The translations under genes and the position numbers were made by a program. DNA of 64,000 bases from Pisolithus tinctorius (Eukaryota > Basidiomycota > Agaricomycetes > Boletales > Pisolithaceae), in contig JANFAH010000035.1 in the NCBI GenBank assembly GCA_024663395.1, positions 1 through 64,000 on the forward strand, in the 5' to 3' direction. Positions 1-64,000 of the stretch are shown in pieces (the first letter of the stretch is position 1; each line of letters begins with the position of its first letter). Under the pieces are notes generated by a model that worked only from the letters and a program-made list of their open reading frames with translations, searched no databases and was not told where the DNA came from.

Positions 1-457
1 TATCTGCAGGCAAATGTACCAAGTACAACTACTGAGTGCCAAGCTCTAAGTAGCAAGTACACCCAAATTTCCTAATGGGGTAATACCAATGGGGTTAGCA
101 CTCCATCTGGAGTGTTTGTGGAGACCAAACAATTTGATTTGACTGTGGGAACCTTTCTTTTTTACATCTCTTCCTCTTACCACCACCATCTCAACCATGC
201 CAAGCTTTGCCTGTTCCACCTGTGGTGAAACTCTTTCCAACAAGAAGGACTACAATTTACACATCAAGAAATGCAGTCCCAGGACCACCATTCACCTACC
301 CCATACCAAACAGGTTTTAGCTTTAGAAAGGAATCTGGAGGGGGATTTCATCTGTTATTGCTCTCACAGTGGTTGTCCCAGGCCATTCAAGTATGCTAAT
401 AGCCTTAGGGCTCACATCCTGAAGGCTGGGACCACATGGATTGGTGATAATACCAAG

Positions 458-511
458 GTAAATGTGGCAAATAATTTCCTTATTTGGAAATATCTCTGAG
501 GATGTTAGCAG
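458..511 (+). other. Intron 1 of the DUF3505-like gene
   Basis: GTAAAT donor and TTAGCAG acceptor, 54 bp, phase 0. Removal joins the first exon (87 codons) to a 30-nt exon without a stop. Confidence 0.6.
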
Positions 512-541
512 GGCAGTACATCCACAGGAAAGCTTGACTTT

Positions 542-599
542 GTGAGTAGCTTTATCAGCCAGAAAAATAAGCAACCAGTTGCTTATCTGCCCACCACAG
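542..599 (+). repeat. Intron with palindromic core (family of short palindromes)
   Basis: A 58-bp phase-0 intron (GTGAGT...CACAG). At 567-586 it holds ATAAGCAA, four bases, then TTGCTTAT, an 8-bp inverted repeat. The same kind of core occurs in the introns at 651-706 (degenerate), 776-849, 1183-1235 and 2215-2276, and in a possible intron at 3926-3973. Confidence 0.65.
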
Positions 600-775
600 A
601 CCCATGGACAAGGTCCTGAATCTCAACCCAGCAAGGCAAAAAGAAGCTTGGTGTGTGATTTAGTGACAATGGACTGGGTGACAGATCACTTATGTTTCTG
701 TGACAGGAGCATGCAAAGGAGAATGAGTTTGTCCCAGGTGCTGGTCCTAGCATGAGCAGGGCCATCATGGACTTG

Positions 776-849
776 GTGTGTAGCCTACATTTCAGGCAAA
801 TAAGTGACCGGTCACCTATTCTGACTGTTGCCAATGTCATTCATTATAG
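776..849 (+). repeat. Intron with GTGACCGGTCAC palindrome
   Basis: A 74-bp phase-0 intron. The perfect 12-bp palindrome at 804-815 is flanked by AATAA on the left and CTATT on the right, extending the symmetry to about 22 bp. Confidence 0.65.
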
Positions 850-1182
850 GAGGACCATGATAGCATTGAGGATTACACAAATGAGGTGAGCACCATAAGA
901 TTACCATCAGTGAGAGCAAGGCAGTGACAAACATAACACTAGTCATCATCTGAAGACACCAGCAGATCGTCAGTCAGTAGATGATACATCCTTGCCACAA
1001 ATACATACAGCACTGACCAAGGGAAACAGATATCCCATGATTTGGGTAGCATCCCATCTCCCCCACAAACTCATGGTTGGTTGGTTCAACAAGACCACAT
1101 AATGCGTTCACCCACACCACCTGAGCCACCAACCAACACAACAGTAACTCCCCAGGGCTCACCATCAGTGCAGACCCATCTG

Positions 1183-1235
1183 GTGAGTATGGACCCCATG
1201 ATAGGTGACCGGTCACTTATTTTTTGATCTGGAAG
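1183..1235 (+). repeat. Intron with GTGACCGGTCAC palindrome
   Basis: A 53-bp phase-0 intron (GTGAGT...GGAAG). The same perfect 12-bp palindrome as in the 776-849 intron occurs at 1205-1216, with ATAG to the left and TTATT to the right. Confidence 0.65.
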
Positions 1236-2214
1236 GACATCCACATGGTGTCACCTAGGTCTGAGAGGCTGGGCCCCTCTCCAAATTTGCCAACAGCACC
1301 ACTGCCATCCCTCATGGTGAGACATGGTGATCAGTTTATTTTCCCAAAGCAAGACTCATAATTCCACAGTCAGTGATCCAATCTCACAATGAACCCAGAA
1401 ATATGGCAACAACTTCTGCTGAAACTGCTACCCATACCCTGCCAGGCCCCACAAGTGGACTTTATCACCATCCATATCTGGATTCACTGGACCTGGCAGT
1501 GAATGCAGAGTTCCACTTTCTGACATGTCAGATCTGTCAGGTGGCATTGGCAACAGAAGAAGTCAGAAGCCATCTAACCAGAGTACATGGAAGGCCACAT
1601 GCCTACAATGATGGTCAGTTCCAGTTGGCTATCAAATCATTGGCAACAGTGGCAGGACTGCCTGCCACCATCACTGGACCTAGGTCACTGGTCCATGGTC
1701 TGAAAGTCCACAATGGCCTGGCATGCAATCACTGCCCTTTCTTGTCAAGGTCAGAGGAACGGTTGCGGAAACATCACTCCAAAGACCACCCTTCCATTCC
1801 CAGGCCCAGAGCTTGGAGAGCCTGCCAGATTCAACATCTGAAGGAGTCATCTGGAGACCTGCAAGTATTTTGGGAGGTGGAAAATGCAGGAGTGGACACT
1901 CAACAGACACTGCAAGAGGACCTAGTCAACTCTTTTCTCAAAGAACTTGAGCCCATGCTAGAAGTGATCCAAACACCACTGGATGGTCGCATGGTAAATC
2001 CCTGGCTGTTGACAACAAGATGGCATGAGCATGTTGCTGGCCAAAACATCAGACAACTGTGCAGCCTGGTCTCCTTGCCCAAAGCCAAGGATGGGGACAT
2101 TCCTGCAGAACTGAGGGATGCTGTGGATGCATACTATCAACAGGCCCTCTCTCTCCTAAATTGCACAGAAGAGCTTGTCCTCCAAAGATTGAACTCCCCT
2201 GACCCAACCAAAAG

Positions 2215-2276
2215 GTAAGCCAGACAAGTGCTCAAAAAATAGGCAACTGGTTGCTTATTTTTACCCATCCTACCAG
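2215..2276 (+). repeat. Intron with palindromic core
   Basis: A 62-bp phase-2 intron (GTAAGC...ACCAG) joining codon pieces ag and t. The core GCAACTGGTTGC at 2243-2254, flanked by AATAG and TTATT, belongs to the same family. A related core (3942-3953) sits in a 48-bp stop-free stretch, 3926-3973, that may be another intron. Confidence 0.65.
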
Positions 2277-4027
2277 TGGCATCTCCAACACCCCCTTGCA
2301 CAAGCACCTGCACCAGGAAACCATGAAGCAATATACTGTGCCAGTGGTGGCTCTACTAGCCATGCTCATCAGACAAGAATACAGTGGACAGCCATTCTCT
2401 GGATCCAACTCCAAGTTGATGGAGTTGCTTGCAGTGCTTCGGATTGACCCAGAGGCCACTGAGGAGGCACTGCCTCTGATCCATGCCTTGCTATTTGAGA
2501 TCTGGAGCACAGCATGGCAGCATCAAGGGAGCAAGGAGATTGTGGATCCCACAGAGAGGTGTCTGGCCCTACTCACTCTCAGAGAAGATGGTGCATTCAA
2601 GGAACCCCATGAAGTGACCACCAAGATAGCCAAGTTTGAGTACTGCATGCGCCTCACTTTCCTCCAGGAGATCCATCATCGTACTCAGTCAGAACCCCAA
2701 AGAGATCAGCTGGAACATTGCCTGGACATGGAGAACTTTTTTGTGGAGAAGACTCACTACACCTTCTCTCGCCTACGTTCCCTACAGCACAGAGCAAGTG
2801 CCCTGGCTTATGATACCATGAGCCTCCCCCAAGTCTGGTGGACAGACACCAAGACATGGCAGACCATGCTCTACAGAGGGGAGGAGGTCAGGTTTGCTGA
2901 CCTTTGCAAGGTCTTCCAAGAGGTGGAAGCCAAGCTGGTCCAAGTCTGGGAACAGGACATCTTGATGGGACAAGACATCAGAGTGGGCTATGACAAGATG
3001 GCAGATGACTTGGTCAACAAGGATGTGGGCTATTCATTCTTGTCAGACTTGAGAAACCCTCAGCTGACTCATTGAGACCAATTGGTCAAGCGATTCCTTG
3101 AAGATGAGGGTACCTTTGCCCACTTTGCAATGATCAGGAATGGGGCCATCATATGGAACCAAAGCTCCCTCCAAGCATGGTTGAAGAAGTATGCGGAGAT
3201 GCAAGGCCTCTTGTTGCTGCGAGCACAGATGCTCAGTGGTGCTCCAAGTCGTGGCACAGAACTGACAGCCATGACCTATCGAAACACACAGACACGGCCG
3301 ACTTGCAACTTGGTGATTCTTGGCAGGCATGTCACCCTGCTCTGTCAATACCTCAAGACGACAGCATTGACAGGGAAAGACAAGCTGATCCCTCATGCCC
3401 TGGATGGCATCACCAGTGACATCTTGGTGCAGGACCTGGCCTTGGCACGGCCATTTGCAGAGATTGCAGCCAAGGCATGTTTCCCAGACAAGCCAGAGGT
3501 GGTGGAGCTGTATCGCAACCATGTCTTTGTCAACTATGATCGCCTCTTTGACTCAGAAAACCTATCTGGTATTATGAGCAAGCACACCCTACCCATCATG
3601 CACTTTGGTCTCACCATCAAATCTTGGCGACACATTCAAACTGCTTGGAAATGAAAGCTTGGTTGTGCAGTGGAGGACATCATGGACATGGACAGGGAAG
3701 ACAACATAGAGGCTCTACAGGCAGGCCACAGTCGTTCCACAGAAAATCAGGTGTATGGCATCAGTGTCGAGACACTGGCTGGAGCTGCAGAGGACATCCT
3801 ACCTGCATATCTTAATGCCAGCATGGAATGGCAAAAGCACTGCCATGTACCACTCAGTGGCCAGTGTACATCATACAAGGCAGCAAGGTCACCATCCATG
3901 CCACCAGCACCTCAACCAGGCCCAGGTGAAAATAACAATAAGTTGCCGGTCACCTATTCTGTGCCAATGGCAGAGATCCAAAGGGCAGTGGCAGATGCAA
4001 TGGTTTCCAGACTACCTAATGCAATAC

Positions 4028-4050
4028 CCGGAGTCTGGGGCAGACTCCGG
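4028..4050. repeat. Perfect 10-bp inverted repeat
   Basis: CCGGAGTCTG, three bases, then CAGACTCCGG. It lies over the last codons of the open frame that ends at 4065. The hairpin architecture (10-bp arms, 3-nt loop) resembles the 19-bp element found from 41 kb on, but the sequence is unrelated. Confidence 0.7.
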
Positions 4051-4065
4051 AAAGTAGATTATTAA

Positions 4066-6040
4066 ATCAGAGATTTCTCACCCCAACCTTGCTTTAACCT
4101 GAACCACCATTACAGAAACCCCCTAGTATGATGCGCCTGCATCTACAAAATCAGACCCAAGCGATGGGGGGATAGGCGTCAGCATCTTCCTAGTCAGATG
4201 CAACATAGTCATTCGATGGCACAAGTACAGTTGCATGACCACATCGAATTCACATGACGTGAAAGATTCCGAGGGAAGGAAAGATCCTTTGCAAGTTGTC
4301 AGCAAGACTTTGTATATGAGCAGGCTTGAGTGTGGAGTAGACCTGATAGAGAGGACTGCTGGGAATTCGCTGAAGTTCCTCTACCATTGGTGTCCACGTG
4401 AACGCATGCCAGAGGCGTGTCAAGAAGTGACAAGGCCGATCTTGACAAATCGAGACGAACCTTAGACGAACCAAGACGAACCTTAGACGAACCGAGACGA
4501 ACCGGCAATATTTTCCCACGAGTACCCTTTCTTACTCGTTGTCCATTGCTCGTTTCCACCTATATAAAGTTCACCACTTTCACTTACAAACCTCGGTCGC
4601 TGTCCGCACTCAGGTGGTGGTTGAGTCCCCTTCTACATAGCTTTTGTCACGACATAGTACTTGTTGGCCAAGGTCCCTCAACTTGCCAAAAGTGCCTAAT
4701 CAAGATGCACATTATTTGGCAAGCTGATAATATGACCTGTCGATTGTAGAAATGCCAAACCCTCGGTTCATAGCATCATTGATATGAACCATATTTGAGC
4801 GTATGACATGTGCAAGATTAACTCTCACCAGGAGGTCAGCTTTGGACAAAGGCTCCCTTTCTCCACTGCCGTTGCAATGCGAAGGTTTTGCACCTAGCAT
4901 CTACCTGAACTCTACTGTTTTCGACCGAAACTGCACAAACCTCCTGTACTCTAGTTGGGGACTGACTTGGCCGTTTACCTACCTAGCGTGTACACCTTCC
5001 AACAAGGAACTGAGCATACGGATGGTTCGCATATAGGTGACGCTCTATACCCAGTGGCATCAGTCATGGTATTTCATAGGTACAGAGGCTCCCTCCAAGG
5101 GGGTGCCTTTTTTCTTCAAGTGCCCATGCCAGGCATATCAGAAATGCAAACACTTTTTTGTTTAGGCCTGCCATCCTATTGTGGGAACCCCAGATACTTG
5201 ATATCAGGTCTAACTATGTGCCAATATACTCAGCAAAAGTACTATAGCATGTACAATTACAGTCCTAGCACCACAAGACCTAAGAAAATTTTTCCAGTTG
5301 ACATTGTGTCACTGTACCTGAAGTATCCTGTCACAGCGTATGAGCTTTAAATATGTTTCAGGCACACATAGCACCTTGAAGGGGACACAATGGCCAGATA
5401 GATATGTCAAAAATTTGTCTTCTTTTTATTTTATTTTATCCCCCATCACACCTGTCATTATCACAAATGATGCATAAGGAAGCAAGGGCAGCAGAGAGTA
5501 GAAATATTGTACAGGGTTTGTACTGAGTTTACATATGAAATATCATTTATGTATTATACAATGACATGGTTGTGCAGCTGGACAAGGTAACAACGACACA
5601 GGTGAGTGGGCACGGGCATGCAGTTCTGTGGTCGTAACACATAAAAACGCGGTCGAATGTGAGCGGAGGTGTGGCAGTGTGGCAGCAAAATGTAATGAGG
5701 CCCATATGAACTCGAACACCCCATCATTTGTTCTCGAGTCAAAGGACAAACATTCTTCATCACAAATAGAGAGCCGGCTTACTCCTGGGATTTTATGAGA
5801 GTAGATGACGACTTCGAACAAAGAGCACATAGATATATAGCGAGATGAGTACAACGACCACGACACGCCAGGGGAGAATTGTTCAATGCAATTCGACAGA
5901 CTTGCATGTGGGAACTACTACGAATAGAACTATGCTGACAACTTTCGGAGTCGCGACGAGCCACCCAACGTCCGAAGAGCATTGAGGCCATACTGATCGA
6001 GTTACTTGACTCGAGGTTTGGTTTTTCCCTTGAAGCGTTT
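4066..6040. other. Non-coding stretch, nothing recognised apart from the 4.45-4.57 kb repeats
   Basis: Open frames here (for example 4955-5350) are short, lack splice-linked partners and have no recognisable motif. I see no RNA gene or terminal repeat. Confidence 0.4.
4453..4569 (+). promoter_or_regulatory. AGACGAACC repeats followed by a TATA box
   Basis: AGACGAACC occurs five times in 4453-4503 at 10-11 bp spacing. TATATAAAG follows at 4561-4569. The arrangement suggests a promoter, possibly of a degenerate LTR, but no terminal repeats or element body were recognised, and no gene can be placed directly downstream. Confidence 0.3.
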
Positions 6041-6129
6041 TACTTATTGCCGATGGCAGTGCAAGGCAAGAGCGCTCGTTCGAGTTCGATTTTTTGCTTT
6101 GAATTTGTGTCATTTCACTTATGGCTGTG

Positions 6130-6812
6130 TTCCTCTAGAAGATGCAAAGCTCTAGGATTCGACACCAACACATTCCAGAATGAATTCAGGGTTTCTCAAC
6201 CTCCACCGGTCCCCGACATCATAGTTCTGCCTGCCAACCAAATTCTTTGTGACCAGGTATAGGTCGAAGAGTGGAACAACCCATCTGGTTATGCATATCC
6301 TGTTCCTGAGCTGTCATTAATAGGCCTTCTATGATGGCATCCATATAGGTGATGTAATGTCGGCAGACATTGAGCAGCACCCTGGGAATCTGGAGGTCTG
6401 CAGCCCATTCATTGACCGCCATCAATGCTTGATGACGCCATAGAAATCATCGCACGTGTTCCTAGTAGTAAGATGGTATCTGCATCTCTTTGTCACCATC
6501 TATTTGATTCAGCTCAGCATGGTATACGTGGACCACAATGTATATCAAATACCCGGAACATCAAGGTGCGTAGTTTGACTCCTGTTCTGTACTATGTCCA
6601 CTGACTTCTACGTAGTTTTCATGTTTCAGAACTCTGCATTCCGACACAGGTAGCACCTCCACACACATTTGCTCTTCACACACCTGCACCTAGCATCCTC
6701 GCACTGCCACATGCACCTTCGCCTGCACCCTCCTTTGCCAGCATGCCGCCAACTGGACAGTTTATCAACTTTGCAATCTATACTCCCGAGTATCCCCACT
6801 CCCATTGAGCTC
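6130..6812 (+). other. Possible coding remnants, unrecognised
   Basis: Two stretches read like protein on the plus strand. One follows an acceptor-like CTCTAG near 6139 and contains a proline-rich run up to about 6258, just before a GTATAG donor-like site. The other, 6651-6812, is proline and alanine rich and ends in TGA. I could not join them into one frame, so this is a weak call for a decayed or partial gene. Confidence 0.2.
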
Positions 6813-6972
6813 GTAAATGCTACATGAACAACACTTACTCTCATTACAATGCTGCAACTTAATTTTTCTAGTATCCATGTTTTCTTCATGTAATGTTCTC
6901 ACTGAATATTTTGTTTTAGTGTACGTGTTGCCTATCAGTATTTATCTGCAAGTTAAACAGCTTCCCATAGCT

Positions 6973-9720
6973 CTAATGTAGAACGTGCAAAGTTTTGGTG
7001 CTCCCACCACCGCTGCATTGTCTTCCATGAAAATAGATGTGCTGCTCCCAATGAAACAATGTCCTCAACATGATCTGCTTTTGCCCTCGCATGCCGACCA
7101 TCTTTTTGCACATGGATTTCCGATGTATGGTATACACCTTCGAGTTTCTCAATATCTTTTTTTTTCGCAGGATCGGTGTGGGTGGACCCTCGACGTAGTG
7201 TTTGCATCTGTCATTCCATGTGCTTACAGACTTGCGCAAGTGTTGGATTGCAGGACTAATACATTTCATTAAGTCCCATGACGCATTGGGTCCCTGGACT
7301 TGGTGCGTGACTTTGATATCTCGAATGTTGTGTTCCTGTCCATGATCTATGGGAAAAAATCCGTTGGGACGTCCTGTCAGCTTCATGAGCCATCCTGGTG
7401 CTTGACAAAATCCCTTTACCTGCGGTGAGTACATTTCCTACAACGCCTCAGTACTATTGACTCACTTGACATCAGGGGGCCACTCCTGGTGCAAGCAAGC
7501 GAAAGAGAAGGTATGGCAATGTCTGTTCCATTATTCTGACATCTCCATTCCCAATTCCTTCATCCAGGTCCACATAACGCACGGTTCCACAAAATTGCCT
7601 GCCGGAGTATTTCATCACGCTCGTCTTCAGGTTGTAAGTCCATCCATTCAACAGCATTACTTGATGATAGCTGATTGACTATTTCTGTCGCTAACTTGTA
7701 TAGATCTTCCGACTTCTTCTGTCGCAAATCAGCGAGATTTTTGGTCCAACTGACGATTCTCCAGCAATCACGGATATGAGCCTCAGTGACATGGTAGATA
7801 GCCTCATGGAGTTGCTGATGAAAGGGCCCCCACATCTGAACGGTATGTAGACATTTCCGCTCTAGCATAGTAAATGCATGCATGAGGCCACGTCCGGCAT
7901 TTATTCCCAGGTATTGTTTATGCATGGAACTTGCGAACGCCATCATAAGGTGGAACCACCCAATGATGTATGGTCCTGTGCATGGTATTTGAGGAGTCCA
8001 CGCAATCGTTCCACTGCCAGCTGATCTCCAACCCATACTATCACATGCTCCAGTCCAGTGCACTTCCTCTCATCCGTTGTATGTAGATTCAGTTGCTTGA
8101 ACCACTCCATAATCAACTGATCATTCCCCTCATAGCTTGCCTCCTCGATATGAACTTTCCCAAGTATGTGCTGCTCAGAGATGGATTGTGGGCCATGCAG
8201 GATTTTTTCAATGGGGGCAGGTGGTAAAAAGACATCATGATCTTTATGCTGATAGGTTTGAAAATTGGATTCAGGAGATTTGACAAGATACTGAAGTACT
8301 TGATGAATGTCACGGGCACGTTGTCTGGCTGCATTCTTTGTCTCTAGCTGGAATATGTCATGTACAGTAAGGGGATGTTTTCTTCCCTCTGTGCGATGTT
8401 CTTGTAAGGCTCAGTTGCACAATGGGCATTCCAATGTGGCATTGGGCTGGAAGTATACAGTTCTGGCTGTACCAGAGTCAAAGTGGCTCTGCTTGTTGAG
8501 TCGCTGTGAAAAGGTGCAGAAAGCTATGTTCATGTTGTCATGCGAGATGACAAAAGGCATCGAGCGCACTTGCTGATGCACTTTCTCTAGGGCATTGGCA
8601 GAAATGGTGGTGAATGCGCGGACTGACCATTTGCGTGACATCGTCAGTCCAAATGCATGAAGAAGATCAAGTGACTTTGCTGATATCCCTTGCGCACAGA
8701 GGAAAGTGGTCAAGAATTTCTGCCAACAATTGTGGTGGTGCAATCGTGCATACATCAATTGGAAGATCATGGATAGGATGACCTGAGCAATGGCAATTCA
8801 GCCTATCAGTCTGTGATAGAGAAGTGAAGGACTCACAAGATCAGATAGTTTCTTCATATGTTTCCAATCTTGCTCCTTCGTTCAAGAGACCTTCTGCAGC
8901 AAAGTGCACTGAAGAAGTTTGTGGGGGTTGCAGAGGGAAACCCAGAGAGGAATCTGTAGGGAACCTCAGTAGTCTGTCAAGCTACTGAGGGACTAGGTAA
9001 ATTTTACTAGAGTGTGGGTGCGCTCTAACAGCTTATGTAAGCGACACGATCACGTGCCCAAGTCGGAGTAAGGACAGGGGTCGTTTCACTCCAACACGCA
9101 CAGCTTTGGCATGCTGCCAAGTGCAGGGCTACTTAGTTTTAACACTATGTCCTTGATGAGAAAGCGGGTGAGTCCACTATCAGAGACTTCATCCGACGGA
9201 CACATAGCTAACTCCTGAATGCCTTGTAGCTCCTTCTCGACGACTTCTCCAACACATGAAAATGCAAACTCCTCCATCACTGCTGTGCTGCCTTGGCTCG
9301 TACATCTGTACTACAGCTCGCCCGTGGTGGACTTCTCCAGCATTCCAGGATGCCTGGTAGTTCTTTGCTCACCATTAGAGCAGTGCATTCGTACCTTATC
9401 TTCGCATTTACAATGCATTCCTGATCTCCCCAGCTCAGGAAATCCAAGAACAGTGGAAGGTTCAGCCCTACACTATCCATGCATGGTAGAACAGTGAGGA
9501 CTTTCTCCGCAATGTTGCCTGCAAGCACTCCTTTCAGTCGCCGAGTATTTTCAATTTGAATTGGGTGCGATGGCATTTGATTTTGAGTGTTGTCTGTGTC
9601 ATTTTCACTATCATCATTGAACATAGTGCAGGAGGGTATGTGAGGTGCAGCAAATGGGTCAACCTCATCATCGAAGTCGAACAGATTGTCGCCACCATCA
9701 ATATCATAGTAGTCAGACAT
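6973..9720 (-). pseudogene. DUF6589 family gene, decayed
   Basis: The start (ATG at 9720) opens an acidic N-terminus. Downstream pieces match my memory of the DUF6589 family: the segment with FVISHDNMNI near 8550, VIVWVGDQLAVERLRGL near 8030, GWFHLMMAF near 7950 and GQEHNIRDIKVT near 7330. Introns at about 8838-8797 and 7455-7400 still have good GT-AG ends. Damage includes a frame change near 9280, TGA at 8411-8413 (CGA-to-TGA would restore the frame), a frame change with probable deletion near 7990, and another near 7570. DUF6589 proteins are expanded in agaricomycetes; their function is unknown to me and they are sometimes found among repeats. I am fairly sure of the family and of the decay. 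Confidence 0.7.
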
Positions 9721-9991
9721 GTTCGAGGATGTTGATCACACAATCAGTGCATATATCAGTCCATCAGATGATGATCTTATCAGTAGTGAGGCTTAGTCAT
9801 TCTAGCATGACACGACCCCAGCGCTGGAAACATCTGCTTCCCGTGTTCACCCGAATTTCCTATAACGGCTCGAGACTAGATTAGGATTCCATTTTCAGTG
9901 ATGTATCTGAGGGTGGCTATTAATTAATGAGGGTGTATCATACGTATGCTTGGGTATCAGTGGGCGGTCAACCCTCTTGCACGATTCATGT

Positions 9992-10746
9992 TCAAAAAAC
10001 CCATGGAATCAGCTTCCACCTTACTCGCTGGCTCCACTCTTCCCAATCTCTCCCAAAAGTTGCGCGTAGTATGCAGTCCTCGCGAAGACACCTTTCTCCC
10101 ATCATTAGACTGGAGAAGATGACCAAGGCACTCCACAACGGTGCCCACAGTTCATATCCAACAGGGCAATGGTACATCATGGACCCCTGCGTGCCATAGA
10201 CCAGTGTAATTCCAGCAAGCAAGACCATGGCGCCCATGTATGAGGGGTGTCGCACGAGGGTGTATGGGCCAGATGTGATTAGTTTGTGATTTGGAAGAAT
10301 TGCAAGCTCGAATGTGAATAGTCGTCCAAGTGTCTGGTAGCACATTATATGAATGGACATCCCGATGCCAGCCAGGATGCATCCCAGAATTGCTAGAGGG
10401 GTGAACTCGAGTTTTTCGACACACGTACTGGCAAGGAATGTGCTTCCTGCCATCCTTGCAGAAAGCCGCATGATGATCAGAACGATTTCAGCGACACCCG
10501 CGAACAAATAAGAAAACTATATTGCATGTGTCGACTGTGAAGAAAAACCTCAGCAGGGAAGGGGAGAACATACCTGCATTGTGAACTTCATGGTGCCAAT
10601 CATGTTCTTCTCTACCACAGACACCCTACGCGTTTCTTGCTTGGTAGGGGGGGTGGGGTGATGTTGATGAACTGAGCGCACGTTGCACCAAACACCCCCA
10701 CAAGCCGGAGCAGTAGTGTAGTGGTGGTAGCAGACACCGTATCCAT
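9992..10746 (-). CDS. Isoprenylcysteine carboxyl methyltransferase-like membrane protein
   Basis: Two exons, 10746-10574 and 10516-9992, separated by a 57-bp intron with GTATGT donor. The second exon (175 codons) has several hydrophobic segments and the signature of the ICMT/Ste14 family: SGPYTLVRHPSYMGAMV, then a C-terminal stretch with FGRDWEEW and RWKLIPWVF. The family methylates the C-terminal prenylcysteine of CaaX proteins at the endoplasmic reticulum using S-adenosylmethionine; basidiomycetes often carry divergent ICMT-like paralogs, so the substrate is open. The ATG at 10746 and the rest of exon 1 are in different frames; the break lies in a C-run near 10647, so this is either a one-base assembly error or a frameshift. 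An alternative upstream start exists in the second frame. About 230 residues, normal for the family. Confidence 0.75.
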
Positions 10747-12539
10747 GGCTTTCAAACGAGCGTGTAAGAGCGAAAATTTTCAATGCTGAGACAAAGGAGT
10801 TTGTAGAATCTTGTTACCAATCAGCTTCTTTCTAACCCTAACCTGACCGTACCATACCAAAGCCCTATGGGCGCCCCTGGACGTACCACGTGATCCCCGA
10901 CTCCCACGAATTGGGGAGGATTTTCACGGCCAGAAACGAGTTGCTCTCTGCAAAGTACGTTTATTCTGAAAAATTTGCAGGTGGCTGTGCTTACAGCCAC
11001 TGCAAATTCGCTGACTAAGCGGAAGGCGCGCGTGCGAGAAAGTGAGGGTCGGGAGACTTGGGGGCTGTGCACAACCCTTGCCTGTTCGTCCGTACTCAAT
11101 CCAATGCTACTGAAAGCCACTCTATGTCGGCCATGTAATTATTCACAAAGTAAATGGGTATTCTGCGAAGAGACCTGCCCAAATTTGCTAGATGAGTGGT
11201 GTTCGGGCGCGGGAAGCGGTCACGTGATTGCACCTCGCGTGCGGCGCTTGCGCTTCGGCTCGGCTGCGTGCATGTGAACGCGCGCTCGCAAAAAATTGGC
11301 ACGGGCCGCCCTCCCGCCTGGGAAAATTTGCTTATCTGGCTGCAAATTTCCCGGTGCTAAGTCACTTAGCACACTTTACAATGGATTTTGCACTTTACTA
11401 TGACGCTGCATCTGTAACATTAAACAACAAAAAAATAAAACAGCCGATTGCGCGACTTTTGCAGTACTGCTCTTGTGCAACTTTTTATACTACCCCTGCA
11501 ATAATAACGTGCTTTCCGGACCCTGCAGGGTCCGGAAAGCACATTATTAGGTGGAACACAGTGAGTCTTGATGCTTTACAGATCACAATGAGAATGATGA
11601 TGTCCATGCAACCACCACCACCATGCAAATGACAATGCACAGTGCATGGTATAATGGATGATGAAATCATGGAGGAACCAACTCAGTCCACCAAACCAAG
11701 ATTACCCCTCCTCCAGTGCAATGTAAGAAAAGGATTAAACCTCAGATGGAAGATGCTTGGCATCAGTCTGGCCACCAGATGAAGTGGAACACGGTGAGTC
11801 CCGATGCTTTACAAATGACAATGAGAATGATGATGGCCATGCCACCACCACACACATGATGACAATGACAGCATGGAACATGTAATAATATACTCAATAT
11901 TTCATCCAGAAATAATTTTTGATGTTTTGCTCTATGATTCTCATGTGGAAAGACTTTATATCTGATTTGATTTTTTGTTGAAAAATGAAAAGCAGAATGT
12001 TTCGCAGACGAGCTTTAGCACACAATTCATCATTGCAATACAATATTTGGGCTAAGTAAATACTTCCTACCCCTTTGAACTTTCTGCTCACAAAAAAGCA
12101 GATTGTTAATTCCGAAACAAAGTTTGATATATTGGAGAACTATTTCTGCTGAACATACATAATTATTTTATATGCAACAATTTAAGACTTTCTGATACCA
12201 TTGAGAGATGATACATAGTGAACATGTAGTCAGTACAATCTCAACCTTGTTGTATATCATCACTACCCATTACCCACCAAATCCCATCAACCCCTGTGTG
12301 TCATGACACTCTTTAGAGTACTCAATAATCTCCCCAATGTCAACCACCCTAGCCTCCCTCGTGTGTTGTATCATCGGCTGCAATTCAATTCTGTAAAGTT
12401 GGGACATCTCCCTCTCTTGCTATGTATTATTAAATACATGTATATGATGCTGGCCTCCAGCAGTACTTCCAGCATCATTCCCCCCAATTTATTGTTGCCA
12501 CTTTGTAATAATAATGCCCTCGGGGTATGTATATTATCT
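10747..12539. other. Intergenic region
   Basis: No gene recognised. It contains GC-rich sequence around 11.0-11.3 kb, the long palindrome at 11509-11542, and two similar stretches about 230 bp apart (about 11545-11640 and 11785-11880) sharing GTGGAACAC and ACAATGAGAATGATGATG, which look like a diverged direct repeat. Confidence 0.4.
11509..11542. repeat. Perfect 34-bp palindrome with A/T-rich extension
   Basis: The left arm begins GTGCTTTCCGG, the centre is CCTGCAGG, and the right arm ends CCGGAAAGCAC. There is no loop. Outside it, AATAAC on the left and ATTATT on the right extend the symmetry with one mismatch to about 46 bp. Inserts of this kind are dispersed repeats in some fungal genomes, which I infer rather than know here. 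Confidence 0.8.
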
Positions 12540-12540
12540 C

Positions 12541-13085
12541 GTGTGGTCTGGTAGAGATGAATCGTTGGCTCACAACAAGTGCAAAGGTGGCCCAGTCGGT
12601 GTGGACAAGGGCTTCAGTGCTGCACTGATGTTCGCGGGTGTTCCCCCATGTTTGTCAGTGTTCGTAATGTTGTATGGACCTAGAAACGTCTCTCTACAAG
12701 GTCAATGGAAATGGGGTCTAAGGGACGAACCCCCATTCTAAGTGGTCCAGCATCCAGCATCTTCGGAGAGAAGGTGGTCAGGAGGGTGCACTTGTATATC
12801 GTCCGATACAGTTCTTTTGTATTCTATGCAATGGAACGGACCTATTGGAGTCTGGGAGAGATGATTTGTGGACTCGAGACAAGTCGCAGGCTGGCCAAGT
12901 CAATGTGGACAGGGGCTTCAGTGCTGGACTGATGTTCACAGGTGTTCACCCGTGTTCGGCAGTGTTCGACATGTTGTATGGACCTGGAAACATCCCTATA
13001 AGGTCAATGGGAATGATGTAAGGGTGATGAAGGGTGATGAACACCATTTAAAGTGGTCCAGATTACTTATCGGAGAGAGCGAGGG
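12541..13085 (+). repeat. Two diverged copies of the 300-bp tandem unit
   Basis: Units at about 12541-12760 and 12838-13085 share with the 15.9-18.6 kb array the order: guanine-rich GTGGACAGGGGCTTC-like block, TGTTCG repeats, a TATGGACCTGGAAA-like block, and ACGAACACC or a variant followed by AAGTGGTCCAG. They lie on the other side of the JmjC gene. Confidence 0.7.
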
Positions 13086-13336
13086 GGGTGGGTCCACATA
13101 GCCATAGCCTCTATCAGACTATTAGATCACTGGGCCAATCACCCAATGTGAATACGAGTTGTCCTACCTACCTATCCATGACATTAGTAACATTTATGGC
13201 GTAGCTCATGGTATCATTATCGATGTGTAGCACACGTGTTCCATATTCGGCAGGTCACAAATCAAAGTTTGATCTGACCCTTCGATTGCACTATCGCTCA
13301 CCTCCACCACGACAGACCGCTCGCATCCTACTCGAA

Positions 13337-15866
13337 ATGGCATCATCGCAGTTTCAGGCTTCCACGATCCAGCCAATCTACCCGGTGAAAATGTTTCCCG
13401 TCAGTTTCCGCTTGGTCAAAGGTTCCAGCGCGATTCCACATGCTGGTGGCATGAGGGAACGTCAGGGTACTATTTACTTAGCTCCAAACGATATGTATAT
13501 CTTTGGTAGAAGTGGTTGGGTTCGATGGGATCCCAAAGACGCTCTTCATCTTACTGTTGCAGGAGATGAATGCATGGTTGCACCTTGCCCCATCAATGGG
13601 ATCCGGCTGCTGGCTAATGATACATCCTATCCCCACTACCTCACATCCATGGAAGTGGAACTTCGCCGAATCGGATTCCAACACCCCCCAACGAATGCTG
13701 ACATCCTGCGGCTTGTGGGGATGCAATTTTCTGATCCCAAATCCAAATCCCAGGTATGTGTGCGATCTACAAAACTCTGAGGATACATGCTGATGATGAC
13801 AGGATTTGGAGAAGCAGGGCGAAGGTGTCATTGGCGGGGCTCGAAAGCCACCTGCAGAGGCTACAGTCCCTATGCAAGAAGCTGGTAGCCGATTGCGGAA
13901 GAGAAAGGCAAGAGATGTAGGTGGGACTGGATCGAGGAAATTGGACGATGAGGAAGTCAAGGGTGCCCCAATTGCATCCACGTCAGCAAGCAGAAAGGGT
14001 AAAGGAAAGGAGGTGTTGAAACCAGAGGGTCACTGCACCACGAACGAGAAAAAAAGACAGAGGAGTAAGCACTTTGATTTCTTTCCTATTCCTCAAGGTC
14101 CTGATCGTATATACAGCTGAAGATGCCGAACCCATCGCTGAGCGGGTTCCTTTCCTCGATCAAATCACCTGCCCATCGGATACGAAGGTGATTGATTGGG
14201 AATCTTTGAATATAAGAACATATGCTCCATGGTTCAGTAAAGTGGTATGTAAATTCGACAGAAACTTCGAATCTAGGAGCTGATAAATGACGACCATAGG
14301 ACTGTGATGCGGTCGAGTACATGTCCAAGGCCGCATCCGCCACCGAATACCAGTATGGACATGGGCGGACGATGCTAGTGGAGCTGAAGTATGATGGGGA
14401 CAAGGGCTCACTCGCACAGCTAATCGCCAACATCAGCGATTCACTGTCGAGGGGATGTGCAGTGTTGGTCAGGGGATGGAAGCCGAATAATCCACCCCTT
14501 GACTTCACTTGTGAAGACATTCGCTTCTTCCGCCCGACGATATCACAGGAAGTCGTCGTTCAAGGTATGGATATCATCGTATCGCTAAAATTCATATCGC
14601 TAAAGGTAATTAGATGCATTAAAGCGTGCAGAGCAGCAGGAGGCAAAGGGGGGGCCAGACATGAGCAAAGTTTTTGAAGTGCTCAGCGGAGTAAAATTCA
14701 TCGAGCTTGCAGACGATGAAAATACATGCATGAACCTCCTCGACTTTCCAAATACCCAGCCTGAGGTTCCCATATTCCTCAGGTATGTCATCGCTTGGAA
14801 CTCGTATTAAGATTCTTTGGATGCTGAAGAATGCACCAGGCAACTATCCGACAATGTAAACGCAAAGACCATGACCATGAACGATGTTCATCTCCCCCAT
14901 TCTGGTAGGAACGCGGGAAAATCATATTATGGCGTGCAGGCGGTCCTGGGGGATGTCGAACGACTTCGTGGATGGGATCTACTGACGCATGGGGGTTTTG
15001 TCACGTACCCTCACCATGATGCGGCGGGGCTATGCACATACATCACTGTACAGTCCGGCAGCAAGATATGGGGTTATTTCGACACCCCTGGAAGTCAGGA
15101 TGCAAGCAGAGAGAATCTATTCAAGGCCTGGGACGATATTTTTGCTGACAACGTCAATCTTAAGTTCCGCAAGTATCCTCTCGGGACCGTTCATCTTCAA
15201 CATGGAGATACTCTGTATGATTTTTATTCCCAATTCCCGAGTGCGCTCTTATGATTAATGACACCGGAACAGGATTCAGCCTCCCGGGGTTAACCACATG
15301 GTGTACACTCCACAGAATGGCCTCACATCCGGGGGTCATTTCCTTTCATATTCTACCATGCATCTCACGGAGATCGCAATCAATTATGACTGCTCAAAGG
15401 TCCCTGAAGGCGAACGGACCGTGCGCGGGCTGGCAGGCACTAACGCAGTGCATCCAGCGATACATCGCATCATCGTATGGATGGTACTGGCCCTTCCAAT
15501 GATGGCGAAGGACAGAACGAGTATGTCATATGTCACATCTATAAAATACATGTTCCCAGCAAAGATTTCCTTCCACCAGGGACATTTCACCGCAGGCCAT
15601 TGCTGGCCATGATTTCACTGATAGAGAGCAAGAAGGGAAAGTACAAGTCGGCAGAAGATGCAGATCATATGCCTGCCATGGATGAGAGGGATAACATGAG
15701 GAAAGAGATAGCCAATGAGTCGGAAGCGGCGAAGAAAATAATCTTGCATCTCAAGAAGGCCCTTCAGGTAACGGATGCCGAAAGGGAACTGGAGACGGGT
15801 TCATGGTGGGATCCTGGATCGGTATGCGAACTCTTCAACGTCTTCGAAAAATACAAATCTGCATAG
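13337..15866 (+). CDS. JmjC-domain protein (putative Fe(II)/2-oxoglutarate oxygenase)
   Basis: Eight exons splice into one 712-residue frame: 13337-13753, 13803-14064, 14117-14244, 14300-14563, 14625-14782, 14840-15214, 15273-15520, 15580-15866; introns are 49-61 bp with GTATGT, GTAAGC or GTATGA-like donors. The catalytic core is visible. THGGFVTYPHHDAAG gives the HxD metal pair (about H468 and D470), TYITVQSGSKIW follows, and PPGVNHMVYTP supplies the distal histidine (about residue 543), then TSGGHFLSYSTMHLTE. A lysine/arginine-rich linker in exon 2 (KRKARD, SRKGKGKE) could direct it to the nucleus. JmjC proteins demethylate histones or hydroxylate proteins; the substrate cannot be read here. 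It has no break, unlike most neighbours, and sits between two groups of 300-bp repeats. Confidence 0.8.
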
Positions 15867-15889
15867 CGTAGTTAGGTATATTATCTGAT

Positions 15890-18660
15890 GCATTTTAGTT
15901 GTATTACCAGACATGCGATAGACCTAGGAGAGTCAAGGAAAGATCGTCAGTGCACTCGAAACAGGTCCCATGGTGTCCCAGTCAATGTGGACAGGGGCTT
16001 CGGTTCTGGAACGATTTTAGTTGGTGTTCGTCAGTGTTCGTCGGTGTTCGTCGGAGTTCGTCCTGCTGTACGGACCTGTGAATGTCAAAATAAGGTCGAT
16101 TGATGTGGTCCTAGGGGGGATGAACACCACTTTAAGCGATCCAGCATGCTCCGAGGGGGAGTGGTCAGACGGGAACATTGGTATGTTATACTATGTATTT
16201 TATTTGTATTACAAGACATGCAATAGACCTAGAGCAGTCGAGGAAAGATGGTTAGTGCACTCGAAACAGGTCCCATGGTGTCCCAGTCAATGTGGACAGG
16301 GGCTTTGGTTATGGAACAATGTTTGTTGGTGTTCGTCGGTGTTCGTCGGTGTTCGTCCTGCTGTACGGACCTGGGAATGTCAGAATAAGGTCGATTGAGG
16401 TGGTCCTAGGGGGGACGAACACCACTTTAAGCGGTCCAGCATGCCCCGAGGGGGAGTGGTCAGATGGGAACATTGGTATGTTATACTATGTATTTTATTT
16501 GTATTACAAGACATGCAATAGACCTAGAGCAGTCGAGAAAAGATGGTTAGTGCACTCGAAACAGGTCCCATGGTGTCCCAATCAATGTGGACAGGGGCTT
16601 TGGTTATGGAACAATGTTTGTTGGTGTTCGTCGGTGTTCGTCGGTGTTCGTCGGTGTTCGTCCTGCTGTACGGACCTGTGAATGTCAAAATAAGGTTGAT
16701 TGAAGTGGTCCTAGGGGGGACGAACACCACTTCAAGCGATCCAGCATGCTCCGAGGGGGAGTGGTCAGATGGGAACATTGGTATGTTATACTATGTATTT
16801 TATTTGTATTACAAGACATGCAATAGACCTAGAGCAGTCGAGAAAAGATGGTTAGTGCACTCGAAACAGGTCCCATGGTGTCCCAATCAATGTGGACAGG
16901 GGCTTTGGTTATGGAACAATGTTTGTTGGTGTTCGTCGGTGTTCGTCCTGCGGTACGGACCTGTGAATGTCAAAATAAGGTTGATTGAAGTGGTCCTAGG
17001 GGGGACGAACACCACTTCAAGCGATCCAGCATGCTCCGAGGGGGAGTGGTCAGATGGGAACATTGGTATGTTATACTATGTATTTTATTTGTATTACAAG
17101 ACATGCAATAGACCTAGAGCAGTCGAGAAAAGATGGTTAGTGCACTCGAAACAGGTCCCATGGTGTCCCAGTCAATGTGGACAGGGGCTTTGGCTATGGA
17201 ACAATGTTTGTTGGTGTTCGTCGGTGTTCGTCGGTGTTCGTCGGAGTTCGTCCTGCTGTACGGACCTGTGAATGTCAAAATAAGGTTGATTGAAGTGGTC
17301 CTAGGGGGGACGAACACCACTTCAAGCGATCCAGCATGCTCCGAGGGGGAGTGGGGGAGTGGTCAGATGGGAACATTGGTATGTTATACTATGTATTTCA
17401 TTTGTATTATAAGACATGCAATAGACCTAGGAGAGTCAAGGAAAGATCGTCAGTGCACTCGAAACAGGTCTCAGGGTGTCCCAGTCAATGTGGACAGGGG
17501 CTTTGGCTATGGAACAATGTTTGTTGGTGTTCGTCGGTGTTCGTCGGTGTTCATCGGAGTTCGTCCTGCTGTACGGACCTATGAATGTCAAAATAAGGTC
17601 GATTGATGTGGTCCTAGGGGGGACGAACACCACTTCAAGCGATCCAGCATGCCCCGAGGGGGAGTGGGGGAGTGGTCAGATGGGAACATTGGTATGTTAT
17701 ACTATGTATTTTATTTGTATTACAAGACATGCGATAGACCTAGGAGAGTCAGGGAAAGATGGTTAGTGCACTTGAAACAGGTCTCGGGGTGTCCCAGTCA
17801 ATGTGGACAGGGGCTTCGGTTCTGGAACGATGTTAGTTGGTGTTCGTCAGTGTTCGTCAGTGTTCGTTGGTGTTCGTTGGTGTTCGTCCTGCTGTACGGA
17901 CCTGTGAATGTCCAAATAAGGTCGGTTGAGGTGGTCCTAGGGGGGACGAACACCACTTCAAGTGGTCCAGCGTGCCACGAGGGGGAGTGGTCAGACAGGA
18001 ACATTGGTATGTTATATGATGTATTTTAGTTGTATTACCAGACACGCAATAGACCCTAGGAGAGTCATGGAAAGATGGTCAGTGCACTCGAAACAAGTCG
18101 TAGGGTGTCACAGTCAATGTGTACAGGGGCTTCGGTTCTGGAACAATGTTCGTCTGTGTTCGTCAGTGTTCGCCGGTGTTCATGGGGGTTCGTCCTGCTG
18201 TACGGACCTGGAAATGTTCGAAAAAGGTCAATTTAAATTGATCGATGGGGCACGAACACCACTTAAAGCAGCCCAGCATGCTCTGAGGGGGAGTGGTCAG
18301 ATGGGGACATGGGAATGTTATAAGATGTATTTTAGTTGTATTACCAGACGTGCAATAGACCTAGGAGAATCGGGGAAAAATGATTAATGCGTTCCAAACA
18401 AGTCACAGGGTGTCCCAGTCAATGTGGACAGGGGCTTCGGTTCTGGAGTGATGTTCGTTGGTGTTCGCTGGTGTTCGTTGGTGTTCGCTGGTGTTCGTTG
18501 GTGTTCGCTGGTGTTCGTTGGTGTTCGTCATGCTCTACGGACCTGTAAATGGATTCAGGAGGACGAACACCATTCCAAGTGGTCCAGCATCATCTCTTAG
18601 CGGGGTGGTCAGCCATGCTGCATACACTCACATGTTGCTGAAGTCGTGTACCATGTATTC
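15890..18660 (+). repeat. Tandem array of about nine 300-bp units with internal 10-bp minisatellite
   Basis: The marker ATAGACCTAG (with variants) recurs near 15918, 16220, 16520, 16822, 17108, 17420, 17735, 18048 and 18355, a period of about 290-313 bp. Each unit has a GTGTTCGTCG minisatellite (2 to 8 copies), then CTGTACGGACCTG, then GGACGAACACC, the inverted counterpart of GGTGTTCGTCC. The last unit has eight exact 10-mers (18451-18530) that alternate GTGTTCGCTG and GTGTTCGTTG. Long open frames across the array are by-products of the periodicity. Unit-to-unit identity is high in 16.2-17.6 kb and falls at the edges, suggesting recent expansion in the centre. Confidence 0.85.
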
Positions 18661-18832
18661 TACACAACATAGTATACTATGAGAGTCTATAAAATATTGT
18701 GTACATGCACGAAGAAGCTGTTGTTAACCTCTCAGTGTTTTCCATATAGTACTGATGTCTTCCCGTCGTTACGAGCGTATGGGTATCTTCCAAATATTAA
18801 ACGGCGCCATATATGTCATCGTATGTGGGGGG

Positions 18833-20812
18833 TTATGCTATGCAGTATACATTAGTGATTGATCTGACCCATTTCTCGAACAGCTTTGCGAATGTGTCCG
18901 CCATGATTCCTCCGGTGTTGTTTATGTTCCAGAATAGCCAGAAGCTCGTCGTCGGAGTACGTTCCACCTCGTTGACAAAGTATCCCAGCCGTAGCTTTGG
19001 GCTCATCCCATCTGGGGCCATGATACCGATATCCATTCGACAAAACAATGACATGGAAGGTCGTGCGCCACCGACCCTCGTTTCTCGTGCGACTAGTTCT
19101 CTCCAGGCTTTTAGCACGAAGTTGTTGAACTCGTCCATCGCTCTCTGTCTTGTTTCGATATCTCCCCTTTGCGGATTCACGATCCTCTTCCTCCGTTCAG
19201 CGATGCTTAGCGACTCATCCTTCCTGTTGGCGAGATCCAGTTCTAAGTACGATAAGCATGACAAGAGTGCATCATACCATATTTTGCCCGCCTCCTCCAA
19301 TGAAAGGAAACTTGTGACCGGGATTCCAGACCAGCCGCCATTGTTTAACCGATGTGTATGTGTGACGGACATGATCTGCCCTCCGACTATGATTACCCAC
19401 CACTCCCCAAGAAACACCAAGCTTGGGATATATTGTTGGGCGATCCATACCTCGTCCGAGTCCTCGTTCGTGTTATTCTTGAGATGAGCCCAGGTGCGGC
19501 TTGTGTTCGGGGCGGTTGGAAGTATCACATGTTTGCCGCAGTCGCTGTGACTCCGCTTCAGGACGTAGGCATCGTCGATAGGGTCCCCATCGCTAATAAT
19601 ATGCATTTTCGGTACCTCCCATCTGTGGATAGCTGCAATCGCCTGCAGGTGTGCCAGGGTCTCCCACTTGACTGCAGCAGTCCGAACCTGATCTGGTGGG
19701 GGCCAAAACTGTACTTGACGGCTGAGAAGTGCGAAGTGATTTTCGTATGTGCGCAGTTCCATCTCGTCGAGGCCATACGGGTTTCCTTTGCATCTGAAGG
19801 CCATATCGGAACCATGCCTCCAGGGTGCAATTGTAATTTCATCACTCACCGGAAATCGATCGTGTAGTCGATGCCTCCGATTATACAGTCCATCCGTACG
19901 AGCTCATTCCATTTAGATTGCTGGCTGATCGGATCGAGTACGACGGCCTTGAAGTCTGCCCACTTCATGTACTTCAGCTTGAATGCATTACCGTCGTTGT
20001 ACTCCTCCATGTTCATTGCCAACCAAAGCTGCGATGCATGCATCAGCAGACCGAACTGTACCTGTGGGTGAAAAGGGGGCCTACCCATTCACTGACCACC
20101 ACCTTCACGCCGTCTCTGCTTTCCGATAGTTTGTATACGAATTTTCCGAGCTCCTTGATAACCTCATATTGGTGAGGTTTTATACAGCGGGTCGCCCATC
20201 CTAGATCTTCCTTTGCCTCGTTCTTGGATTTAACCTCGCGGCTTGGGTCTGGGATGTAGAGGATATCGAGTGGTGTATCTTTCGATGTAGACCCCTGCGA
20301 ATGAAATGGGTATGGCGATGTGAACGAGAATGCTGATGGAGAGCTAGAAATATGGCTCTCTATTTCTCCCATTGCGATGGAGATCTTGAGATCGCCGCCG
20401 ATCGCAGCCCAGAGGATGAAGGCCTAGAAGGCCAATATGGGCCACTATTATGGGTAAATGTACTTAGCCTGGATGGACCTGCACCTGCACATGATGCTGG
20501 CGATCCGGATGTGGACCTCGACGCAGAGTATGTTGACATGTGGATGGACGGACCGGGATCATTCCATCCTGGTGGCAAAGTTTCCCCATCTTCCATCACT
20601 ATGTCCTCATCACCCGCAGTGGATGTTGGTCTGAGGATTTTTAGTTGCTGTGCTGAACTCTCCAGATATCGGGCCACTCACAGAAATAATGATTCCATCC
20701 CAGGATCCAGGGGTAGCCCAAGTCTCCTGAGCTCCCCTGCAGATTCGAATAAGGAGAGATGATCGATAAGCTCTCTGGGTAGCTTCTCGCGCTTTTCCAG
20801 ATCGCCCGACAT
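18833..20812 (-). CDS. Unrecognised multi-exon protein, possibly ATP-grasp-like
   Basis: The start is probably ATG at 20812 (MSGDLEKREK...), exon 1 to 20682. A Ser/Pro-rich region follows, whose exon joins near 20.44 kb I could not settle. Then come well-defined exons: one ending at 20085, one at 20028-19850, and the last at 19793-18833, separated by two 56-bp introns that keep the frame. The last exon has YVLKRSHSDCGKHV, WIAQQYIPSLV, and LGEWWVIIVGG, which resemble the nucleotide-binding lysine and the EWR block of ATP-grasp enzymes; this is inference only. The end is close to the 300-bp array. The conserved-looking core and clean introns favour a real gene. Confidence 0.5.
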
Positions 20813-21154
20813 TATTATTTGAAAGCGCGATATATCCTGGACATGTATCCATGCAATTTAAGTGTGAATTGTGCGCTTTGGCATGCCGCAGGCACGATCC
20901 CCCTTCCTTCTTCCAAACACCCCGGCCGCCAGATTGACATACCGCGCCATTACAGGTATGAATGCAGACTTCATAGCCTGCCATTGCGACATGCTGTTTT
21001 TGAGCCTTTGGCATGATTATCTTCGTGTTTCAGTGTAGGTATATGGTACAGTACACGTTCTAATCGCCTCGCGAGGTGTGCATCTTGATTACATAAGCAA
21101 TCGATGGCCATATAGACTAAGGATCATCGATAGATTGGTGGATCTACACTCGTG

Positions 21155-22045
21155 ATGGCCACCCAGTACTTTCCATCCTCTTTGGGCTCTGTTAGCAAGT
21201 CCAGGATCGATTCCGTGCTGGAGAACGATCGTAGCGTGCGATTGGCTGCAGGGAACGAATCTAGCTGGACATCGCAAGTCATCGGTGACACGGGAGACAT
21301 GGTCGCACAGCTCCCAGCCCATTACTATGAGCACCTACAAGCATTCTTCTGGAGAGAAAAGGCGATAAGGCTGGTACTCCAGTTCCAGGAGGAGCTCGAG
21401 GTTCAAGACCGCTCAAGTCTAATCTAACCTTGATCCTCGTTTATATGGACAGGGTCTTCACTCAGATTGTCAGGGAAGCCAAATCAACCAAGAGGGATGC
21501 TCGCGTGCCCGACTGGCGCAGCCCTACATTCGACAATTACATTCTGATCGAATATCACGTGGAGCGTCATGAACCAGAGATGGTCAGGGAGTATAGGCGG
21601 AAGAACAACTACAACATCAACATGCAGAGCATCGAAGACATCAGTAAGCCTTTCCACTCGATTCTCATCCCGTTCCGGTCATGGACTGCCATATCACATA
21701 GACTGGCATGCACACGAGGACACCCTCGGCGAGATCTGGTATGGAAGTGCCACTCAGTTCAAGATGGAGGAGAAGGACAAGACTCTGGACGTTGCACACA
21801 GGCTGCTGGATGTTATGGTTGAATTTTATGATCCCGTCGTGGAGGAGGATCCCGATTGTGAGTATCACAGACATGCCTTTCTTACAACACCGATTTTTAT
21901 CTTCGACGCAGTTGGATACACGTATAAAGAGCACTTGGAGGAGGCAGGGGAAGTGAAACCGCTCAAGAGGCACATGCCGGGGCCCAGAGTATTCAAGCGG
22001 GTGAATAAGAAGGGGCCTGTGCTGCCTGACGACGAGGAAGTTTAG
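21155..22045 (+). pseudogene. Paralog 1 of the five-copy family (MATQY type), frameshifted
   Basis: Exons 21155-21643, 21702-21857 and 21912-22045 are separated by 58- and 54-bp GT-AG introns. The protein starts MATQYFPSSLG, includes DWRSPTFDNYILIEY with RHEPEMV, and ends in a basic tail. Between QDRS and NLTLILVYMDRVF (about 21415-21430) the frame changes, with TAA in the upstream frame; the paralog at 30839-31867 is continuous there, so a short indel is likely. I do not recognise a function. The region FD(N)Y-L-EY...RH-P...V...R also occurs in the MSDYYW-type paralogs, and both introns sit at equivalent places, so the two types are one family. Confidence 0.6.
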
Positions 22046-22316
22046 GGTCCCAACTTTGTAGATGGCTTTTAGTGCCCTGCCGCGTTTTCATTTCAATATA
22101 CCGTATTTTCGCAGTCCACCCCACTATATATATATGTATTTTTCGATGACACGGGAATGCGATGTGGATACGGTAATGCGATACGTTCAAAGGCGGGTTA
22201 TCGCAGACAGGAGTAACCCTGACCCTATGCCAGAAGTCCTATTTAGAATATATATGGCATGGTGTGCCGATCCTCTTCGATCACTTCGATCGATTCGATT
22301 AAGCCTCCATCGCAGC

Positions 22317-23433
22317 ATGTCTGACTACTACTGGCAATGATCGCTCCCCACGATCACCCAGATGAAATACATTCTACAGATCTACTATCGATCGGAGGAG
22401 CTAGCAGATGGTACGATCCGGATAACATGCACGAATCTCAACGAGGAGATAACGGAACATCGCACCTTCATTCCCTCCGTCTATTACAAGGCTCTCATCC
22501 ATACGCTCTGGAGGTATTACCTCCTCATTGATCTCCACGTCCATTTCAAGAGGAACCCCTACAAAAAGTACACCGAGTTCCGTCCACATCTCTTGCGAAA
22601 CATTGTCCTCCTGGACAATGTACTCGAGGCTTTAATTCGCCCGTGCACGTTGATCGAAAGGAAAGATATCGAAGGTTTCCGATCGGCCAATTTCGAAGAA
22701 TACCTTTGCACGGAATATCTCGTTGGGCGGCACGATCCAGACTCAGTTAACTACTTCAGGGCACGTTGCCCCATCAATATCGAGAGAATCAAGTACGAGT
22801 TTGGTGAGGCTTTTTATGGGTTTCCATTCCAATCCAATTCACTGACATGTATATCAGAATGGAGCTGGGATGCCTACAAGGAGCGTGTCCCCACAAGGTT
22901 TTATGGGGAACGATACGATTGGGATGTGGAAAATATCCCAGATGCTGACTTTACGATTCTGTTGGACGAAGCAGTCGAATGGTATTCATGGAAGCCGGAC
23001 CCAGCATGGAGTAAGTCAGATCTCCTACTTACGCCCTGACAATCGGTTGATCATTTACATGGGCAGTATCTAAATGGGTCCCATGGGTTGAAATAGATGG
23101 GGTGGGTGCCAGCATGGAATCCACAGGCGATGCAGATGAGGGAAATGTGGGGACTGGAGCTGGGGATGATGAGGCAGGAGGAACTGGAGCTGGGAGCGAG
23201 GATGGCGATGTTCCCATGGGAGGCGTGGAGAACTCTGATCCACCTCCCTCAAACCAGGCGAGTAGCATGATGTCAGTCAAGTGTCCTGTAGCTATTTATA
23301 CATTGATGTACAGCAGAGGCAAAGAGGCAGCGATGGAGATTCAGGCGTCCCCCGCTGCCTCGAGTTCTGCAAATCCTGCAGAGAATCCAGTGGGGTTCCG
23401 TCCCAGCCTGGCAAGTCTTTACTCCCGCAATAA
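22317..23433 (+). pseudogene. Paralog 2 (MSDYYW type, copy A), stop at codon 8
   Basis: ATG at 22317 gives MSDYYWQ followed by TGA (22338-22340), after which the same frame aligns residue by residue with the other MSDYYW copies. A downstream ATG (22365) could rescue a shortened product. Exons are 22317-22803, 22858-23010, 23067-23257 and about 23314-23433. The third intron starts with GC, not GT (GCGAGT at 23258). The family block is FEEYLCTEYLVGRHDPDSV, then a tryptophan-rich part ending ISKWVPW, then a Gly/Glu/Asp-rich acidic tail with DPPPSNQ. No function is recognised. Confidence 0.6.
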
Positions 23434-23610
23434 GTAGCTGTATCTGTTGTATGGTATTTTCTTTGTCGAATGCATTACATTTCGTCTGGGTCGTGGATGT
23501 AGCATTGTGACGTTTCCCCCTGGCGTGATCTTGTTGGAACATGTTAACAATCGTTTTGCACGTTCTAACGACTGGATGGATGTGGTACATGTAATACATA
23601 TTACATATCG

Positions 23611-24595
23611 TCACCGAGACTGCGTCACCTGAACATCAGCTATGGGCTTTGCAATCCTCTTTCCTGGCCATTCATCTCCTTCCACATCGCTGTCCCCCCT
23701 TCCTCGCTTCTGTACCTAATGTATTGAGCCACTGAAACACATAGGAGATACATAAAACGACTTGCCTGGGCTGTGGAAGGGAGGGAATGTTGCTCCTCCT
23801 CCCCCTGCTCCATGCTTTCGTCCTCCCACTTCACCCACCTAGATACTAGGAATACAAGGTCAGAATCAAAGAACGTGTCATGGCATGTCACTCACTCCAC
23901 TGTGGATCGGGGTTCCGGCCATACCATTCCTCTACTGCATCCCATACTTCTTCGTAGTCATCATAGGGCAGCTGTTCGATATCCCAGTCGTAATCAGCGC
24001 CATCCATCGGTTCAGGGATACGATCAGAATATGCCTTCCAGTCTGAATGAAGCTGTCAGAGTGTATGATAACGATGAAACTCTTGGATAACTCACCAAAT
24101 CCTTCCATTGAAATGCGCTCTATATTGGTCGGGCAATGAGCTCGGAAGTAGTTGACAGACTGGGGATCGTGCCGGCCAATCAGATACTCTGTCACCAAGT
24201 ATTCATCGAAGTTTTTGGAACGATAATCAGGTAGCTCGGCAGGGGGACATTCAGGCAGGGGCGGATGAGCGATTCGATTACATTGTCCAGATGGACGATG
24301 TTGCTGATCAGAGTCGGTAGGAATGCCTTGTATTTGTCGCCAGTATTCTTCTCGAATCGCAAGTACAGCTCAATGAGGAGGTAGTACCTCCACAGGAAGA
24401 GAGTTACATGAGTACCATAGAATATGGGGATAAATGCCCGATGCGATGCAGTGATTTCGTCGTCGTTCAGGTTGCTTTGTTTGATTTCCATAATTGCCCT
24501 GTTTCCAGCACCGGATGTAACGTGTACCAGACCTGGGTGATGTAGTCCATTTGAGTATCCGTAGCTTTGGAGGGTTGCCAGTAGTAGTCAGACAT
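23611..24595 (-). pseudogene. Paralog 3 (MSDYYW type, copy B), frameshifted
   Basis: ATG at 24595 (MSDYYWQPSK). The frame changes near 24500 and near 24240, the second beside a C-run. After that come RSKNFDEYLVTEYLIGRHD, an intron with GTGAGT, the W-rich block, another GTGAGT intron, and ISRWVKWEDE. A 50-bp intron with GC donor (GCAAGT, 23765-23716) leads to a short basic end (VQKRGRGD...) with TGA at 23613-23611. Compared with copies A and C its acidic tail is short. It faces copy A tail to tail. Confidence 0.6.
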
Positions 24596-25039
24596 TTTTT
24601 CGTGGGTCAACGTCAAATGAGAACGATGGAGTGGACCGATAAGGAAGCGCCGCACTAATATCGCACAGCATATACTAAAGTGGATCGTTGGCAACGGAGC
24701 ATCCCTGACTTCAGCCTCTTTATATTTTGCTAGATCCACGATCACCACTGTTCAGCACATTCTAATCACCACCGATCACATTAGCCAGACTAACCAATGT
24801 GTTTGAAAGCTGTCGAACACGGTGTGTGGTGGTATATGTGAACACCTCCGTTACGAGCTCCTGGCCTCCCCCTGTTTATATTTCCCTAGAGCATGTTCAC
24901 TATTATGTGTCACATCCTACCCGCCTGTGCAGATGTTATAATGATTATACAAGTAATAGAAAGCCGGTGAACACAGGTTGCGCTGGGATATAATGAGTTC
25001 CGGCGTACCTACTTCACTTCCTACTGTTGATATTTTTTT

Positions 25040-27770
25040 AGACCATGTTCGTCATCGTTCTATGCATTGAGGCCACATTTAGAAATGTCAGAAGGATGTT
25101 GGAAAAGTGGCCAAAAGCTGGTGAACACACATTCCAGTGGCATATGATAAGTCTGAGCATGACCACCTGACTTCCTCCAGTCGGGTTTTTGCTAGACCAT
25201 GTTCGCCACCGTTCGTCATGTCTTACACGTCTTTACCAATGGTACAATGACCATCCAAGGTGGTAGAAACCTGACGAACACCTACTGTGATGGTATATGA
25301 TAAGTTTGGTCATGACCGCCTGACCCGCCCCTTTCTATATTTTTGCTACACCATGTTCGCCATTATTCGTCATGTCCTAGACGCCTTTACCATTGTTTGT
25401 AAGACAATTAAAGGTGGTAGAAACCTGACGACCACCTGCAGTGATGGTATATGATAAGTTTGTTCATGACCGCCTGACCCGCCCCTTTCTATATTTTGCT
25501 ACACCATGTTCGCCATTGTTCGTCATGTCCTAAACACCTTTACCATTGTTGGTAAGATAAATAAAGGTGGTAGAAACCTGACGAACACCTGCTGTGATGG
25601 TATATGATAAGTTAGTTTCATGACCGCCGGACCCGCCCCTTTCTATATTTTGCTAGCCCATGGTTCGCCATTGTTCGTCATGTCTTAGACACCTTTACCA
25701 TTGTTGGTAAGACCATTAAAGGTGGTAGCAACCTGACGAACACCTCCTGCGATTGTATATGATAGGTTTGCACATGACCTCCTGACCCGCCCCTTTCTAT
25801 GATTTGCTACACCATGTTCGCCATTGTTCGTCACGTCCTAAACACCTTTACCAGTGTTGGAAAGACCATTCAAGGTGGTAGCAACCCGACGAACACCTGC
25901 TGCGATTGGTATATGATAGGTTTGCACATGACCTCCTGACCCGCCCCTTTCTATATCTTGCTAGAACCATGTTCGCCATTGTTCGTCACATCCTAAACAC
26001 CTTTACCAGTGTTGGCAAGACCATTCAAGGTGGTAGCAACCCGACGAACACCTGCTGCGATGGTATATGATAGGTTTGCACATGACCTCCTGACCCGCCC
26101 CTTTCTATATTTGTTAGACCATGTTCGCCATTGTTCGTCACGTCCTAACACTTTACAGTGTTGGTAAGAACATTCAAGTGGTAGCAACCCGACGAACACC
26201 TGCTGCGTATGGTATATGATAGGTTTGCACATGACCTCCTGACCGCCCCTTTCTATATTTTGCTAGACCCATGTTCGCCATTGTTCGTCAAGTCCTAAAC
26301 ACCTTTACCCAGTGTTGGTAAGACCATTCAAGGTGGTAGAAACCTGCCGAACACCTGCTGTGATGGCATATGATAAGTTTGCACATGACCTCCTGACCCC
26401 ACCTTTCTATATCTTGCTAGACGATGTTCGCCATTGTTCGTCACGTTCCTAAAACACCTTTACCAGTGTTGGAAAGACCATTCAAGGTGGTAGCAACCCG
26501 ACGAACACCTGCTGCGATGGTATATGATAAGTTTGCACATGACCTCCTGACCCGCCCCTTTCTATATCTTGCTAGACCATGTTCGCCATTGTTCGTCACA
26601 TCCTAAACACCTTTACCAGTGTTGGCAAGACCATTCAAGGTGGTAGCAACCCGACGAACACCTGCTGCGATGGTATATGATAGGTTTGCACATGACCTCC
26701 TGACCCGCCCCTTTCTATATTTTGTTAGACCATGTTCGCCATTGTTCGTCACGTCCTAAACACCTTTACCAGTGTTGGTAAGAACATTCAAGGTGGTAGC
26801 AACCCGACGAACACCTGCTGCGATGGTATATGATAGGTTTGCACATGACCTCCTGACCCGCCCCTTTCTATATCTTGCTAGACCATGTTCTCCATTGTTC
26901 GTCATGTCCTAAACACCTTTACCAGTGTTGGTAAGACCATTCAAGGTGGTAGAAACCTGCCGAACACCTGCTGCGATGGCATATGATAAGTTTGCACATG
27001 ACCTCCTGACCCGCCCCTTTCTATATCTTGCTAGACCATGTTCGCCATTGTTCGTCACGTCCTAAACACCTTTACCAGTGTTGGTAAGAACATTCAAGGT
27101 GGTAGCAACCCGACGAACACCTGCTGCGATGGTATAATGATAGGTTTGCACATGACCTCCTGACCCGCCCCTTTCTATATCTTGCTAGACCATGTTCTCC
27201 ATTGTTCGTCATGTCCGAAACACCTTTACCAGTGTTGGTAAGACCATTCAAGGTGGTAGAAACCTGCCGAACACCTGCTGCGATGGCATATGATAAGTTT
27301 GCACATGACCTCCTGACCCCCCCTTTCTATATCTTGCTAGATGATGTTCGCCATTGTTCGTCACGTCCCTAAACACCTTTACCAGTGTTGGTAAGACCAT
27401 TCAAGGTGGTAGCAACCTGACGAACACCTGCTGCGATGGCATATGATAAGTTTGCACATGACCTCCTGACCCGCCCCTTTCTATATTTGCTAGACCATGT
27501 TCGCCATTGTTCGTCATGTCCTAAACACCTTTACCAGTGTTGGTAAGACAATTAAAGGTTGTAGCAACCTGACGAACACCTGCTGTGATTGTATATGATA
27601 AGTTTGCGCATGACCACCTGGCCTGCCCCTGTCTACATTTTGCTAGACCATGTTTGCCATTGTTTGCCATGTCTTAACCACCTTTACCAGTGTTGGAATC
27701 GCTATCCACAGTGGTAGCAACCCGCTGAACTCTGGCTCTGGCGCTATAAGTTAAATTTCGGTATGGCCAC
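25040..27770. repeat. 154-bp satellite array, about 17 units
   Basis: The block CCATGTTCGCCATTGTTCG recurs every 151-156 bp (for example 25351, 25504, 25658, 25812, 25968, 26119). Each unit contains nested inverted repeats: GTTCGTCA with TGACGAAC, CACCTT with AAGGTG, and TTACCAGTG with TTGGTAA between. Units carrying GAAACCTGCCGAACAC recur at intervals of about 2 and 4 units, a sign of higher-order amplification. No coding potential. The flanks fade into diverged half-units from about 24.8 kb. Confidence 0.9.
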
Positions 27771-27873
27771 CTGGCTTCCCCCCTGTTTATATCTTGCTAC
27801 TTGCCCGCTCTTTGATCATCTGTTGACATTCAGTCATAATAACCAGTCGAACTACCACTACATGTCGATTTAT

Positions 27874-28836
27874 CTAAGCATTCTTTTTCATCCCCAAGCC
27901 AGATTGATTTGCAAGTATCACGTACCCCTTCTTGACATTGATGTCGATGACCATGTCCTCCATTCTTTCCATCTTCTGAAGATGCAAACCCAAGTATGCT
28001 GCATCTGCCATGATCATCCGCTGTAATTGGCATAGGTGTACAATCCTAGGGATAGACATTGAAGTGCAACATACATGCATTTCATTGGTGGCTTTGAGAT
28101 GTGAAAAAACATCGGTGACCTTCTGTCCATGCACCTTGCTGATCGCTCTCAAATTCAAGAAAATTGCTTGAACTGAAATACACAAGTCAACGCGCACGGA
28201 ACAAGAATGATGATGCTGGACAATTTAATACCTGTTCGTTGATACCATCCGCTCCGTCCTTGCAACCTTTGGCCAATGATCGGACAATGCCAGGAATCGT
28301 TTTCAGAACGTAGCTACCTCCTCGCTATCGAGTGTGATTTGAGTTTGTGTATTGGTCGAGGTGAGCGGTTGGGCAATGTTAGATGGACCAGGCATCGGAG
28401 AAACCTCCCGCATTCCTTCAGGCAGTGTTCTGGCCGATGGTGCGCTTCCTTGGACTGACTGTCACGTTGATCATATCGAAATCATGGGCAAGCACCGTTT
28501 GAGGGTGCACGAGGATTTCTGGCTTTGCAGGAGCTGTGTGGTAATGAATTCTTTCGTCGTCGCCACCCCCCTTTCCCTTTCTGCTCCCTCCAGGATCCCT
28601 CCCAGATCGCTGGTTCACAGGTGGAATGTCACCATGGGTAGCCATTTCATCATCCCCCGCAGCCACTGGAAACGGTGTGGATCTAGGCTCTCATTAACAA
28701 CGCTAGCACCTTGGCAAAATGATTCCAAGGGGAAGTCGACTTGTGATTCGATCATGTCTGAATCCAGCGGCGGAGACCAATGGGCTATCGTGAATGAAAG
28801 CGGTATATTCATATGTGTTTCCACAGCAGAGTACAA
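27874..28836 (-). pseudogene. Unrecognised degraded gene beside copy C
   Basis: Reading leftward, coding-like text includes a piece with SPPLDSDMIESQVDFPLESF (28836-28700), then MATHGDIPPVNQ (28645 on) with a Gly/Lys-rich stretch, then a Ser/Thr/Pro stretch, KRFLALSDHWPKVARTERM (near 28270), and after a 55-60 bp intron VHGQKVTDVFSHLKATNE. A last exon ends at TAG 27874. Frame changes occur near 28660 and 28420, and a TGA (near 28300) would be CGA in the restored frame. It may be an independent gene or the far 3-prime part of copy C. No family recognised. Confidence 0.35.
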
Positions 28837-28847
28837 AGCAATCGATA

Positions 28848-30144
28848 TTAATTACTTACGGGGAGAGGTCGACCAATCATCTGTAGCAAATCCTGACTAA
28901 AACCTATAGGCTGGTCGCCTTCCCTGTCGGGACGTGCAGCAGGAGGGTTTGGAGATGGTCTTTTCCGTTGGCCACCCTCTTCTTCGTTGCTGCCCTCTGA
29001 CAGCCGCCGCTTCTGTGTCACAGCCAGCTGACATCGGATTGTGAGGTTCAGTGACGCCTGATGAGATGAAACACACTTGCCTGGTTTGGAGGAGGGGGGA
29101 CATCGGAGTCCTGTTCCCCACCTCCATCATTTTTCCCCATATCGTTGCTGCCCTCGCTGCCCTCTTCTTCATTCTCATTGCGTCCTTCCCCCCCCATTGC
29201 CCCCTTCCCCTCCATGATCCTCATTCCCACCGATCTCAGCATTCGTATCATCTCCATGTGCCATGTCCTGGTCCACATCGCTCATGTTCTTTGGATCTAT
29301 CTCCCCATCCGATCCCCCAGCATCTGTGCCCTTTTCTTCATCCTTGGAACCAAGCCCCTCGTCCCATTCCACCCACTGAGATACTATCGATGTAATCAAT
29401 GTAATGTCAGAATAAATGTCATTGGATTGGAAATGTCACTCACTCCAAAGTGGGTCCAGTTCTTGTGAATACCAATCGACCACCTCGTCCCACATCTTCG
29501 GAAGGTCTTCATCAGGAACCGAATCTACCTCCCAATCATATTCCTCCCCAATGAAACAATCTGGGATCCAATCGCGATAACGACCCCAGTCCATTTCTGA
29601 TGAGTGTATCAGACACCTGGATGATAAATGAAACCTGTATGATGACTCACCGAAGGAATCTACCAATCTCTCAAGATTGGTCGGGCAATGTGCCCTGAAA
29701 TTGTTTACCGACTCGGGATCATGCCGGCCGATGAGGTATTCTGTCACCAGGAATTCCTCGAAGCTGGGACAGCGATGTGTTGGAATATCTTCTTCTTTCA
29801 TACCGATGCTTGGGCGGATGAGGGCTTCGATGATGTTGTCCAGATGGACGATGTTTCTCAGGAGAGTGGGGCGGAAATTCGCATACGGTTTGCTTTGAGC
29901 CTTTTGGAAATGCAGATGTAATCGCATGAGGAGGTAATACCTCCATAAAAAACAATTTTATGAAGGTGAAATAGCGCCCGGGGAGCAATACACGGTCTTC
30001 AGTGATCTTGAGGTAGAGATTCGTGGACGTGACCTTCACCATGGTCTCCTCGGGATCTGCATATTCCACCTTGTATATGATCTGCTTGATGTAATCGATC
30101 TGCAGCGGTGTTGGGAGTGATTGTTGCCAGTAGTAGTCCGACAT
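28848..30144 (-). pseudogene. Paralog 4 (MSDYYW type, copy C), frameshifted
   Basis: ATG at 30144 (MSDYYWQQSLPTP). A T6 run near 29945-29950 breaks the frame just before the YYLL helix; one base fewer would restore it. Then come RCPSFEEFLVTEYLIGRHD, the GTGAGT intron, MDWGRYRDWIP, the GTGAGT intron and ISQWVEWDE, followed by a long acidic tail. A G8 run near 29183 breaks the frame again before GSNDMG...PPPPNQ. An intron with GC donor (GCAAGT, 29080-29028, 53 bp) precedes a basic tail (TQKRRLSEG...), with TAA at 28850-28848. Both breaks are in homopolymers, so they may be assembly errors and this copy may be functional. Confidence 0.6.
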
Positions 30145-30838
30145 GTCGTTGAGATCGATCTCGAATCAGGCTGAATGATAAGGATGAAGATGAAATTTGT
30201 AGCAACACAGCATATCGCCTAAATCGGTCCCACCTTAATGAGGCCTTTGATCGGTAGCACGTGTATCGTATATTTCTGTCAACCGAAGACCGATCGATGA
30301 CATGTGGTGGATTAACCGCATCTTCTCCTCTCATGCGCAGCCCATTTCAATGGCAATAGCTGCATAGTGATAGTAGCTTCTGGAGTCGTTGCAAGTGCCA
30401 GTGGAATGTGAAACACCATAAATCCCACCTCCTTGTCGATTGCACGACAGACCCCATGACTGCCAAACTTCAAATAGCATACAATGCATGTTGCTGTTGC
30501 TTCGGGTTGTGCCAGCATCTGATCTAGTGTATTCATCGTAGTGTGATGGGACTGGGACATGATGTTTCATTGGTCGAGTAGCTTCGCTGAATGGGAATGG
30601 AAACACTTGTAAATCTCTAGTCTAATGAATGGAGACCACCAGTTCCAGGAAAATCTCAGGGGGAAATCCCAGCACTTCTGGCAGCAGCATTTACTTGTAC
30701 ATGTACATGTGCAGAACACCCTATAAAGGCCATTATTATTTGACGCCTATGATCCCACTTCTGTGTCTGATGGACAATAGATGGAGACGTCTACCAAGTA
30801 CATTGATATATATACGTACAAGTGATATCTTTAATGCC

Positions 30839-31867
30839 TTAGACATCCATCGAAGAGCGGTCAGATCCAGAGGGCGATGGCATGGGGGACTTATGCTTAT
30901 GTTTATCTTTCAGCCTCTGAGAGGCTCTGCGCTCATTCACAGTCCCTCCCGCTCGTCTCTTGCCCTTATCACGTCCCTTGCCCTTGCTACGCACCCCACC
31001 ACTGCGATGGCCTCCTCCAATGCTATCATCTCCCTCTCCCTGCGCCTTTCCCTTGCCTTTATCTGCAGCGCTGCCTTGTAGATGTTCTTTGTACGTGTAT
31101 CCGACTGTTTCGAGTTAGAATTCAGTAGATGGGGAAGGAAAGTATCCCTGTGCTTACAGTCAGGGTCCTCATCCTCCACTGGATCATAGAAGTCCACCAT
31201 CACGTCGATCAGTTTCCTTGCCACATCCACAGTCTTCATCTTCTCATCCATTTCGAACTGAGTCCGGCTCCCATACCACATCTCGCCCAGGGTGTGCTCA
31301 TGGCGAACCCAGTCTGTGGTATAAGTATGTGAATGGCAGCAAAAGGTTACAAGGAAATCGAAACACTTACCAACCTCTGCAATGCTGGCGCGGTTGATGT
31401 TGTGGTCGTTGTTGCGTCTATAATTCCTCACCTGGGCTGGTTCATGGCGCCGCACGAAATATTCTATCAATAAGTAGTTGTCAAATGTCGGACTGCGCCA
31501 ATCGAGTGTGCGATCTGTGCGTTTGACTTTCTTCGCCTCCACAACTACTTGAACGAAAACCCTGTTCATATATGCGAGGATCATGGTCAGATTCTCCACC
31601 AGCGGCTCTTCCACCTGCACCTCCCCCTTCTTCTTGAAGCGAAGCACCAGCCGGATCGCCTTTTTCTCTCCAGGTGAAAGCCTGAATAGGCTCATAGTAG
31701 TGATGGGGGAGCTCCACGATGACTTTATCGTCAGCATGGGTGACCTGGCATGGCCAGATGGTCCCTTCGGAGCCTCCTTCAGCCAACCTGACATGTCGAT
31801 CTTTTTTCAACAAGGCTTTGAGATTGTGGATGAATCCGAGGGAAGACGGGTAGTACTGGGTAGCCAT
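30839..31867 (-). pseudogene. Paralog 5 (MATQY type), one homopolymer frameshift
   Basis: ATG at 31867 gives MATQYYPSSLGFIHNLK. An A5 run near 31670 (four in the plus-strand paralog) breaks the frame at WRE-K-AIRLVLRF; otherwise the gene reads through DWRSPTFDNYLLIEY and RHEPAQV, a GTAAGT intron, TLGEMWYGSRTQFEMDEK, and a second GTAAGC intron to FGYTYKEHLQG. It ends in a Lys/Arg/Gly-rich tail (TAA at 30841-30839) that looks like a nuclear or nucleic-acid-binding tail. Together with copy C it forms a pair that mirrors paralogs 1 and 2 in inverted orientation. The single lesion makes an assembly error possible. Confidence 0.6.
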
Positions 31868-32219
31868 GGTAGTAGTCAAGATCAATTACATAATCTATCT
31901 TGTAAATGTAACTCCATCATTGATCGCTTATGTAAGTGGAATGTAAGGCAAATAGTGCATGTCATGCACCATATACATACAGTGAGACTGACCATGTCCA
32001 AGGCACGAAGACTCCATGTCCTGATAGATACTGTAATGGACCAGTTTATAAAACTGATCACAAGGTGGGCAGGTCAGCCCTCGTGCCAAATACAGTAGTA
32101 TACCTGTTCAGCACCATTACCATCGATTCCCCCTGTAAAGTGGTCGGGCAGACTATCCAAAGTGTTGAAGGCTATGGAACACCGATCGGTTTCAGCATGA
32201 CCACCTGACTTCCCGCTGT

Positions 32220-34095
32220 AGATACTTTGCTGGACCATGGGTTTACCACGACATCATTCAGACAGAATAAGGTGGTAGAAGCCTTGAAAACACCTTTCAG
32301 TATGGCCACCCGACTTCCCCCAGTCTACATTTCGCTAGACCATGTTCGTCATTGTTCGGCATGTCACCACAACCTTTACCGATGTTAGTAAGACTGCCTA
32401 AGGTGGTGGAAGCATGGCGAACACAGGTTCTGGTGGTATATGATAAGTTTCAGTATGACCACCCGACTTCCTCCTCTCCATATATTTGTTCTTCGTTGTT
32501 CTGCACATCTTAACCTCACTTACCAATGTTACAGGGTGATTTCAATATGGGGAAATCCTGGAGAACACAGTATTTAGTGGTATATGATAAGTTTCGGTAT
32601 GTCGACCTGACCTCCCCCTGTCTATATTTTGCTAGGCGATGGTAGCCATTGTTCGTCATGTCTTGACCACCTTTACCGATGTCAGTAAGACCATCCACAG
32701 TGGTAGAAATCCGACGAACACTGACTCTGACAGTATATGATAAGTTTGCACATGACCACCTGACCTCCCCCAGTCTATATTTTGCTAAGCAATGTTCTCC
32801 ATTGTCTGCCATGTCTTAACCACATTTACCAGTGTCAGAAAGGCTATCCAAGATGTAGCAACCTGAAAAATGCTTTCTCTGATGGTACATGATAAATTTG
32901 AGTATGACCACCTGAACCCTCCCCCCCCCCCCCCTTTCTATATTTTGCTAGGTGATGTTCGCCATTGTTCGTCATGTCTTAACCACCTTTACCAATGTAG
33001 GTAAGACTATCTACAGTGGTAGAAACCTGACGAACACTGGGTCTGATGGTACATGATAAATTTGAGCATGTCCACCCGACTTCCCCCAGTCTTTTTTTTT
33101 GCTAGACCACATTCTCCACGGTTCCCCATCTCTTAAACCACTTTACCAATGTTCCCAAGACTATCTACAGTGGTAGGAACCTGACGAACGCTTGTGTCAA
33201 TGGTATATGATAAGTTTGTGCATGACCACCTGACCCCCCCCTGTTTATATTTTGTTAGACCATGTTCGTCATTGTTCGTCATGTCTTGACCACCTTTATC
33301 AATGTCAGTAAGACCATCCAAAGTGGTAGAAATCCGACGAACACTGACTCTGACGGTATATGATAAGTTTGCGCATGACCACCTGACCTCCCCCAGTCTA
33401 TATTTTGCTAGGCGATGTTCTCCATTGTCTGCCATGTCTTAACCACATTTACCAGTGTCAGCAAGGCTATCCACGATGTAGCAACCTGACAAATGCTTTC
33501 TCTGATGGTATATGATAAATTTGAGTATGACCACCTGAACCCTCCCCCCCCCCCCCCCCTTTCTATATTTTGCTAGGTGATGTTCGCCATTGTTCGTCAT
33601 GTCTTAACCACCTTTACCAATGTAGGTAAGACTATCTACAGTGGTAGAAACCAGACGAACACTGGGTCCGATGGTACATGATAAATTTGAGTATGTCCAC
33701 CTGACTTCCCCCACTCTTTTTTTTGCTAGACCACATTCTCCACTGTTCCCCATCTCTTAAACCCCTTTACCAATGTTCTCAAGACTATCCACAGTGGTAG
33801 GAACCTGATGAGCACTTGTGTCAATGGTATATGATAAGTTTGTGCATGACCACCTGACCTCCCCCAGTCTATATTTTGCTAGGCGATGTTCGCCATTGTC
33901 CGCCATGTCTTAACCACATTTACCAGTGTCAGCAAGGCTATCCACGATGTAGCAACCTGACAAATGCTTTCTCTGATGGTATATGATAAATTTGAGTATG
34001 ACCACCTGACCCCTCCCCCCTTTCTATATTTTGCTAGACCATGTTCCTTGTTGTTCAGCATGTCTCACCCACATTTACTGATGTAATTAAGGCCA
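32220..34095. repeat. Second array of the 154-bp satellite, 623-bp higher-order repeat
   Basis: About twelve units of the same satellite as at 25-27.8 kb, more diverged from one another. The stretch from CGACGAACACTGACTCTGAC at 32712 recurs at 33335, a distance of 623 bp (four units), and the intervening sequence is nearly identical in both copies, including long C-runs (about 14 and 17 C, near 32920 and 33550). A further partial repeat starts near 33.9 kb. Confidence 0.85.
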
Positions 34096-34101
34096 TCTAA
34101 A

Positions 34102-35636
34102 TCATGTGGATCCAGTTTGCTGCTTTTGTCCATGATGCATTCTGCCTATTATGCCTACATGTGTTTTCCATGTCATAATCCATGTAGAGGGGCCAGGTGC
34201 GATGGTGCTGATGGTCTGGAAAATCTTTGAAATATCACATACTAGTGCATGATCACCCTGCTGCTCTTTATTCAGTTCTACCACAGCATCTGACGCTACC
34301 AATGCAGCATTTAGCCTCCTGATCATCACCCTGGCCTCTTCCAATTCCTTTCTTTCTGTTCAATGGCTGGCATTTGTTCGGGTCAGGGTTCTACAGCCAA
34401 GAAAGAGCCTACATCATATGTAACACTCTCTGCCTTCTGCAAAACAGAGGGAGCATCGATAATACACATATGACTTCTGTGCCTGTTGGATCAGGTCACT
34501 GGTCATATGATTTTGTAGAACAGTTTCAACCTCCTGTCTCTGCCTGTTCTGTGCTGCTCTGACCTCCTCCCACATACTCATCATAACCTCACCATTTCCC
34601 ACCACACCACCCTCATTTCCCCTGCATATCGGAATGCACAGGACACACACCTGAATATCCTGCAGTGAGAGACCTGTCCCATTTAGGACTTCCTTTGCGA
34701 TGTCCAAGGGTCTGGTGCTTCCCTTTGCGAGTTTCTGTAAACAACTGCAGTGGAACCAATTTTTGCAGGTTCGACAATACCGTTGTTCAGCTTTGTCTGG
34801 GTTATATGGTTTTTCACAGACAGAGCAAGCATGGAAGGGGCCCTGATGGGGTGTAGTTTATGTCAGGAGTTTTTCAAAAATCAGTGTCATGCCATTCATC
34901 CATACCTGGATGACTTGTTTACCATGTGTGCTCATGGTCCACCGTGTATACATATCCTTGGGTCCTATCAGAGGACCAAAACACCTTTCTGCACTGAAAG
35001 ATGTGATGTCTGCTGGCGCTATGCTCTCCATGAGCTTCCAAGCTGTATACAAAATTCAGGGATGACTTACACATGATGGCCTCTGGTTCAATGATGTCAT
35101 TGTGGTCCGATAGAACCAGCTCATTGTTGCCAATGTATTTTCTCATGCTTTTTGTGAGTGAGTCAAAGATACAAGGAACTCGACAACAGCCAGCTCACTT
35201 TTTGTCTCCTATATCGCTCCTGCTGTAGTACCACTGCACTTCAACCCATGCCTTCTGTATTGCATGTCAGAAGGGTGAACACCCACATGGCACTGGAAAT
35301 CTCTTACATTACTTCTCTTCAACCGTTGGACTCTGATGTCCTTGATCACAGCATACCACAGGCTGCCATCGTCGCCATTTACAAAGATGCTAATTAAAGT
35401 TTCCATCAGCGAACGACATGCCCAGCCAGTCTTTTCTTACTTATCACCCCTTTGGAAGGTGTGGGTCATGTGTTCTGGAACTTCCTCCCTTCCATCCAGG
35501 ATGTCTTCACCTGCACCGGTGAGGTTCGTCACTGGCTGGATGAGCTTAAATGACTGCTAGTGTCTAATCGAGACCTACCACTTAGCTTGGAGGATGATGG
35601 AAGGGAAAGAAAGGTCTTGTTGGATGGAGGGGCCAT
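34102..35636 (-). CDS. BAH-PHD chromatin reader protein
   Basis: ATG at 35636 (MAPPSNKTF). A 43-bp or so intron, an acidic exon and an intron lead to the BAH part: VNGDDGSLWYAVIKDIRVQ, then VQWYYSRSDIGDKK, then NNELVLSDHNDIIEPEAIM, then RKVFWSS. A PHD finger follows: CSVCEKPYNPD, YCRTCKNWFHCSCL, and VCVLCIPIC supply the C4HC3 ligands. The C-terminus is charged and helical, ending at TGA 34102. The join between the BAH and PHD parts (near 34.97-34.84 kb) is unresolved: a GTATAC donor would keep the frame. BAH and PHD domains bind nucleosomes and methylated histone tails, so a chromatin role is likely. It diverges from the Ulp1-like gene. Confidence 0.65.
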
Positions 35637-35787
35637 GTTGGGTTGAGAGGCGAAGTAAAAAGTCGGAGGGTAACCCGTGACGTCGCTTGCAATTCTCGGT
35701 TAGCCAGGGCGGACCCTGAAAATTTTTCTTTGGGTTTGGCGCGGCATTACGTGTTTGGGATCGGCAAAGAACCAACATTCCACCGCC
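35637..35787. promoter_or_regulatory. Shared divergent promoter region (BAH-PHD / Ulp1-like)
   Basis: Only 151 bp separate the two start codons (35636 on minus, 35788 on plus). No TATA box stands out. The short spacing makes coordinated expression plausible. Confidence 0.4.
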
Positions 35788-38700
35788 ATGGCACCCCAGA
35801 CACGTTCCCAGAGAGCCCTCAGAGCTGCTTCCAATGCATCCTCCACTGATGAAAGTGAAATCAGACTTGCATTTGACAATGTCATGAAGGCCATTTCTCC
35901 TCCATCTCATCATTCAGACTCAGCATGCTCTTCTCCTCTGTCCCCATCCTACAGCATAATAATGGGTGGTCTCCTTGCCAGAGCAATGACGCCTCCAGAA
36001 GATCCAGAATCCTCTGTTGATGAGGATGAACTGAACCAGATATATGAGAAGTGCCAGGCCATGGTAAACCACTTGAGTGGGTCAGAAGAGGAGCATCAAA
36101 GCAATGCCTCTGACGATTCCTTTGTGAATGTGCATGGCCCATCAGTTGCACCATCACATCCACCCCATCAGGACTCGAGTCAGGAGTCAGGGGCACCTTC
36201 TGTACGTGATATCATCAGTGAGTCTCTTCTGTACTCTTTCTCTCCATCTGCTTACGATCGCTTCTGAAAGTGTGTTCCATGGCCAGGCCTACCACATGGG
36301 TGATGGCCTACCAGACCCTAGGGACACTCCAGCATGAAACTTGGATCGATGCCAGCATCCTCAACTTTCATCTCCTGTCCCAATGGTATGCTGTCCAGGG
36401 CAGGATGCATGTCCGCTATGCCGACTTGTTCTCTGTCATTCCATCTGTCAGTGGGGGCACCCATGCCTTACCAGATGCACAGGAGATTCAATTTTTTCAT
36501 CAACGCCATCTCTTCAATTCCCATCCTGCCGATCCATCTGTTCCCATTGCCTTTGTGGTCATGCAAAACAGTCACTTCTTTGTTGCAGTCTTTGACTATT
36601 GGTTGAACCTTGCATTCATCCTTGGAAGGCGCATCGAACGTGTCCCGGAAACCCCCCATCCCCACTATGACCCACTGCGCGATGACTGGAACACATGGAA
36701 TGGCCCTTTCTACTGGACACGCATAGCATCTCTTCACGGATTTGATGCCATCGACCCAACCCAAGTTGATGTGCAGGTGTACAATTGGTCACAGAACGGT
36801 TTCGACTGTGGGCCCATTGCATCCTTTGTCATGGAGTCACTCATGAGAGGAGGGCTATCTGGTGATGGCAGGCCTACCATCCACATCCCTCCAATTCCTT
36901 GTGGTCATCATCTCCGCCTTAGAATGCTTGTCATGGTGAAGGAGGGCTGTCGAAGGTGCTGGGAGGACTATCGTTACTTGTCTACAACCACCCTTCCCCC
37001 TGGCCACATATGGACACAGTGGGATGACACCGAAGCCATCGGTGAAGACATCCTCATGGATGTAGAAAACCAATCATCTGGAGAGCAACATGCTACCATC
37101 GTCCGTGAGTTGAATGTCATTGGGGCCAACTGCCTTCGCTGCCAAAGGGGGGATGACTCCGGCGACGTAGTGAACCCTGATGTGCAGTCTGATGGTGACT
37201 TTCCGACTGACACTGAAGATGAAGGTGAAGACCATTGTTTGCCTCTGGATGCCAAGTCTCAGCGTCTCAGGGATCTCCTTCGGCGCTACCCTTATGTGAG
37301 CAGGGCCAGAGCCAGGGATCGACTTCCTCCTCGGGCTGCCCATGGTCACCGAGTCGAAGGGGAATCCACTCCAGATGATCCCCTTGAGATCATCCAGCGA
37401 CGCAAGCATGTCAAGGACTGGTCGGCTGGAACGATGTACCGTTTCCCACGTCCGACTCCACCGGTATACCTCCCTGCATTCCAGGGTCAACGATGGAAGC
37501 GTTTCGATCGCAGGTTTGATGAGTATGAAGGAGGACCTGTCTTGGAAAGCTTGCACCAGGACCGCAACTGCAACGAGATCGTGGAGGAGCCCTACTATCG
37601 GCCTGGGATGTGGACATCCTTTCGAGATTATGGCTATCATCTGCTGAGTTCCTTCAACCAGATGTTCTACTTGGGTCCCCCCATCAGATTGTCAGACCAT
37701 ATCCTCCAAGTGGGTGTTCCAGCTAACTACCAGTCTTCTCATCAAATCGGCGACCATGTTACTGGTGAGTGCTCATATTCTGCCCTGGTGCCCTCTTCTG
37801 ATCACTTCATTACAGGAAATTACTCTCTCGCCCGGCAGGTGCCCCATCCATCAAGAGTCCATGTGGATGATGTGGTCATACTGGGTGCCTCTCAGATGAT
37901 CGAGATTGGCTCGAGCACCTCAGAACGTCTCGTGAACACCTTTGTGAATGGGCGGCACGAGGATGGACGTCACATCTGCCTGGACCTGGAGCTGGATCAC
38001 AAGTTGGTGACTCCAGAGGAGTTGGAAGTCACTGTGGACATCGACAGTCTCATATGGGTGACGCATTCCCTGCAGTTCAACACACCGCTACCCATCTACC
38101 TTGGTCCCATCGTCGAGGAAAAGGCTCCTATGCACAAGCACAATCATGTGTATGTCGACATCCTTGTGCCTCAGTCAGAGGCAGATTCCAGTGCCATCGG
38201 AAACCGTACCGAATGGTTGACCATGGCATTTCCTCTGTGTGGAGTACCTCACACAGTCTTTGGTGCCTTGAGCAACGCTGCTGGCACCATGAATGTCTAC
38301 ATTTGCTTCCCCAGGATGATCCACAGGGATGAGATGACACACAAGCGTGCCAATCGCATCCCAAAGGAGGTCCTCGACTTTTTCTGGGAGCATGTCCTAC
38401 TTCCAGCGATCCGTGCACATGCAGATGTTTCGAGTGCACCATACGTCTCTCTCACTCTGAAGGAAGTGCAGTTCAAGGCACGAAAGGGTGGCAAAACCAA
38501 GAAGGCTGGTCGGCCAAAAGCGGTCCCCTTTTCTATGCAAGTGTTGAAGCAGATCCAGAAGACCATGGAAGCAATCATCCGAGAGGACCCTTCACGATTT
38601 GCAAACTATGGTTCCTTCTTCTTCGTCCTGGAATGCAAGGGAATCAAGTTGTGGACGAAAACCACCCTGTCAGGAGCGGTTCAAACGCCGGTCCAAGCTC

Positions 38701-40532
38701 TCCTCCATGGACTTCCAGCTCTGGATTGGTCCTACATGGTAGACAGGGCCAATGGGGAGCTCTTGGTCGACTTGGGAATCAGCATTCACCCCACATGTGA
38801 CGAAAAGCTTGTGGGATTGTGGAGACTGGATGCCCTGGAAGCTTCCTTTGGGGCAGGTGGATATTTGCGAGGAAATGCCCACCACACTTGCATGCTTGGA
38901 CGGTATGGGGGGATCCAAGCAGAGATGTCACAGGAACGAGCGAGGCAAACTCACATCGCATTCAGAAGTGCTTATAATCTGGCCTACGAGGTGATCCGAC
39001 CCAACGACAACAGCCCCACCTTTGTCATGGACAAGGATGCTTATGCCCTGAACAACGACTTCATTGGGGAATGCATGCAGGCCATCAACATGTATTCTGG
39101 AGATGCAAAGAAGAGGTCATATGGGGTGCGAGACGAGTACAGGATGAGTGGGGCTGCGGTGGAGCAGGCAATACTGGTGGTGCCACAAAGGGTGATGCAT
39201 TTGCAAGCTCGATCATGCTCATATCTGATGCTTCCATCTTTGCAGATGGAAGAGCTTTTAGCCTCCAATCCCATTCTCTGGATCCCAACCAAAGTCTGGT
39301 TGGAATTTATGGCTGGACGCATCAGGGCCCTCCAGTTGGCTCAGATCTCTCTCAAGGAACTGGAACCGCCCAACCTTGGGATTCTGACTGGCATCATCTG
39401 CCACATGATTCGGTGCACGTCCACCACTGCAATAATCCTCAACTTCCATGTGAGAGAGTCCATGGCCCTTCTGCAGGTCTCCAGGGTGTGTGAGCGGTTG
39501 GGAATGTTCTTCCTTTTGGACCTAGACTTGCATCATGTCCCCCATCTTCCAGAAGTTCAGGATCATGATGACCTGGAGGTGCTCAAGCTGATGGAGGGAA
39601 AGTTGAAGAGGGGTGATGGACGACCTGCCTGGCCAAGGATTCCCCCTCTGGATGAAGTGGAACAATTTCCCATTGGCAGCAGACCGACATGGGCCAAATT
39701 GACAAGGACCATCCAACTGCAGCCTTGGTTGATCATGCAGGACTGGAAGTGGTCAGCCCAACTGTCCAGTCTGGGGCCAGTGGTAGGGAAACTTTTTGTT
39801 CTGTTTACCTGTCAGCTTTGGATCCAGTTGGATGTGACTTGGCTGACAGGTTCAGAGGGAAAACCAGAGCCAACATCTTTGGAAGATGCCATTCAGAGTT
39901 GGACTCTGAACCAGACCTTCAGGACGATACGTGCCTGTGAATTCAAGGCCTGCAATGCAGAAATAGCAGGGAGTGGAGGGGCTGGTCGCCGACAGTCAAG
40001 CTTTGCAGAGAGGGTCAACCTGTTTTTCCCAGGACCCACAGTGGGACAACCTTCACGGAGGTCACCATGGAATGTCTTCTGGACGAAGCCTGGCTATATT
40101 TGGGAGTATCACCAGGTGATGAAGAACAGGACACCTCTGCAGGAGTTTGAGGTGCTGGACCACCTTGGCAGGATATTTTCTGTCCTTCAGACATTACCTG
40201 ATGCGACCAAAGGGAGTGAAAAGAGTCCTGGGAAGACATGGCAGGTGGAGGGTGAGAAGGTGGTTCTGGTGACAAATCCCAAGTTCTACAAGATCGAGGG
40301 GATCTCCACCGAGAAGGAACAGCAACAGGCCAGGAGACGAGCATCTCGAGTGGTAAAGCCCAGGAATGCACTGCAGATGGAGCTCCTGGAGCATGCGGGA
40401 TATGACGAACTGCTGGCTAGCAAGGCCCTCATCTTAGAAAGGCAGAGGCTGAAAGAGGCACAGACTAAGAAGTCATCAAAGGCAAAGAATGCTCGAAAGC
40501 CTCCAGCAAGAAGAGGCAAGGCCACCTCATAG
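35788..40532 (+). CDS. Giant Ulp1-like (C48) cysteine protease domain protein
   Basis: Exon 35788-36217, a 53-bp intron (GTGAGT...GAAAG), then 36271-40532; 1563 residues if nothing else is removed. Residues 1-145 are Ser-rich and acidic. The Ulp1-like part follows: a histidine in NSHFFVAVFDYW (about H245) and the nucleophile in WSQNGFDCGPIASF (about C323), the order used by SUMO/ubiquitin-like proteases. The remaining 1100 residues have no motif I know, except a Lys/Arg-rich end (KAKNARKPPARRG). Stretches 37765-37815 (51 bp) and 39192-39245 (54 bp) begin GTGAGT or GTGATG and end ACAG or GCAG, are multiples of three and stop-free, and could be optional introns. Such giants are common and repetitive in agaricomycetes and may belong to mobile elements; this is inference. 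Confidence 0.7.
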
Positions 40533-40699
40533 AGGGAAGCAGAGGGATGGGGGGGGGGAAGGCAAGGATATGGGTACAGAGGGAGAAAGTGATGAATGCA
40601 ATGTTGAGATAGATTGTGGTTCCTGTTCCTGTGGAACTGAATCCCAGTGTTGCCTAGTGTAGTCTGATCAGGTAGCAACATGTTTGGCATCTTGGGATG

Positions 40700-41300
40700 A
40701 TACCTGGCCCCAAGGTGAACCCCCCTCTTCAGCTTCACTCCATCAAAACAATTCCAGATCAATCCAGCTGTCCATACCATGCCTGTGCCACTTGAATGAC
40801 ATGGCAGGACCATTTGGATCACACCAGAAAGGACCCTATGTGTCATTCCCCTCCTCTTATCCTGTAAAGTTTAGCAAGCATGAAAGCTTGTCAGGAATGG
40901 TTGTCCTGGAGGGCCTGAAAGTCACAACAGATGATGACAATGGTTGCAGCATTCCTAGGTGTCAGAATATCCATGTAAGATATGTTACCCCCCCCTCCCC
41001 ATGTTCACTCCATCAAAACAATTTCAGAGATCGATCTGGCTGTCTGAACCATGTCTACCCCATCTGTATGACATTACAAGACCATCAGAATTGTGTTACA
41101 AAGGTCCCCATATTTGTTTCATCGACATACCTGATCCCCTCCTCATACCCCAGGGATGGTGATCCAGTAACATCAGGAGGGGGTGCCAGCTTGCCAGGGA
41201 TGGATGTCCTGGGTGTTATCAATGCCACTGAAGACAATGGAAATGATTTCCAGCCTCCCAGAAGTATTTCCAAAGAGATACCACTTTGTGGTCTGACCAT
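40700..41300 (+). repeat. Two diverged direct repeats of about 270 bp
   Basis: Both copies (about 40710-40965 and 40985-41265) include CACTCCATCAAAACAATT, CATGACATT-like blocks, GATGTCCTGG or a variant, and GATGACAATGG or GAAGACAATGG at matching distances. An open frame of 247 codons (40684-41427) spans them but has low-complexity character and no motif, so I do not call it a gene. Confidence 0.55.
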
Positions 41301-41477
41301 ACTTCTACCCCCTGTAGATTTTTTTTCCGACCGCCAATTTCATTCAAATTTCACCTGGGACATCCCAATGGACATATCTATCGACTCCCAGCATTATTTC
41401 CCCCAAATTATGGTCGGGAGTTTGTAATTATAATTCCCCCAGGGGCTGTATAGTTGAGGCATGGGCCATGCTACTTC

Positions 41478-42362
41478 TGGCCATCCAAAATGGCCATTGG
41501 TTTGGTAATTAGGTGTGTGGGAAAGAGGTCACATGACCACAAGGCTGGCAGCACAGGTGGCCATTTTGGATGGCCATAAACACTGCATGGGAAGCGGTCA
41601 CATGACTTCAAAGTTGGCAGTGCGGGTGGCCGTCTTGGATGGCCATAAACACTGCTCAGGATGTGATCACATGACCATAAGATCAGCAACGCAGGTGGCC
41701 GTCTTGGACGGCCATAAACACTGCGAGGAAAGTGGTCACATGACTACAAAGTTGGCAGCATGGGTGGCCGTCCAAGACGGCCATAAACACCGCTCAGGAA
41801 ATGATCACATGACCATAAGATCAGCAATGTAGGTGGCCGTCTTGGACGGCCATAAACACTGCGAGGGAAGTGGTCACATGACTACAAAGTCGGCAGCGTG
41901 GGTGGCTGTCCAAGACGGCCATAAACACTGCTCAGGAAATGATCACATGACCATAAGATCAGCGATGCAGGTCCGTCTTGGAAGGCCATAAACACTGCAA
42001 GGGAAAGTCGGCAGCGCGGGGTGGCCGTCTTGGACGGCCATAAACACTGTGAGGGAATTGGGACTATAGAACCAGCAATGCGGGGGGCCGTCTTGGACGG
42101 CCGTGTGCATTGTGGGGGCAGTTGTCACATGATGGTCTTGGCCGGTATCATAAGCGGCCGTCCAAGACGGCCATGCAAAAGCACTGACAGCTCTGTCACA
42201 TAATCCCAATACCCATGGTGCGAGGTGGCCGTCTTGGACGGCCAAACTCGTTGCGAGCCGCCTGTCACAGGTGGCCGTTCATGATGGCCACGTGCGTGTG
42301 GAGCATTTCAGTGACATGACTCGATACCTGTGGTGTGGGGTGGCCGTCCAAGATGGCCAACC
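41478..42362. repeat. Main array of the 19-bp hairpin element, about 14 copies at 69 bp
   Basis: TGGCCGTCTTGGACGGCCA or its reverse complement, with few mismatches, starts at 41478, 41558, 41627, 41696, 41765, 41834, 41903, 41970, 42022, about 42085, 42155, 42226, 42272 and 42341. From 41558 to 41903 the spacing is exactly 69 bp. TCACATGA lies midway (for example 41529-41536, 41598-41605). The two orientations of the loop (TTG or CAA) are mixed. The array lies between the convergent Ulp1-like gene and the gene at 42612-46006. Confidence 0.95.
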
Positions 42363-42611
42363 ACACTGTGATGGGACATAGTCACATGATCATGACATCC
42401 GCAATGTCCATTATGCACATTGCCATGACAGCCAACAGTGGAGTATGCAGGTCAGGTATGTAGGCATGTGACATGCCAAGTTCACATGGTCACTCAGTAG
42501 TGAGCTCACAGTTGTCATTCCAGGATTACTGGTCAAGACATAAACCATATCAAATTGTCATAACATCTAGAGCTGACAATGACATCTGTATACTATAATT
42601 TCACTTAGGAT

Positions 42612-45600
42612 TCAATCAGAATCTTCTTCCTCTTCCTGCTTCTGGAGTAGTTGGCTTATATACTGGGGGAATTCCCTAGTGAATTTGTTGAATTCAGCAT
42701 CCACCTGAAGTCCCTGTGGAGGCGGTTGCAGAATGGCATCCAATGCGGGTATCTGTGGCATGTAGCCCACGCCATAGCGCTGGTCAAGTGAGCTGTATGA
42801 TTGTGCCCTGTTGGTGACAGCAGATGGAAGTGGCCAGGGAGAATGTGATGATGATGAGTGAGGAGTCACCCGACTTGATGGTCCCGGACTGGGAGTGTGA
42901 TTCCAGAACAGGCTTGGCTGTCGCTCAGCGATCCTTGTGTCCTCCTCTTCCTCTTCTTCTTCCTCTTCCTCTCGCCGAATCGCAGTGCTTGGTCCAGCGT
43001 GGCGTGCAGTGGATGCTGCTTGATAGTCAGGTCGGTCATCTTCCTCTTCCTCCTCCTCCTCTTGCTGAATGGGAGACCTGGGATCTGCAGTCGACACTCC
43101 TCGAAATAAAGATCTCCGGTCATCTTCCTCATCCTCTTGCTGTATAGCAGCCCTGGGTGCAGCTGGTAGTTCATTGCCATCCTCATCTTCGCCCTCTACA
43201 ACATCAGCTGCATGGTGTGCAGCAGGTGTGACCCGCAAGAAAGGTTTCCCCAATCCCAGACGCCTGGCATTCGGATTCAAGGCGATCTGGGGTCCCGCTG
43301 GACGGTGTCCCTCAGGCAACATAAACCACCCCCTGCCTGTCATAGGCCTAGTGCACCATATCCTATCTGATCCAGTGAATGGGATCCACACCAGAGTATT
43401 GAACTTCTGGCGAATGGCTGCTTGCACTCTATTGCGGGATTGGACTCCAAGTGAGGCAATAAGGTCGAGCCATTTGTGATAATATGTACACTTGCGGAAG
43501 TTTTGTCCCATGGTGGTGGGCAATTGAGCAGGAAAAAGGCGGTTGAAATGGAGGTCCCATTGCTGCCCTGTGCAGAATGTGTACTGTGCTGCAAAGAATG
43601 GAAGGGCAAATGATCGATATAGGGTCTCGGTGGCTTCTTGAGATCGCTGCCGTGGGGGAATGTTGGTCCAACTACCTTCCGAAGCAGCTTTCTTGTTTGG
43701 AGATTCCTGTAGCAGATCATAAAAGAATTGTTCCAAAAGAACTTGGACCTGAGTCGCTGTATCTTCATCAGGCCCATCAGCATCAGAAATGAGCAGTTGC
43801 ACATCACGGTTTCCACCTCCATGTCGAGCAAAGTGATCAACATCAGGCCCTCGCATTCGCTTGGCAGGACGGATGGTGACATTTTCCAACAAGTCAATAT
43901 TGACCTGAGGGAGTGGTCGATCAGCTGGTCTGATATCCTGGATATGCAGGGTGGGGCGTTTGGAGCGATTGGAAGTGCGATGCCGATTCGATAATGTCCG
44001 TGGAAGATCATGATTGGCCACACCCATGATTTGTCGAACTTGGGGGAGAGTGAGCCGAAATGCAGACTGGAATGCCTCATCGGAGATGGCCTTATGGTAA
44101 GGCAGGCGGAAGGCACCACTATTATCTGTGACAATGTCACAGACAAAGTACAGCCCAGCTTCATACATGAGTGGCATGATTGCATCGTCATCTTGATCTT
44201 CAAAGCCATCATCATAGTCATCATAGTCTGTGGGAATATGTTGGCAAGCTTCTTTTGCCAACAGGAGGAATTTCTCGTTGGGTCGACGGTGCAGGCCATT
44301 GATGATCCAGATCATGAGGGCACCCAAGCCCAGAGCACAGTCTGATTTTCTGTCTCTGAAATCACTGTGATGCAAGTTTTTGATGACGATGTGGACTGCA
44401 GCTAATCGGTACCACTTGAACCACCTAACACAACCAAGAATAATTAGCAATTGCACCAGCATGCAAATAATTTACACTCACCACCATGACTTAGCAGGGA
44501 GAGGCACCAAACAATACCGCAACAGTCGACTCGGGATGGTGGTGAGGGCTGAGAGTGCCTGGGAGAATCCAACTCGAACTTCAAGCCGTGCACAACCCTC
44601 CTGTGCACGTCCACCCTCTGAACCACCAGTACATTCGAAGAGGATCTTGCTCATCTCCTCAGTTTTCTTGATGATGGTTTTGAGATTGTCAGTGGTGAGG
44701 AGAGATGTGGGATCCAGTGGGGTAAATAGACCTGGATGAAGCTGGTAAGACATAGTCTTCTCTGTTGTGTAGGCCTGAATGTAGTGGACTTCGTCATCGT
44801 GTCCTTTCCTCCCAGGCACATATCGAAAACCAGTGAGGTCTTTCAGATGCATCATGTGATCGATGTGGAATGTAGATTTGGTGACTATTGGGTCGATGAC
44901 TTCCTGATCCAGTGATGGGAGACAATGGGCAAGAACAATTTCATGCCCAGTTGCACGCCAAGTGACAACCTTGTCATGTTGTCCGAATTCAAGACCAACG
45001 TCGATGTACCAGCTGTCTGGATCAATCCTCTCCATAAGAAGCACATCAGTGAATTTTTGGAGGGCCAGATCTCGATCCTGTGCATCAAGGGGATCATGCA
45101 CAGTGGCACCCTTCCACCCTCTGAATTCATGAACAAAGTATGCATCTCGAAAGTAGGGTCGCAGTGTAGCAAGCTTGGTGAGATATTCCTCCCCAAACAT
45201 GGGCAGTATATGGGCTGGGATATCGAGAGAGCCTTCGTGGATGATTCCTGTTCGATCACGATAGAGGCTGAGAGCTGAGGAGTAGCTAGCAGGCCAATGG
45301 GATGCCATGTTATGCATGTGCCTTCGCACAAGTGGACGAAGGCATTTATCATACACAAGTTCGAGATCGTGTGATGGGATAGCCCTGGACTCATACTTGC
45401 CGACCATGCGAGGCAAGAACACTCGAATCACGGATCGATTGGCAACCTTGCCCAAGGAAAAATTGGGGATCTTGTGCATTGGCAAGTTCAGCTCTCTTCC
45501 CTGTTATGTAGGATTTGGTCAGACATGGACTCAGCTGCTTGGGACATAGGCAGGCACTAATCACTCACATCCACATAGGCCTTGGCCTTGAGATGATTAT

Positions 45601-46006
45601 CTGACTTCAAAGTATATTTGAACGGAGGGATGGGAGTGAGTTCCAAATGATTGGAGTAAGGCAAATCATGTGAAATGCCTATGAGGGAATCATAGTCACG
45701 AGAGACTTCATAGGGCCTGCGGTCTGGGAGGTTGTCGCAGGCGTTGACAGTGATGTGGCCAGGTTCACCATCTGGTTTGCGAGTGCGACCTGCAAGCATG
45801 AATCTGTAAAACTGCTTGGCAGCATAGGCCTCATCCCTGGGGGTGGCTGCATCCTCCTGTAAGTTGGCATAGAGCTCATCTGCTTGCATGCAGAACTCAT
45901 GGAAGCTGAGCTGGGTTGGGTTGGCTTCTCTGTCATCGGGATAACGACGGCCTGGACCTTCATCTGGGTCAGAGAAGTCATCATTGAACTGGTTGCCACT
46001 GGACAT
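42612..46006 (-). CDS. Unrecognised 1089-residue protein
   Basis: Exons 46006-45569, 45500-44482 and 44424-42612 join in one frame across introns of 68 and 57 bp (GTGAGT donors). The N-terminus is acidic (MSSGNQFNDDFSDPDEGPG). Exon 2 begins GRELNLPMHKIPNF and holds a globular part with WYIDVGLEFGQHDKVVTW. Exon 3 contains LALKEACQHIPTDYDDYDDG-like acidic text and a tail with several runs of glutamate (near 43.1-42.9 kb). I recognise no catalytic motif. It reads without a break, which with its length and splice sites argues for a working gene. It converges on the Ulp1-like gene with the hairpin array between; the pair may have been mobilised together, which is a guess. Confidence 0.65.
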
Positions 46007-46391
46007 AATGGAGGATGGTGCTTGGGTAAAGAGGGATGAAGGGAGGGAAGAAACAATCTCAGATGTGATGGCCAGGTATATATGCTGGTTGGGGTCGCAT
46101 ATCAGTCGGTTAAAATTTTCAGCACTACATCATATTTGGATTAGCTGGCAAGAGCATCTGCTTAGCGGTGTCACATTTAGCTCAGGGTTCGTTCCAGTGA
46201 TGAGTCATGGGGCAATGCAGAATACTAAGTGAATGAACACAGAAGGGAATGCATTGGCAGATTCCATTGGATGAAAAGATACATGAAGATAAGGAGGAAT
46301 GGAATGGGGGCACCAAGTATTAATGATGGGCACCTTGCTACAGATGTGTGAATCAAATGGAATTTGGAATCGTCGCACGCAAAATTTAGGA

Positions 46392-46868
46392 TGGCCTTCT
46401 TGGACGGCCAGTCGGGATGGAGGAGTGTATATCGCAGAATTTGGAATTGTGGCACAGAAATTGAAGATGGCCATCTTAGACGGCCAGTCGCTTCGGTGGC
46501 ATGAACGTAATGGAATGTGGAATGATGTCGCAACAAGATTGATAATGGCCGTCTTGGACGGCCAGTCGCTTCGGGGGCCTGAACGTAATGGCATGTGAAT
46601 GGTCGCGCCAAAACTGAAAATGACCGTCTTGGACGGCCAGTCTCCTCGGACGTGTGAATATAGCGGGGAATGGAATAGTGGTACCAAAAGATTCATGCCG
46701 GCCGTCTTGGACGGCCAGGTGCTACAGACATGCGAATGTCCATGGGGAATGGCATGTCACACCTACTATTGACGAGGTGCAGCCTGGACGGTCAGTTACT
46801 ACGAACATTTAAAAATCTTTGCAAATTAACATGCTTCAAGTATGCACGATGGCCGCCTTGGATGGCCA
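46392..46868. repeat. 19-bp hairpin cluster, 75-78 bp spacing
   Basis: Copies at 46392, 46468, 46546, 46621 and 46699, plus one at 46850 and a half-site near 46776. Here the intervals are 75-78 bp and the spacers contain recurring AATGGAATGTGGAAT-like text instead of TCACATGA. It is upstream of the 42612-46006 gene. Confidence 0.9.
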
Positions 46869-46999
46869 ACTGCGACAAGCATTCCCCCTAATCCACACAA
46901 TCAACACTGATTTCCTTCCGCACACACACCATACTTAGTCAGAGAATGTAAGGCATTCAACTTCAAATACACATAATTTGGCGACTGCCCACGAATATT

Positions 47000-47453
47000 T
47001 GGCCGTCTTGGACGGCCGTCACATGTGGGGTATAAGACCATGACGTGAGATAACCATGCGGTGAGTGCAGGGGGTGGCCGTCCAAGACGGGCTAAGTAAT
47101 GGAAGGGGTTACAGATCACGTGATGATGGCATCTCTCATGGCCTGTTGGCCGTCCAAGATGGCCACTGGCTGTGAGTTGAGTGCGTCACGTGACACGTGC
47201 CCCAGAGCACCGATGGCCGTCCAAGACGGCCATAAATTGTTAATCAGCTGATAGATGATAATAGTATTAGCTTTCCAATTCATTATAATGTCGTTGCCTG
47301 CTGGCCGTCCAAGCTGGCTATTGGGTGAGTGAGTCACGTGACAAATCCCCCCCAGTACCGATGGCCGTCCAAGATGGCCAGGCATCGCTGATGTGAAGTG
47401 AGTGAGTCACGTGACAAATGCCCCATTCTACCGATGGCCGTCCAAGACGGCCA
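47000..47453. repeat. 19-bp hairpin cluster with TCACGTGA
   Basis: Copies start at 47000, 47075, 47147, 47214, 47302, 47362 and 47435. ATCACGTGAT, GTCACGTGAC and GTCACGTGAC occur at about 47114, 47185, 47333 and 47406 between them. Confidence 0.9.
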
Positions 47454-47459
47454 GAAATA

Positions 47460-47979
47460 TCTGATCAGCTGTGTCACGACAGCATTAGCTCTCAATTCAT
47501 TGTCATGTGTTCAAGGTTTTCGCTCACCACTCATTAATCTTCTGATCTAGTGTTCCACCCAACTGTACCTACGAACGAGTGAGATCCGGTGTAACATCCC
47601 CCTCACCGATCCATTTAGCTTCGTGATACACCAGGTGTTATACTCCATTAATAATGCAAGCCGATGTAGCTTCTGATGTTAATTGACGAAGAGAGCGCCG
47701 TATATGGCAATCACGCCCTCCAACAGAATTGGGACACATACCATCGCATGCGATTGGCTAACATCTGCGTTGTCCATTCACAATGCTAGTCATGCAAAAC
47801 AAAACACAAGGTATGTTATTCGTCTACATAGTCAACATACCACAAAATGACACGACTGACGAAAGGTATAGATGAGGGGGGAGGGATATGCAACGTAGCG
47901 AATGCAATATGTATGACGTGAAATAGCGACAATGGCATCATTAAAACCACAGGCGGGCGAGCAAACTTGACGACGACGA
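47460..47979. other. Intergenic, nothing recognised
   Basis: No open frame with motif, no hairpin element. It separates the hairpin cluster from the 3-prime end of SNF2 copy 1. Confidence 0.4.
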
Positions 47980-50900
47980 TCACGGCTTACCCTGGCGGCT
48001 ACCTCTACTGCCTCTGCCACCTCTAGCATTCCTTCCGCACTTTGAGGTGGGTTTGGAGCTGGCACTCCCGTCCTTGTTGGTTGACAAAGAGTGGCCATGG
48101 GCAGTACCGCGAAAACCTGATGCGGCTGTGCTCGGACCCGCGGATGATTCACCTGGATGCTCTGGGAGTGATGATGGGAGGGGAGTGAGAGGCGATGAGG
48201 TGGGAGACTGGAGGTTCTTGATTGCGAGCGCTTCGTCTTCGTCAGGATCGTTTTGGCCTCCCGGTGCCTGTAACTGCGCCAAGATCTTGTCGACGGGGTC
48301 TGTCGTGGTAGTGTCTGCGCCGACCTGCGATGTCGGCACAGTTGCCGAGCCCTCGTCAACCTGCATCGCCGCTGTGACCACCGTGAGCGACCCTACCATG
48401 GCTCCGACTGCGGTCAGGGTGCCACTCCGCCTGCGCTTGGGCCGTTTTTCGGGAGCTTCGGGCGAACTCACCGTGGAACGCTTGTCGCCAGTCTTCTTGC
48501 TGCCCGACGGTTGAACATCATCCATGTCCGATGGGACGTCCAAAGACACGGCGTCGCTCCGCTGGGGCTGTTTTCCTTTCGTGTCGATGGCAGCTTTGGC
48601 GCGGGGTTTGGATTTGCGCTTGGGTTTGGGACGTGACGGCTTCTTTGGCGGTTCGTCGCCGTCCCCGTCATCGTCGTCGCTGAGGGAGGGAACGGATGAG
48701 ATCGACAGCAGGCCCTCGCCATCGTCGTCGTTCTCAAACAACCCTTCTGTGGGCGGGACAAATAGATATTAGAGACCAATGTAGAGCGCTAGCATGTACT
48801 CACTGATTTCATCCGTACATCCCACGAACGTGGAGTGGAGTTGGCCTTTATCGAAGGATATATTGTTGAGGAAGACGTCTGGGGTTGCCAATGCGATGAG
48901 CCGGTAAATGTGGACTTGCTTCTGTTGAGGATACCAGAAGATCCTCCCGTGCAGCTGCTCGTCATCGAGTGCTGACCACGTAGTATCCTGTGACGTGAAT
49001 GAGTTGTTGTTGAAAATCTAGATCAAGATGTGAAAGGCTTACCACAATGACCATGATGTTTGCGCACGCCAGGTTGAGGCCCACCATCCCAACGTTAGAA
49101 ATGATGAGAACACGATGGCCGGTGGTCCGCGTTGACGTGCGGAAATCATCCAACGCAGCCTGGCGCTTCTTGAGCGTCATGGTCCCATTCAGCTCGATCG
49201 CTGCGATGTCGTATAAAGCAAGAACCTGCAATTTTGCCTTAGATATAAAAATGAGGAGATTGAGTATGGACGTACGTCGATCAATGCCTGATTGGATGAA
49301 GGGAACGCGGAATAGATGATGATGCGGTCGTCATCGCCATAGTCAGTCTCATCGGGAACGCCATCGGGAGAGGTGATGAGGGTTTGACCATCGTCAGCCA
49401 TGGTCAGGGGAGCGCGGCCGTTTGAATCAAGATGGTGGCGAACCACCTGACCGAGGGTATCCAGCTTAATAGTCTTCTCGCATTGCCAATCTTCGAGTGA
49501 CTCCAGCCGCTTCCAGTGCCCGCCATTCTTAGGATTGAGCATTGGATGCAGCATCGAGCGGCGGAATTCAATATAAAAATTCTGACAAAATTACATATCA
49601 GTATAAATTGACAGCTGCACGGCAACGAGCGTGGCTGTCTAAGACGGCCAAAGACGGTGAGGTGTGTAAGTAGATTGTTGCGTGGGCTTACAGGGTGCAC
49701 TGGCCGTCTAAGACGGCCATTGCGCGTGGGTACTTAGTGAATACGCACGCAATGTGCGACGTTGGCCGTCTTGGACGGCCAACTGGCATGAGGGATTACA
49801 ATCTCCCACGCCACATTCCCACGGGGAGTGTATGCAGGTTGGCCGTCCAAGACGGCCATCTGCAGATGTGGCATGGCGATGCGGATTCCCATGGATGGTG
49901 CCGTCGAGGATGGCCGTCTTGGACGGCCAACTTCGATTGACCGCACCCATAATAAAATTGAAATTTCCACTCACCTTGCGGGTGTCCGCACTAGCGATGG
50001 GGTTCTCCTTCACCAAATCCTTCGCAAAGCTCCTCAATATGCCCATCTCCGCGTCGTACATCTGCAGCTTCAATATATGCTCTTGGTAGGGCCGCATGCC
50101 AAATAATTTGTTTCCGCCGAAGTCCACAGAGTCGATGGTTCGACGAATCACGTAGTATGCAAACCGATCGCGAATCTTGACCATCCATTCGCGGGTGACC
50201 TCCGGGGATAGCAAATCCGGGGTATTCTGGTTGCGGACGCCGATGAACACGCCACGTATGATACTGCCTTCGACGCCAGCCTCACGCAAAGCCTTCGAAT
50301 CTTGGCGGTTGGCGCGATTAATCTCCTTATTGAGCTCCAAGAATTCGCGATGGTCATCAAAACCGGGGATACCCATCCATTGCCCCATGATGTATAAGTC
50401 CTACGCGTCGTCAGTGGAATGTTCGCGCAGTTGTTAATGCTACGTACCTGTACCTTCGTCGTGATAGGCGTCGCTGTCATGGCAATGGCACATGTGGCCC
50501 TATCCTTCAATCCGCGGAACGCACGATGAATCTGGTTATGTTTCCGCGCACTGTGTGCCTCGTCCATGATTACAAGGCAATATTGTCGGCCATAAACGGT
50601 GAGCGGGGCATTACTTTCGAATTGGGTGCCAGGGACGGCATGTCCGGCCTTCTCCTTGATCGTCTGTGGCGTGAATACATTGATAGCATCATCTTGAATG
50701 GCCTGGCACGAAATCAGTGTATCTGGGGGTCATAATCCACCTGACACGTACCGTCTGAGTGGCGAGAACGATGCGTTGGCAGAGGGGTTGCTTGCTCGCT
50801 GCGAAGAGATCAGTCCACCATGCACGCCGAGCATCCAACCATCCAGTATATGGCATTACGTCGAATGACGATGGCGACAGAAAACGTCGGATTTCGCTTT

Positions 50901-52540
50901 CCCACTGTTGTTTGAGGTTCACCGGGCACACGATGACATGCGCAAGGTCAGGGATATTGCCGTCTGTTGTGCCAAATTTGCAACCCGCTGGACTTCACTC
51001 AGGGGATGGCACGCATACACGAATGAGATGTGACATACCGAAATCACCAGGGAACGTTCCCTTCAATGTGTAAGCCCGTCGATAATACGCAAGGCACGCA
51101 ATCGTGCCGAGAACCTGTAAAGTTTTCCCCAGGCCGACACCGTCCATGAGTAGGACTGGCTTTCCCTCAAATGCTCACTCGAGCATGCGATAGATCCCGA
51201 CCAACTGATGCCACCGCGGCTGCAACGGTTCGCGCTTATCGGGCATGTTCGCAAGCCACGCTTTGCCCTCCTCTGACCAAGGATCAATCAGACCGTCAGG
51301 GTCAGTCCAACGCTGGAAGAAGGGTAGTTGCCGATCGGGGAAACCTAATTTGCGCCATAACTGTTCCTCGGTGACCTTCGACAGCGCCTCCACTCCTTCT
51401 CTCCACTCTGCATCGATGCGGTCATCGAGATCGAGTTTGATGCGTTCAACTGATTCCGCGCTGTCGAGATCTTCGATAGAAGCCATTAGTGCTTGCGTGA
51501 TGGCGAGGACATCTTCTTCGGACGCCAGACTCAGTAGAATGTCGCGTAGACCTTTAGGCAGTTCTGTATATAATTGACTATGAGAGTGGTATGATAGTGT
51601 TGACATCACTTACTGTCTGTCGTTTCGCTCCCTGGTTCCTTGCGTATGACTCGCAGCATCTCCACCATATCTGCCAAGTATTGTTCGACACGAGCGCGAC
51701 GGTCCTTGTCATCGTACCGAACATATATTTTCAATAATTTCCGCAGGTCCTTGATGAACGACTTGATTTGCGCAGGTGTCGGCTTAGCGCCTTCAGCGCT
51801 GAATGCTATGAACAAGAATATCTGAGACCAAATTATTGAAGCCACGATCGCACTCACCAATCCATGATTGGGTTACCATTTCATACAAAGAATCCATCAA
51901 GCGTACGTCACGCGACACCGCCTTGCGGTACCGATTCCAACTCAAACTCAAGATCGTGCGGCAGAATTTCACCACCTCCCCTTTCAGGAGGCTACTTGTC
52001 CCTAGGAACGCCTCGTCTCCGAATAATTTTTGTGCGAGTGGAGTGGCGCAGTCGTAGATTTGTGCGGCCTCGGCATTGGGTAACTAGTGTGGAATACTGA
52101 TTAATGCCGGATGATTCGTGCGAGTGCCTACTTACAGTTGGTGTCTTGAAGTCATGTAGGATTTGTATGGGGGAGCGACCAGCAGTCTCAAGCACCTCGT
52201 CGATAATTCTGTTGATGCCCCACTGCCCAGATCGTTTACTGACGAAGGCGGCCCAGGCGGTGCGGCCTGCGGAATCATTATCTGCATCCCGCTTGGCGAT
52301 ATAGGCATCCTGTGCGGCACTGGCCATGCCCCACACCGTTGTGGCGAATGACTTGACTTGGTTCGCAACTCGAGTGGTCCACTCGGGCACGTACAGTGAG
52401 GGTGAATCGTCCGGCGCGTTATCGACTGTGGACCACGGCTCTCCGGGAATCCTGGTCAGTGCTTGCCATGACGCCACACTCCATGGAAGGCCTTCGCCGC
52501 CGAGCGTAAGAAGCGCAGCTCTTAACGATTGAGTTGGCAT
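47980..52540 (-). pseudogene. SNF2-family ATPase, paralog 1 (decayed)
   Basis: Eleven exons can be matched one to one with paralog 2. The N-terminus is MPTQSLRAALLTLGGEGLPW. Motifs in order: MDGVGLGKTLQ (motif I, near 51140), HVIVCPVNLKQQW (Ia, near 50930), VIMDEAHSARKH (II, near 50560), MTATPITTK (III), ISNVGMVGLNLACA (V, near 49090), then motif VI. TGA at 51177-51175 stops the protein just before motif I; paralog 2 has Arg there, so CGA-to-TGA is likely. Motif VI reads QLHGRIFWYPQQ against QLRGRIFRYPQQ in paralog 2, losing both arginines by CpG-type changes. The acidic then Lys/Arg-rich C-terminus persists. One intron (49974-49582) is 393 bp and filled with hairpins. SNF2 proteins remodel chromatin with ATP; this copy cannot make a full enzyme. 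Confidence 0.8.
49582..49974 (-). repeat. Enlarged intron of SNF2 paralog 1 filled with hairpin elements
   Basis: The other introns of this gene are short. This one is 393 bp and has hairpins starting at 49632, 49701, 49763, 49840 and 49911. Donor GTGAGT and acceptor CAG are intact, so the array is confined to the intron. Confidence 0.85.
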
Positions 52541-52849
52541 GCTCGCTGTGATCGTCAATGGATATCACAAATGAGAGGGGAATGGTTGGGGGTGAGAGAA
52601 GAGAAGGATTGGCGGGAAGGTCAGAAGCAGGTCAATACTTATACCCTCCACCATGTGTTTACCTCATGGTGTGCCATTGGGTGATCCGCGAACGCTGCCG
52701 TCACCATGATGTGCATGTGCCGATATCCATCGATAACATTTCTGCCGATGATCTGCCGTGTACTCGCCGATTTCTCACATGCAATTCCACCTTAGATAAC
52801 CTATGATAATCTAACATGCTCGTGGGATATATATGTTTAGTTCCGGATG
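52541..52849. promoter_or_regulatory. Upstream region of SNF2 paralog 1
   Basis: About 310 bp between the SNF2 start codon and the first hairpin at 52850. Nothing specific such as a TATA box is convincing. Confidence 0.25.
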
Positions 52850-53260
52850 TGGCCGTCTTGGACGGCCAACGGGCACACGGACTAAATGTGACGTGGTCTC
52901 GTCGCCTAGGCCTCTGTGGCCGTCCAAGACGGCCACTGGCACACGCACCAAGGGTTGACGTGGTTGAACGCCGATTCGACGTCATTGGCCGTCTAGGACG
53001 GCCGACTGGCACAAGGACCGAGAGTGACGCGTATTGCACGCCGATTCGACGTCATTGGCCGTCTAGGACGGCCGACTGGCACAAGGCCCGAATTATGGAA
53101 TTGCATGCCATCCAAGATGGCCAGCTGGCAGACGACGCCACGGTCATGTGATCGCATCCTCGCCGACACGGATGGCCGTCTTGGACGGCCAAGGGCAGAC
53201 GCCATGCATGTCACGTGACACGAAGGCTGCTGATGTCGTCGGGCCGTCCAAGACGGCCAT
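52850..53260. repeat. 19-bp hairpin cluster upstream of SNF2 paralog 1
   Basis: Copies start near 52850, 52917, 52986, 53056, 53106, 53173 and 53242. Around 52968-53020 and 53038-53090 a 50-bp block ending GACTGGCACAAGG is directly repeated, a duplication of one hairpin with its flanks. GTCATGTGATC and GTCACGTGAC occur near 53142 and 53211. Confidence 0.9.
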
Positions 53261-53554
53261 TCCGGCACAAAGTGTGTATGTAACTGGATGACATCATCAC
53301 ATCATGTAGTGCACTTGGCCGTCTGATGCAGGCAAATGCGAACGGCTTCCTCACATGACTTCGACACTCATCCCACACCCATTGACATGGCCGTCAGACC
53401 ACTTGTTCGTCCAACCACAACTCCGTCGCAGGCGACGACTTCACCGACCACCACTCCCCTTCCCCCCAACCATGGCATCCCAGAAGTGAAAACACTTGTC
53501 CTCTGCCGTGCATAATCTACCACAGCCTACCCTCAAATTGCCCTCTGTTCTCCA

Positions 53555-56500
53555 ATGGCTTCGGTCCTTCAGCTTTCCTATCAGCAATCCCCACCTTGAC
53601 CACAACAATGAAGAACTACGGCGAAGACGTCACATGTTCTTCATCTACATCTCACTATGCCCCAAGTATCTTCGGGCCAACCATTGAACTCCCCCCTCGA
53701 CGAACTCCTTGACTCGTGCAACACAGAGACACCATCCACATCTTCTGCATTGGACACCATGCAAGACCTTCCAGGTGAAGTACATGCACACCTGGATTTC
53801 GACACCCCGGATTGACACATATCCCTATACGGCCAAGGCCTTTCTCCTACCATCCTCCAATACAGGCGCGACTCCTACATCCAATGCCCGCACCAACTCG
53901 ACTCCTAATGTAAATACAGGCCCTGCAAATCCCTGCATCTCTCGTCGCCCACCCCAGCTATGGTCACACGCGCTCATTGGACTGCCCAAACTAACCCCAG
54001 TGCTGGTATGACTCATGCTAAACCCAGTTCTAGCCCTGGAACTCATGGTTGTCCCGCTTTAACAGTCAAGGCTTCCTCACACCTAACCCAGTCCTCTACT
54101 GGTTCTATTGCCACTGCGTTGAGTGTGCTGGGGGGTGCATCAGGCGGTGGATGCGGTGCGAGCGCTGTGAACCCTCCAGGTCGTAAATAGGTGCGTCCCC
54201 CTGGCCCTCTCCGCAACTAAATCTCAACACAGCACAAACGTCAGCGCCCCAAAACCATGCGGTCTGACCATGCCGAGCGACACCCCACTACTTCCACATC
54301 CCACATATCCACCCATACATCCATCCACGCATTCACCTCTTCCAACACACACGGTAGTCATAGTAGTGCTGGCGCACGGGGTGGGGATCATATTGGAGAG
54401 AGCCCACCCGGAACTGGGCACACAAATACGCATGGGAATCACAGCGGAGGAGGCAGAGGCAACGTGTCAGGTACGTTACTTTTCTTCCTCGCTTTCAATG
54501 GGATATGGGTGGTGTTGGTTTCTTTGTTGTGGTGTTTCGGAAGCAAGATGTTTTTTTAAGGAGGTGGGGGGAGCCTGACGCTGACTTGTTCATTTGGGTT
54601 CATTCATTAACAGGATCATGCTGGTGACGTATGTGCCCAACATGTTCAGCTGGGACGAATGGGACGGCGCAATGCTATAACTGTCATACAACCGTGACAC
54701 CACTCTGGAGGAAAGACGACGAGGGGAAGACCGTTTGTAATGCATGAGTGATCAGCTGTTTGTTGATCTCCACAAGAGGGATGATTGACATACACCTGTG
54801 GTCGGTTCCGGGGTATCGTAAGTCTTTCCTGTCTTGTCTAGTACCATGATGCGATGAAATTTGGACAGCTACACATTGCATGGCTCCGCTCGGCCTATAT
54901 CTATGAAGTCTGACATGATATGTAAACGGTCCTGCCATGATATGTCTGCTGCCGCAGCACGCCGATCTGTCGCAGATACCCATGCCTCTCAAATGTCCTA
55001 CATCAATGCCAGTAACACAATCACCATCGCAATGTGCGAATGCCTGGTTCTAGGTCATCTGGGTCAGGCACGACTTCGGCGTCCAGTTCACCTGGCCCGA
55101 GTTGCTGTGCTTCTCCAAACATAGATACAAATGTTGGTGTTCATGGTGTTGGTGTGCACAGTGTGGGTGCGGCGGGGACAAGTAGGTCGGAGTTGATGGG
55201 AGCTTTGGGTGGCGACAACGTCGTCTCTGGGTATGGGTCCATCTCGAATCTCAATATGCCCATGAACATGAGTAGCATGAGTCTTGGAGGAGGGGCAGGA
55301 AATGGAATCACATTAGGCGGGATCCATATTGGAGGTGTCCTAGGTCACGCCTACGCAGGAACTTTTGGACATCATGCATACCCTGGTTCGTATCACCCGG
55401 ATTATCTGTCCTCCCAGTTTCACTTGGATGCCACTCTTCCATTTTTGGGTGTCGACAGGATGGACGGAGAAGAGAGCCCGGGAGCCACTGCTACTGGCGG
55501 CGGTGCTGGAGGAGGAAAGGAAGGAGAGGGAAATGGGGAGGCAGATGCAGATGAACACAGAAGCTCTAAATGCTGCTGCATGAGCACCGACTCAGCAGGC
55601 GAACCACCTTCATCAGCGGTTTCATGCTCATCGTATGCAGAGAGCATGACGTCGGCATCTACTGCCCCAACCTCGGCGATATCTGGTCATTCAAAGCCAG
55701 GCTTCGAAACCACATGGCCATGTGCATTTGCAGTCGATGTCCGCGCCGGGTCAAGTTCAGGCGCAAGCAATGTCGGCGGGTACGCCCCAGTCTCAGGACC
55801 AGGGACAGAATTTTTCAGGGTCACACTCACAAGGGCATGGTCATGGACATTCCCAATCTCTTTCTTTGCTCCTGCAGTCGTCTTCGTTGGCAAATGCACA
55901 TGGTCAGTCACACTCACTCTCCCATTCTGGTATCTCGCATTTGCATCCACAGTCATCCCTTGCAGCAGCACATGGACTGTCATCCTCTAGCTTGCTTGGG
56001 TCTCACGCGCACCACGTTCCTCCACATCCTTCGCAAGCAGCCTCACATCACCTTCTCGCGTCTCACCATGCGTTCTCTTCTCACTCACGGAGATCAAGCA
56101 TGGATTTCCCATTTTTCACTCCTTATGGTGTGTTCCATGGATCAGTTTCAAACGCGTTCTGGCATCCTCCGATGGTGATTGCTGAACCCGATCAGTCCCC
56201 TCAGCCGTTCCATTCATCCGCCGGTGTTGTTGCTGGATGATTGGCCGACCGGTGGCGAGGGTGGGTCGTCATGACCGGGTGCTGCTGCTGTTTCCTCGGC
56301 AACTTTGGTTTCTGGTGCGTCTTCGGAATCTATTTCGGTATCCGCCCTGAATGATGGGAGTTCCGGTGGGGCTGGGTTGTCTTCCTCCAATGCTGGAGGT
56401 GTGGCAGCAACGGCAGGAGGGTTCTTGTTCAGTGCTGGGTTCCATCCACCAATGCTGTTACCCGAGGAGGTGAACCTGTTTGCGACATATTTTCACCCCC

Positions 56501-56640
56501 CGATGTTGTTACCTTCTGAAGACGGAGACGTACAACAGGAGGGAGGAGATACTACAGGGTCTTCTGCTACGTCACATAGCGAGAATCAACAACACCGACG
56601 GAGAATGGACGACGGTAGCCAGCAAGATAGGCAAGAGTAA
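53555..56640 (+). pseudogene. GATA-type zinc-finger transcription factor, heavily mutated
   Basis: From ATG 53555 to 54190 one frame is interrupted only by TGA (53597, 53609, 53813), TAA (53906) and TAG (54188); each fits a C-to-T change of CGA, CAA or CAG. After an intron comes a Ser/Gly/His-rich part, then a GTACGT intron and the finger: CPTC, CYNCHTTVTPLWRKDDEGK, VCNA. The fourth ligand region is scrambled at 54737-54760 and further TGAs occur at 54625 and 54786. A separate piece, LHGSARPISMKSDMICKRS (54873 on), matches the usual text after the finger. A Ser/Gly/His-rich region follows to 56240 with frame changes near 55700 and 56215. Four HPP motifs (FWHPPM, HPPVLL, FHPPMLL twice) mark the C-terminus. 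GATA factors bind WGATAR DNA. The gene is dead as written. Confidence 0.75.
54836..55110 (+). repeat. Source half of a 275-bp duplication in the GATA pseudogene
   Basis: Contains the post-finger coding text and matches 56884-57160 closely (shared CTAGTACC, TGAAATTTGG, GCATGGCTCC, GCCAGTAACA and GCGTC blocks in order). Confidence 0.75.
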
Positions 56641-56883
56641 GGCCGAGTTCACTCCTCCAATACACTCGGTTTCGCTTGTTTGCTCACTTTGCGGACGCCA
56701 CATTCTCATTTACCTGGTCACGATCTGCGGCGTTGAAGTCATTTTCTCACTTTCTTTTATTGTACATCTCTTGGCTTTTTTTTTTGTGGGTGGGAGTAGA
56801 CGGCATGGCAATCCAATCAACTGAAAGCAATGCATAACCCGTGCGGTTTTTTCTCTCCTGCTAGTGAGTCCTTCTTGCCTTCT

Positions 56884-57160
56884 CTAGTACCGTGATGCAA
56901 TGAAATTTGGGCAGCTACCAATTGCATGGCTCCACCTTGGCCCATATCTATGGAGTCTGACGTGATACCTAAACGATCCCGCCATGATGCGACCTGCTGC
57001 CGCAGCCACGGCGTGCTGATCTGTTGCAGATACCCATGCCACTCAAAAGTCCTACATCAATGCCAGTAACAATCACCTTCGCGATGCGTGAACTCCTGGC
57101 TCTAGTCCATCTAGGTTACGACTTCGGCGTCTGCTTCACCTGGCTTGAGTTGGTCCTGGT
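56884..57160 (+). repeat. Second copy of the 275-bp GATA-linked segment
   Basis: A diverged direct repeat of 54836-55110, about 2 kb downstream, placed after the HPP-rich C-terminus. It carries further C-to-T and indel differences. Its coding frame is broken. Confidence 0.75.
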
Positions 57161-57305
57161 ACCACTACATCAGGTGTGTCAGGTGGTTGGCACAAGGGCT
57201 ACGAACACTGGATTGGGGCGGGTGACCATAAGTAGACCATAGCAGTTGCAAAGTTGGATCATTTAGTCCACAGTCGCAACTGTAGGCGCTGGCTATTGCT
57301 GGCAG

Positions 57306-57533
57306 TGGCCGTCCAAGACGGCCAGTGCGCACGGTATGTGGAGAAGGGGTGACATGATGATGAGGTCATTGTTGTGCATGACCGTCCAGGAAGGCCACGT
57401 CGGATGTGGGATGTGGTCACATGACCAAGAGGTCTACTTTTGCGCATGGCCGTCCAAGACGGCCACTTCGGCTGTGGGGATTTGGTCACATGACCATGAG
57501 GGCCGTGTGGCACATGGCCGTCCAAGATGGCCA
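57306..57533. repeat. 19-bp hairpin cluster
   Basis: Copies at 57306, 57379 (variant), 57447 and 57515, with GTCACATGAC near 57419 and 57485 midway between neighbours. Confidence 0.9.
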
Positions 57534-57539
57534 GTAGAT

Positions 57540-58020
57540 GCACACTGCTCGCGCATGCATATTGTGGTTCTTTTCGTATCATGCCTGCCCCGGCGCTATC
57601 ATCCCACAGCATCATACAATGTTATTGTGATTGTTAGTAGGCGATTCAACTCACTACGAACCCGATGCAGCAATGCAATTCTGGCATGTCTTCAGCATTC
57701 ATGCAAGGTCATTGTGCATGTCAACCAATTCCTTACAAATGAGTAACTAGAACATGGCCGGCGCCGCCGGCAGGCACCTTGTTTACCACGCTGGAGCGCA
57801 GTCACGACCGATGGGTTTTGCCGTGCGGAGTCAATTGATAGACAGATGCGCGGATGTCGAAAAAAGCGTCTCATTTTCGGGCTGGAGTGACCTTGTAAAC
57901 AAGGTGATGAGTGATTTATGTACACACGGCTGACACGGTCTATGTTTCGACAGAAGGGCAGCGATATAGAGAATGGCCGGCAAAGTATATACTGAAACAC
58001 AAATGACATGCAGATGAATA
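57540..58020. other. Intergenic, nothing recognised
   Basis: Lies between the GATA-side hairpin cluster and the 3-prime end of SNF2 paralog 2. Short GCCGGCGCCGCCGGC-like palindromic sequence occurs near 57760. Confidence 0.35.
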
Positions 58021-58024
58021 AGCT

Positions 58025-61000
58025 CTACTTACGCCTATGAGTACCCTTGCTTGCCTTCCCACCCTTGGTGTTGGATGTCTTGCCGGTATTGCCATCCTTG
58101 GTAGTGCCCAAATTACCCCCATGTGCAGCACTGCGAAATGCAGGGGCGCTTGTGCTAGGACCTGCTGATGGCTGGCGATGTGGGATCGAGTACGTAGGCT
58201 GGGGGTGCACCTGGAGCTGAGATTCATGCAGAGGGGTGAGAGGGGAGAGTGGGGGAGAACGGGACCTCCGGAGGTTTTTTTGGGCCTCCGCGTCGTCCTC
58301 ATCCGGGTCATTTTGACCGCCGGGGGCGTGGAGTTGCTCCATGATGTCGTCCAATGGGGGTACCATTGGAGAGTCCTCACTGACATGCGAAGTCGCCGGT
58401 TCCGGTTCTTCCTGTACATGCATCGCGGCTGCGGCATGCGTGAGCGATGTCACCTCATTTGTCGCAGCAGCGACAGTGCCGCCACGCTTGCGCTTGCGCT
58501 GCTTGTCGGCACCCTCGGGGGAACTGCCAGGGCCGCGTTTCTCGCGTCGGTGGGGCTGCTTCTTACTGCGCGGCTTGCTCCCCGGCGGGTCGATGTCGAT
58601 TGATGATGCTGCGTTCTCCTCACCTTCATTTTCGGATAGCTCCGCCTGGCGATGTTTCCCTTTCCCCCAACCAACAGGTGTCTGACGCTGTTTTGGAACG
58701 GGTTTACTACGCGATTTCTTCGTCCGTGCGCCATCATCATCACCATCTAGGTTGTCGTCGCCGCCATCAGATTGAGTCGAGGAAATCGACAGTAAACTGT
58801 CGTCGCCCAAACTGTCATCCTCGAATAGTCCCCCTGTGGTCGGGTATTGAGGTAGTACAATTAGCTAGGTAGTAACATTGATAGATTCAACGCACGAATG
58901 TCGTCTGTACATCCTATGAAAGCGGAGTGGAGTTGCCCTTTGTCGAATGAGATGTTGTTTAAGAAGACATCGGGGGTGCCGAGTGCGATGAGCCGGTAGA
59001 TGTGCACTTGCTTTTGTTGTGGATAGCGGAAAATTCTGCCTCGCAACTGCTCATCGTCCAGCGCAGACCACGTTGTGTCCTAAGATGCATATGAGGATGG
59101 ATGAACAGCGCCGACGAATATCTGAGAAATTTACCACAATCACCATGACGTTGGCACATGCCAAGTTCAAGCCCACCATTCCGACATTTGAGATGATGAG
59201 GACACGATGTCCTTTCGTGCGCGTCGAAGTACGAAAATCATCAAGCGCGGCCTGGCGCTTCTTCAGCGACATCGTCCCATTCAGCTCGGTAGCCGCGATG
59301 CCGTACAAATCCAGAATCTACAGAGGGTGTGAGATACTCATCAGCGAATACACCCACACACTTACATCGATCAAAGCCTGATTCGACGATGGGAAGGCGG
59401 AGTAAATGACGACTCTGTCGTCCTCACCATAGTCGGACATGTCCTGCAAGCAATCTGGAGCCAGGGTGAGGGTTTGACCATCCTCGGTCATCGTCAAGGG
59501 CGCGCGGCCATTTGAATCGAGGTGGTGGCGAACGACGTGTGCAAGGGTATCCAGTTTGATTGTCTTCTCCTCCTGCCAATGAGTGAGTGAGAGTGGCTTC
59601 TTCCAATGACCACCATTCTTCGGGTTAAGCATAGGGTGTAGCATAGAGCGCCGGAATTCGATGTAGAAATTCTGAAACGACAGATGCATCAGGACAGGTT
59701 GATACAGATGGTGTGGAGGGACAGATCCGGCCGTTGGGGACGGCCAAGTGCAATAAGCCCTACAAATGCGTGTAGGGCACGACTGGAGGCGAGTGGCCGT
59801 CTTGGACGGCCACATGCCGCAAACACTTGCAATCACGTGAGCGTGTTGGCGCACATCACATTGGCCGTCCAAGACGGCCGTCCCATGCGGCACTGGTTAT
59901 GTATAAGTTCCCACGGCCAATGCCATCGCACGATGGCTGTCCAGGACGGCCATCTCGACCCGAAGCGCATGGAAATAAATAAATGATGCCACTTACCTTT
60001 CTGGTATCGGCACTTGCAATGGGATTTTCTCTGACCAAATCCTTGGCAAAACTCCTGAGTGCTCCCATTTCATTGTCATACATTCGCAGCTTGAGGGTAT
60101 GTTCTAAATACGGCTTCAAGCCGAATAGCTTGTTGCCGGCGTGGTCCACAGAGTTGATCGTCCGACGAATTACATTATGCGCAAACCGATCGCGTATCTT
60201 CACCATCCACTCACAAGTAACCTCTGGAGACAACAAGTCGGGTGTGTTCTGATTGCGGATGCCGATGAAGACGCCGCGAATGATACTGCCTTCGATCCCT
60301 GCCTCGCGCAATGCCTTCGAGTCTTGGCGGTTGGCACGATTGATCTCCTTGTTGAGCTCCAGGAACTCGCTATGGTCATCGAAGCCGGGGATCCCCATCC
60401 ATTGTCCCATAATATATAAATCCTATCAGAGCATTTTAGTGGTGATGGGCCAAGTGGGTCACATTACATAACATAACATACCTGAGCTTTTGTTGTGATG
60501 GGTGTTGCTGTCATCGCAATGACCGAGGTCGCGCGCTCCTTCAGTCCACGGAAGGCTCGATGAATTTGATTGTGCTTCCGTGCGCTGTGCGCCTCGTCCA
60601 TGATGACTAGGCAATATTGTCGTCCGTATAGCGTTCGGGGGGCATTTGTCTCGAATCGTGTGCCAGGGATGGCATGGCCCGCCTTCTCCTTGATGGTCTG
60701 CGGGGTGAAGACAGTCACAGCATCATCTTGGATGGCCTGACATGATGATAGTGAATAGGTGATGGGGTGAATGACAAATTATTCACTTACTGTTTGAGTT
60801 GCAAGGATTATCCGTTGGCATAACGGTTGCTTGCTGACTGTGAACAATTCTGTCCACCACGCGCTGCGAGAATCCAAACGACCGGTGTATGGAAAGAGGT
60901 CAAAAGAGGCTGGCACTAGGAAACGTCGGATCTCGCTCTCCCACTGCTGCTTCAGGTTGACGGGGCATACGATCACGTGTGACAAGTCTGGGACATTACC

Positions 61001-62577
61001 GTCTGGAGTGTTGAATTTTAGACCAGCTAGAACACAATGAGGGGATTGCAGAAATATGACAATGTGATGGACTGACCAAAATCTCCTGGAAATGCCTTCT
61101 TCTTCGCGTAGACATACCGGTAGTAAGCAAGACATGCAATCACACCAAGCACCTGAAGGGTCTTCCCCAGTCCCACTCCGTCCATCAGTAAGATCGGCTT
61201 GCCCTCGAACACACGCTCCAGCATACGGTAGATTCCGACGAGTTGGTGCCATCGCGGTTGGAGCGATTCCCTCTTCTCCGTCATATTTTGAAGCCAGGCC
61301 TGGCCTTCATCTGACCAAGGATCAATCATTCCATCCGGGTCGGTCCATTGTTGGAAGAAAGGAAGTCGCTGATCGGGGATTCCGAGCTTCTGCCACAATT
61401 GCTCATCGGAAAATTTGGACAATGCCTCGACCCCTTCCTTCCAATCTGGCTCGATCGGGGCATCTAGATCGAGTTCCACGGGCTCGACAGATTCGGCACT
61501 ATCGAGATCTTCAATTGAGACCAGCAGGGCTTGGGTGATGGCCTGGATGTCATGTTCACTTGCGAGACCGAGTAAGATATCTCTTAGATTTTTGGGAAGT
61601 TCTATAGATATTTCGCGATCAGTGGCAACTCATAATTCGGACACGACTTACTGTCTGAATCCTCGCTGCCTGGTTCCTTGCGAACGACTCTCAACATTTC
61701 GACCATGTCCGCCATATATCGTTCCACCCGAGCGCGCCGTTCCTGGTCGTCGTATCGGACATAGAGTTTCAATAATTTGCACAAATCCTTAATGAATGAT
61801 CTGATAGCACTGGTGGTGTGGGTAGTGCCCTCAGCGCTGAATGCTGTTAAAGATCACGTTGAACTCCATTATATTCACATGCCAATTGTCACGCACCTTT
61901 CCAGGTTTCCGTTACCACGTCGTAGAGTGTATCCATCAAATGTACATCGCGTGCGACCCCCTTACGATACCGATTCCAACTCAAGGTGAGAATCGTTCGG
62001 CAGAATTTGATGACGGCCTCCTTCAGAAAGCTTCCCCTGCCTACGTATGCATCGTCCCCAAACAGTTTCTGGGCAAGTGGGGTCACGCAGTCGTAGATCT
62101 GCGCAGGCTCGGCATGAGGCAACTGGATCAGTGTGATATTACACTGATTAAGGTGGTGATGGTTATACTTACGCTCTTTGTGCCCAAATCGCGCAGCATT
62201 TGATTGGGAGCTCTGCCGGCAGTCTCAAGGACCTCATCGATAATCTTGTTGATGCCCCATTGAGAGGACCTCTTGCTGACGAAGGTAGCCCATGCGGTGC
62301 GCGCTGCTGAATCTTTGTCTAGCACACGCTTGGCCATGTAGTGGTCCTGGGCCCCGACAGGCATGCCCAACACCGTAGTGACGTATGCATTGACCTGTGC
62401 GGCGACTCGGTTCGTCCACTCGGGCACATAGAGTGAGGGGGAATCTTCAGGAGCATTGTCGACTGTTGACCATGGCTCCCCAGGAATCCGAGTGATTGCC
62501 TGCCAAGATGGCACACCCCAAGGCAGTCCTGCCGATGAGAGAGCGAGCAAAGCGGCCGTGAACGACTGAGAAGGCAT
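58025..62577 (-). CDS. SNF2-family ATPase, paralog 2 (intact as read)
   Basis: Start MPSQSFTAALLALSSAGLPW at 62577. About eleven exons, roughly 1,200 residues. Residues before the ATPase are helical, with a family-specific N-terminus (PSLYVPEWTNRV, DEVLETAGRAP). ATPase motifs: MDGVGLGKTLQ (near 61170), HVIVCPVNLKQQW (near 60970), VIMDEAHSARKH (near 60600), MTATPITTK (near 60500), ISNVGMVGLNLACA (near 59180) and QLRGRIFRYPQQ (near 59030) with its arginines. The C-terminal 250 residues have acidic, then Lys/Arg-rich low-complexity sequence, suited to nuclear location and DNA contact. No stop or frameshift was found. The intron at 59996-59672 holds hairpins at the same place as in paralog 1. The two genes differ widely at silent and many amino-acid sites, so the duplication is not recent. 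Confidence 0.85.
59672..59996 (-). repeat. Enlarged intron of SNF2 paralog 2 filled with hairpin elements
   Basis: 325 bp against about 50-70 bp for the other introns. Hairpins start near 59730 (variant), 59794, 59862 and 59934. The donor (GTAAGT) and acceptor (TTTCAG) match the position of the paralog 1 intron, between ASADTRK and NFYIEFRRS. Confidence 0.85.
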
Positions 62578-62885
62578 TGCAATCGAAGTATATCTAGAAC
62601 AGAAGTACTGATCAGTGGAAGTGGAGATGGTGAGTGGGAGAAGAGAAGAGAAGGCAGGAAGAATTGATGTGAAGTGCGTTCTTATAGTCCAAGCCTTGTG
62701 TACGTTACATGATCATGCCAGCATCAACATGTTGATCCGATGTATAGTCGCGGAGTTTCCAATCAGATCGATAATCGATTGATTGCATTTAGTCAAATCC
62801 TAAAAAATCAGGTTGCATATCGGATACGATCATGAATAGCATTGCCGGAGCTGCTGAGATTGAACGATGCATCGCAGAGGGTGCA

Positions 62886-63359
62886 TGGCCGTCTTGGACG
62901 GCCACCGCCATGCGGGTCTCAGTGTCGATGTGACAGCACGTTAACGATGGCATTGACCGTCCCAGACGGCCAACTGGCAATTGACCCTATGGACAGCTCG
63001 GACTAGATTACTGACAGTGATAATGAGCAATATATATTGTACACTGGTACGGGTCAATACTCTTTGGCCGTCTTGGACGGCCACCTGCAATGGAGGGTGT
63101 AAATCATGTGATCGACTAGTGGAGGTCCACCTCTGGCCGTCTTGGACGGCCATCCACATATGGGCATGTCAGTCACATGACCGATGTGCCCATGGTGAGG
63201 GATGGCCGTCTTGGACGGCCAACCGGTGTGAGCGCACTTCGGTCATGTGACTTGCCTACTGCAGTGCAGGATGGCCGTCCAAGACGGCCACGCTGCATGA
63301 TGGAGGATGCAGTCACGTGATCATGAGCCCGTCGGGCTGGTGGCCGTCCTGGACGACCA
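62886..63359. repeat. 19-bp hairpin array upstream of SNF2 paralog 2, exact 69-bp spacing
   Basis: Copies at 62886, 62955, 63065, 63134, 63203, 63272 and 63341; six of the seven sit on 69-bp steps (62886 to 62955, then 63065 to 63341). TCACATGA, TCATGTGA or TCACGTGA occur midway (about 63105, 63173, 63243, 63312, 63370). Spacer sequence is unlike that of the 41 kb array, yet the period is the same. Confidence 0.95.
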
Positions 63360-63380
63360 AAGCTGCCATCACATGATCGC

Positions 63381-63977
63381 TCACCCTTCCTCATGATGCA
63401 ATAGGGGCTCTGTTACCATATATGGAACCCCAGTGCCCAAATAGGAAGTCCATGGGGTTAGGTGTAGGGTCAGCACAGCCCCAGGGTTGGCCGAAAAGTC
63501 CACCCTACGGGGGCCCATAACCATGTAGCAGATCTTTCGGTGGTGCCGCATGTCATACTGCAGCCCCCTTCTCCACTCCACATATTCCCTCCATCCATCC
63601 CCATCCAGATGTGGGCATTCTCTGATCCCATGTCGCTCCATCCCACCTTCCCTCGACACTCTGCACAGACTGCAGCACCCCTCAAAACTTTCCAATGCTG
63701 CCAGTATTCTGTCCCCCTCTTCTAATCGTTTCATCTCTTCCTTCCCTTGTCGCTGTCTTGCCTGTACCACTGCACTGTCAAAGCTAGTCTTCAGAGTGCC
63801 TGGTCTTTCCATCAATCGACCCTCCATCGATTTCATAGCCTGTTGTTTCAGTCTTGCTGTCCCAGCAACCTGTATGTCCAGAGGGTCGTGTCCTGGTTCC
63901 TCTAGGCAGACAGTGCATTTCTCCTTTCCATCCTCCATCCAACAACCTACCCCTTTGCTGTCATTGAACAGTGTCAT
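63381..63977 (-). pseudogene. Fragment resembling the C-terminal region of telomere-linked RecQ proteins
   Basis: The open frame of 199 codons contains CTVCLEEPGHD, CCSLCRVSREGG, RECPHLDGDGWREYVEWR and YDMRHHRKICYM, which resemble the cysteine-rich tail after the helicase in fungal telomere-linked RecQ proteins. The usual cysteine motif after ICYM is missing or shifted. It runs off the window in the upstream direction, so it could be the end of a gene starting beyond 64 kb. Its mate may be the N-terminal type at 0.2-4 kb, on the other strand; they are 59 kb apart and not one gene. Confidence 0.4.
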
Positions 63978-64000
63978 CCCAAACCTCAGGCATCTCCTTG

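Follow-up and report, generated by a model that had tools for sequence, protein, structure and literature searches.

The 64,000-nucleotide stretch of Pisolithus tinctorius DNA analyzed here (the window; contig JANFAH010000035.1) raises the question of why a 19-bp palindrome recurs in arrays together with a second short site in fixed phase, and what such a lattice might do. The original prediction described hairpins 69 bp apart with TCACRTGA halfway between them, so that palindromes of two types alternate, and it read the fixed phase as a sign of a cooperative protein array.

Seven arrays of a 19-bp palindrome

The lattice palindrome was defined as TGGCCGTC-NNN-GACGGCCA and counted at up to three mismatches. 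The window contains 53 such sites against 0.22 expected from shuffles, and they fall into seven arrays (41.5-42.4, 46.4-47.5, 49.6-49.9, 52.85-53.26, 57.3-57.5, 59.7-59.95 and 62.9-63.36 kb). The predicted alternation of two types of site is real, but TCACATGA is an imperfect palindrome with TCATGTGA as its reverse complement, and for that reason we redefined the second site as TCAYRTGA on either strand (the word). It occurs 29 times in the window (9.85 +/- 3.0 expected), and as anticipated it is commoner near the hairpins, 24 of the 29 lying within 200 bp of a palindrome. Among 49 de-duplicated spacers 21 words were counted against 0.27 expected, and the predicted alternation is incomplete, as more than half of these spacers (all but 21) lack the word; GTGGGAA is present seven times in the same set (0.44 expected). 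Genome-wide frequencies rest on pattern counts, by which TCACGTGA is not enriched (1,999 versus 2,098). The arrays, which have no strand, and the two genes among them are:

41478..42389, array 1: 14 palindromes (up to three mismatches), with TCACATGA present 9 times; part of it arose by a recent tandem expansion of 69/138 bp
46392..47453, array 2: 13 palindromes; intervals of 75-78 bp and no TCAYRTGA at 46.4-46.7 kb, 4 TCACGTGA at 47.0-47.45 kb
47980..52540, minus strand: SNF2-type helicase gene, copy 1; exon 1 is 73% identical to copy 2
49632..49929, array 3: 5 palindromes within the long intron of copy 1 (49582-49974 by GT/AG and reading frame); no exact TCAYRTGA
52850..53259, array 4: upstream of copy 1; 6 palindromes (up to three mismatches), the closest 310 bp from the copy 1 ATG (52540); slots hold TGACGTG, TGACGCG or TCAYRTGA
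57306..57533, array 5: 4 palindromes and 2 TCACATGA, about 0.5 kb past the copy 2 stop codon
58025..62577, minus strand: SNF2-type helicase gene, copy 2; intact ORF over 11 exons, 1,248 aa, with SNF2-rel_dom and Helicase_C
59728..59952, array 6: 4 palindromes within the long intron of copy 2 (59672-59996, 325 nt); one TCACGTGA at 59833
62886..63376, array 7: upstream of copy 2; 7 palindromes, the closest 309 bp from the copy 2 ATG; four successive 69-bp intervals, each with a TCAYRTGA centred to within 1 bp

Spacing and phase of the two sites

It is clear from the best arrays that the predicted geometry exists: at 41.56-41.9 kb all five intervals measure exactly 69 bp and the word sits precisely in the middle, and at 63.07-63.34 kb all four are exactly 69 bp with the word at most 1 bp off centre. 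As a general period 69 bp is the commonest palindrome interval (18 pairs), but the intervals spread over about 66-81 bp. The distances between the two sites are nevertheless far from flat, since 19 of the 21 words in de-duplicated spacers lie 33.5-35.5 bp from a palindrome centre, compared with a null mean of 2.0 and a maximum of 9 in 20,000 draws. At the held-out locus C15, six of nine words are in phase (null mean 0.29).

The midpoint position holds for these 69-bp intervals, but not as a general rule. After de-duplication there are five long word-bearing intervals (73-81 bp), and in those of 73, 78 and 80 bp the word is found 33.5-34.5 bp from one palindrome and further from the other, while in the 74-bp interval it lies 36.5 and 37.5 bp from the flanking palindromes and in the 81-bp interval it is off phase. 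Because three of these five wide intervals preserve the spacing of the word from one of their palindromes, the couplet distance is the better invariant, and it is the palindrome-to-word couplet, not the midpoint, that looks constant. Taken over all 76 spacers, copies included, the word is present in 1 of 4 spacers of 60-65 bp, 26 of 36 of 66-70 bp, 4 of 13 of 71-75 bp, 7 of 17 of 76-81 bp and 0 of 6 above that length. It is mostly absent from the arrays in introns and from the one at 46.4-46.7 kb. Much the same slot can be filled by GTGGGAA, whose distance to a palindrome is 33.0 bp in 7 of 10 occurrences with copies included and in 4 of 7 after de-duplication.

At 41 kb the array consists of tandem repeats of a 69/138-bp unit, and its spacers are 61-92% alike. 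With the word excluded, spacers from the 63 kb array show 16-37% identity to one another (24-37% with one reversed) and 11-34% to the 41 kb spacers (16-42% with one reversed), which is about chance level, and yet four palindromes of the 63 kb array are exact. The claim that arrays with unrelated spacers have a common period is therefore upheld, and with identity near chance the shared period does not reflect recent tandem copying between the two.

A subtelomeric SNF2-type gene family carries the arrays

The earlier reading left out the genomic context, a subtelomeric SNF2-type family with arrays upstream and in one intron of the gene. We consider this family the most important context of the lattice. 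The copy 2 product matches SNF2-rel_dom (1.9e-18), Helicase_C (6.6e-14) and ResIII (1.1e-05) in Pfam, and the PDB matches of the SNF2-type protein are Ino80, Rad54, DDM1 and similar proteins; no RecQ-type helicase domain was found among the Pfam and PDB matches, and exons 1 and 11 gave no match in a relaxed Pfam search. The predicted structure of exon 1, the N-terminus, is too poor for a DNA-binding fold to be recognized in it (mean pLDDT 48.6).

Thirteen SNF2 matches were obtained in the genome. Four contigs provide a distance to the telomere, with matches 2.8 kb (C106), 17.8 kb (C2) and 14.2 kb (C45) from telomeric starts and 21.3 kb from a telomeric end (C55), and the copies on all four are transcribed toward the chromosome end. 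The rest are on C35, C36, C15, C23, C42, C87, C98 and C1, and those on C35 and C36 are near contig starts without telomere repeats. Contig C106 joins sequence matching 58.5-63.5 kb of the window to that of 36.7-41.4 kb, showing that multi-copy units have been reshuffled between ends.

In copy 2 the arrays occupy the sole long intron and begin about 310 bp upstream. Eight of the nine copies read carry 3-5 palindromes (up to four mismatches) in the intron before the NFYI exon, the ninth being a diverged fragment without the intron-array region, and the array-bearing clades are only 57% identical in one helicase exon. Four copies have their nearest upstream palindrome 299-315 bp ahead of the ATG, and in two others it lies at 471-500 bp. 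Arrays are also present away from promoters (57.3 kb and 41.5 kb), and C28 has a palindrome array, yet searching for the SNF2 exon there returned nothing. A relative on C1 (43% identical) has no palindrome at up to four mismatches in about 3 kb on its upstream side, but it was dropped as an array-free outgroup, as this copy lacks query residues 398-813.

A two-factor platform as the favored reading

We consider it about an even call that the lattice serves the SNF2-type family as a two-factor platform, either cis-regulatory or for chromatin. A symmetric (dimeric) protein would bind the 19-bp palindrome and a second factor the slot 33-35 bp away, which mostly reads TCAYRTGA but in some cases GTGGGAA or TGACGTG, with neighboring proteins touching or bridged at fixed geometry along the array. 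Since the arrays lie upstream and in one long intron of the copies readable there, a regulatory role is suggested, most likely control of transcription or chromatin state of the SNF2-type gene at a silencing-prone chromosome end. The reading also draws on the phase, kept at the held-out locus and without spacer homology, and on the symmetry of the site. Pair 4 of the palindrome is C-G in 99 of 143 sites, G-C in 37 and neither in seven, these including one G-G and zero C-C. At up to one mismatch TGGGCGTC/GACGCCCA has 42 sites (reversed control 0), 40 of them on C2, C36, C45 and C55, so this two-sided C-to-G change sets apart the sister clade C55/C36/C2/C45. Weighing against the platform are arms that do not change more slowly than spacers between recent copies, the arrays away from promoters and at C28, the many spacers without the word, and word clusters outside the SNF2 lattice. 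We infer protein binding and a regulatory outcome of either sign (activation or silencing) from sequence; the phase behind the original proposal of a cooperative array is real and even more regular than first described, while cooperativity itself is an interpretation of it.

By their sequence the slot words would be bHLH-, CSL- or bZIP-like sites. The genome encodes bHLH domains (15 HLH matches) and has LAG1-DNAbind matches at C1 and C3/C70, and words with a CACRTG core are repeated in phase (19 of 21), the sequence pattern looked for in a bHLH array. Binding of a Cbf1-like bHLH factor at the word is a putative assignment.

Alternative explanations

The SNF2 unit could instead be a selfish telomere-associated mobile element with the arrays as recognition sites for its own spread, bound by the helicase or a partner, while the word would recruit a bHLH factor of the host, as may happen in other mobile families here; we regard this as unlikely. 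The units are multi-copy and reshuffled (the C106 junction), and the palindrome changes with the gene clade (see above). Dense TCAYRTGA clusters with other spacings also mark two dispersed inverted-repeat families. Family A has 20 and 18 words in stretches of 2.6 and 2.4 kb, with 40 half-element matches among the 81 candidates that were scored, and family B has 31 words within 2.6 kb and 43 matches. Word clusters are therefore not specific to the SNF2 lattice, which makes a special role of the word less likely. However, the 19-bp palindrome is absent from families A and B in the three loci read, and none of the window ORFs scanned matched a transposase model. In four stretches (window 34.5-64 kb, C35 57-94 kb, C106 1-20 kb, C55 345-365 kb) the SNF2 units are not flanked by any inverted repeat of at least 35 bp other than the arrays themselves, and a TIR element around the unit was rejected on this ground.

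Rather improbable is a self-addressing selfish chromosome-end system, where each SNF2 clade or a co-encoded partner would recognize its own palindrome version, protein and sites coevolving. Arms GGCCGTC or GGGCGTC would be read by the clade-matched SNF2 protein or partner, and by means of the phased lattice in its own promoter and intron, shared with a bHLH/CSL factor of the host, the system would remain active and spread between ends. Of the arm variants, only the C-to-G change of the C55/C36/C2/C45 clade holds up. The GGCTGTC/GACAGCC variant of C23 was rejected as coevolution and dropped as a compensated change because C23 and C15 are nearly CpG-free (observed/expected 0.01 and 0.02) and the arms show CpG decay in all combinations. 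One-sided C-to-T arm changes show a strand bias, which related copies inflate.

It is also doubtful that the arrays are functionless subtelomeric minisatellites, alike through tandem duplication and gene conversion, with the phase as frozen ancestry. The tandem structure of the 41 kb array fits such an origin, as does the pace of change in the arms, which between recent copies matches that of the spacers: C28 and C55 differ at 15 of 224 arm and 80 of 1507 spacer bases (13 of the 15 arm changes being transitions), and window intron 7 and C106 at 4 of 64 and 12 of 241. Only the upstream array had fewer arm changes (0 of 112 versus 5 of 479 in spacers), and purifying selection on the arms was not seen between recent copies, the arm rate not being below the spacer rate. 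Frozen ancestry is, however, hard to reconcile with exact palindromes among chance-level spacers at 63 kb, with a word distance kept to one palindrome in three of five long intervals, and with a two-sided transversion fixed in one clade.

Finally, a role as hairpins or cruciforms in RNA or single-stranded DNA, which the perfect 8-bp stems, 3-nt loops and compensated pair 4 might suggest, is very improbable and was rejected, as the outer pair is non-complementary in 19 of 50 sites of C55 and C36, the stems otherwise show one uniform sequence instead of free compensation, the two arms of CpG-decayed copies decay into all combinations, both loop orientations are present within one intron, and no Rfam model reached its gathering score in the window.

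Relation to known systems

According to two reports, telomere-linked RecQ helicase (TLH) genes (UTASa in Ustilago maydis; Agaricus bisporus var. burnettii) are multi-copy, near telomeres and in part truncated (PMC7473861, PMC10532341). The SNF2 family resembles them as multi-copy helicases close to telomeres and differs in its domains, SNF2/Helicase_C instead of RecQ; the main text of PMC7473861 contains neither "palindrom" nor "SNF2". Subtelomeric helicase families are already known in several fungi, and the lattice bears on their upkeep and control. Titles and abstract openings in the literature searched described no such lattice or SNF2-type telomere-linked genes. With a phased two-site cis-element accompanying the readable SNF2-type copies, and a palindrome that changes on both sides between clades, the locus becomes a candidate gene-plus-sites system of chromosome ends that can be tested directly. 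It is also a natural setting in which to measure how proteins are arranged relative to each other along DNA.

En/Spm (TNPA type) DNA transposons have subterminal arrays of short sites. Short sites in both orientations are found here too, and families A and B carry the 8-mer inside inverted repeats; unlike En/Spm, the SNF2 arrays have no inverted-repeat ends in the four stretches and lie upstream, in the intron and downstream. The 8-mer also matches the Cbf1 or CDEI-type E-box, TCACRTG, but here it is phase-locked to the 19-bp palindrome and its genome-wide frequency is not raised. The X and Y' elements of yeast contain subtelomeric arrays of sites for the general regulatory factors Tbf1 and Reb1; the present arrays of putative protein sites are likewise next to chromosome ends, but differ in their words, in a fixed 34.5-bp couplet and in their location in a gene intron.

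Phase of the second site relative to the palindrome

The 19-bp palindrome, TGGCCGTC-NNN-GACGGCCA, is found 53 times in the window with up to three mismatches, against 0.22 expected. Genome-wide, the exact 19-mer with the loop YWR occurs 38 times and only on contigs C28, C35 (the contig that the window opens), C55 and C106 (control 0), while at least 194 sites are obtained with up to two mismatches and a free loop (control 8); GGNYGTCNNNGACRNCC occurs at least 183 times (control 19).

The second site, TCAYRTGA, was quantified in spacers 60-95 bp long, 76 in all, taken from C35, C28, C55, C23 and C36, with C106 excluded as a copy of the window, and in a de-duplicated set of 49 spacers, 34 of them from C35; expectations were derived from the remainder of the fetched loci. 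The word is present 38 times in the full set (0.41 expected) and 21 times in the de-duplicated set (0.27 expected), so that it is commoner between palindromes than in the rest of those loci. Of 51 words lying at most 200 bp from a palindrome, 39 have the palindrome centre 33.5-35.5 bp away, and 19 of the 21 de-duplicated words lie 34.5 ± 1 bp from a palindrome (null mean 2.0, maximum 9 in 20,000 draws). The original observation placed the word at the midpoint of a 69-bp palindrome lattice. This holds to within 1.5 bp of the spacer midpoint for 17 of the 21 words, but the distance to the palindrome is the better rule, since three of the five de-duplicated intervals that span 73-81 bp and contain a word hold 33.5-34.5 bp to one side only; a word at 34.5 bp therefore falls at the midpoint of a 69-bp interval. 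At the C15 locus, which was fetched later and had no part in setting the distance rule, six of nine words fit to within 1 bp (null mean 0.29).

Not every slot at this distance carries the word, which fills it in 21 of the 49 de-duplicated spacers. GTGGGAA is also over-represented there (7 against 0.44 expected), and eight of its ten occurrences in the full set are in spacers without TCAYRTGA. Seven of the ten lie 33.0 bp from the palindrome and, as judged by eye, share one orientation relative to it; because three of these on C36 mirror three on C55, the independent count is four of seven. At 52.85-53.0 kb of the window the slot is occupied by TGACGTG or TGACGCG. One intron-array spacer in the window (59728-59812) and one on C23 (L027, 5537-5620) each have a distinct inverted repeat, CCCTACA...TGTAGGG.

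Two-sided changes and decay of the arms

Pair 4 of the arms, counted across 143 sites including the C106 copies, is C-G in 99, G-C in 37 and otherwise in seven (one G-G, no C-C). The G-C form characterises C2, C36, C45 and C55, a group in which the SNF2 exon shares 57% identity with that of the window; C55 additionally has C-G-form arrays at 352-354 kb. The GGCTGTC form of C23 was rejected as evidence for two-sided change because this copy has lost its CpG. Observed/expected CpG is 0.02 on C15 (L029) and 0.01 on C23 (L027), against 0.6-0.85 in SNF2-array copies near contig ends and 0.30 on C28, which is terminal with no SNF2 match; this suggests that the C15 and C23 copies are methylated relics. 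Slower change in arms than in spacers was not seen between recent copies, the rates being comparable. One-sided C-to-T arm changes (window 41478-63359) are in excess on the plus strand in C35 and on the opposite strand in C28 and C55, a single orientation relative to the telomere side, inflated by related copies.

Location of the arrays in the SNF2-type gene family

62577 to 58025, minus strand: SNF2-type copy 2, an open frame of 11 exons encoding 1,248 aa

All ten introns of this gene are GT-AG; nine measure 48-62 nt, and the remaining one, which encloses array 6, is 325 nt long. The protein has the Pfam domains SNF2-rel_dom and Helicase_C, and its top-scoring matches of solved structure are chains of remodellers such as Ino80, DDM1 and Rad54-like proteins. 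A single helicase exon gave 13 matches in the genome. Nine copies were read, and in eight of them (two in the window, two on C15 and one each on C106, C55, C36 and C23) 3-5 palindromes with up to four mismatches lie directly before the NFYI exon; the interval bearing them starts at a GT splice site in six, the start being taken from an exon match on C55 and from position alone on C36. The ninth, on C1, is a diverged fragment without the intron-array part. Copies on C2, C45, C42, C87 and C98 are outside this count; pattern matches on C2 and C45 place palindromes at distances corresponding to intron arrays. Upstream, the nearest palindrome found is 299-315 bp from the start codon in both window copies, C106 and C23, and 471-500 bp in C36 and C55.

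A 1,420-aa ORF without Pfam match lies at 36270-40532 of the window; its bulk recurs at C106:5.3-10 kb (96.8%), and the DNA immediately downstream of it on C28 (97.3%).

The word in other repeat families

As a lone word, TCACGTGA is no commoner across the genome (1,999 occurrences) than its reversed control (2,098). Word pairs 60-88 bp apart show strong enrichment (836 and 774, compared with 14 and 8), and most of the matches listed, all on C1, belong to two dispersed families, A and B; one cluster near C1:554 kb is outside this assignment. Three loci were read:

C1:407901-410500 (L031:1-2600): family A, inverted-repeat element, 20 words in 2.6 kb
C1:855001-857400 (L033): family A, inverted-repeat element, 18 TCAYRTGA words
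C1:1695901-1698500 (L032:1-2600): family B, older inverted-repeat element, 31 TCAYRTGA words in 2.6 kb

Family A consists of near-identical elements with inverted repeats of about 1.02-1.09 kb and TTACGTAA/TTACATAA palindromes, and has at least 40 half-element matches of 96-100% identity (40 of 81 candidates scored). Some of its modules read word-12 bp-TTACRTAA-42 bp-TTAYGTAA-12 bp-word, 66 bp from word to word. In family B (43 matches, 73-100% identity) many words alternate at distances of 14 and 38 bp. The 19-bp palindrome was not found in these three loci, so word clustering is a broader habit of the repeats of this genome, of which the palindrome lattice is one special form.

The simplest account of the lattice is a putative cis-regulatory or chromatin platform, which covers the upstream and intron location, the phase and the symmetric change. 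A dimeric protein may bind the palindrome, and a second factor would occupy the fixed slot beside it. Because unrelated repeat families are likewise rich in the word, we suggest that the repeats recruit a common host factor through it, with family-specific partners. HLH and CSL-type domains are both encoded in the genome and, with the short spliceosomal introns, suggest a fungal origin. Several HLH genes are present twice with equal scores on separate contigs, which suggests that the assembly holds two haplotypes.

Chromosome ends

The assembly comprises 92.5 Mb in 221 contigs, the window being the start of C35. Seventeen contigs bear TTAGG/TTAGGG tracts, which were read directly where C28 ends and where C106 begins; at least five of the 17 (C2, C28, C45, C55 and C106) have palindromes in their terminal ~30 kb. 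The SNF2 family is positioned like telomere-linked helicases, and on four contigs it is also oriented like them, but such helicases carry a RecQ domain; since its domain is not RecQ, the family is not classed with them, and it may be either a domesticated gene or a selfish element associated with telomeres. The C106 copy ends in the 3' part of the gene at a telomere tract of mixed TTAGG and TTAGGG units (L022:1-172), as if the chromosome end had healed inside it.

Tandem satellites with units of about 305 and 153 bp lie at 15875-18498, 25187-27724 and 32578-34078 of the window. They have in common the 8-mer TGTTCGTC/GACGAACA, partly in 10-bp tandem runs, which occurs 70 times over 94 kb of C35; all but three of these copies (67) are at 16-19, 25-28 and 32-34 kb.
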